This document shows, one piece after another, positions 1 to 37,490 of a stretch of DNA of 37,490 nucleotides (within the stretch, counting starts at the first letter, position 1; every line of letters starts with the position of its first letter). Location of the stretch: positions 1-37,490 of the IMG/VR virus record IMGVR_UViG_3300000353_000003; one strand, written 5' to 3'. The position numbers were made by a program, and so were the translations under genes. The notes under the pieces are model-generated. The model made no database searches. It saw only the letters and a program-made list of their open reading frames with translations, and had not been told where the DNA came from. The stretch is from a virus.

Positions 1-550
1 CATCACTAATTTTTATTTTTTCAAATATCTGATTAGCGATTTCAACAACAGCAGTTGTTAAATCATATGATTCTTTTGCAACAGGATTAAACCCATCGAC
101 AAAAAATTCTCTCTCAACAATTGGATTTTCATTAATATATAATCCAATCTTACATGGAACACCACGAATTGTTTTATGTTCTATTTTCTGTACTACTGAT
201 TGTGGATTATAACGCATTGAATTTCTCCATTCTATTGGATATAAATTAATCATTTTAGTATAATATTTATATAAATCATATCCACCGTTCTCAGAGTCAA
301 CATCATTAACATCAATTCTTCCTGTATCAACAAAAACATCATAGCTTCGTCTTGATAATGTTTTCTGTAACTTGGTTATTGCTCGTGGTAAAATATCTCT
401 AATATCAATAGAATATCTAGTAAATGGATTGAATTTATCTGCATCAAATATTTTTTCACATAATAATGTTTCGTTTTGAAATTCATTATCTACTATATTT
501 CCTTGGTATAAAGAAAATTTAAATACGTTATTTTGATTTGTTTCGTTCAT
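1..550 (-). CDS. Hypothetical phage protein, 3' end outside window
   Basis: An open frame starts at the ATG whose complement is at 548-550 and runs without a stop off the left edge, so at least 183 residues are present and the C-terminus is missing. The protein begins MNETNQNNVFKF and contains a basic stretch (ITKLQKTLSRRSYD) followed by a tyrosine- and asparagine-rich region. No signal peptide or membrane segment is visible. I do not recognise the family. It lies downstream of the FEN nuclease on the same strand but has its own host-type -7 box 32 bases upstream, so it may be transcribed separately and early. Confidence 0.75.
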   Translation of the reverse strand, partial: MNETNQNNVFKFSLYQGNIVDNEFQNETLLCEKIFDADKFNPFTRYSIDIRDILPRAITKLQKTLSRRSYDVFVDTGRIDVNDVDSENGGYDLYKYYTKMINLYPIEWRNSMRYNPQSVVQKIEHKTIRGVPCKIGLYINENPIVEREFFVDGFNPVAKESYDLTTAVVEIANQIFEKIKISD

Positions 551-582
551 ATTGTGTGTTTTATATTAATAATAAGTTAATA

Positions 583-590
583 CAAATATA
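583..590 (-). promoter_or_regulatory. Host-type -7 box (TATATTTG) for the leftmost gene
   Basis: The minus strand reads TATATTTG, an exact match to the Bacteroidota -7 consensus TAnnTTTG, 32 bases before the start at 550. The nearest upstream TTG (complement at 615-617) is 24 bases away, longer than at the other host-type sites here, so the -33 element is weak. Confidence 0.5.
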
Positions 591-619
591 GAGAGATTTT
601 GGTTAAAATGAAAGCAATT

Positions 620-1678
620 TTATAAACTATTACCATTATTTTTATAATATTCTGTTAATAATTGTTTTTCATTCATAATTACGGTATAAAATGGTTCAAC
701 ATATTGTGTAAAACTACTACCATATACACTTAAAAAATCGTCTTCAATCATCATGTCATATAAATTCTTACTTCCTCTGTCTTCTGGTGATAATGGAATT
801 TCAAGCTGAATTAATTCTTCAGTTGCTTGTTCGTTAAGTATTGGTTTTCTTAGATTTGTAAGCAAATAATTTGTTTTTAATCTTTCAACGCCTTCAGGAC
901 TTATTAATTTTTCCAATACTTTTAACGGCTTCTTTTTATTTTTTACCCGTTCTTTATTAATATCATCAGCCTTTTTACAAATCTCTTTAACGCTAACGTG
1001 TTTGAATTTTAATTCAGGCACGTGTTTTAATAATGTATCTTCACCCATACCTTTAATACCATGAATATTATCAGCACTATCACCACAAATTATTTTCATC
1101 ACTAATGCATTGGTATAATGATGATTAAAATACATTATATAATTTGTTTTATTAACTGGTTGAGTAATATTGGGAAATATTATTGTTATGTTCAAATCTA
1201 ATAATTGTGCAAAATCTCTATCATTAGAATATAGGTATATTTCTTCTTTATTATTGTGTTCGAGGCAATATGATGCGATTAAATCATCGGCTTCGATTTC
1301 ATCTACTTCAATTTGTCTAAGAAATAGTTCTTCAGCATATGCTTGAACTCTTTTACGTTGTTTAAGTATTGATTCTTCTTTTTGTTGTTCTCGTCTTAAT
1401 TCAGCAGCACTCATTTCTATTCTCTGATGCCATTCTTTTGATTTACGATTCGCTTTATAATCATTATCAATTCTATATCGATAAATTCCACCACCTTCAC
1501 CATCCCAAACCAATATGACTTTATTTATCATATGGTCTTTAATTAATTTACGAAGAGTAGTAAAAAAAGAATATAAACCTCCTAAATGTCCAAAAGATTC
1601 AGTATATATATCTTTAGCTCCATGAAATGAACGTTTAAGTAAGTATGATGAATCAACTAATAATGTTCTTATTTTCAT
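620..1678 (-). CDS. rnh: 5'-3' exonuclease / flap endonuclease (T4 RNase H-like)
   Basis: This 352-residue protein is a FEN/PIN-superfamily 5' nuclease, the family that removes RNA primers and 5' flaps during replication. Acidic metal-binding residues appear in family order: D9 in LLVDSS, D59 in VWDGE, the E129/D131/D132 cluster in EIEADDL, and D153/D155 in SNDRDF. The helix-3-turn-helix DNA-binding motif follows at about 199-212 (GDSADNIHGIKGMG). Its length is close to T4 RNase H (about 305). The ATG overlaps the stop of the upstream truncated GIY-YIG frame (ATGA), and the gene sits behind the recA-like gene, which fits a replication operon. Family assignment is firm. The exact role is inferred from T4. 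Confidence 0.9.
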   Translation of the reverse strand: MKIRTLLVDSSYLLKRSFHGAKDIYTESFGHLGGLYSFFTTLRKLIKDHMINKVILVWDGEGGGIYRYRIDNDYKANRKSKEWHQRIEMSAAELRREQQKEESILKQRKRVQAYAEELFLRQIEVDEIEADDLIASYCLEHNNKEEIYLYSNDRDFAQLLDLNITIIFPNITQPVNKTNYIMYFNHHYTNALVMKIICGDSADNIHGIKGMGEDTLLKHVPELKFKHVSVKEICKKADDINKERVKNKKKPLKVLEKLISPEGVERLKTNYLLTNLRKPILNEQATEELIQLEIPLSPEDRGSKNLYDMMIEDDFLSVYGSSFTQYVEPFYTVIMNEKQLLTEYYKNNGNSL

Positions 1679-1680
1679 TT
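1668..1680. repeat. 13-base direct repeat, copy at the rnh start
   Basis: On the minus strand this reads AAATGAAAATAAG and contains the start codon of the FEN nuclease. The identical 13 bases occur at 1919-1931, at the start of the truncated GIY-YIG frame. The two copies are 251 bases apart and bracket that fragment. Confidence 0.6.
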
Positions 1681-1929
1681 TTCAAAATTATATGTTAACC
1701 CTACATAAACTGATTTATCTGAAAATTCACAAGAATAAATGCATCGATTATAATGATTACCTTTTCTCTTCATATGAGAACATATATCATCCAACCAACC
1801 ATTTATTCTTGCAACATTATAACCATGTGATGAATATTTAGCAAAAGATGATATTGTCTGATGTTTTTTTGCTTCACTTCTACAATTTTCAATATTATGC
1901 CAATATCCATATGGTTTCCTTATTTTCAT
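1675..1929 (-). CDS. Truncated GIY-YIG homing endonuclease fragment
   Basis: The 84-residue frame has one homing-endonuclease-type repeat (YWHNIENCRSEAKKH through INGWLDDICSHM, about 9-53) and then only the first strands of a GIY-YIG domain (RCIYSCEF...VYVGLTY, about 62-80). It stops where the catalytic helix should begin, so the conserved arginine and glutamate are missing and it should not cut DNA. It closely resembles the last repeat plus GIY-YIG start of the 360-residue protein at 9451-10533, so the two are paralogues. It starts right after the recA-like stop and ends in an ATGA overlap with rnh. It is best read as the remnant of an invading endonuclease gene. Confidence 0.7.
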   Translation of the reverse strand: MKIRKPYGYWHNIENCRSEAKKHQTISSFAKYSSHGYNVARINGWLDDICSHMKRKGNHYNRCIYSCEFSDKSVYVGLTYNFEK

Positions 1930-1931
1930 TT
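1919..1931. repeat. 13-base direct repeat, copy at the GIY-YIG fragment start
   Basis: Minus strand AAATGAAAATAAG, identical to 1668-1680. It covers the start codon of the truncated GIY-YIG frame and abuts the stop of the recA-like gene. Removing one repeat unit plus the insert would place rnh directly behind the recombinase. Confidence 0.6.
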
Positions 1932-3075
1932 ATTCGGTTTCCTTATCAAAATTAGTGTTTTTTTCAATTATTTCGTCTTCAAATGAAACATTTCCATCCG
2001 CATCCATTGCTTTTGATTTAAATTCAATATCATCGGCAGTTAGAGTTTCATCATCGAATCTCTTACGAAAATAAAGAATATGTTCTTTTTTATATTCATT
2101 TTCATTTTCTTTATCACCATATATAAATCCATGAGGTGTTGAAATTATTTTTCCTTCAAGTGAAATACCGCCCCAATCACCATCAACATGATTCTTAGCA
2201 ATATTTACTTTGTTTTCAAAACCATAATTTAAATCACGTTTTAATGATGTTGCTGTGATTCTACGTGTTCCATGAGTAATTATATTACCAAAATGATAAA
2301 TAAGTCTTGAACCAAAGAAAAATGTTTCACCACCTTTATGTTTTACAACCTTATTCATACTATCATACCATATTTTCTGAACAGCAGCAATAGTTGCAGT
2401 ATATTCACTGTCTACTTTACGTGTGTTAGGTATTGCATTATTAAGTAATGACATAAATGTTTTTTCATATGCACCAGCATTCCACATATTATTATCTGAA
2501 GTATCTTTTTCTTGTGCATCAATTGTTTTAATACAATTTAATGTACCAATACTATCAATAGCAATAAAAATATCACGAGGTAATTGACCTGATTTTTGCA
2601 TATCAAGAAAATCATAAATTGCTTTACCCATGTCTTCAATAGCAGCTTCCTTTCTATCTTTATCTTGTTTAATACCATATTTTTCAAGTAAATATTTATT
2701 ATTTACAAGAAGATATTCACCATCCCAATCAAATCCCATTAATGTTAAACGCTTATTTCCTTCATCAATATTGTTTTCAGTATCGATAATAATTGGAAAA
2801 TCACCCATTTTTTGAGCATTAACAATTGCTCTCATAAGTGCTGTTGATTTACCAGTATTACTATAACCACGGAAAAGTGTTACGTATCCTTTCGGTACAC
2901 CGGGCATTCCAGTCGCTTCAGTTAGACCTTCATCAACACGTATCCATTTTAATGGTTTGGATTCAATTTTTTCAGCACCGACTTTCTTTTTAAAATCATC
3001 AAGACTGAATTTTTTCTTTGCTGTTGGTTTGCGTACCGAATTATCAGGTACGTTATTTGTTTTCTTTTTTGCCAT
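1930..3075 (-). CDS. uvsX: UvsX/RecA-like recombinase
   Basis: This 381-residue RecA-fold ATPase would form filaments on single-stranded DNA and drive strand exchange in recombination-dependent replication. A Walker A motif lies at about 70-78 (GYSNTGKST) and a Walker B strand at about 169-174 (IFIAID), with a basic lysine-rich N-terminus and an acidic C-terminal tail, as in UvsX (about 390 residues). It follows the gp32-like gene and its terminator and precedes the FEN nuclease, matching the functional grouping of T4 recombination genes. No promoter matching either class in this window was found directly in front of it, so it may depend on read-through from the gp32-like gene. Confidence 0.9.
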   Translation of the reverse strand: MAKKKTNNVPDNSVRKPTAKKKFSLDDFKKKVGAEKIESKPLKWIRVDEGLTEATGMPGVPKGYVTLFRGYSNTGKSTALMRAIVNAQKMGDFPIIIDTENNIDEGNKRLTLMGFDWDGEYLLVNNKYLLEKYGIKQDKDRKEAAIEDMGKAIYDFLDMQKSGQLPRDIFIAIDSIGTLNCIKTIDAQEKDTSDNNMWNAGAYEKTFMSLLNNAIPNTRKVDSEYTATIAAVQKIWYDSMNKVVKHKGGETFFFGSRLIYHFGNIITHGTRRITATSLKRDLNYGFENKVNIAKNHVDGDWGGISLEGKIISTPHGFIYGDKENENEYKKEHILYFRKRFDDETLTADDIEFKSKAMDADGNVSFEDEIIEKNTNFDKETE

Positions 3076-3100
3076 AAATTAAAAATTTTAAGTCAAGCCA

Positions 3101-3128
3101 AAAAAAGGGAATTTTCATTCCCCTTTTT
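3101..3128 (-). terminator. Rho-independent terminator after the gp32-like gene
   Basis: Read on the minus strand, AAAAAGGGGAAT pairs with ATTCCCTTTTTTT across a GAAA tetraloop, with one G-U wobble that exists only in the minus-strand RNA. The T-run supplies the U-tract. It lies just after the stop of the gp32-like gene and before the recombinase. Confidence 0.8.
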
Positions 3129-3147
3129 GGTTTAATAATTGTTTAGT

Positions 3148-4395
3148 TTAGAAAGGTAAGTCATCATAATCATCACCATCAGGTAAATCAGTTGCGTCAT
3201 CAGGTGTGTCATCAGAATCATTATTCTGTTGCTCATTATTGGATTCACTTGCAGATGTGTTAGTAAGTGTTTCTTTTCCCAAATCAGTTGCATCATCATT
3301 ATAACTACCAACATTTTTTTCAGTAACATTACCGATATTTACTTGTGGTTGAGTCATGTTTTTCAAATCACTTGCTAGTTCAAAATCTTCTTCCTTATCG
3401 TCAAGATTCATTGTGCGAGTATTTGCTTTTTCTTCCAAGTCTGGACGATTAGGAAATACCCAATGTTTGTTGTTTTGGTCGGTATCTTCCCAATAAGGAG
3501 TTTCGCCTTTAACAACCATTTCAAGATATTCATAAGGAGTGATGTTAGGTGCTTTCTTTGGTAAGAAAACGTCTCTCCAAGTACTATCATCATTCAACCA
3601 TGCTTCCATAACTTGATTATCTGGATGAAGTGTTGATTTACCTCTTGCTGTAATAGCAGAAATTGCTTTATAAACATGACCATTGAATTCACTATCCGTC
3701 ATGATAATATTTAAATCAGTACCATTAATCGGGTCAGTAAAATCTGCTTTTTGTGTTGTCATGTAATCTTCTAATACAGGAAGTAACTTGTCAAGAGTCC
3801 CTTGATTTCTGTAATTGTGCTTAAATCTCCAGAATTTCACACCGTCTTTTTCCAATCCTTTATCAATACCACGAACAATATAAAATTTCTTGGCTTGCCA
3901 TTTTACGGCTTCCTTGTAAATTTCATCGTTTTTAGCCTTAATTTCTAATTGCGCATCATTCATGTTCTCCTTCTTAATTCCCTTTAACGATGGGTCTTGT
4001 TTTGCAAGCAATTCCTTATGTTTTGCACATACAGGACATGGTGCATGAACCATCAAAGGTTTTCCAGTATCATCAATAAGTGGTTTTCCGTCAGGACCTT
4101 TCTTCGGTACTTTAGGGTCGTTGTGAGCAGGACAATAAATTACAGTACCATGTTTTTTCTTTCCACCAGCTTTATTAGTAGTAACAACATGAAAAAATGC
4201 TTCTTCAATATGTTTTCTACCTGCTTTTGGCGGGAGCATTCTAAAAATTTCTTTTGATTTTCTAGGAACAAAGTACTTAGCTAATAAATCTTTTCCTGAT
4301 TTTTTTCGTGAAGATTGTGCTTGTTTTTTTTGAAAGTCAGCAAACATCGACTTTAATTGCGACAGGTCTTGTCCTGTCTGGTCTTGATTTTCCAT
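3148..4395 (-). CDS. 32: Single-stranded DNA-binding protein (T4 gp32-like)
   Basis: This protein of about 415 residues has the plan of T4 gp32: a basic N-terminal region (about 20-45), a central core with a zinc-site pattern of C88-x2-H91 and C120-x2-C123, and a long acidic, Asn/Ser-rich tail ending DYDDLPF, which resembles the protein-docking tip of bacterial SSB. It would coat single-stranded DNA and recruit replication and recombination proteins. It is longer than T4 gp32 (301 residues), mostly through the tail. The ATG at 4395 was preferred over a TTG two codons upstream. The gene has the clearest host-type promoter in the window and its own terminator, fitting high early or middle expression. 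Confidence 0.85.
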   Translation of the reverse strand: MENQDQTGQDLSQLKSMFADFQKKQAQSSRKKSGKDLLAKYFVPRKSKEIFRMLPPKAGRKHIEEAFFHVVTTNKAGGKKKHGTVIYCPAHNDPKVPKKGPDGKPLIDDTGKPLMVHAPCPVCAKHKELLAKQDPSLKGIKKENMNDAQLEIKAKNDEIYKEAVKWQAKKFYIVRGIDKGLEKDGVKFWRFKHNYRNQGTLDKLLPVLEDYMTTQKADFTDPINGTDLNIIMTDSEFNGHVYKAISAITARGKSTLHPDNQVMEAWLNDDSTWRDVFLPKKAPNITPYEYLEMVVKGETPYWEDTDQNNKHWVFPNRPDLEEKANTRTMNLDDKEEDFELASDLKNMTQPQVNIGNVTEKNVGSYNDDATDLGKETLTNTSASESNNEQQNNDSDDTPDDATDLPDGDDYDDLPF

Positions 4396-4445
4396 TTTCA
4401 ATTTGTTTTTCAGTTAAATTATTTTTCAATTAATATATATTGCTA

Positions 4446-4476
4446 CAAATATAGCCTTCATTAAACATAAATACAA
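4446..4476 (-). promoter_or_regulatory. Host-type promoter for the gp32-like gene
   Basis: On the minus strand TTG (4474-4476) is followed after exactly 20 bases by TATATTTG (4446-4453), a full match to the Bacteroidota -33/-7 consensus. The leader to the ATG at 4395 is roughly 45 bases. Confidence 0.8.
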
Positions 4477-4484
4477 GAGTTTTT

Positions 4485-4504
4485 AAAAAAAAATTCTTTT
4501 TTTT
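4485..4504 (-). terminator. Possible A/T hairpin terminator
   Basis: The minus strand carries eight A, a GAA loop and nine T directly after the stop of the virion gene ending at 4506 and before the gp32-like promoter. The stem is all A-T, so it is weak, but its position between two transcription units is suitable. Confidence 0.35.
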
Positions 4505-4505
4505 A

Positions 4506-5903
4506 TTAATTACCTAATAAATTATTAGAAACGACTGTAAACGATAACGTTTGCTTGTTTTCATAATAACTACCATTTTTTAATCTAATTTGTAATTTAT
4601 AGTCTTGTGGTATTAACCATGATGTATCGATATCGAATTCATAACCAGTATTTGTTCGATTTACAGGTGTAAATGGTATTACATCTATTTCATAATTACT
4701 ACCAGCAGTTGTAAATATTCTGTATTCAATATCCAAAGGTAAGAAATTATTTTGATTTGGATATAATTCTTTTATAGTTAATTTCACTTTTCTTATATTT
4801 CCAGCACTAATCTTCTCTTTTTCAGATAATCCCCAGAAATAAAAAAAATAGTTATCAAAATCGATTTGATTTGAATTATCAAAGGTATAATAATTTTTAT
4901 CAGAAATCAGATAAAATTCACCGTTATGTTGACTATTTCTACCATTAATACTTAAATTCCATTCATCCCTGAATATAACAGCATCAGGATATAAATCCGA
5001 ATCAATATTTAATATTATTTTATATACGCCTTTAGTTACGTTAATGATTGAATCACCAGTTAATGTTGTAACAATTTCATCATTATTGTCATAAATAACG
5101 ACACTATTTACATCAATATTTTGTTCTATTCCACCAATATTAACATATAAGTATAATTCATTATCTTTATTTAAGTAAAAATAATTTCGGTCATCAGTAA
5201 TTCTATCATCAACAACTGTTTCAATATATGGTTCATACCAAGTATTAGTATTTTTTGCATGAAATGCTATTGATTGTGTAAGTCTGGTTATTTCGTCTTC
5301 AAGATTATCAGGAAATTTAACACCTAAACCATATGAATTGCCAGTATATGTGCTTCCGCTACCATATAGTCTCTGATTAATATAATCGGTTATATCAATA
5401 CTTAAATTTTCACTTCCTTTCTCAAAATCTTGTGTTCCAATTATTTCAGTACTTCCTGAATCATACACACCAGCAGTACTCCAATCAACATCGGTTTTTC
5501 TCTCTACCCAATTCGATGCCTGTTCTTTAGCTTCAAAAATATCATTAAAAATAAAATCATATCCACTTCCTTCATCCCAATCTTCTTTAACATTAAACAA
5601 TTGTAAATCAAAACTACTTGCTCTTTGAATACTGTCAGAATACGATTTTTTACCCAAATATTGTTGTGCATAACTAATAGTATTGGTCATATGTAATGTA
5701 TGTGTTATTCCACTATTTGGGACAATCGTACCATCATTAATTTTATTTTTTAAATTAGTTAAATCAATATCAAAAATAAACCTAGTTACTCTTTGAAATA
5801 ATGAACCATATGAAATTTCAGTAACGGGGTTCTGAGAATTATTAGTTAGATTAGAACTAATTAAAGTATTGTTCTTCGAGAAATATGACCTTACTACACT
5901 CAT
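4506..5903 (-). CDS. Putative virion structural protein
   Basis: This 465-residue protein is rich in Asn, Tyr, Asp and Ser, with many short beta-type segments and no membrane helix, which is typical of tail or fibre-associated virion proteins. I cannot name the family. The longer frame starting at 5936 would translate through a late-promoter motif (AGTATTTATA, 5918-5927). Because that motif sits 14-15 bases before the start in several other genes, I place the start at the ATG at 5903 (MSVVRSYFSK). It is bounded by a terminator upstream and an A/T hairpin downstream, so it seems to be a single-gene late unit. Confidence 0.7.
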   Translation of the reverse strand: MSVVRSYFSKNNTLISSNLTNNSQNPVTEISYGSLFQRVTRFIFDIDLTNLKNKINDGTIVPNSGITHTLHMTNTISYAQQYLGKKSYSDSIQRASSFDLQLFNVKEDWDEGSGYDFIFNDIFEAKEQASNWVERKTDVDWSTAGVYDSGSTEIIGTQDFEKGSENLSIDITDYINQRLYGSGSTYTGNSYGLGVKFPDNLEDEITRLTQSIAFHAKNTNTWYEPYIETVVDDRITDDRNYFYLNKDNELYLYVNIGGIEQNIDVNSVVIYDNNDEIVTTLTGDSIINVTKGVYKIILNIDSDLYPDAVIFRDEWNLSINGRNSQHNGEFYLISDKNYYTFDNSNQIDFDNYFFYFWGLSEKEKISAGNIRKVKLTIKELYPNQNNFLPLDIEYRIFTTAGSNYEIDVIPFTPVNRTNTGYEFDIDTSWLIPQDYKLQIRLKNGSYYENKQTLSFTVVSNNLLGN

Positions 5904-5917
5904 TTTTTTTATTTTAA

Positions 5918-5927
5918 TATAAATACT
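5918..5927 (-). promoter_or_regulatory. Late promoter motif AGTATTTATA
   Basis: The minus strand reads AGTATTTATA with 14 bases before the ATG at 5903. It is directly downstream of a terminator and matches the motif found before other virion genes here. Confidence 0.65.
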
Positions 5928-5936
5928 CATAAACAA

Positions 5937-5957
5937 AAAAGACTACCGATGGTAGCC
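5937..5957 (-). terminator. Rho-independent terminator after the DUF5661-like gene
   Basis: Minus-strand RNA folds GGCUACC-AUC-GGUAGUC, a 7-pair stem with one G-U wobble, followed by a run of U. On the plus strand the same position is an A-C mismatch, so the element is oriented for minus-strand transcription. Confidence 0.8.
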
Positions 5958-5982
5958 TTTTTAATCTAAATTTATTTCTTAA

Positions 5983-8040
5983 TTATCTAATATTGTGTTT
6001 AATCAATAATTTTACTGCTTCACTTTTTGTCATGTTATTAGAAAAATCTCTATCTTTTAATACCTGTCTAGCAACTTTTATCTGTTCTTCAGTAATAATA
6101 TCTTTCTTATCTTCTTTTTCTTCGCTAATTTTCTTTAATAATTGTAAATCACTAGTATCTACTTCTTTTTCACCTTCTTGTCCTTGAAGACTAACAGTAC
6201 CATCATTATCATCTTTACCTTTTACTGTAAGTTGATTTCCATCAGCATCCTGATAACGGTCACCAATATCACCAGCGTAATCATCCATATCTTCATTAGT
6301 ATAATCATTAACATTATGTGGTTTATAACCTAATAATTCATCAGTTTCTTCATCTTCAAGATTTGGATTCTCTGGTTCTTCAACACCAGCTTCTCTTTCC
6401 ATTTTATCGAGATGTGTATAATAATCTGGGATTTCAACTAAGTGGTCCATTGCAATCTCCAATGCTAATTTAGGGTCATCAGTATGTTCTAATTCAACTT
6501 CAAGTCCCATTGCAAGTTGTTTAGGGTCGAAATCACTTACACTTTTATCATCAGCTAATCCACCCTCTAAATTATCTTCCATTTCAATGTCAATATCATT
6601 ATCGATATTATTACCAGATATTAACGAGCCATATTCACCAGTGGGTTTAATTGGTTCATCTTCTTCACCTAACTTTACCACCGATTGCGGTTTTTTCTTC
6701 TTCTTAGGAAATTGGTTTTTTGGTTTGAATTTTTTACCAATTTGGTCAGGATAATTATCTTTATCACTATCTTCATTCATTGTTTGAGAACGCATATCAG
6801 ATAATTGAAGTGCTATTTTCTTAACCATTAAGTAATATTCGTCTTTAGAAATTTCGAATTTTTTTGCACCTAATTTATTTTCAAGTATTTCTTTGGCAAA
6901 AAATATTAATTCTTCTTTCGTTTCAAACGAAAGTAATTTATTGTAATTTCTATTTATAATGTCGTCAACATTTATATTATCAATAACATGATTTTCTTCA
7001 CTAACAATAGATGATTGTTCAGCTAATTCAGATGCAAGTCTTTTAACTGTTGTAATATATGACTCATCTGGTTGTTGTATTGTTGTATCGGTCTTAAGTA
7101 TTCTAATTGCTTCCTTAATATATTTTTCTTTCATTTCAGGAGAAAGCGAATTACTCATGCTATCATTTTCCATAAAATCTTCAGCCCAACTCGGAACAGC
7201 TCTTTTTTTATCTGTTTTTTCCATATATGGTGGTGGGTTTTTAGGTTCAGGAAGTTTTTTACCACTGATTTCCCAATCATTTTTACCCGCTTGTGCGTCT
7301 GCCATTGCTTGGTCATAAGGGTCAATACCTTTAGTACCATCATCAGCAGTAGGCACTTGAGTTTCAAAATCTTCTGGGTTTAATTCATCTTCAGCACTTT
7401 CAACATATTTTTCCATTTCGCTAACAAATTGTTCTAATTCATCTGACTGAACTCTTAAATCTGGATTTGTTGGTTTTTCATCGGCATATGCACTATGTGT
7501 TTGAATTTCTTCGCTTCCTTTTTTAAATGGAATTTTATCTATTAATCCAATTGCTTCTTCGTATATTTCATCATCGACATTAACTTTATCACTATCGGTT
7601 TCAAAATCAGCATATTGTTCAACTACACCCATAATTTCATCACTATATTTATTATTAAATTCCTTAACTGCGTTCATATTTTCAGGAAAATCGACATTGA
7701 AACTATCTGATACTACTTTAAATTCAGTTAAAACAGCACCACCAACATTATAAACCCCATCTTGGTCGCCTTCAGTTGAATTAATTTTAAATGTAAAACT
7801 GATTTCATTACCATTATTATCATTAGTAATGATTTCAACAAAATTTCCGTCATCAACTGTTTGGGTATTTGTTTGTTTAATACTAATTTCTTTATTTTTT
7901 AATTCATTAAATGCTTTTTCAATTAATTGACTACCTGTTTGCATATTATCACTACTTACTTCATTTAATTGAAATTTATTTACTCCTTGATACATTTCAA
8001 GGAATCTTTCTTTACTGCCGATTGGGGTTAATATCTTCAT
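5983..8040 (-). CDS. Acidic virion-associated protein with DUF5661-like segment
   Basis: This 685-residue, very acidic protein has three visible parts. The N-terminal tag MKILTPIGSKERFLEMYQ is shared with the neighbouring metallopeptidase. Long Glu/Asp- and Pro-rich linkers follow. A segment near 500-545 (GLEVELEHTDDP, then IAMDHLVEIPDYYTHL) resembles DUF5661. The C-terminus contains a small domain with YQDADGNQLTVKG. No enzyme motif is seen. Its place as the last gene of a late operon suggests a head, core or internal virion protein. The function is unknown. An LNE tripeptide near residue 28 fits the LxE cleavage consensus of T4-type prohead proteases, which is suggestive only. Confidence 0.7.
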   Translation of the reverse strand: MKILTPIGSKERFLEMYQGVNKFQLNEVSSDNMQTGSQLIEKAFNELKNKEISIKQTNTQTVDDGNFVEIITNDNNGNEISFTFKINSTEGDQDGVYNVGGAVLTEFKVVSDSFNVDFPENMNAVKEFNNKYSDEIMGVVEQYADFETDSDKVNVDDEIYEEAIGLIDKIPFKKGSEEIQTHSAYADEKPTNPDLRVQSDELEQFVSEMEKYVESAEDELNPEDFETQVPTADDGTKGIDPYDQAMADAQAGKNDWEISGKKLPEPKNPPPYMEKTDKKRAVPSWAEDFMENDSMSNSLSPEMKEKYIKEAIRILKTDTTIQQPDESYITTVKRLASELAEQSSIVSEENHVIDNINVDDIINRNYNKLLSFETKEELIFFAKEILENKLGAKKFEISKDEYYLMVKKIALQLSDMRSQTMNEDSDKDNYPDQIGKKFKPKNQFPKKKKKPQSVVKLGEEDEPIKPTGEYGSLISGNNIDNDIDIEMEDNLEGGLADDKSVSDFDPKQLAMGLEVELEHTDDPKLALEIAMDHLVEIPDYYTHLDKMEREAGVEEPENPNLEDEETDELLGYKPHNVNDYTNEDMDDYAGDIGDRYQDADGNQLTVKGKDDNDGTVSLQGQEGEKEVDTSDLQLLKKISEEKEDKKDIITEEQIKVARQVLKDRDFSNNMTKSEAVKLLIKHNIR

Positions 8041-8054
8041 TTTTCTGTCTGTTT

Positions 8055-8486
8055 TTATTCAAAAATTATTGGATTGGCTTTACCAAACTTTCTCATTATT
8101 AATGCTGCTTCTGAATTAGCTTCGTTTTCAATTTCACTACCATCATCACCAGCACCTGCATATAATCTTCCTTCTTTTTTTTGTTTGCGATGAACTAATT
8201 CATGTGCTAATGTTCTTAGTACATCAGCAAGATTCCTATTTAATCCAACTACTCTAATACTATCGGTACTTGGTGTATTTTTACCAAAAGAAGTCATTTC
8301 TGCTGCTTCATTTGGTTCATAAGATATTTCAATATTATTATCATCAACATCCAGATATTCACAAACCTCATCAATAAATTTATTGATGATATCATTCTTC
8401 TTTTCTTTAGGAAGAATATCTTCATTAACTCTTTCCATCATTTCAAAGAGTCGTTGTTTTGAACCACTAGGATGAAAAATTCTCAT
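8055..8486 (-). CDS. Zinc metallopeptidase (HExxH) with shared N-terminal tag
   Basis: This 143-residue protein contains HELVH at 95-99, the zincin zinc-binding and catalytic motif, in a helix (LADVLRTLAHELVH). Acidic residues at about 118-125 (SEIENEANSE) could supply the third zinc ligand as in gluzincins. The N-terminus MRIFHPSGSKQRLFEMMERV matches the tag of the protein at 5983-8040 at about half of its positions. It lies two bases after the upstream gene in a late operon. It is probably an active peptidase of unknown target. Packaging into the virion is an inference from the shared tag and late position. Confidence 0.75.
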   Translation of the reverse strand: MRIFHPSGSKQRLFEMMERVNEDILPKEKKNDIINKFIDEVCEYLDVDDNNIEISYEPNEAAEMTSFGKNTPSTDSIRVVGLNRNLADVLRTLAHELVHRKQKKEGRLYAGAGDDGSEIENEANSEAALIMRKFGKANPIIFE

Positions 8487-8488
8487 TT

Positions 8489-9220
8489 TTAAATCTCATT
8501 AAAACTATCCTGTACATCTATTTTAGATTTTTGAGGTAAATCATCAAAATCTGCAACATATGTTCCATCAGGTAATTCTCTTATTCCTTTTTCTGTTTCA
8601 TTAACACCATTCTTTTGGTCAAACCAATTTCCATTCCAAAAATCATTTAAATTAAAATAATAAGGATAACTAACATCGGTTTTATTCATGAGTTTTTCTG
8701 CATTCGTTGGTTCTCTTACTTCTTCAACATCAGCATTTAGAACATCCATTTTAGAATTCAAACCTTGTATTGTTGAATTCAAACCATCTAATTGGTCTCG
8801 AATACCTTTCATCGCCTCAATATTGTGCTTAATGATTTCATTTTGAAGTTCATCCACTTCATTTTCAACTTCTTCAGGTGCTAGTGTTCCCATAGGAACT
8901 GTTGCTTCAGGATTATCCATTGGTTCACCCATTGGCTGTTCTGCTGGTTGTTCACCAGCTTCAGCATCAAATTCTGGTGTTGGTGTGGGTTCTGCATTTT
9001 GGGGCTGTCTATTAGATGGTGCAGGAGGTTCTTGACCTTCTGGTTTTGGAGCATCTTCTTGTTCTCCAGCCTCATTAGTAATTACAGGTACTTCGTCAAA
9101 TTCCTCATTAGCACCCACAAGTGGGCGATATTTAGGAGTTTCACTTATTACATACCCAGCACGATACTTAAACTCTCTTAAGAATTCTTCAGAAAGATTG
9201 ATTTTCTTATCATTTGCCAT
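8489..9220 (-). CDS. Pro/Glu-rich virion-type protein with coiled coil
   Basis: This 243-residue protein has a basic-acidic N-terminal segment, a low-complexity region rich in Pro, Glu, Gln and Ala (about 45-115), a heptad-like coiled-coil stretch (about 118-165, ENEVDELQNEIIKHNIEAMK onward) and a Trp/Tyr/Asn-rich C-terminal part (YYFNLNDFWNGNWF). I do not recognise the family. It is in a late operon between a 57-residue gene and the metallopeptidase gene, which supports a structural or assembly role. Confidence 0.65.
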   Translation of the reverse strand: MANDKKINLSEEFLREFKYRAGYVISETPKYRPLVGANEEFDEVPVITNEAGEQEDAPKPEGQEPPAPSNRQPQNAEPTPTPEFDAEAGEQPAEQPMGEPMDNPEATVPMGTLAPEEVENEVDELQNEIIKHNIEAMKGIRDQLDGLNSTIQGLNSKMDVLNADVEEVREPTNAEKLMNKTDVSYPYYFNLNDFWNGNWFDQKNGVNETEKGIRELPDGTYVADFDDLPQKSKIDVQDSFNEI

Positions 9221-9233
9221 AATTAAATGAATA

Positions 9234-9407
9234 TTAGTATTGTTCTCTTAGAAGCATTTTTCCATCTTTAGTAACATATTGACGGTCAATTCTTTCAATT
9301 AATCCAGAACGTTCATTCATAATAACTTTTTTTGTTTCTAAATCGTCATTTTTTTCTTCTGGAACATCAATAAATTTATTGATTGCATCTTCTTTTTTAT
9401 TTTTCAT
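9234..9407 (-). CDS. Small hypothetical protein (57 aa), first gene of late operon
   Basis: A 57-residue frame begins MKNKKEDAINKFIDVPEE and ends RQYVTKDGKMLLREQY. It is charged, with no cysteines or membrane segment. It starts 15 bases after an AGTATTTATA motif and ends 13 bases before the next gene, exactly as expected for the lead gene of the operon running to 5983. No relatives are recognised. The protein-like composition and promoter spacing support it as real. Confidence 0.65.
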   Translation of the reverse strand: MKNKKEDAINKFIDVPEEKNDDLETKKVIMNERSGLIERIDRQYVTKDGKMLLREQY

Positions 9408-9422
9408 AATATACTATTTTCA

Positions 9423-9432
9423 TATAAATACT
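9423..9432 (-). promoter_or_regulatory. Late promoter motif AGTATTTATA
   Basis: The minus strand reads AGTATTTATA with 15 bases before the ATG at 9407. It heads the operon of four virion-type genes down to 5983. Confidence 0.65.
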
Positions 9433-9450
9433 TATATTTTTTTAAAAATT

Positions 9451-10533
9451 TCAAATATTAAATTTAGAACCACCTAATCCACCAGTTTTTCTTCTATTAA
9501 GCATTTCCCAACCATCATTTAAGTATTTATTATAATAATATTCTTCCATTTTAATTGCTTCTTTAATTGGAATATAATCAGTTAATTTCTTTATTATCGG
9601 TTCTAAATTTGTTTGTTTAATATGCACAGTAACAGCATCACAATTATCTCTTTTTCTATTTTTTTTCCTTTTATTTAAGTCATATGTTAGTCCTACATAT
9701 GCATGATTATCTAAAAATTCATAAACATATATACATCTATGATATTTATCACCACGAGGAATCATATGCTTACATATATCATCAATCCAACCTTTTTTTA
9801 ATGCAATATTATATACATGTTGAGAATTTCTTATAAAATCTGTTTTTGTTTTATATTTTAATGCTTCATTTTTACAGTTCTCAAATGAATGCCAATATCT
9901 ATTTGGTAATTTCTTATATTTCATATGTTGACATATTTCATCTAACCAACCATTATATTTTGCTGCTTGATAAGCATTTTTATCCCCTAATTGAAATTCT
10001 TTCCTGAATTTATATTTTGACGCAATATTTTTACATTTTTCTTTTGACCATTTAAATGATTTAATATAAGGAATTTCCATGTGTTTACATACTTCATCTA
10101 TCCATCCATTTCTAACAGAAGCAGCATATGCTTTCGGAGAATTTTTATAAAAATCTATTCTATATTGATATTTATTTCCTTCTTCCTGACATTTTTCTTT
10201 AGTCCAATAAATTTTTGGTTGATATTTTTCATATTCTTTGGTTATTTCATTTAACCAATTATTTTTTTGTGCAATAAAATATCCCCAACTACATTTTTCT
10301 TTAAACTCACGTTTTGTATTATATTTTAATGCTTCTTCTTTACACCTTTTAAATGTCCATTTTATTGGATGGGCTAAATTTATCATATGTTTACAAGCAT
10401 CATTAAGCCAATTATTCTTTCTTAATAATTCATATGCAGCAATATATTTCTTTTTAAAATCTCTTTTATTATTAAATAATAATGCTTTTTCAAATGCAAG
10501 TTCTTTTGTCCAATAGTTCCGTTTTTTTCTCAT
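9451..10533 (-). CDS. GIY-YIG homing endonuclease with five N-terminal repeats
   Basis: The first about 240 of 360 residues are five tandem copies of a roughly 45-residue module: W-(T/S)-K-E-x-C-x-x-E-A-x-K-Y, an (R/K)-x-(D/E)-F core, and (N/K)-(N/G)-W-(L/I)-(N/D)-(D/E)-x-x-K-H-M. These are probably DNA-recognition repeats. The C-terminal GIY-YIG nuclease domain follows (CIYVYEF...AYVGLTYDLNKRKKNRKRD, then an E in KMEEYYYNKYL, and a closing Asn/Lys-rich GGLGGSKFNI). It would cut DNA and promote its own spread. It sits alone between the sugar island and the virion operon and has its own promoter motif. The family is clear; the recognition site is unknown. Confidence 0.85.
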   Translation of the reverse strand: MRKKRNYWTKELAFEKALLFNNKRDFKKKYIAAYELLRKNNWLNDACKHMINLAHPIKWTFKRCKEEALKYNTKREFKEKCSWGYFIAQKNNWLNEITKEYEKYQPKIYWTKEKCQEEGNKYQYRIDFYKNSPKAYAASVRNGWIDEVCKHMEIPYIKSFKWSKEKCKNIASKYKFRKEFQLGDKNAYQAAKYNGWLDEICQHMKYKKLPNRYWHSFENCKNEALKYKTKTDFIRNSQHVYNIALKKGWIDDICKHMIPRGDKYHRCIYVYEFLDNHAYVGLTYDLNKRKKNRKRDNCDAVTVHIKQTNLEPIIKKLTDYIPIKEAIKMEEYYYNKYLNDGWEMLNRRKTGGLGGSKFNI

Positions 10534-10537
10534 AAAA

Positions 10538-10567
10538 AAATCGTTTAATATAAATACTAAACGATTT
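10538..10567 (-). terminator. Hairpin terminator enclosing a late promoter motif
   Basis: A perfect 9-base inverted repeat (AAATCGTTT / AAACGATTT) encloses a 12-base loop. On the minus strand the right arm runs into seven T, giving a terminator for the gene ending at 10609. The loop itself is the AGTATTTATATT promoter motif for the next gene. Confidence 0.65.
10549..10558 (-). promoter_or_regulatory. Late promoter motif AGTATTTATA in hairpin loop
   Basis: The minus strand reads AGTATTTATA with 15 bases before the ATG at 10533. It occupies the loop of the terminator hairpin at 10538-10567. Confidence 0.6.
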
Positions 10568-10608
10568 GATAAAATTTATATAAAAAATATGGTCAACAAT
10601 TATTTTGA

Positions 10609-11235
10609 CTAAATTGTTATAAGATATCTTTTTAAATGTTCGAAGTTAGGAAATATTTTGTAGTATTTTTGGTGATAACTTCCATCAGTATCAGTATTTA
10701 CAGAAGCAGTCCTACCATTGATTTGAAGTAATATGTCATCTACATTAAATTTGAAGAATTCATACATCTTAAGATTTAAACCATATATCTTATTATCAGA
10801 TAAAAGATATATCATTTCATCTTTATATCTATATGCTTTCTCAAATTTTTTAGGTAATACATCCATTAAGTCCGTCAAATCTTTTATTTGAAAAAAAACT
10901 GGGTCTAAATTAGTATAGATGTATTTTGGTTTGAAATAAAATTGTGGAACTAGTTTGGTGAAAGTATTTACACCTTTGACATGTGAAGGCTTGCTCTCAT
11001 TAAACGCAAATTCCCAATACAATTCATTAGTAATTATTTTCTTTTTTAAAATATCGGCATTTTGAATAATAGGATTATCGGGATTACAGGCTTTCATAAA
11101 TGACCAACCCACATATAATGTAGGCAAACTCTTATCCAAGTCATCATAAGATATTGGTTCGTTAAAATAATTTACATAATCACTTTTATTGTGATTAACT
11201 AGTTCTTTTTCATGAATAATATTAGCTATTTTCAT
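10609..11235 (-). CDS. Hypothetical protein, last gene of the sugar island
   Basis: This 208-residue protein begins MKIANIIHEKELVNHNKSDY and is rich in Tyr, Phe, Asp and Lys with no membrane segment. I recognise no catalytic motif. It overlaps the stop of the rmlB-like gene by 14 bases (11222-11235) and is followed by a terminator, so it is the last cistron of the glycosylation operon. That placement suggests sugar or glycan metabolism, but nothing in the sequence proves it. Confidence 0.6.
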   Translation of the reverse strand: MKIANIIHEKELVNHNKSDYVNYFNEPISYDDLDKSLPTLYVGWSFMKACNPDNPIIQNADILKKKIITNELYWEFAFNESKPSHVKGVNTFTKLVPQFYFKPKYIYTNLDPVFFQIKDLTDLMDVLPKKFEKAYRYKDEMIYLLSDNKIYGLNLKMYEFFKFNVDDILLQINGRTASVNTDTDGSYHQKYYKIFPNFEHLKRYLITI

Positions 11236-12250
11236 TAAGACTTAATTTAGATTTATAATATTCGTATGTACGTTTTAATCCTTCATATAATTTAGTTTCT
11301 GGTTTCCAACCAATATTCTTACTTAATTTTTCATGATTAATAGCATATCTGAAATCATGACCCTTACGGTCAGCTACAAATTTAATATAATCAACATATT
11401 CAGGTGATAAAATATTCATTTCTTTTATTTCAGACTTAATATGAATATCAATCAACATTTTCACAATATCGATATTAGCAATTTCTGAATCACCACCAAT
11501 ATTATATGTTTCACCAAATTCTCCTTCATGAAATATCACATCAATTGCCTTAACATGGTCTTTAACATATAACCAATCTCTAATATTTTCACCTCTACCA
11601 TAAACAGGTATTTTCTTATTAGTAAGTAAATTTGTGATTGTTTTCGGCAATAATTTTTCTACATGTTGTCTCTCACCATAATTATTACTACAATTTGAAA
11701 TTATTGTAGGTAATTCAAATGTATTAAAAAATGCCCTTACAAAGTGGTCTGAGCTTGCTTTTGAAGCAGAATATGGACTACGTGGGTCATAAGGGGTGTT
11801 TTCAGTAAAAGGGTCGGAATCGGCTTCTAAATGCCCATAAACTTCATCTGTTGAAATATGATAAAATACATGTTCACCCAATTTATCTTTCCAAACTTCT
11901 TTAGCAGCATTCAATAAATTTAATGTACCAGTTACATTTGTTTCAGCAAAAACATTTGCATTTTCAATTGAATTATCAACATGGCTTTCAGCGGCTAAAT
12001 GAATAATAGCATTAATATTATCAGTTCTAAGTATATGTCTACAATCAAAACTACTTCTAATATCTCCATTATATACACTAACATTTTTATATTTACCATC
12101 AGCAAGTTCATTATAAAAATCAAGATTTGCTGCATATGTTAAAATATCCATTACAACAATTTTATAATTTGAGTATTTTTCGGCAAAATGTTCAACAACA
12201 TGACTACCAATAAATCCTGCTCCACCTGTAATTAATATATTTCTATCCAT
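11222..12250 (-). CDS. rmlB: dTDP-glucose 4,6-dehydratase-like (RmlB)
   Basis: This 342-residue extended short-chain dehydrogenase carries the NAD-binding GGAGFIGS (9-16), the STDEVYG motif (133-139) containing the catalytic Asp/Glu of nucleotide-sugar 4,6-dehydratases, and Y160-x3-K164. HLAAESHVDNSI and NNYGERQHVEKL are characteristic of RmlB. The reaction would convert dTDP-glucose to dTDP-4-keto-6-deoxyglucose. No rmlA, rmlC or rmlD partner is in the window, so the substrate must come from host metabolism or other phage genes. It overlaps the WecB-like gene by 8 bases. Family assignment is strong; exact nucleotide specificity is inferred. Confidence 0.88.
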   Translation of the reverse strand: MDRNILITGGAGFIGSHVVEHFAEKYSNYKIVVMDILTYAANLDFYNELADGKYKNVSVYNGDIRSSFDCRHILRTDNINAIIHLAAESHVDNSIENANVFAETNVTGTLNLLNAAKEVWKDKLGEHVFYHISTDEVYGHLEADSDPFTENTPYDPRSPYSASKASSDHFVRAFFNTFELPTIISNCSNNYGERQHVEKLLPKTITNLLTNKKIPVYGRGENIRDWLYVKDHVKAIDVIFHEGEFGETYNIGGDSEIANIDIVKMLIDIHIKSEIKEMNILSPEYVDYIKFVADRKGHDFRYAINHEKLSKNIGWKPETKLYEGLKRTYEYYKSKLSLNENS

Positions 12251-13262
12251 TAATTATTTTACTTAATATATTATAAATCTTTTCTGCACTATTTCCATTA
12301 CCAAAAGGACAAATATAATCAATTTCATTATTAATTATATTATAATTAAAAATTTCTTTCAATTTATCTGGACTTTCTACCATAAAAGTACTTTGACCAA
12401 TTGCTTCTGGTCTTTCAGTAACTTTTCTGCAAGTTAAGCATTTTTTATTAAAAAAACTACATTCTTCTTGAATTCCACCACTATCTGTTATAACTAATTT
12501 AGTCTTAATTAATAATTCTAACAGTTCTTCGTGTGACATAGGTTCGACAACTTTAACATTCTTTAATAAATGTTTATGTTTTTGTACATTTGGATTTGGA
12601 TGTAATGGAATTATAAATTCTAAGTCTAAATGTGTTTGAGCTAAATCATCAATTTCTTTAAACCATTCTGCCAACCAGTGATGATTTTCTCTACGATGCA
12701 TAGTAACTAATACTTTGTCGGTATATTCACATTTTTCTTTATATTTCAATAAATTATCTAACACAGTATTCCCCACAACAAATTTTTCACCCAATATTCT
12801 TTCATTTTCCAAATTCATCCTACTTAATTCAGTGGGGCATAAATGAATATCAGTTATTTGTGAAACTATTCTTCTGTTTTGTTCTTCAGGATATGGGTTT
12901 TGATTATCATATGTTCTAAGTCCTGCTTCAAGATGAATGACTTTAATTTCATGATGAAATGCTGATAATGCAACAGCAAGTACAGACGTAGTATCTCCTT
13001 GAACCAATACATGGGTTGGATTAATGCCTTCAGTAAGAATCCAAGAAAAATATTTCGTCATTGTTGATTTAACAATTTCATTTAATCTATTGTTGTTGGT
13101 TTCTGGGATTTCTAATTGAAAATCAATTTTCTGTTCTTTTAATAAGTCTTTATGTTGACCAGTAAATAATATTTTATATGAAAAACCTTCTTTATTAAAT
13201 ATATCAATAAGTGGTTTTATTTTTATATATTCTGGTCGTGTACCGTATGCTAATAATACCAT
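12243..13262 (-). CDS. wecB: UDP-N-acetylglucosamine 2-epimerase (WecB-like)
   Basis: This 339-residue GT-B-fold enzyme would interconvert UDP-GlcNAc and UDP-ManNAc. Family marks are YGTRPEYIKIKPL near the start, TGQH, QGDTTSV, HLEAGLRT, PEEQNRR, MHRRENH, PLHPNP and DSGGIQEE, in the order found in non-hydrolysing 2-epimerases, and the length is slightly shorter than bacterial WecB. The ATG at 13262 was preferred over a TTG seven codons upstream. It is four bases downstream of the methyltransferase gene and overlaps rmlB, so these genes are translated together. Confidence 0.9.
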   Translation of the reverse strand: MVLLAYGTRPEYIKIKPLIDIFNKEGFSYKILFTGQHKDLLKEQKIDFQLEIPETNNNRLNEIVKSTMTKYFSWILTEGINPTHVLVQGDTTSVLAVALSAFHHEIKVIHLEAGLRTYDNQNPYPEEQNRRIVSQITDIHLCPTELSRMNLENERILGEKFVVGNTVLDNLLKYKEKCEYTDKVLVTMHRRENHHWLAEWFKEIDDLAQTHLDLEFIIPLHPNPNVQKHKHLLKNVKVVEPMSHEELLELLIKTKLVITDSGGIQEECSFFNKKCLTCRKVTERPEAIGQSTFMVESPDKLKEIFNYNIINNEIDYICPFGNGNSAEKIYNILSKIING

Positions 13263-13266
13263 AATA

Positions 13267-14235
13267 TTATCTTTCAAAATCAATATATTTTTCTTTATTA
13301 TTTACTTTAATTACATCAACATCAATTAATTTCTTCCCCCCAATATTTATCCTTTTTTTTCCAATATATTCCACATTATCAAGCCATTCATAAATAAATC
13401 CATATTTTTTTGAATAACCATAAAACTTTATTAATTTATTTTTATCCATTAATGAATATATATGAATTAAATTATCCATCTCTTTTTTATTTTTATCTTC
13501 TTTAATATGTTTTTTTGAAAAGAATAATTTGTTTTTATATAATAATTTATGATAAAAAGTTCCTGAATATAATTCCTTTTCGTCCACTTCGTTTATTTTA
13601 GATAAATCAACTAACCCAAATTTTTGTTTATCACTACCTATGTGTCTTTTATAATTAGAAATAACTTTAAATTTATTTTCTAAATCAGAACTATTAAATA
13701 CAACAACTGAACGAGTTCCTCCAGCAACATCCCACGTGCCGATGATTTCATAATTTAAATTAAAATGATTTAATAAATCTATTTCATATTTAAAATATTT
13801 TTGTTGTTCTTTATACCAATAAGTATTATTTCTTTTTATTTCACTTAAATTTCCAGAATCAAATATTAAATATTTTGTCCTAAGTAATAATTTTAAAAAT
13901 ATATCATCTGCAACTTCTAAACCATAAGCACCCAATAAATGATGATATATACTCAATAATAATGTACAATCATTTATTTTAACATTATTTGATGTAACGA
14001 TATCTTCCACATTAAATTCATAATCTTTTGGAACATTTAAATCCTTTGATAAATCAATACCATAAACCATTTTATTTAATTCTTTTTGTAGTGGATAAGA
14101 AATATCACCATTATTACACCCAACATCAAAAATAAAATTAATATCACTTGATTTTTTATTAACATATTCAAAAACAAAATCCTTTTTTTTTGTTCCTGTT
14201 CTTATATAATAACTCGAATTGTCTGTTGTTTTCAT
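13267..14235 (-). CDS. SAM methyltransferase fused to a kinase-like C-terminal region
   Basis: The N-terminal about 190 residues of 322 look like a class I methyltransferase: FDVGCNNGDIS is the SAM-binding motif I, followed by YGIDLS and LLLSIYHHLLG. From about 205, the sequence resembles the N-lobe of a protein- or sugar-kinase fold (GTFYHKLLYKNKLFFSKKHI, an EMDNLIHIY helix, and GFIYEWLDN like a hinge), but no catalytic HxD or DFG equivalents follow, so a full kinase is not present. Within the sugar island it may methylate a sugar or glycan. The methyltransferase part is well supported; the kinase-like reading is tentative. Confidence 0.7.
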   Translation of the reverse strand: MKTTDNSSYYIRTGTKKKDFVFEYVNKKSSDINFIFDVGCNNGDISYPLQKELNKMVYGIDLSKDLNVPKDYEFNVEDIVTSNNVKINDCTLLLSIYHHLLGAYGLEVADDIFLKLLLRTKYLIFDSGNLSEIKRNNTYWYKEQQKYFKYEIDLLNHFNLNYEIIGTWDVAGGTRSVVVFNSSDLENKFKVISNYKRHIGSDKQKFGLVDLSKINEVDEKELYSGTFYHKLLYKNKLFFSKKHIKEDKNKKEMDNLIHIYSLMDKNKLIKFYGYSKKYGFIYEWLDNVEYIGKKRINIGGKKLIDVDVIKVNNKEKYIDFER

Positions 14236-14265
14236 ATTTACTCTTTCTTTGTATTTTAAATTGTA

Positions 14266-14901
14266 TTATTTTATCTTATATATAACGTAATTACCACCTA
14301 ATTCCCATTGGTTAGTAGAACCTGAATCTGATTTTGATATTAATTCAACATTATCAAATATTTTTTCAAATTTTTCAACAAAATCATAATGATTATAATC
14401 ATCAATAACTACATATGACCCTTTTTTTAATTTTCCATTACAAACTAAGAAAGCAATATTTCTCCCATTACCATGAGGACCGTCAAGAATCATTATATCA
14501 ATATTTTTTGGTAAGTCTTCTTCAACTATTTTATAAAAAACATTTTTTTGTTTAGTATCTTTATCAGATAATAATTTATAAAATAAATTAGGGTTATATT
14601 TTTTTTCAATAAATTGTTTTTCATAATCTGAATCATAACATTCAACTAAATCAGTAATTATTAATTTTAAATTTTCATGTTTTGCTTTTGTCGAAAATTG
14701 AATATCATCATCATATGAAACAATATTTATTTTTTTTCCATCTAATATTAAATCAACAAAAAATTCTGTTGATACACCCGAACCAAATTCCAGAACATTT
14801 ATTGGTTTTAAATCATATGATTTTACTATTAAAAAAATGTCTTGAAGACATTTTTTGGATAATCCCCAACCATCATTTTTATATTTTTCTAAGTTTACCA
14901 T
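14266..14901 (-). CDS. Class I SAM-dependent methyltransferase-like protein
   Basis: This protein of about 211 residues contains VLEFGSGVSTEFFVDL (SAM-binding motif I), an acidic strand NIVSYDDD for the ribose contact, and IDIMILDGPHGNGR, as in the MTase family often found with polysaccharide genes. It starts inside the stop region of the preceding GT-D gene (7-base overlap). The ATG at 14901 replaces a TTG two codons earlier. The acceptor is unknown; the context suggests a sugar. Confidence 0.7.
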   Translation of the reverse strand: MVNLEKYKNDGWGLSKKCLQDIFLIVKSYDLKPINVLEFGSGVSTEFFVDLILDGKKINIVSYDDDIQFSTKAKHENLKLIITDLVECYDSDYEKQFIEKKYNPNLFYKLLSDKDTKQKNVFYKIVEEDLPKNIDIMILDGPHGNGRNIAFLVCNGKLKKGSYVVIDDYNHYDFVEKFEKIFDNVELISKSDSGSTNQWELGGNYVIYKIK

Positions 14902-15620
14902 ATACAAACTTTATTTAATGTTGATGCACCTAAATGATACCCTCTTGTTAATTTTAATTGTAAATACGGGTCTAATATTGAACCTATGTCTATATATGTA
15001 TTATTTTTACAACCATACTCCCATAACTCATAAGTTAATATATTTGCTAAAGGACCTACTGCAAAAAGAAATATTTCATTTTTAATATTATTTATTTTAA
15101 TATAGTTAATTATTTTGTCAACTAAATAATAATCATTCTGCCATGCATCAGTACCAACATACCATGTTTTTTTGGGAGTAAAATTTAAATTATTTAATTT
15201 TGAATTTTTATTTATTACTAAATTAATATTATGATTATTTAATTCAGGTATTAATTCATTAATTGTTCTTCTATAATTAGCATTTACAAAAATATTTGCC
15301 CATGTAAGATGTTCTTCGTCTTGACATGATTTATTCTTCATATATTGATATTTTTCCTGACCGACACAACACGGACATGCAATTCCAATATAATAATTAT
15401 CATCCTTATTAACATATGATAATAATAATTTATTTCTAACCCCAATATAATCGGTTATATTGGGGTCAAATCTAAATTCACCATTACCTTTTGAACGAAT
15501 ATCAATTGGATTTCCTTCTAATATCATTAATTCACCATCACCCCAACGTGATAAGGAAAAGTATTCACCATTTTTAATTTTATTTAAAAATTTATCAAAA
15601 TCACCTTTAAATGTCTTCAT
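14895..15620 (-). CDS. GT-D type glycosyltransferase (DUF1792-like)
   Basis: This 241-residue protein has SLSRWGDGELMIL at 23-35. The RWGDGE (25-30) is the hallmark of the GT-D glycosyltransferase fold, whose DxE binds metal and the sugar nucleotide. A later VGTDAWQNDYYLVDKII and LFAVGPLANILTYELW fit the second half of that fold. The sequence CPCCVG is also seen. It overlaps both neighbours by a few bases, within the tight glycosyltransferase operon. The family call is fairly strong; donor and acceptor are unknown. Confidence 0.72.
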   Translation of the reverse strand: MKTFKGDFDKFLNKIKNGEYFSLSRWGDGELMILEGNPIDIRSKGNGEFRFDPNITDYIGVRNKLLLSYVNKDDNYYIGIACPCCVGQEKYQYMKNKSCQDEEHLTWANIFVNANYRRTINELIPELNNHNINLVINKNSKLNNLNFTPKKTWYVGTDAWQNDYYLVDKIINYIKINNIKNEIFLFAVGPLANILTYELWEYGCKNNTYIDIGSILDPYLQLKLTRGYHLGASTLNKVCIW

Positions 15621-16369
15621 TATTTTATGTTATTTACTGTTTTCCAACCATTATCAATACATTTAACACATATTTCACCTCGGACATTTAAATGATTACC
15701 AATTCTCCAAGAAGCATTATCATCACTACCAACAGTATTTCCAATATTAAAATCAGAACTCCATAATGATTTATCATTTTCTGGATGTGGTGGCACAAAA
15801 GTGTTAATATTACCATATTTTTGTGCTAAATAAGAAAACATAATATCTTCTCCATTATCCCAAGTATATGGTTTTTCATACCATAAATATTTTGCCCATT
15901 CTTGTCTAAAAAACCAAGCATGACCAACTAAATCAGCACGCTCTGTATTATTTGAATGTGTACCATTCCAACCATATTTATGATGTGGAACATATCCTCT
16001 ACCATGAATAACAACACCACTTCCACCAAGAATACCATTAGTTTCAGGTTTTTGAATTGTATTTAAACAATTTTTAAACCAATTCTTTTGTGGAATAATA
16101 TCGTCATCAAACATTGCAACATATTGTGTTTTAAGTAATAATGGGATTGTAAATCTTCCCCAAAATTTAGTATTCCAACTACACTCATATGTATTGATTT
16201 TTTCATCAATAGGTAGTAATTGTTCAACATCACTCATGTTATACCAAACATGTATATTCTCACTTTTAATTGGTATTGATTGATTTTTTATTGACTCTAT
16301 TTGCTTTTCAAGCATATGTGGTCTTTTATAAACATTTAATATTACACTAATATCATTCATAATTTTCAT
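15620..16369 (-). CDS. GT-A type glycosyltransferase
   Basis: The 249-residue protein starts ISVILNVYKRPHMLEKQIES, the typical nucleotide-binding start of family 2-like transferases, and has the metal-binding FDDDI (about 93-97) and a later aromatic-rich acceptor region with GEDIMFSYLAQKYG. It shares a TAATG junction with the next gene and overlaps the previous one by 17 bases. An internal ATG at 16360 (MNDISV) is an equally plausible start with a shorter overlap. Donor and acceptor are not deducible. Confidence 0.72.
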   Translation of the reverse strand: MKIMNDISVILNVYKRPHMLEKQIESIKNQSIPIKSENIHVWYNMSDVEQLLPIDEKINTYECSWNTKFWGRFTIPLLLKTQYVAMFDDDIIPQKNWFKNCLNTIQKPETNGILGGSGVVIHGRGYVPHHKYGWNGTHSNNTERADLVGHAWFFRQEWAKYLWYEKPYTWDNGEDIMFSYLAQKYGNINTFVPPHPENDKSLWSSDFNIGNTVGSDDNASWRIGNHLNVRGEICVKCIDNGWKTVNNIK

Positions 16370-17291
16370 ATTTTTTTAATGAGTCACATAATTTTTGAGT
16401 AAAAACTCCTTTACCATTTATTCTAACATCACCATGTAATTTTGAATCATTATTACCATCATGATATACTAATGATTCTGGTGTTCTATAATAATAACCA
16501 TCTAATCTATTAACATTTTCATTTATTTGAGTCCATGCCCTAACAGGAACACCTGCATTTTTTACTATTTCATCAACAGATTGCATTTGATAGTTTATAC
16601 TTTTTATTACTTCAATATCCAATAAAGATATTCCATCAACAAAAACATTATTATTCCACCAACCCTCATTGTCAATTTTTTTATTTATAAATGACCACGT
16701 ATGAGGCGAAATACCTCTCATGTTATCATCAATATTTTTTTGTTCAAAATAAATATCAGTTATTGTATCTAAGAAATTATCACATAATATAAAATCATCA
16801 TCCATTTGTAAAACTGCATGACATTCAATATCTTTTAAAAATTTCCACATTTGATTATAACAATACCAATGTAAAAATTTTCCATTGGGTTTATCGTTTT
16901 TTAAATAAATTATTTCAGAAAATTCGTCAACTAATTTATCATATAATTTATCATTTGAACCATCATTTAATAAAATTATTTTAAAACTATATTTAGTTTC
17001 TTGTTCATAAAATTGAGAAATTAATCTCCTGACTTTTTGATATCTTTCATGTGAAGGAATACAAATAACAATATCATAATCAACCATTATTTTTTTATGA
17101 TAAATTTTTGGTTTAGGTTTTCGTTTTCTTCCAGTTCTTATTTCATTTCTACTAACTAAACCAACCTGAACACGTATTGGTGGGTTTGCTGATGCTCTAT
17201 CTTTATCTCTAACACCCATATTCTTAGTAGATTTTTTTAATTCAATTCTTTTTTTTATTATTTTTTTAACTGATTTCCGTTCTGCTTTCAT
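16353..17291 (-). CDS. Family 2 glycosyltransferase with basic N-terminal extension
   Basis: Residues 1-65 of about 312 are very basic (RKSVKKIIKKRIELKKS, then TGRKRKPKPKIYHKK), an unusual extension that could bind nucleic acid or membranes. The GT2 domain follows: YDIVICIPSHERYQKVRRLI, ILLNDGSND, and MDDDF as the DxD. The ATG at 17291 overlaps the stop of the upstream gene as TAATGA; a TTG two codons earlier was rejected. The basic tail is interesting if the glycosylation target is DNA, but that is speculative. Confidence 0.75.
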   Translation of the reverse strand: MKAERKSVKKIIKKRIELKKSTKNMGVRDKDRASANPPIRVQVGLVSRNEIRTGRKRKPKPKIYHKKIMVDYDIVICIPSHERYQKVRRLISQFYEQETKYSFKIILLNDGSNDKLYDKLVDEFSEIIYLKNDKPNGKFLHWYCYNQMWKFLKDIECHAVLQMDDDFILCDNFLDTITDIYFEQKNIDDNMRGISPHTWSFINKKIDNEGWWNNNVFVDGISLLDIEVIKSINYQMQSVDEIVKNAGVPVRAWTQINENVNRLDGYYYRTPESLVYHDGNNDSKLHGDVRINGKGVFTQKLCDSLKKYENYE

Positions 17292-18904
17292 TACCAAGTT
17301 TCGTCAAGTACATCATTATATAATTTAAATACTTGCTCGGCAGAGAAATTCGATTTATATTTTTCAATATTTTCTGGAACATCAGTTAATTCTTTATTTA
17401 AAATATTTCCTTTATTATCAACAGTATATATCCAACCTTTTTTACCACATAAAAATCCTTCAATTGTTGTCCTGCCTTTAAATATTCCAGCAGTATAATC
17501 ACATTTCTTAATATAGTCTTCAACATTTGATTTAACACCAAGATATTTAACATGTTCATGTGATGAAAAATCACCAGCCAATCCACCATTGTCTGCACCA
17601 ATAATCCAGAGTTCTTGATTATTTTCTTTTGTATTAATTATTAAATCACGTATAATCATTTCACGTAGATAATCAAGTGTTCCTACAAATAAAATAATTT
17701 CTTTTTCGTTTTTAACTGGTTTATAATCAGTATTAAATCTTTCTGTATCAAAAGGATTATCAATTTCAATAATTTTATCATCAGTAATTCCGAATGTTTT
17801 AATATAATCAGTAATACTTTCTCTAATACTAATATATCTTTTAATTATTGGATTTATAATTGGAACTTCAAATGTTGGAATAACTTCACTTCTGACATGC
17901 ATAACAGCAGGAGTATTTGGATATAATTGTAATATTATTTCACCTATTGGTTTATGATTAACATGTATTATATCAAATTCTTTTTCATTTTTTATAAATT
18001 GAAGTTGGTTATTTTGATTCATTTTATAATTAGGTAAATTTCCTAGAGAATAAACTTTCACACCATTTTTTTGTGCCTTACTTAATAATGGTTCACCTAC
18101 CATTGAAGATATAATCGTAACATCACACCCTAATTTTACTAGTTCTTTTGATAATTCATAATTACTTACTTCAGAACCAGTATAATTTTTAAAGAATTGA
18201 CAACAAATTAATACTTTTAACTTATCTTCACTTACATGTCGTATTGGTAAATCATATTCTTTTATAAATTTTTGTCTATTTTCTTCCCAACCAGCATCAG
18301 TTTGACCAACGGATTTATGTAAGATTTTTATATTGCTGATAACACCAATATCTACTTCATCAAAATAATTATCAATACAAAACGGTATATCATAGAAATG
18401 AAATTTACCATAATTTTCATTAAATTTATTAGTAATTTTTTCTGGGTCAAACGACATAAAAAGTCCATCAATCATAATAGCAGGTTGTATTCCCCTAATT
18501 TGATTACTATATTCTGATATCCATTCATTTAAACCATTAGTATGTTCTACAATACCATACATTTTACTACGGTCATCCCACCATCTACCTGTTTCTGGTA
18601 AATATGTGCTTCCTGCAACACCTAAAATACCATAATTACTATGATTAAAATGTTTTAATAATAATTTACCCCAATCTTTTGTTTTAAAAACAATATCATT
18701 ATGACACATAACAAAAATACAATCTTTTTCATTATAATCTTTAATTGCTTGATTATATATTTGAGGAAGACTGTATTGATTAAAATTTGGATAACAATAA
18801 GTTTTATGATTAACTCCAATTGTATTATCTATGTGGTTAATGAATTTTTGATTTTCTTCTTCGCTTAAATGTGAAGAAAATACTACTACAATATTATTTT
18901 TCAT
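17291..18904 (-). CDS. Two-domain glycosyltransferase (GT-A plus GT4-like GT-B)
   Basis: In this protein of about 537 residues, the first about 230 resemble a nucleotide-sugar GT-A domain (NIVVVFSSHLSEEE, FVMCHNDIVF, GVAGSTYLPETGRWWDD, IDGLFMSF). The rest is a GT4-type GT-B enzyme (KVLICCQFF, TGSEVSNYELSKELVKLGCDV, IIHVNH, EIILFVGTLDYLRE, GIFKGRTTIEGFLCGKKGW). It is the first gene of the sugar island, with a host-type promoter directly upstream. The ATG at 18904 lies downstream of that promoter, whereas the longer TTG start at 18955 would lie within it. Confidence 0.8.
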   Translation of the reverse strand: MKNNIVVVFSSHLSEEENQKFINHIDNTIGVNHKTYCYPNFNQYSLPQIYNQAIKDYNEKDCIFVMCHNDIVFKTKDWGKLLLKHFNHSNYGILGVAGSTYLPETGRWWDDRSKMYGIVEHTNGLNEWISEYSNQIRGIQPAIMIDGLFMSFDPEKITNKFNENYGKFHFYDIPFCIDNYFDEVDIGVISNIKILHKSVGQTDAGWEENRQKFIKEYDLPIRHVSEDKLKVLICCQFFKNYTGSEVSNYELSKELVKLGCDVTIISSMVGEPLLSKAQKNGVKVYSLGNLPNYKMNQNNQLQFIKNEKEFDIIHVNHKPIGEIILQLYPNTPAVMHVRSEVIPTFEVPIINPIIKRYISIRESITDYIKTFGITDDKIIEIDNPFDTERFNTDYKPVKNEKEIILFVGTLDYLREMIIRDLIINTKENNQELWIIGADNGGLAGDFSSHEHVKYLGVKSNVEDYIKKCDYTAGIFKGRTTIEGFLCGKKGWIYTVDNKGNILNKELTDVPENIEKYKSNFSAEQVFKLYNDVLDETW

Positions 18905-18924
18905 GTATATACTATTTGCTTCTG

Positions 18925-18955
18925 CAAACTTAATAATTTTAAATAAGAAACACAA
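18925..18955 (-). promoter_or_regulatory. Host-type promoter of the glycosylation island
   Basis: The minus strand carries TTG (18953-18955), 20 bases, then TAAGTTTG (18925-18932), a full TTG-N20-TAnnTTTG match, with the first island start at 18904, about 20 bases downstream. Confidence 0.75.
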
Positions 18956-18961
18956 GTATTT

Positions 18962-19243
18962 TTAGACGTTAGTAAAATATCCGTTTTTTAACCAACCATG
19001 ATAATCACATTTCACACCATTATCATTAATTGAATTACAAACTATTGAAGGATGAAGAGTTTGAGTTTTAATATTAAACGTATGTGGACCTGTCGAGGTT
19101 TTACCACATCTGGGACAACAGATTATCAGTCCATATGAAGTAATTTTCTTTTTATCATTTTTATCCTGATGTCTACTGTAATAAATGCATTCACCTTTTT
19201 TTAATTCATTAGGATATGCATCTCTTTTAATTACTGCTTTCAT
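18962..19243 (-). CDS. Small zinc-ribbon protein, DUF6527-like
   Basis: The 93-residue protein has CPRCG in the middle and then HPSIVC...CDYHGWLKNGYF near the end, a zinc-ribbon-like arrangement resembling DUF6527 proteins. It is three bases behind the LysM-type baseplate gene and is the last gene of that late operon. Role unknown; a small zinc-stabilised DNA- or protein-binding protein is plausible. Confidence 0.6.
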   Translation of the reverse strand: MKAVIKRDAYPNELKKGECIYYSRHQDKNDKKKITSYGLIICCPRCGKTSTGPHTFNIKTQTLHPSIVCNSINDNGVKCDYHGWLKNGYFTNV

Positions 19244-19246
19244 ATA

Positions 19247-19558
19247 TTATTTTTTAAATGCCGATAGTGCTGCTTCATAATCTGCTTTGGCTTTATTTAA
19301 TGGAAATGGAATTCTAATTAATGCACCATCTGGAATGTCGAATTCGTTTAAATACTTACCATTAGCATATATAATTAGAAAATCATAAAATGGATTATCA
19401 TAGTATTTTTGAGCAATTTTATCCATCCTACTAAAACCAATATTCCAGTACTCATATTTATCACTTGGGTTTTCAGGTAAATTAATAAATGGCATTGAAT
19501 CCGTTGTACCATTATCATTTTTTAATATTTCATATCTTTTATAATCTTGGTATGGCAT
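19247..19558 (-). CDS. LysM-type baseplate protein (gp53-like)
   Basis: This 103-residue protein contains a LysM-like core: RMDKIAQKYYDNPFYDFLIIYANG followed by FDIPDGALIRIPFP, the pattern seen in T4 gp53 and other short tail proteins that cap or join baseplate parts. It shares a TAATG junction with the large baseplate gene upstream. Assignment as a wedge protein is by motif and location, not by overall similarity. Confidence 0.55.
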   Translation of the reverse strand: MPYQDYKRYEILKNDNGTTDSMPFINLPENPSDKYEYWNIGFSRMDKIAQKYYDNPFYDFLIIYANGKYLNEFDIPDGALIRIPFPLNKAKADYEAALSAFKK

Positions 19559-22500
19559 TATTCATTTCCCTCTCTATCATTAATAAAATTATTATAAGCA
19601 GTATTTAATTCATTAGTTTTTTCACTAACAACTCCTTTTAAATACTGATAATTATCATTTGCTATTTTAGTCGCTTTACTATAAACACCCTTATCAGTAA
19701 ATGTTGAATTTGCATAATAATTAAAACTAACAGCATTTTGTAATGCATCAATAGGTGCTTTCAATGATTGACCACCAATTATTTTCATTTGTAATGTAAT
19801 ATTTGCAATCATCGGTTGTAAACCAAAACCTTCTGGATTTAAATCCCAAGTAGTGTCGTTATAATCAATAGTAACGCTTTCAATAACTACTTTAGTATTA
19901 AAAAAATCACCTACTCTTAAAACACATATTGGTTGTTTGCCGAAAACAGAGTTTTTTGCTCTTAATATACCACCTTCATTAACAGCATCATATCGTTGAG
20001 CAGAACCTTGTCTTGTGCATTGTTGTAAAAAAGTAAGCCTTCTATGAAAATCTTCAGGAGTTTGTGAATGAAAAACAGGATTATATCTATTTTTTGCTAT
20101 TGAGTCAAATCCATTTAAGACAACATCATCTCTTTCATTAAAAATATTTTCAATTACTTTTGTTTTTGCTTTTTTTAATTCTTTTTCAAGGTCATTAATT
20201 TCATCTTGAAGTTGTTCATTTCTAACTCTTTGTGATTCACTTAAATTAGGTTCTTTTTTATCGACTTCAACACTGTTTCTTGCAAATTTTATACTTACCT
20301 TTCTTTCTTCTTTAACTTCTTTAGCATTAATAAAATCTGGGTCTGCTGATATATTATTTGCTCTACTATCACCAAAATTAACTGTTTGAATATTATTATC
20401 TACTATTTCTTTAGCAGTACTTGCATCAAATAATGCTGTTAATCTGGCTTCAATTAATGCTATTGCTGCATCAATACGTCTTTTTGCAACTCCCTTATTA
20501 TATGTTTGACCATCATCACTTAAATATAATTTCGATGCAAATCCACTAATAGTAATATCATAATATTTTCTAGATTCTTCATCAGCATAAAAATCTAATA
20601 AATATTGTGTTAAAAAATTAGTACTACCAAATTGACCATTAATATCATTTTCATCGGTATTATATTGGTCAACACCATCGATAAGAATATATTTATTATT
20701 ATTATCAGTACTGTTTGGTACTTCTGCTAATCCTTCAACATAATAAATCTTATTATTAAGACCAAAACCATTACCGTCTTGAGCAGATAAACTACTTTCA
20801 ATTATTTCATAGTGATTAGGATTATCATACATTGATTGAATAATAGTACTTTCTTCACCACTTTTAGGTCTGTTATTTTGAAAATAAATATTTACTGTTT
20901 TAGTTGATTTCACTGGTGGTTCTGCTTGTTCAGTTGGTGTTATAGTATCGAGTTCATTTTCTAAATCAGTAATTTTCTTTTGAATTTTTTCAATATTATA
21001 TTCATTAGGTAAAGGGTCGCCACCAAATGCAAAAAACTCAGCAATTGCTTTGTTTTTATTTTCACCTTGTAAATTTTTATTTCTTAGTTGTTCGGGATAA
21101 TCAACTAATAATGAAAAACTAAGAACAGCACTTCTTTCTGAATTCATATAATTATACATTGGCTCGTTTCTACCAACCATAACTGTTGATTCATATTTTG
21201 CAGAAGCAACTTCATTAAGCTGAATATTATATGGTGGAAACCACATCTTACGCCCACCAAATTGACCTACTTCACTTAAAGGAATAGGTGTTCCAAATTC
21301 ATCATCAATAATTCCATATTTTACATCAGGAGGTCTAAAAGCACCAATAGCAAGATTTTCAAGACTAAACATTAAATTTTTACTACCATCTTCGGTATTA
21401 TTTGTCGGATGAATTCTTGGTAAAATATTTTTATAAATTACAGAATCTCTATTACCACTCTCTCTACCATAAACCTGATTTCCTTTAAATCTAATAGTTT
21501 TAGCTGCTCTATCATAAGGGTCTAATGCCGTGTGTTGTCTAACACCAGTTTTACCAAATTGAATATTACCTAAAGTACTATTAATATCAACAATATTTCC
21601 ACTATCTTCTGAATATTTACTTTGGTTTGCCATCCATAATGGTGAACCATTAAAACCAACATAATTTTCACCTTCTTTAAAAACTTTTCTAGTAATATCA
21701 ACAAAATTTCCTTCAGTAGCATTTAAAAGATTTCTTGTATATTCTAAAATACCTTTTCTAACATTATTTTTATTAAAAATGTTAGTATCTGGATGGTCTT
21801 CAGTTTCATCATCAGTACCACGTAAATCCTTAATAAATGATTTTGCTTCATCAGCAACACCATCACGACCCCAAACAATTTGTTCTTCAGAATTATCAAT
21901 AATTGTTTGTTCTTTTACAATATCTAATATATTATTTTCAGGATATTTTATAACAACATCACCAAAATTATCTTTAACATATTGATATGTTGGTGCATAT
22001 TCTTGTACTGTATCACCACTAATACTATAACTTAATATCATTGCCTCTGTAGCATTAATATTTGCTATTGAAGCATTAAAAGATAATGTTCGATTAAAAT
22101 ATGGATGAGCATTATTATCATCGAAATTAAAAATTGGTTTAAAACTAGTATTGTTATTTGAGAATAAAGAATCAGTACTTGATTGTAGTTTAGGACCAAC
22201 ACCATTCATTTTTTCGGTAAGTACTTGACTATATTGAGAATTACTAATATCATTAAGTGGTTTATAAATATTTAAATTAACTGCACTTAAAAATCTTGAT
22301 AACTGAACTTTACCTGTATTTTCTAAATAATCAATACTTGTTGGATTTTTAGAAAATGGATTAGCATCACCAAATACATCATATGTTTCAAAACCCAATA
22401 TATTATTAGCAACACTACCGACATTATCTAAAAAAGTCTTATCATCAGGATTTTTTACAGTAATAGTATTATCTCTATTTAATTTAAATATGTTTTCGGG

Positions 22501-22878
22501 ATTACCTTTAAGTGCTTGAGATAAATCTATACTTGGAATATATTGAGTACTTAAATTCGCTGCTGAATTATAAGCCATTTGTTTACCCAACATAATTAAT
22601 CCTATTTCGGTTAATGGTGAACCATCATCTCTAAATGCATCATACGTATTACCTAATAAATTAGTATTTACTTGCATTCTATTATATTGAGGTACTACAT
22701 TTAATACAGTAGAAATGCTACTTGCAACATTACCTTTATTATTTAAAGAGAATTTATTATTATTTTTATATTCGTTATCAATATCATATAAACTACGTGC
22801 AGATATTATATCACGATATTCTTCAATTGGAATCTCCTGACCATTATATTCAATATTACCATCTAATAATCTTGACAT
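19558..22878 (-). CDS. Large baseplate protein with OmpA-like region
   Basis: This 1106-residue protein is the first gene of a late operon with the LysM-type gene. About 690-850 includes a segment resembling the OmpA C-terminal peptidoglycan-binding fold: VNIYFQNNRPKSGE, YYDITISGFASKLYL, and YNKGVAKRRIDAAIALIEARL, then VNFGDSRAN. After a coiled-coil stretch, the C-terminal part (VGDFFNTKVVIESVTIDYND, then WDLNPEGFGLQPMIANITL and KIIGGQSL) looks like a tube- or hub-attachment domain of the kind found in baseplate proteins. It probably forms part of the baseplate around the tube. The OmpA-like call is moderate because the usual Asp is not obvious. Confidence 0.7.
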   Translation of the reverse strand: MSRLLDGNIEYNGQEIPIEEYRDIISARSLYDIDNEYKNNNKFSLNNKGNVASSISTVLNVVPQYNRMQVNTNLLGNTYDAFRDDGSPLTEIGLIMLGKQMAYNSAANLSTQYIPSIDLSQALKGNPENIFKLNRDNTITVKNPDDKTFLDNVGSVANNILGFETYDVFGDANPFSKNPTSIDYLENTGKVQLSRFLSAVNLNIYKPLNDISNSQYSQVLTEKMNGVGPKLQSSTDSLFSNNNTSFKPIFNFDDNNAHPYFNRTLSFNASIANINATEAMILSYSISGDTVQEYAPTYQYVKDNFGDVVIKYPENNILDIVKEQTIIDNSEEQIVWGRDGVADEAKSFIKDLRGTDDETEDHPDTNIFNKNNVRKGILEYTRNLLNATEGNFVDITRKVFKEGENYVGFNGSPLWMANQSKYSEDSGNIVDINSTLGNIQFGKTGVRQHTALDPYDRAAKTIRFKGNQVYGRESGNRDSVIYKNILPRIHPTNNTEDGSKNLMFSLENLAIGAFRPPDVKYGIIDDEFGTPIPLSEVGQFGGRKMWFPPYNIQLNEVASAKYESTVMVGRNEPMYNYMNSERSAVLSFSLLVDYPEQLRNKNLQGENKNKAIAEFFAFGGDPLPNEYNIEKIQKKITDLENELDTITPTEQAEPPVKSTKTVNIYFQNNRPKSGEESTIIQSMYDNPNHYEIIESSLSAQDGNGFGLNNKIYYVEGLAEVPNSTDNNNKYILIDGVDQYNTDENDINGQFGSTNFLTQYLLDFYADEESRKYYDITISGFASKLYLSDDGQTYNKGVAKRRIDAAIALIEARLTALFDASTAKEIVDNNIQTVNFGDSRANNISADPDFINAKEVKEERKVSIKFARNSVEVDKKEPNLSESQRVRNEQLQDEINDLEKELKKAKTKVIENIFNERDDVVLNGFDSIAKNRYNPVFHSQTPEDFHRRLTFLQQCTRQGSAQRYDAVNEGGILRAKNSVFGKQPICVLRVGDFFNTKVVIESVTIDYNDTTWDLNPEGFGLQPMIANITLQMKIIGGQSLKAPIDALQNAVSFNYYANSTFTDKGVYSKATKIANDNYQYLKGVVSEKTNELNTAYNNFINDREGNE

Positions 22879-22892
22879 TTAAAACTTTTTTT

Positions 22893-22902
22893 AATAAATA
22901 CT
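22893..22902 (-). promoter_or_regulatory. Late promoter motif AGTATTTATT
   Basis: The minus strand reads AGTATTTATT with 14 bases before the ATG at 22878. It heads the baseplate operon. Confidence 0.6.
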
Positions 22903-23195
22903 TGTAGAATCATTTTATAATATATATTTTTACATTGCGAAAGTATGTCCAAAAAATTCGTGAGCAATTCCATCCTTATATTAACAATATAATATTGGAG
23001 GTATTAAAATATAATTATTAAATTAACTATTTTAAATAATAACTTAAGATAATATTAATTTAATTCGGTCAGAATTAAATATAGTTATCCTGTGATGTTA
23101 AGTTTTATTTAGATTCGAAGAATTTAATTATAAATTTATAATCTTTGTGCTTTGTTTCGCAGAGACGAAGTAAGAGTTTTGAATACTTGCAAAAA
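22903..23195 (-). ncRNA. Candidate non-coding transcript
   Basis: A transcript starting from the promoter at 23201-23231 would run through about 300 gene-free bases before reaching the baseplate gene. The 9-pair hairpin with loop TGACC (minus sense) and the 16-base palindrome lie inside it. Start is estimated from the promoter; the end is unknown, and it could equally be a long 5' leader. Confidence 0.25.
23058..23080. repeat. Perfect 9-base-pair hairpin
   Basis: ATTTAATTC pairs perfectly with GAATTAAAT around a GGTCA loop. No U-tract follows on either strand, so it is not a simple terminator. Confidence 0.5.
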
Positions 23196-23200
23196 CTTGT

Positions 23201-23231
23201 CAAAGTTATAAAAAATATTTTACAATGTCAA
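23201..23231 (-). promoter_or_regulatory. Host-type promoter in the non-coding interval
   Basis: The minus strand has TTG (23229-23231), exactly 20 bases, then TAACTTTG (23201-23208), fitting TTG-N20-TAnnTTTG as well as the gp32-like and sugar-island promoters do. No gene starts within 300 bases downstream. Confidence 0.65.
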
Positions 23232-23291
23232 GTGTAATAATAACTAATTTTATTAATTTATTCTATGTACTTAATTATTAATTAAATAAAA

Positions 23292-25817
23292 TTATACTCT
23301 ATCTCCTTTATTATTTTTTGCATTTTCATATTTTTGAACAGCACCAGTTGGATTATATGTTCGATTAAATACTTTTTGACCATCGATTTCCATTGTGATA
23401 TTACTAACAACAGCAAGATTTTTATCTTTAAATTCTACTTGAAGTGGTTTTTTCAATAAATTTGCTAAATCTGCTAACATACCACCACCTTTAGCATTCA
23501 TATTTGAAATAGAATTAACTGCTTTTTCAATTGCAATAAAGTCATCTTTACTTCCAGACATTACAGCTTGTATATTTCCAAAAGCATTACCTACTTTTAC
23601 TAAATTATTTGCATGTTTACCAATTCTTCCAATTGTCATACTTAATCCAACTGCTGAAGGTAAAGTAATTGTTGCAGCACCTAATGCAGCAGTAATACCA
23701 GCTATACCAGCAGCAGCTTCACCTAAATTATCAACATCTTTTAATGCAGTAAACATATTACCAAAACTATCAGCCATTTTACTAATTCCTAATGTAGCTA
23801 GACCAATACCACCGCCTATCATTAAAATAGTAGTACCAAATGCCAATAAACCCGGTGCTGCTGCAGTAGCTGTTGCTCCAAGTGCAGCAATACCAACAGC
23901 AGCAAGAGCAGCACCACCCATGAACCATGCTAATGATTTAACAATACTTGATAGGGTTTCTGCTTGTTCTGATGTTAATTTACTCATTGAATCTGCTAGT
24001 TGACTAATACCTTTAGCTGCAAGCATAATACCAGCACCACTACCAGCCATTGCAGCACCAAATCCCGCACCTGTTCCAAGTCTTTTCATCCCAAGTCCTT
24101 TAGCTGCAGCACCTGCACCTTTACCAGCACCTAACGCTTGTGAACCACTACCAGCCATTGCACCACCAGTAGGAATAGCAGTAGATAATCCACGTGTTCC
24201 ACGTATTGCACTACCAACTCTACCTACTGCAGCAGCACCAATTCTTCCAGCAAGAGGTTGAAGCAAACCTTTCCATAATAATCCTGCTGATATAAATAAA
24301 CCAGCTACTTTTGCCCAAGCCATATCTCCTTTTTTTAACCAATCAATTTTTGGTTTTAACCATTCAGTTGTTGTACTTAATACTTGATTAACGCCATTTA
24401 ATAATGGCAATAATGTTGTTTTTAAACTATTAATTGTTGCTTTAAATGTTTCATCAAATGTAAGTGCTTGTTTAGCTCGTTCTTCTAATAAAACTTGTTG
24501 GGTTTCAAATTTACTTGCTTGTTCTGCAGTTAATTCACGAATATTATGCATTGTTCCTGCAAGTGATACCTGAAATTTACCAGTTTCTTTATTAAATATA
24601 GCAGCACCTTCAATTACTTTCTTTTGTTCATCAGTAAATCCCATTCCACCCATTTGTTGACGCATTTTCTGTATTTCTGCTTGTCTTTGAGCAATTTCTG
24701 TTAATGCGCTGGCTTCCATTCCCATTGATTTAGCTACTGAAGCAATTCTATCACGGTCAGCAGGACTAATAAATTTTTCAAAACTACCATCAGCCATTTT
24801 TCTAAAACTAACTAATCCTTTAGTCATGTCAGCAATTTTTTCAGTAAATTTTGCTGGGTCATTACGACTAAGAAATAACATCTGAAATGGGTCGGTTTTA
24901 GCAAATTCACCACCCATTACTTGTAATTGGGCTGCTAAATCAATTGCACCTTCAAGATTACGAGAGACATCAGCAGCATTAAGTGCTTGATTTATATCGA
25001 TTTTAAATTTTTCGGCATATGCAGCCATTTGAGCAAATCCTTTAGTACCTTGTTGAAATGTATATGTATTTAATCGTTTAAAATTATCATTAACTACTTT
25101 AAGTACTTTAGTGGTATTAACTCCCATTCTTTCAGTTGTATCAACAACACTTTGTACGTAATCCATTGTTCTTCTAGCATCAAAACCCATCAATTCGAAT
25201 TGAGCACCAAGTTTAGTTGCTTGTTCAATTCCAAGTCCTGTTCCTTTACCTATATTAGTAATGTCTTCAACCATTTGAGCACTCATTACACGAGCACGAC
25301 CTGTTTCATCGGCATATCCTTGCATTATATTTTGAATATCACCGATAGTACCACCTAATCTAGTAACATAACCTGCTGATTGTTCAAAAGCATTTCGCAT
25401 CGCAACGGCTTTTGTACTAGATAGTCCTAAACTAAGATTTGTTGATTTTATTATTTTATCCTGTTCTTGAAGATAATTCCAACCATTTTTTATTTGTTGA
25501 CCTAATTGTTTAGCTAAATCAACATTACGTTGTCTTTTTTTAACTTGATTTTCAAGTTGAGTATTAATATTTCTTTCTTCAGAAATTAATTCTCTTTGTG
25601 CAGTGAGAAGTTTATCTATTTGAACATTATTGTTTTTTCCTGTTTCACCTTGGTCTTTAATTAGCTCATTTATCATTTTCTGATAATTAGCTATCTGTTC
25701 AGTCGCTATACGACTTCTTTCTTGCTGATTAGAAATGCCTTTAAGATTTTGTCTTTGTTTTTCGTATTCTTGATTTAATCTTTCTAATGCCGATAATTTA
25801 TCTCTTTCTCCTGCCAT
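23292..25817 (-). CDS. Tail tape measure protein
   Basis: This 841-residue protein has a coiled-coil N-terminal region (about 1-120), a long middle region with phage tape-measure features, and Gly/Ala-rich hydrophobic helices between about 500 and 750 (for example GAAAVGRVGSAIRG and the LAAVGIAALGATATAAA block). It sets tail length and is probably ejected with DNA. It lies directly after the tail-chaperone pair, the standard order in tailed phages, and has its own late motif behind a terminator. It is longer than T4 gp29 (590). The C-terminus ends in a small polar domain rather than a lytic domain. Confidence 0.85.
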   Translation of the reverse strand: MAGERDKLSALERLNQEYEKQRQNLKGISNQQERSRIATEQIANYQKMINELIKDQGETGKNNNVQIDKLLTAQRELISEERNINTQLENQVKKRQRNVDLAKQLGQQIKNGWNYLQEQDKIIKSTNLSLGLSSTKAVAMRNAFEQSAGYVTRLGGTIGDIQNIMQGYADETGRARVMSAQMVEDITNIGKGTGLGIEQATKLGAQFELMGFDARRTMDYVQSVVDTTERMGVNTTKVLKVVNDNFKRLNTYTFQQGTKGFAQMAAYAEKFKIDINQALNAADVSRNLEGAIDLAAQLQVMGGEFAKTDPFQMLFLSRNDPAKFTEKIADMTKGLVSFRKMADGSFEKFISPADRDRIASVAKSMGMEASALTEIAQRQAEIQKMRQQMGGMGFTDEQKKVIEGAAIFNKETGKFQVSLAGTMHNIRELTAEQASKFETQQVLLEERAKQALTFDETFKATINSLKTTLLPLLNGVNQVLSTTTEWLKPKIDWLKKGDMAWAKVAGLFISAGLLWKGLLQPLAGRIGAAAVGRVGSAIRGTRGLSTAIPTGGAMAGSGSQALGAGKGAGAAAKGLGMKRLGTGAGFGAAMAGSGAGIMLAAKGISQLADSMSKLTSEQAETLSSIVKSLAWFMGGAALAAVGIAALGATATAAAPGLLAFGTTILMIGGGIGLATLGISKMADSFGNMFTALKDVDNLGEAAAGIAGITAALGAATITLPSAVGLSMTIGRIGKHANNLVKVGNAFGNIQAVMSGSKDDFIAIEKAVNSISNMNAKGGGMLADLANLLKKPLQVEFKDKNLAVVSNITMEIDGQKVFNRTYNPTGAVQKYENAKNNKGDRV

Positions 25818-25832
25818 TTTTTTACTATTTAC

Positions 25833-25842
25833 TATAAATACA
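25833..25842 (-). promoter_or_regulatory. Late promoter motif TGTATTTATA
   Basis: The minus strand reads TGTATTTATA with 15 bases before the tape-measure ATG and only 3 bases after the terminator stem at 25846-25867. Confidence 0.6.
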
Positions 25843-25845
25843 AAA

Positions 25846-25867
25846 GACCGAGTTTTTTATCTCGGTC
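25846..25867 (-). terminator. Terminator after the tail-chaperone pair
   Basis: GACCGAG and CTCGGTC form a perfect 7-base-pair stem around an 8-base loop, followed on the minus strand by TTTTG. The stop codon of the chaperone extension frame falls inside the loop. Confidence 0.8.
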
Positions 25868-26033
25868 TGAAGTTATTTTTATTTTGTTCTCTATCTCTTA
25901 TTTTCTCGATTTCTTCATTTTCTTTATTTAATAAATGTAAAAAATGTCGTCTTCGATATATAGGGAGTGTTTCAATGTAATCTGCCTGAAATTTAGCGTG
26001 TTTGGTCAATATATATATTTCTTCATCGACCAT
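25857..26033 (-). CDS. Tail chaperone extension frame (probable -1 frameshift product)
   Basis: This 58-residue frame (start MVDEEIYILTKHAKFQ) has a Y-x-x-T-L-P-x-Y-R-R-R segment followed by a charged helix, resembling the short second proteins of tail-chaperone pairs. Its frame is open upstream through the T-run at the end of the gp26-like gene, in the -1 frame, so it can be made as a C-terminal extension of that protein (398 residues in total) or alone from its own ATG, which is preceded by a GGGGAG-type ribosome site. The stop lies in the terminator hairpin. It sits directly before the tape measure, the classic place for such a pair. Confidence 0.7.
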   Translation of the reverse strand: MVDEEIYILTKHAKFQADYIETLPIYRRRHFLHLLNKENEEIEKIRDREQNKNNFRPR

Positions 26034-26050
26034 CTTTTTATACTCCCCTG

Positions 26051-27052
26051 CTAAATGTCTGGGAAAAAAAAATCCACACCGACAGATAATAGAGCATTGA
26101 ATTTATACCCGTCTTCGGCAGTAAATTCATAATTCATATCAACATCTGGACTAACATCTAGTATTTTTCTACGAATAGTTAATGCATCCATAGCTGGCAT
26201 AGCATCAACAAATTTATTAATATAGGTTCTATCACTATTATTGTCGATTGATACAATATGTGATTTTAATTTTAACGTACTATATTCACTAAATTCTTGA
26301 TTAAACTCTTTTTTTAGTGCTTCTGCTTGTTGGTATAATATATTTTCTTCTCCTGAAGTCAATAATCTGATTTTAACATTTTTTTTACGCATTGGAAGTT
26401 TAAGAGTAAAATGTCCGTTTTCATCAGGTAATTCTTCTATTTTTTTATAACGTAATTTATTTAAATCTACTTTTGATTTAAAAGGTTTATTTTTTCTTGG
26501 GTCAGTTACTTGAACACTATATTCTGAACCATAACTTGAACTACGTAAGAATAATATAATAGCATTTCTATCACCTGCAAGTAAATCATCAATATTAACA
26601 CCTTTAGTTTTAATTTTTCTCTTTAATAATACATCTAAAACCGTACCGTTTTCAATTAAAGATGGTGTTGTAAGCAAGTCTTCATCTTTTGATGTCATGT
26701 ATTCAACTTTAACTTCACCTACACCATTTTTATTATATAAACCTTTTGATGGTAATTTAACAATTTCATATGATGTCATTAAATCAGGGTCGGTTTCTCT
26801 ACTCATAACATCTTGAAATTCTTTTGTATTATAATCATTTGCAGTAGGCATTGAAGCTGTTTGAGGTTCAGAAACAGGTGGGTTATTAGGTGTTGATTGA
26901 GGTTTAGACATATCAGGTGTTGCTGTTGTATCATCAAGAGGTAATGATTCAACAGATTCTGGTGATGGAAGAGTCCCTTCATCACGCATTTTCTTATATT
27001 TTTTCAATACATCTCCAATTGGTTCTCTTTTAGGATTTTCGTTGTTTTCCAT
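26051..27052 (-). CDS. Baseplate/tail assembly chaperone (T4 gp26-like)
   Basis: The first about 90 of 333 residues are a Pro/Thr/Gln-rich linker. A T4 gp26-type domain follows (YEIVKLPSKGLYNKNG, EYMTSKDEDLLTTPSLIENG, then AGDRNAIILFLRSSSYGSEY), as in the T4_baseplate family. A T9 run (complement of 26064-26072) is followed four codons later by the stop. It precedes the short chaperone frame and the tape measure. In many tailed phages the gene here makes a chaperone and a frameshifted longer form that wraps the tape measure during assembly. The gp26 relationship is good; the chaperone role is inferred from context. Confidence 0.72.
   Translation of the reverse strand: MENNENPKREPIGDVLKKYKKMRDEGTLPSPESVESLPLDDTTATPDMSKPQSTPNNPPVSEPQTASMPTANDYNTKEFQDVMSRETDPDLMTSYEIVKLPSKGLYNKNGVGEVKVEYMTSKDEDLLTTPSLIENGTVLDVLLKRKIKTKGVNIDDLLAGDRNAIILFLRSSSYGSEYSVQVTDPRKNKPFKSKVDLNKLRYKKIEELPDENGHFTLKLPMRKKNVKIRLLTSGEENILYQQAEALKKEFNQEFSEYSTLKLKSHIVSIDNNSDRTYINKFVDAMPAMDALTIRRKILDVSPDVDMNYEFTAEDGYKFNALLSVGVDFFFPDI
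26064..26072 (-). other. Slippery T9 run, candidate -1 frameshift site
   Basis: On the minus strand GGA is followed by nine T, then CCC. A -1 slip on T-TTT-TTT lets translation bypass the nearby TAG stop (26051-26053) and continue into the chaperone extension frame without another stop. Confidence 0.55.
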
Positions 27053-27090
27053 ATTTAAATTATAATTTTTTATATTTTATTATCATTTTT

Positions 27091-27100
27091 CATAAATACT
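27091..27100 (-). promoter_or_regulatory. Late promoter motif AGTATTTATG
   Basis: The minus strand reads AGTATTTATG, 38 bases before the gp26-like ATG at 27052. It is in the divergent region before the plus-strand genes. Confidence 0.5.
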
Positions 27101-27112
27101 ACAAAAAAAATT

Positions 27113-27141
27113 TTGTTCGTAATTCAAGAAATTTATTTTTT
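27113..27141 (+). promoter_or_regulatory. Possible host-type promoter for the phoH operon
   Basis: TTG (27113-27115) is followed after 18 bases by TATTTTTT (27134-27141), one base off TAnnTTTG. It is the best candidate in front of the plus-strand gene at 27214, leaving a leader of about 65 bases. Confidence 0.35.
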
Positions 27142-27213
27142 TACCGTATTAGCATATATAAGTGATTACTTTTTTATTATAAAAATTAACTAAAGAATTA
27201 GATTAAATAATAT

Positions 27214-28020
27214 ATGGGTAGAGATAAATATAAAGAAGATAGAGAATTTGAAGAAATAATTTCTGTAAATAGTGATATGGAAATTTCTAAAATAAAAAAA
27301 ATAATAAGTGCTTTATTACCTAAAGACATTAAAATAATTTCTAAAAATGAAAGTCAGAAGAATTTAATTAAATCTATAAAAAATAATGAAATTACGATTT
27401 GTGCAGGACCTGCTGGTACTGGTAAAACTTATGTTGCATTAGCATATGCGTTGAGTTTATTGAGAAAAAATAATAATCGATTTAAGAAAATTTATTTAGT
27501 AAAGTCAGTAACTACATTAAAAGGTGAAGAAGTTGGATTTATTAAAGGTGATTTAAGGGATAAAATAGACCCTGCAATGTGGAGTTTTTATATTAATATG
27601 GAAAAATTAATATTAGATAACACAATAAATTCATTAATTGAACAAGATATCATTAGACCATGCCCATTAGCATATATGAGAGGTGCTAGTCTTGATGATT
27701 GTATTATAATTGCCGATGAAATGCAAAACGTTACATTGGATAATTCCAGAACTTTACTTACAAGAATAGGTAAGAACACTAAATTAATATTACTTGGTGA
27801 TATTAATCAAATTGATATGAAAAATAAAAAGGAAAGTTCATTAGAAATACTATTAAATATTTTTGATGAAATTTCTAAAATTGGTGTTATTAAAATGTCG
27901 GAGGAAGACACAAATATTAGAAATCCTCTTATTAGTGTTATCGAAGATAAATATAATGAATATTTTGATAGTATTAATAAAAAAGAAAGAAATTATGCAA
28001 GACGATTATTAACTAATTAA
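27214..28020 (+). CDS. phoH: PhoH-like ATPase
   Basis: This 268-residue P-loop protein has Walker A GPAGTGKT (65-72) and Walker B IIIADE (164-169) followed by MQNVT, and SRTLLTRIGKNTKLILLGD (motif III region), matching PhoH/RNA-helicase-like ATPases common in large phages. It probably acts on RNA or nucleotide metabolism during infection. It is the first plus-strand gene, divergent from the tail genes, and is followed two bases later by the next gene. Family assignment is strong; role in the phage is not known. Confidence 0.88.
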   Translation: MGRDKYKEDREFEEIISVNSDMEISKIKKIISALLPKDIKIISKNESQKNLIKSIKNNEITICAGPAGTGKTYVALAYALSLLRKNNNRFKKIYLVKSVTTLKGEEVGFIKGDLRDKIDPAMWSFYINMEKLILDNTINSLIEQDIIRPCPLAYMRGASLDDCIIIADEMQNVTLDNSRTLLTRIGKNTKLILLGDINQIDMKNKKESSLEILLNIFDEISKIGVIKMSEEDTNIRNPLISVIEDKYNEYFDSINKKERNYARRLLTN

Positions 28021-28022
28021 TT

Positions 28023-28301
28023 ATGGAAGAAAAAATATTAGTGATTTATATTGGAGTTCAAGGTATAAGAACAGAAGATATTGAATACTTTACAAATAAA
28101 GTAGCAAAAAAAATCATTCCTTCAACATTTAAAGGTGAGGTAATTGTATTACCGATTCAATCATCTGATACGAGAATTGAATGTATTGAACCTAAATATA
28201 TTACAGATGATGAATTAATTAAAGAACATTCTGAATTAATGAAGGATTTACATAAAGAACTACATCATCAATTAAAACAAATGAAAGAAAATTATGAGTA
28301 A
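28023..28301 (+). CDS. Small hypothetical protein downstream of phoH
   Basis: The 92-residue protein begins MEEKILVIYIGVQGIRTED, has an alternating beta-alpha start and a charged, His/Lys-rich C-terminal helix (KDLHKELHHQLKQMKENYE). It starts two bases after phoH and overlaps the HAD-like gene by 8 bases, so it is part of this operon. No function recognised. Confidence 0.65.
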   Translation: MEEKILVIYIGVQGIRTEDIEYFTNKVAKKIIPSTFKGEVIVLPIQSSDTRIECIEPKYITDDELIKEHSELMKDLHKELHHQLKQMKENYE

Positions 28302-29031
28302 AAAAATAAAAATAGGTATTGATATCGATGAGGTATTGAGAGCAAAATGGTTGCAATTTGATAGATTTTATGTTCAGGAATTTGGTGAAGAAAATGTTCC
28401 TGAAGAACCATATGTATTTGATTTTTTTAATGAATATAAATGGGAAGATACTGTTGAAGAAATCAAAGAAATGCGTGAACCAGAAGACACACCAGAAGAA
28501 ATAAATCCAATTGACTATCAACTTGATGAAAATGGTGAAGCCCCTGCTGATTTTATGTTATATAAACCAACTGAAAAAATTGAATTAACAGCAAAAGAAG
28601 TTTATAATAGATTTATGTATGAAGATTTTCTTTTTGAAATTCATGGTGCTGCACCAAAAATGTATTCTCAATTAGATTTAGATGTAAATAAGTTTTTAGA
28701 AAAATATGAAAAAAGACTTAATTATACTGTGATGTCAGTTGAAAATAAATTCAGTATTCCACCTACATTATTTTTCTTAAGTAAGATTTCATGTAGATTC
28801 AAGAATTATAAATTTCTTAATAAAGCCACTGATATGTGGAAAGAAGTGGATGTTTTAATAACAACAAACCCCGAAATATTAAAATTAGGTGCGCCTTGGG
28901 GAAAAAAAATTATAAAATTAAAAAGACCTTATAATGAAAATATAAAATCAGGTTCTTTAGAAGTTCTACAAATTGCTGATTTAATTAATAATAAGGATTT
29001 TGAAAAAATAATAAAATATAAAAAGAAATAA
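28294..29031 (+). CDS. HAD-like protein resembling a 5'-nucleotidase
   Basis: The 245-residue protein begins GIDIDEVLRA, the DxD motif I of the HAD superfamily (D9, D11), and has a long inserted cap-like region. The C-terminal motif IV region reads DVLITTNPEIL, followed by GAPWGKKIIKLKRPYNEN, like NT5C-type deoxyribonucleotidases, but the usual two acidic residues are replaced by two threonines. That may weaken metal binding, so activity is uncertain. It precedes two glycosyltransferases and overlaps the previous gene. Confidence 0.6.
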   Translation: MSKKIKIGIDIDEVLRAKWLQFDRFYVQEFGEENVPEEPYVFDFFNEYKWEDTVEEIKEMREPEDTPEEINPIDYQLDENGEAPADFMLYKPTEKIELTAKEVYNRFMYEDFLFEIHGAAPKMYSQLDLDVNKFLEKYEKRLNYTVMSVENKFSIPPTLFFLSKISCRFKNYKFLNKATDMWKEVDVLITTNPEILKLGAPWGKKIIKLKRPYNENIKSGSLEVLQIADLINNKDFEKIIKYKKK

Positions 29032-29035
29032 TAAA

Positions 29036-30184
29036 ATGAGTGAAGAATTAGAAAAAGCAACAGAAAATGCTGAAGTTCAAAAAATTGAGAAAATAAAATC
29101 TAGTCTCGATAAATTAAAAAATAAGAAATCTAAATTCTTATTTGTAGTACCTGAATCACAAAATCCAGTTGCTAGTGTATATGAAATATATTTTCATGCA
29201 ACAGTTGTGAAAAATTTAGGTTATAAAGTAATTATAATGGTTGAAAAAGGTGATTATGTTGTACCTACTTGGATAGAGAAAGAACTTACCGACCACGAAC
29301 ATATGTCAATGGCAGACCCTAAATTAATGGTAGGTCCTGAAGACGTAATGGTAATTCCTGAAGTATATTCAAACATTATGGAACAGACAAAAAATCTACC
29401 GTGTTTAAGAATTGGTCTATTACAATCGATTGATTATATGACGAATTCTCTGATACCGGGTAGCGATTGGTCGTCTTTTGGAATTCAAGATATAATTACG
29501 ACTTCTCAAACACTTAAAGACTTATTTGAAACATATTATGGTAAAAATAGATATGATATAAAAACATATGATATCGGCATACCAGAATATTTTGAAAAAA
29601 CTGAAAAACCACAAAAACCTGTGATTTCAGTTATTGGTAGAAATGCTAATGAAATATCAAAATTAGTTAAATTATTTTATAGTAAATATCCTGAATATAA
29701 TTGGGTTACTTTTGATACTATGTTAACTAGAAGCAAACCGCCTCAACCAATGCGTAGAGTTGATTTTGCAAAAAGACTTCAAGATAATTTTGCTGCATTA
29801 TGGATTGATAGAATATCTTCTTTCGGAACATTTCCATTAGAGTGTATGAAGTCAGGTACTATCCCAATTTGTTTAAAACCAGATATAATGCCTGAATACA
29901 TGATTGAAAGAGATGATAATGGTGTGCCGACTAAAGCATTAGACGATGCTGGTATTTGGACTGAAAACTATTATGATTTACCAATTTTATTAGGTAATAC
30001 AATAACTAAATTTTTAGATGATGAAATTTCAGATGAAATTTATAATACTATGGATAAAGTAGTTTCTAAATATAATCAAAATAATAGTGAGTCTCAAATA
30101 ATTGACATCTATACGCAATTTACTAATAAGAGAATTGAATTAATGGAAAAGTCTCTAGAAACACCAATTACTGAAGAAAAATAA
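29036..30184 (+). CDS. GT-B type glycosyltransferase
   Basis: The 382-residue protein has a Rossmann start after a charged N-terminus (FLFVVPESQNPVASVYEIYF), a middle linker and a second Rossmann half (VISVIGRNANEISKLVKLFY) with FGTFPLECMKSGTIPICLKP, the donor-binding E-x7-E-like region of GT-B enzymes. It follows the HAD-like gene by four bases and precedes a family 2 transferase. Together they form a second glycosylation pair outside the main island. Substrate unknown. Confidence 0.7.
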   Translation: MSEELEKATENAEVQKIEKIKSSLDKLKNKKSKFLFVVPESQNPVASVYEIYFHATVVKNLGYKVIIMVEKGDYVVPTWIEKELTDHEHMSMADPKLMVGPEDVMVIPEVYSNIMEQTKNLPCLRIGLLQSIDYMTNSLIPGSDWSSFGIQDIITTSQTLKDLFETYYGKNRYDIKTYDIGIPEYFEKTEKPQKPVISVIGRNANEISKLVKLFYSKYPEYNWVTFDTMLTRSKPPQPMRRVDFAKRLQDNFAALWIDRISSFGTFPLECMKSGTIPICLKPDIMPEYMIERDDNGVPTKALDDAGIWTENYYDLPILLGNTITKFLDDEISDEIYNTMDKVVSKYNQNNSESQIIDIYTQFTNKRIELMEKSLETPITEEK

Positions 30185-30206
30185 TATTAACAAAAAAATA
30201 TATAAA

Positions 30207-31016
30207 ATGAATATATCAATAATTATTCCAATACATAAATATGATGAGACAGTAAAAAAATATTTAAGTAATGCTGTTGAATCAATAAAAAGACAAGAAG
30301 ATTTTAATTCAACAAAAGTTTTAATTGTTTCACCTAAAGAGGTTTTAAATCAAGTAATTCCTGAAATTAATAAAGAGGAAAATCTAAATATTAATTTTAT
30401 TGAAAATACTGGTGAGATAGATTATCAATCACAAGTTAATTTAGCTGTTGAATCGGTAGATACTGATTATTTTACTGTTCTTGAATTCGATGATGAACTT
30501 AGTTCAACATACATAAAGAATTGTGAAAAATATATTAAAAATTATCCCGAAGTAGATATATTTTTGACAATGATGATTGAAGTCAATGAAAAAAATGAAG
30601 GACTTAAATTAACCAATGAAACTGTTTGGGCACAACAATTTGTTGGTGAAAATGGTGAAATGGGTTATTTAAATATAAATGCTTTAAAACAATATACTGA
30701 TTTTAAATTAAGTGGTGCTGTCATAAAAAAAGATGAGTTTAAAAACATTGGTGGGTATAAACCAAATATTAAACTAACTTTTATGTATGAGTTGTTACTT
30801 AGAGCATTAAATAATGCATGTAAAATATTTACAATTCCAAAAATTGGATACAGACATCTTGCTACTCGTGAAGATAGTTTGTTTGGTAATTATCAGAAAA
30901 ACATGAGTATTGATGAAAGAAAATTCTGGTTTGAGACAGCGACAAAAGAATCTAATTTCATGAATGACAGACCAATTGATTTATCTAAATTAAAGAAATT
31001 TGTAATTGCAGAATAA
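30207..31016 (+). CDS. Family 2-like glycosyltransferase (GT-A)
   Basis: This 269-residue protein starts MNISIIIPIHKYDETVKKYL, typical of family 2 transferases, and has the metal-binding FTVLEFDDEL (near 92-101) and a later IGGYKPNIKLTFMYELLLRA acceptor-side region. It is separated by 22 bases from the GT-B gene. Donor and acceptor cannot be told from sequence. Confidence 0.75.
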   Translation: MNISIIIPIHKYDETVKKYLSNAVESIKRQEDFNSTKVLIVSPKEVLNQVIPEINKEENLNINFIENTGEIDYQSQVNLAVESVDTDYFTVLEFDDELSSTYIKNCEKYIKNYPEVDIFLTMMIEVNEKNEGLKLTNETVWAQQFVGENGEMGYLNINALKQYTDFKLSGAVIKKDEFKNIGGYKPNIKLTFMYELLLRALNNACKIFTIPKIGYRHLATREDSLFGNYQKNMSIDERKFWFETATKESNFMNDRPIDLSKLKKFVIAE

Positions 31017-31039
31017 CATTATAATTGAAATTATTATGA

Positions 31040-31792
31040 ATGAAGCAAAAAGATAAATCAAAACAATATTTTGGAGAAAAAGAAGAACAAGCGGTTATAG
31101 ATTATATTAATTCTGATTCGCTGGAAGAAAAAAATAAAATCTATAACGAAATATTGATTGAACCATTTAGAAAGATGATTCAATCAATATTAAGAAGATA
31201 TCCTATACATATTGGTAATTATGATATGGAAGAGGTTGAATCTAATGCACTTACTCACTTAATCGAACACATGATTAAGTTTAATCCTAATAAAATTACT
31301 AAGTCTGGCAGTAAAACTAAAGCGTTTAGTTATTGTCAGACGATTATTAGGAATTACTATAAAGACCATAGTAAAAAAAGTTATAATGAAAAGAAGACTA
31401 ATTTAAATTTTGACGATTATGTTGATGAGATTAATAATAATAGAAATTTCACTTATGAAATGGAATTAGAAAATCAACATCAACTTGAAAAATTAATAAA
31501 ATCTGTTGTTGATAAGATTGAAGATAAAATTGATAACGACCCAACTATGAAAAAAAATGAAATTTTAGTTGGTGATGCAATTGCTAATGTATTGAAAAAT
31601 TGGCAAATATTATTTATGGAAGATAGTCCAGATGGTAATTATGATAAACGTGTTACAAATAAGTTTGCTAAAAATAAAATATTATTGTATTTGAAAGAAC
31701 AAACTGGATTAAGTACTAAAGAAATTCGAATTGGGATAAAACCATTTAAAGAAATTTATTTTTTTGAAAAATTAGATTATATTGATGATTAA
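31040..31792 (+). CDS. 55: RNA polymerase sigma factor (T4 gp55-like, late)
   Basis: The 250-residue protein shows sigma-70 region 2-like order: ILIEPFRKMIQSILRRYP, DMEEVESNALTHLIEHMIKF, then KAFSYCQTIIRNYYKDHSKK, the helix that in sigma factors binds the -10 element. No region 4 is obvious, as in T4 gp55, although the C-terminus is longer than in gp55 (185 residues). It would redirect host RNA polymerase to late promoters, and the AGTATTTATA motif before the virion genes is the natural candidate target. It sits directly before the first plus-strand gene carrying that motif. Family call is good but not certain. Confidence 0.65.
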   Translation: MKQKDKSKQYFGEKEEQAVIDYINSDSLEEKNKIYNEILIEPFRKMIQSILRRYPIHIGNYDMEEVESNALTHLIEHMIKFNPNKITKSGSKTKAFSYCQTIIRNYYKDHSKKSYNEKKTNLNFDDYVDEINNNRNFTYEMELENQHQLEKLIKSVVDKIEDKIDNDPTMKKNEILVGDAIANVLKNWQILFMEDSPDGNYDKRVTNKFAKNKILLYLKEQTGLSTKEIRIGIKPFKEIYFFEKLDYIDD

Positions 31793-31808
31793 ATAAATTT
31801 TTAAAATT

Positions 31809-31818
31809 AGTATTTATA
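31809..31818 (+). promoter_or_regulatory. Late promoter motif AGTATTTATA (plus strand)
   Basis: This is the plus-strand copy of the motif, 18 bases before the ATG at 31837. It heads the plus-strand baseplate genes and lies just after the sigma factor gene. Confidence 0.65.
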
Positions 31819-31836
31819 TGTACTAAAACTATAAAT

Positions 31837-32220
31837 ATGGCTAGACCAAAACGTAAAAAATTAAAATTTGATGAAGATAGTGTAAATAAACTACTTCAAG
31901 AGATATATGATGAAAGTCATAACCAGAAAGCTAAAATAACAAGACTATTCACTAAATGGGAAACCAAGATTAAAGAAACTGGTGAAGTTGCAGCAATTGG
32001 TGACCAAATAGTAAAATTGATTGCTGCCGAAGCAAAAAATCAAGACCAAAAAATAATGTTACTCCGTTATTTAAAAGAAGTTGTTTTTGATAAAAAAGGT
32101 GATGGTGCAAATATAAAAGGTCAAACCAGTACTGAAGAAAAGGGTGAAATTAGTACTGAAAGAAGAAATGAACTATTAAATTTTGTTCATGATGAATTAG
32201 AAAACAAAGGAAAAAATTAA
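31837..32220 (+). CDS. Hypothetical basic protein, first plus-strand late gene
   Basis: The 127-residue protein has a basic start (MARPKRKKLKFDED), a helical middle (LLQEIYDESHNQKAKITRLF and a GEVAAIGDQIVKLIAAEAKN helix) and a charged tail. It is all-helical by appearance, with no catalytic motif. It is led by the plus-strand late motif and followed two bases later by a large virion-type gene. A small terminase-like or DNA-binding assembly role is possible, but only as a guess. Confidence 0.6.
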   Translation: MARPKRKKLKFDEDSVNKLLQEIYDESHNQKAKITRLFTKWETKIKETGEVAAIGDQIVKLIAAEAKNQDQKIMLLRYLKEVVFDKKGDGANIKGQTSTEEKGEISTERRNELLNFVHDELENKGKN

Positions 32221-32222
32221 AA

Positions 32223-33524
32223 ATGAGCATTGCTGGTGATAAAAAAAGTGTTTTTAATACAATTGGTTCTTATACTTCTTTAAATAACCAAAAAGAACCT
32301 GCATTACAAAATAATACTTTCTCGTCAATAAATAATAAAGATGATGGGTCAGCATTTATTATGGATGTTATGAAAACAGTTGCGGGAACTGCTGCAATTA
32401 AACTTGCTATTGGGCAAATGTTTTCGGGTTTAATTAAGGAAATAGAACCTAAATTAAAAACTACATTAAAAAAGCAATTTACTCAATCAAATGCAAGTCA
32501 AGAGTTTTCATCTGATTTTAAAAATAATGGTGTTACTACATCAGTAAAATCTATTGATAGTAAAAATAAATTAAAAGTTAATCCTAATTCAGCCAGTGGT
32601 AACCTAATCTATGGTTCGACATCTAATACATTTGATAGCACTGCATATGACGCAATTCAAAATTCAGGTAATTTTGAATCATATAATAATATGTCAATAA
32701 AATATATTGAAAATGATGACAGTTTTCAAATTAAACCAAATATTAATAATCAAAATGTTGGTGAATTTTTTAATGGTTTTATTGATGATACTGAAATATT
32801 AAATGAAAAAGAAATTATTAGTTCGGTAATGGATGGTGTTTATGGTACATTAGCAAGTACTGAAGGAAAAACTACCGACCAAATTTATGAAGAATTAAAA
32901 CTAGAACAATCACTAAATCAAGTTCTTGAAGGTAATGATTCATTTATTATTTCACCAGAAGACAATGATAATTTATTAAATCGAGCAAAAGAAATATCTG
33001 AAGGAATAATTAATTATGATATGGGTTGTGGTCTAATGCCTTCAACTTTAAATTTTAATGATTTTGATAAGTTAATAAAAAATATATCTGGGTCAACAGA
33101 CCCGTATTTTATTGGAGACCAACTTGAAAAAACAATTGATGAAAGTAGTTCTTCACCTGAAACAAGTAATGAAAATAAAGAAACAATTAAAGACGGTTTC
33201 TTTCAATTATTAATTAAAACATTTATATTAAAGATAACTGAAGCATTAACTGCTTCACCTCAAGTAATGGCATTATTTGCAATAATGAATGCTTTACAAG
33301 GCGGTGGTAGTTTATCTAATAATGCTGTAGATACAGTAAAAAGTTTTAAAACAGTAATTAAATGTTTATCAAAAGAAATTAAGACATTAATTGCATCGTT
33401 TTTATTTTCATTAGCAGTTTCTTTTATAATAAAATTAATTGAACCAGTAATAAAACGGATTATTAAAGAAAAGATTAATCAATATATTGACCTTTTAAAA
33501 AGTTTAATTCCCGTAAGTATTTAA
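32223..33524 (+). CDS. Putative virion protein with hydrophobic C-terminal helices
   Basis: The 433-residue protein is Asn/Ser/Asp-rich through most of its length, with a single CG pair (DMGCGLMPS) and a C-terminal region of about 100 residues containing hydrophobic helices (TFILKITEALTASPQVMALF and LIASFLFSLAVSFIIKLIEP). It may be a baseplate or membrane-contacting protein. No family recognised. It is in the late plus-strand operon. Confidence 0.65.
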   Translation: MSIAGDKKSVFNTIGSYTSLNNQKEPALQNNTFSSINNKDDGSAFIMDVMKTVAGTAAIKLAIGQMFSGLIKEIEPKLKTTLKKQFTQSNASQEFSSDFKNNGVTTSVKSIDSKNKLKVNPNSASGNLIYGSTSNTFDSTAYDAIQNSGNFESYNNMSIKYIENDDSFQIKPNINNQNVGEFFNGFIDDTEILNEKEIISSVMDGVYGTLASTEGKTTDQIYEELKLEQSLNQVLEGNDSFIISPEDNDNLLNRAKEISEGIINYDMGCGLMPSTLNFNDFDKLIKNISGSTDPYFIGDQLEKTIDESSSSPETSNENKETIKDGFFQLLIKTFILKITEALTASPQVMALFAIMNALQGGGSLSNNAVDTVKSFKTVIKCLSKEIKTLIASFLFSLAVSFIIKLIEPVIKRIIKEKINQYIDLLKSLIPVSI

Positions 33525-33536
33525 AAATTTAAAATT

Positions 33537-33710
33537 ATGATAGTAGACCAAAAATTAAACAAAGCATTTGTTGGAGTATATCTTATCGATGGTGATAAAG
33601 AAGGAACTCAATTAGCAACAACTTCAAAACCAAATTGGTTTAGAAGATTATTTACTAGACTATTCTTAGGATGGAAATGGATTAACATAAAAAAATTAAA
33701 AACAAAATAA
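33537..33710 (+). CDS. Small hypothetical protein (57 aa)
   Basis: A 57-residue frame starts MIVDQKLNKAFVGVYLIDGD and ends with a basic Trp-rich tail (KPNWFRRLFTRLFLGWKW, then INIKKLKTK). It starts 12 bases after the previous stop and ends one base before the next ATG. A partial late motif (AGTATTTAAA, 33516-33525) lies 11 bases upstream. Function unknown; the amphipathic basic tail might contact membranes. Confidence 0.6.
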   Translation: MIVDQKLNKAFVGVYLIDGDKEGTQLATTSKPNWFRRLFTRLFLGWKWINIKKLKTK

Positions 33711-33711
33711 T

Positions 33712-34119
33712 ATGGCAGTTGATTTTGGAAGTATTGAAGGAATTATAGGGGGATTTACTAAAGTATTGAGTCTTTCATCAATTGGAGGACCACCTTCAGT
33801 CCCTACTCCACTTATTTTGGTAGGTGTGCCTACTCGTTCAGGACTATCACCAACTAAAATTGCTTCTAATATTATCTCAAGAAAGTCTGAAGCAGGATTA
33901 CCTGTTGGTGTATTACCATCAGGAGATGTTAATCCTGATGAAATTATGGAACGAATTAGAGTTGAAGAAATAATAAAAGCAATACAACAAGATATGATTA
34001 TTAGTGTTGCCGTTCCACCGGGCATAACATTAACTGCAGCAGGAGTTTCGGCTGCAGGACCTGTATCGGTTTTCGGTTCAACAATAAAATTAGTTAAAGC
34101 ATACGGAATAGCTCAGTAA
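33712..34119 (+). CDS. Putative baseplate-associated protein
   Basis: The 135-residue protein is rich in Gly, Pro, Val and Ile, with short beta segments (GGPPSVPTPLILVGVPTRSG and VSVFGSTIKLVKAYG) and one charged helix (DEIMERIRVEEIIKAIQQDM). It shares TAATG with the next gene and is close to the gp5-like gene, suggesting a baseplate role. No family is recognised. Confidence 0.55.
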   Translation: MAVDFGSIEGIIGGFTKVLSLSSIGGPPSVPTPLILVGVPTRSGLSPTKIASNIISRKSEAGLPVGVLPSGDVNPDEIMERIRVEEIIKAIQQDMIISVAVPPGITLTAAGVSAAGPVSVFGSTIKLVKAYGIAQ

Positions 34120-34322
34120 TGGAAAATTTAAATAAATATAGCCCGATTCAACTTCAAAAAATGGGTAATGATATTAAAGCAAAACATGATGCTTTAAAAA
34201 AAGAAATTATTGACCATACATATGAAATGGAAGAAATTGAAAAAGAAATTAATATAAAGGTTAAATTATTAGAAGAACTTGAGAGTAATTATGTTATGAT
34301 TATTGAAAAATTAACTGAATAA
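34119..34322 (+). CDS. Small coiled-coil protein
   Basis: The 67-residue protein is almost entirely a predicted coiled coil (KKEIIDHTYEMEEIEKEINI and KLLEELESNYVMIIEKL). It shares TAATG junctions with the genes on both sides. It probably works as an assembly or bridging factor for the neighbouring baseplate proteins, but this is only context. Confidence 0.6.
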   Translation: MENLNKYSPIQLQKMGNDIKAKHDALKKEIIDHTYEMEEIEKEINIKVKLLEELESNYVMIIEKLTE

Positions 34323-35215
34323 TGGGATTTGATAAACCAATAGTACAAACAAGTAACTCTAACAAGAAAGAAAATGCAAGTATTGTTAGAAACCGAACTA
34401 TTTTTTATGGTGAAGTAATTGATATTAATGATAATACTGATGGCGGTAGAATTAAAGTAAGAATACCCGAACTTGATAACAGAACCGCTAATAATGAACT
34501 TCCTTGGGCATATCCATTATTACCAAAATTTTTTCACATTTATCCTCAAATAGGTGAAATGGTAAGAATTTTTATTGAAGATAATAAATTTCCAGAAAGA
34601 AGTAGATTCTGGCTTGGAAGTATCATTTCACAACCACAAAGAATTGGATATGATTCTAAATTCACTGCACTTTCAACCACTAATCTAGCACTTACAAATC
34701 CAGATAAAGCACCATCTACTTATCCTGATGCTGAAGGTGTATTTCCAACAAAATCAGATGTTGGTATTGTGGGAAAAGTAAATACTGATATTATATTAAG
34801 AGTTAATGAAGTTCATATCAGAGCAGGTAAACATGAAAATGATGACATACTAAAACTCAATACTGAAAATCCTGCTTCTATTCATATGGTTTATGAACCA
34901 ACAGGTGAAAATAGTAATAAATATTATAGTAATACCGTTATTCAAAGTGATAAAATTGCTATAATTAGTCATGAAGGAGAACCAAATTTTAAAGCAGCAA
35001 AATTAAGTCCAGAAGACAGAACAAGGATATTTGAAAACGGACATCCAATTGCACGTGCAGATGTACTAGTAGAAGCACTAGAAATTATTAGATTATCTAT
35101 TCTTGGTCATATACATGGTTACTCTGGAATTTCTGCTGATAAAAACGATATTATTAATAAACTTGAAAAACTACAATTTGAATTAATTAAACAAAATAAT
35201 ATTGTGACAAATTAA
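34322..35215 (+). CDS. 5: gp5-like baseplate hub OB-fold protein without lysozyme
   Basis: The N-terminal third of 297 residues resembles the OB domain of T4 gp5 (FYGEVIDINDNTDGGRIKVRI...ELPWAYPLLPKF...IGEMVRIFIEDN). The T4 protein follows this with a lysozyme domain, but here there are no such catalytic residues; instead, a beta-rich stretch (ADGVF-like VGIVGKVNTDIILRVNEVHI) leads to a helical C-terminus. The protein would sit at the tip of the tail hub. The peptidoglycan-degrading step must be supplied elsewhere. Family call good at the OB domain. Confidence 0.75.
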   Translation: MGFDKPIVQTSNSNKKENASIVRNRTIFYGEVIDINDNTDGGRIKVRIPELDNRTANNELPWAYPLLPKFFHIYPQIGEMVRIFIEDNKFPERSRFWLGSIISQPQRIGYDSKFTALSTTNLALTNPDKAPSTYPDAEGVFPTKSDVGIVGKVNTDIILRVNEVHIRAGKHENDDILKLNTENPASIHMVYEPTGENSNKYYSNTVIQSDKIAIISHEGEPNFKAAKLSPEDRTRIFENGHPIARADVLVEALEIIRLSILGHIHGYSGISADKNDIINKLEKLQFELIKQNNIVTN

Positions 35216-35230
35216 TTTTTTATATATTTG
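35202..35230 (+). promoter_or_regulatory. Host-type promoter, leaderless start
   Basis: TTG (35202-35204), 18 bases, then TATATTTG (35223-35230). Only four bases separate the box from the ATG at 35235, so transcription should start at or next to the start codon. Confidence 0.65.
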
Positions 35231-35234
35231 TTTC

Positions 35235-36020
35235 ATGAATATTGATGTACCAAAAAAATTCTTTACTACATTTAATGAAGTCATTTATCACGATGAACCA
35301 CATAAATATTATATTAATGATAAACAATTAATTAGTGTTACTACCATTATACATAAATATCAAGAAGAATTTAATGAAGACTATTGGTCTAGAGTCAAAG
35401 CAGAAGAATATGGTCTTAGTCAAAAAGAAGTAATTCGTGCATGGAGATTTATTAATAAAAAAGGAACAATGAAAGGTTCTGCTATTCATGATTATGCTGA
35501 AAATCTTTTTTTAAATAAAGTCTTCCCTTATCCTAAAGAATTAATCTATAATGAATTTGGTTTTGACCCTGTACTAGAAGAATATAATATAACTAAAAAT
35601 CATGTAAATAAATTTCATAGTGATGTTCAGGGAAAATTAATTCCTATTCGAACAGAAATGATTGTTTATGATAAAGAATCATTAATTGGTGGAATGGTTG
35701 ATATGTTATTTTATAATGTTAAAGCAGGTGAGTTTCAAATATGGGACCATAAAACTAACAAAAAGTTAACAATGAATTCTGAAAGAAGAATGAAAGATGA
35801 ACTTTATATGTTAGAAGAAAGTGATTTCAATATATATTCATTACAATTAGGAATTTATAAATATATTATTGAAAAAAATACTAAAATAAAATTGGGTAAG
35901 TCATATATTATATGGTATTCACATAATAATGATAATTATAAAATTATAGAAATGAAGGATTTAACTTATTTTATTAATATAATTATAAATAAAAGAATTA
36001 ATGAAATTAAAGCAATGTAA
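35235..36020 (+). CDS. PD-(D/E)XK nuclease (RecB/Cas4-like)
   Basis: The 261-residue protein has the PD-(D/E)XK series: GSAIHDYAE with H85, E141 in RTEMIVYD, IGGMVDML with D156, IWDHKT giving D171-x-K173, and QLGIYKY with Q204 and Y208 (the QxxxY motif of the RecB/Cas4 group). No cysteine cluster is seen, so it lacks an Fe-S site. It probably processes DNA ends in replication, recombination or packaging. A host-type promoter directly precedes it, suggesting early expression unlike its late neighbours. It meets the LAGLIDADG gene tail to tail with a 14-base overlap. Confidence 0.82.
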   Translation: MNIDVPKKFFTTFNEVIYHDEPHKYYINDKQLISVTTIIHKYQEEFNEDYWSRVKAEEYGLSQKEVIRAWRFINKKGTMKGSAIHDYAENLFLNKVFPYPKELIYNEFGFDPVLEEYNITKNHVNKFHSDVQGKLIPIRTEMIVYDKESLIGGMVDMLFYNVKAGEFQIWDHKTNKKLTMNSERRMKDELYMLEESDFNIYSLQLGIYKYIIEKNTKIKLGKSYIIWYSHNNDNYKIIEMKDLTYFINIIINKRINEIKAM

Positions 36021-36669
36021 ATTTATTTCGTTTTCTGGACAAACCAATATGAACTAAATCACCATATAAATAATTATAAAATTTTAGTATATCTTTTTTA
36101 TTTGTTATTCGAATTTGTGATGAATAACCACCTCTACTAGAAATTATACGTTCTCTAAATTTTTCTATTTCAATCTCATTAAATAAATTAATAATGAAAG
36201 ACCAATTTTGTTCTTTATGACCAGTAAATGCAACTGAATGATGACCTTTAGGAATTATGGTAACCGACCCATCACCGTCAAAAAAACCTCTAAACCATAA
36301 TTGTTTTTGAAGATAATTTAATTTATCTAATATTTTTTCTGGTGAATTTAATTTATTTCTATAATCATTTTGAATTAAGAATTCACCTAATTTTCGATTT
36401 GAAGTCCAGTTAACTTCAAGAAAATTTTTATTTTTAGTATACGAACCCTGATTTCTTGTTTCATACAATCCCCAATTTCCTGTTTTAAGAAATATTTTTC
36501 TAAACTCAATATTATCTTCTTTTTTTGTAGAATGTTTAATTTGAGGTGTTTTTGCATTATTATTTGCAAAAATAACTGTGCCATCAGCCCATAACAAACC
36601 GAGAATATATGCATGTATTGGTGTTTTAATTCTAATAAATTTTTTTGAATCAACTTTTTCAATTTTCAT
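36007..36669 (-). CDS. LAGLIDADG homing endonuclease
   Basis: The 220-residue protein has both LAGLIDADG helices, ILGLLWADG (22-30) and LWFRGFFDGDG (124-134), each with its acidic catalytic residue, typical of a free-standing single-chain homing endonuclease. It is inserted convergently between the PD-(D/E)XK gene and the tail tube gene, overlapping the former by 14 bases. It probably cuts related phage genomes near this site and spreads itself by repair. The upstream region contains a strong hairpin. Confidence 0.88.
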   Translation of the reverse strand: MKIEKVDSKKFIRIKTPIHAYILGLLWADGTVIFANNNAKTPQIKHSTKKEDNIEFRKIFLKTGNWGLYETRNQGSYTKNKNFLEVNWTSNRKLGEFLIQNDYRNKLNSPEKILDKLNYLQKQLWFRGFFDGDGSVTIIPKGHHSVAFTGHKEQNWSFIINLFNEIEIEKFRERIISSRGGYSSQIRITNKKDILKFYNYLYGDLVHIGLSRKRNKFTLL

Positions 36670-36702
36670 AGTAATTAGTTTACGTTTCCCAATATTTTTT
36701 TA

Positions 36703-36734
36703 ATTTAAACCACCAAATATATGGTGGTTTAAAT
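36703..36734. repeat. Perfect 13-base-pair hairpin with embedded TATATTTG
   Basis: ATTTAAACCACCA and TGGTGGTTTAAAT are perfect complements around a 6-base loop. On the minus strand the loop and flank read TATATTTG. It lies between the tail tube stop and the homing endonuclease. A long U-tract is absent on both strands, so it is only a weak terminator candidate. Confidence 0.5.
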
Positions 36735-36752
36735 TCTGTTATTTTGTATTCA

Positions 36753-37250
36753 TTAGAGATTTAAAATACATCTCCAAGGCTGTAATTCTAACGTAATATT
36801 TGTTAATTCATCGCTAGTATAATCATTTTCACCAAAATCAATACTTGTTATCATACATTGATGTAATGTCCATTTTTCAACAGTAACACCTGTTGGGTCT
36901 AAAGATTTAAGTGTAATATTCTTTTTATAACCTGCTGCATAGCCCATACGACCAGTAAGTGATTCTGCATGTAAACGAACCCATTCCATAAGTTGTTGTG
37001 AGGTAGAAGGACCGATTGGGTCGAGAAAAGTTACAGAAATAGTATCCCAAGTATATCTACCTGCAACATAATTCTGTTCGTTCATATATTGAATTGGTAC
37101 GCTATTAATTTTCATTGAAGGTCTTTTAAATTTTTGAACCTTCCAAGTCTGAATACCTAATGCATCATCGAATACTGCAAAGAATCTATTAACTCTTTTT
37201 GGTTCGTAGTCATAAGGCATCGTTCTAATCATTGTTTCTTCTGCTGCCAT
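36753..37250 (-). CDS. 19: Tail tube protein (T4 gp19-like)
   Basis: The 165-residue protein is almost the same length as T4 gp19 (163). It has the tail-tube pattern: a start with NRFFAVFDDALGIQTWKVQK, then KFKRPSMKINSVPIQYMNEQ, WDTISVTFLDPIG, and the C-terminal ITLELQPWRC. It polymerises into the inner tube through which DNA passes. A late motif is 42 bases upstream. It is separated from the tape measure and chaperone by the plus-strand block, unlike the contiguous order in T4. Confidence 0.85.
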   Translation of the reverse strand: MAAEETMIRTMPYDYEPKRVNRFFAVFDDALGIQTWKVQKFKRPSMKINSVPIQYMNEQNYVAGRYTWDTISVTFLDPIGPSTSQQLMEWVRLHAESLTGRMGYAAGYKKNITLKSLDPTGVTVEKWTLHQCMITSIDFGENDYTSDELTNITLELQPWRCILNL

Positions 37251-37292
37251 TTTATCTAATTGTTAATTATAATACTTATTTTTATGTTTAAT

Positions 37293-37302
37293 AATAAATA
37301 CT
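37293..37302 (-). promoter_or_regulatory. Late promoter motif AGTATTTATT
   Basis: The minus strand reads AGTATTTATT, 42 bases before the tail tube ATG at 37250. A second partial AGTATT lies between it and the gene. Confidence 0.5.
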
Positions 37303-37328
37303 CATGTATTTGAAAATAATTAAAATTA

Positions 37329-37490
37329 TTAAGGTAATCTTCCAGTTCTAAGATAATATCGATAATCTTTTTTACTTAATTTTTTAATATCAACTGGTTC
37401 TTCATTGACTTCATCAGATTCATCATTATTTTCATCAAATTCACCATAAATTAAAGGATTGTCTGATTTAGCATAAATCCCTTTATTATC
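37329..37490 (-). CDS. Hypothetical protein, C-terminal fragment
   Basis: A frame entering from the right edge ends with a TAA (complement of 37329-37331), giving the last 53 residues of an acidic protein (GEFDENNDESDEVNEEP, then KKDYRYYLRTGRLP). Its start lies outside the window. Its place just upstream of the tail tube suggests a virion gene, such as a sheath or portal-region protein, but the fragment is too short to tell. Confidence 0.6.
   Translation of the reverse strand, partial: DNKGIYAKSDNPLIYGEFDENNDESDEVNEEPVDIKKLSKKDYRYYLRTGRLP

Follow-up and report, generated by a model that had tools for sequence, protein, structure and literature searches.

ECF sigma factors recognize promoters with two boxes, a −35 box containing AAC and a −10 box containing CGT, and the Bacteroidota housekeeping promoter has the form TTTG-N19-TAnnTTTG, with a box at −33. 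In phage T4, late transcription uses the sigma factor gp55 with gp33 and gp45 and a late box, TATAAATA; sigma itself is split in this system, gp55 corresponding to region 2 and gp33 to the β-flap binder (PMC2988020). For the jumbo-phage group described here, we found no published promoter in the open-access papers searched, and a literature search for GTATTTATA gave no phage paper among the results listed.

We analyzed a 37,490-bp stretch of viral DNA (the window), which is the whole of its IMG/VR record and a fragment of a phage genome. With a probability of roughly 0.8, the late promoters of T4-related jumbo phages carry AGTATTTATA and are read by a phage sigma factor, sigA, with the host RNA polymerase. 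The window genes are T4-like, including UvsX-like, exonuclease, PhoH, tail tube, baseplate hub, and tape measure genes. An earlier note on this DNA had listed eight sites that match AGTATTTATA or differ from it by one change, and a sequence scan of the window recovered all eight where the note had placed them:

5918..5927, minus strand: putative promoter core AGTATTTATA, 14 bp 5′ of the ATG of gene 4506-5903
9423..9432, minus strand: putative promoter core AGTATTTATA, 15 bp 5′ of the ATG of the 57-aa ORF 9234-9407
10549..10558, minus strand: putative promoter core AGTATTTATA, 15 bp 5′ of gene 9451-10533
22893..22902, minus strand: putative promoter core AGTATTTATT, 14 bp 5′ of gene 19558-22878 (1106 aa, no known function)
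25833..25842, minus strand: putative promoter core TGTATTTATA, 15 bp 5′ of the tape-measure-like gene 23292-25817
27091..27100, minus strand: putative promoter core AGTATTTATG, 38 bp 5′ of the baseplate-hub-like gene 26051-27052
31809..31818, plus strand: putative promoter core AGTATTTATA, followed by TGTACTAAAACTAT, 18 bp 5′ of gene 31837-32220
37293..37302, minus strand: putative promoter core AGTATTTATT, 42 bp 5′ of the tail tube gene 36753-37250

The sites at 5918, 9423, 10549, and 31809 match AGTATTTATA exactly, and those at 22893, 25833, 27091, and 37293 carry one change. Six sites had been said to lie 14–18 bases before an ATG, which is exact (14, 15, 15, 14, 15, and 18 bases) when the 9423 site is assigned to the 57-aa ORF; the other two lie farther away, at 38 bp (26051-27052) and 42 bp (36753-37250). 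A terminator-like hairpin with a terminal T run is found just upstream of the 5918 site, and another, ACCGAG..CTCGGTCTTTT, adjoins the 25833 site on its upstream side. The earlier list lacked two weaker matches. One, AGTATTTAAA, precedes 16353-17291 by 32 bp; the other, AGTATTAATA, precedes 28023-28301 by 43 bp and is probably a chance occurrence. As a separate observation, gene 9451-10533 corresponds to phrog_20046, and its C-terminus appears GIY-YIG-like by eye.

With no more than one change allowed, AGTATTTATA matched the whole window 30 times compared to 16.4 ± 3.9 times in shuffled sequence (0 of 100 shuffles reached 30), and thus many one-change matches elsewhere in the window are attributable to chance. 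The excess was concentrated upstream of genes and on the gene's strand. In the interval 10–45 bp before the ATG, such matches were present on the gene strand for 9 of the 38 window genes, compared to a mean of 0.65 and a maximum of 4 genes when each upstream region was shuffled separately (0 of 2000 shuffles reached 9). Exact GTATTTAT preceded 7 window genes compared to 0.135 in shuffles, and the opposite orientation was observed before none of the genes. As the window covers only part of a genome, its relatives supply most of the statistical weight.

A search with sigA finds ~100 closely related proteins in IMG/VR, and several of these are encoded on contigs of 200–365 kb, indicating that the window belongs to a jumbo-phage group; no close DNA relatives of the window were found among deposited phages. 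We examined four whole relatives: G001 (349 kb), G002 (299 kb), G003 (322 kb), and G004 (365 kb). In an unbiased 8-mer count, GTATTTAT was the top word before genes in all four, occurring upstream of 80 genes in G001 (4.0 expected), 60 in G002 (2.4), 55 in G003 (3.2), and 74 in G004 (3.9), with opposite-strand counts of 13 in G001 and 7 in G003. When scored by PWM with a threshold of 9 bits, sites in the 60 bp upstream of genes numbered 66 on the same strand and 1 on the opposite strand in G002, 81 and 2 in G004, and 7 and 0 in the window. The motif logo reads aGTATTTATa, then ~2–3 free bases and an A-rich stretch, and the G002 and G004 logos have no conserved column near −35. In the jumbo relatives, the G of the motif typically lies 22–27 bases before the ATG, although genes in these genomes were called by a simple longest-ORF rule and some distances consequently reflect wrong starts. 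Judged by promoter type and the hosts of relatives, these jumbo phages probably infect Bacteroidota.

The candidate reader of the motif is encoded within the window, at the end of a conserved run of genes:

27214..31792, plus strand: six-gene run, PhoH – 92 aa – 245 aa – 382 aa – glycosyltransferase-like – sigA
31040..31792, plus strand: sigA, phage sigma factor of 250 aa, proposed to be the late sigma factor, with sigma region 2 at about residues 12–122 and a helical, HTH-like part at the C-terminus

The earlier note had called the product of 31040-31792 a gp55-like sigma factor, and it is indeed a sigma region-2 protein that is distantly homologous to gp55. Its Pfam and PHROG sigma matches are weak, and it does not classify as an ECF sigma factor (13.6 bits against PF04542, cut-off 24), with no PF08281 match in the Pfam search. 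Compared directly to T4 gp55, the window sequence gave no signal, and the link was therefore made through the wider family: a profile built from nine gp55 proteins of the T4 type matched the sigA of phage LR756508 (E 7.3e-5), and hhalign aligned the sigA and gp55 families co-linearly through region 2 (E 1.2e-4, probability 55%). Against viral models, the best match of sigA was a 264-aa protein (E 1.1e-4), and many of the weaker matches that followed carry the name sigma factor or late sigma factor. The sigA profile retrieved no sigma factor when searched against PDB sequences, and Foldseek with the first sigA model returned nothing below E 0.7. A structure model built from 76 relatives (pLDDT 77, pTM 0.45) aligned with T4 gp55 from the gp55–RNAP promoter complex (7d7c_F) at Z 9.3 and an rmsd of 4.6 over 130 of 137 residues, and sigA region 2 aligned with σE region 2 at an rmsd of 2.5 over 91 residues; Z scores of 8–9 between helical models may reflect a shared arrangement only and are not proof of homology. 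Together, profiles and model support probable membership of sigA in the gp55 family for region 2.

Past region 2, sigA continues for ~100 residues, with helices at 143–245 mostly at pLDDT >80 and an HTH-like pair at the end; this portion may correspond to sigma-4 or to gp33. We hypothesize that sigA may carry the gp55 and gp33 roles in one chain. The gp55 family has a hydrophobic-acidic epitope for the sliding clamp at its C-terminus, SLDFLYEAND in T4 gp55; the C-terminus of jumbo sigA is mostly EK(I/M)DYLDD or near, and the immuto-clade sigA proteins lack a tail of the EK(I/M)DYLDD type. We did not see a clamp-epitope-like tail shared with the jumbo-phage DNA polymerase, and a PF02916 search of 11 records, a weak test, found no clear gp45 and no T4-type gp45 N-domain. 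Scans of viral contigs found only two relatives of the LR756508 sigA and none of the Mel-JY01 sigA.

The PhoH-to-sigA run recurs in G002 and G004 with its genes in the same order and of similar size. No late motif precedes it, as expected for a late sigma factor that is made earlier. Following the sigA gene, GTATTTATATGTACTAAAACTAT is kept in the jumbo relatives that share its neighbor gene, and at 80 of 80 immuto-clade loci NTATTTAT lies between sigA and the next gene, immediately behind the stop codon of sigA.

Jumbo relatives also encode sigB, an ECF sigma factor; sigC, a second ECF-like sigma factor; and, in three of the four, sigD, a gp55-like protein of 108–114 aa. With up to three further sigma-like proteins in these genomes, the pairing of sigA with the motif rests on comparative evidence rather than on the window. 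In Flavobacterium phage immuto, where CTATTTAT precedes 35 genes, the sigA homologue gp118 is the only sigma-like protein found, and sigB, sigC, and sigD were not detected. Rhodothermus phage RM378 encodes a sigA homologue, p020 (E 4e-10), and has TTATTTAA before genes; gp118 and p020 are both annotated as hypothetical. Thus, sigA is the factor common to immuto, RM378, and G003, which has the motif and no detectable sigD. The base before TATTTAT changes with the clade: G at 177 of 204 jumbo sites, but C at 112, A at 48, and G at 4 of 172 immuto-clade sites, where some of the sites with A may belong to the early promoter of the phage, whose word also contains TATTTA. From this co-distribution and clade-linked base change, we infer that sigA, not another sigma factor, reads the motif. 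Counting against this pairing, T4 gp55 reads TATAAATA, and a homologue would need changed specificity to read another word; in addition, LR756508 encodes sigA, and no TATTTA word was found there in whole-upstream, restricted, or transcription-unit-start searches; in Mel-JY01, the TATTTA word is weak.

It is unlikely that the motif is a late promoter read instead by sigC or by the 114-aa sigD. Searches of immuto, a phage with the CTATTTAT class, detected neither these proteins nor sigB, and sigD was not found in G003, with its 55 GTATTTAT genes. In favor of this reading, all large jumbo relatives tested encode sigC, and the match of sigD to the gp55 profile (hhalign probability 93.9; HMM 1.3e-6) is better than that of jumbo sigA; against it, sigD diverges fast (27–43% identity), whereas sigA is 75–81% identical among the window, G002, and G004.

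Genes behind the motif mark the starts of transcription units, often after a terminator. The gap upstream of motif genes had a median of 66/79 bp compared to 5/13 bp for other genes, and a terminator-like hairpin lay directly upstream of 18 of 77 motif genes compared to 14 of 201 others (p = 5e-4) among co-directional cases with enough room for one. PHROG matches, tallied per gene set without mapping to each gene or a matched background, included head decoration, head protease, portal, tail sheath, large terminase, endolysin, and endonuclease VII, as well as many homing endonucleases; in the window, the genes for the tail tube, tape measure, and baseplate hub are among those that carry the motif. 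The earlier description of the downstream genes as mostly virion-type is refined: virion genes are among them, but many others are homing endonucleases or unknown. Its promoter reading is supported by strand specificity, clustered position, unit starts, upstream terminators, the absence of a −35 element, and conservation across clades. Judged from these sequence features, GTATTTAT is very likely the late-gene promoter of a large jumbo-phage group, and the genes behind it would be expressed late.

The preferred distance between motif and start codon (G 22–27 bases before the ATG) could also be expected of an mRNA element that aids translation in hosts with little use of Shine–Dalgarno sequences. 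Such an element would, however, be expected equally at genes inside operons, and an upstream gap of <25 bp was observed for only 6–12% of motif genes compared to 57–64% of others; terminators directly before the motif and the sites at 38–55 bp from the ATG also argue against this explanation, which we regard as very improbable. In the promoter mechanism that we propose, AGTATTTATA (the core GTATTTAT, ~3 bases, and AAA) would act as the −10-like element of late promoters, sigA would bind the host RNA polymerase core and read this element through region 2, with no need for a −35 box, and the mRNA would begin just past AAA, giving a very short leader of ~7–12 nt before the ATG. The position of this start site after the motif is predicted from sequence.

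A second promoter class, TGTAACa-N16-TCGTATA, precedes 31–52 genes in each jumbo genome, a number that varies with the cut-off, and its spacer is exactly 16 in most sites. Between 44% and 63% of the TGTAAC-N16-CGTATA genes are no more than 25 kb away from sigB, compared to 0–7% near sigC, and the set includes matches to rIIA, rIIB, polynucleotide kinase, methylase, and DNA polymerase. The window, RM378, and T4 have no genes of this class, and immuto and LR756508 each have two at the most. Promoters of the Bacteroidota TAnnTTTG type are present before some phage genes, which are probably early. Together, the second class and the host-type promoters suggest a cascade from host sigma to sigB to sigA. 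In its full form, with host sigma serving early genes, sigB a TGTAAC-N16-CGTATA regulon that includes rIIA and rIIB, and a one-chain (gp55 plus gp33) sigA reading a mirror-strand T4 box, we hold this three-step scheme tentatively, at somewhat less than even odds.

The motif offers promoters, and hence predicted transcription units and timing, for a widespread group of giant phages, and it points to a likely late sigma factor among proteins annotated as hypothetical in immuto and RM378. Immuto, on Flavobacterium, offers a tractable case of how a gp55-like sigma factor can change specificity, with one motif base, G versus C/A, tracking the sigA clade. A one-chain late sigma factor, if real, would bear on the origin of the split gp55/gp33 system of T4.

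That the motif represents a T4 late box variant, read conventionally by a T4-type gp55, is highly implausible, even though sigA is gp55-like and AGTATTTATA is the reverse complement of TATAAATACT, which nearly equals or contains TATAAATA, because TATAAATA lies mostly opposite the gene strand in jumbo phages (25 same-strand and 68 opposite; 16 and 44) but on the gene strand in T4 (21 and 7), where the same pipeline ranked it among the top words and found no gene-strand GTATTTAT before genes. With T4 as the positive control, we reject this reading on grounds of orientation: the jumbo motif is not the T4 box. Read on the gene strand as GTATTTAT, the motif differs from both the T4 late box and the host promoter, as had been proposed.

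Compared to known systems, the late promoters proposed here most resemble those of T4 in having a phage sigma factor recognizable by region 2, a single AT-rich −10-like element with no −35 box and with A-rich DNA after it, and tens of sites per genome that serve virion genes. They differ from T4 in the word, GTATTTAT(A) rather than TATAAATA, and in the sigma factor: T4 divides its system between gp33 and a gp55 of ~185 aa that has no sigma-4 domain, whereas the 250-aa sigA is longer and has a C-terminal helical, HTH-like part. The TGTAAC-N16-CGTATA class looks ECF-type and clusters around the phage ECF sigma gene sigB; unlike ECF promoters, the AGTATTTATA class has neither a −35 box nor a second box at a fixed spacing. 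The Bacteroidota housekeeping promoter has another word plus a −33 box and does not account for GTATTTAT. Immuto and RM378 are alike in pairing sigA homologues with TATTTA-core promoters (CTATTTAT and TTATTTAA), and their motifs differ from the jumbo motif in the first base and at the 3′ end.

The gene for sigA, the sigma region-2 protein proposed as the late sigma, is followed immediately in some jumbo-phage contigs by a 120–130-residue paralogue of sigA region 2 alone, with the sequence FWTTEVEEAL...SYC..IIRSAIA, whose role may be that of a modulator or of another gp55-like sigma, alongside sigA.

Paralogues of sigA region 2
L013, 3357–3746, plus strand
L030, 2131–2523, plus strand
L037, 2635–2997, plus strand
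L041, 7141–7518, plus strand

A subset of jumbo-phage sigA proteins (L042, L048, L049, L050, L057, L080, and others) carries an insert of ~40 residues within region 2, at about residues 88–130, that separates the 2.2 and 2.3 helices. The sigA gene of contig L001 (4690–5442) is interrupted by one in-frame TAG, with the remaining frame intact; judged from sequence, TAG recoding is not clearly supported for this contig, because readthrough adds little coding elsewhere on it.

The jumbo-phage relatives also have a second, ECF-type promoter class, TGTAACA-N16-TCGTATA, in which the spacer is nearly always 16 bp and the sites form an array around and downstream of the gene for sigB, a phage ECF sigma. 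A third sigma-like protein, the ECF-like sigC, scores above the PF04542 cut-off in each case listed, and no promoter class is assigned to it. The gp55-like sigD (108–114 residues) consists of region 2 only and evolves fast; among four whole jumbo-phage relatives examined, it was found in G001, G002, and G004 and not in G003.

Sigma-like genes and ECF-type promoter sites of the relatives
L082 (G002 30929–46700), ECF-type sites
G004, 174168–195400, ECF-type sites
G001, around 292628, ECF-type sites
G003, around 185699, ECF-type sites
G002, 145850–146533, minus strand, sigC
G004, 313189–313803, minus strand, sigC
G001, 62539–63189, minus strand, sigC
G003, 294176–294742, minus strand, sigC
L254, 1498–1842, minus strand, sigD
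L255, 1456–1782, minus strand, sigD
L256, 1459–1800, minus strand, sigD

Among the late genes of this jumbo-phage group, homing endonucleases are common, and the window contains the following genes.

9451–10533, minus strand, GIY-YIG-like, repeat-containing protein (by eye; phrog_20046), preceded by a late-type promoter
36007–36669, minus strand, LAGLIDADG protein, adjoining the tail tube gene

In Flavobacterium phage immuto, a long repeated element, TTTC.TATATTTAGGTATCAATAATTAAAA, lies upstream of about 30 genes, with AGTTGC ~27 bp further upstream; together they are probably a strong host-type early promoter. The upstream words of Microcystis phage Mel-JY01 (PP395634), GTATATTTG and ATATTTAT, are Bacteroidota-type in look. 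It may be worth checking the cyanobacterial host given for this phage; the nearest relatives of its core genes are Flavobacterium phages and jumbo phages of the window's group.
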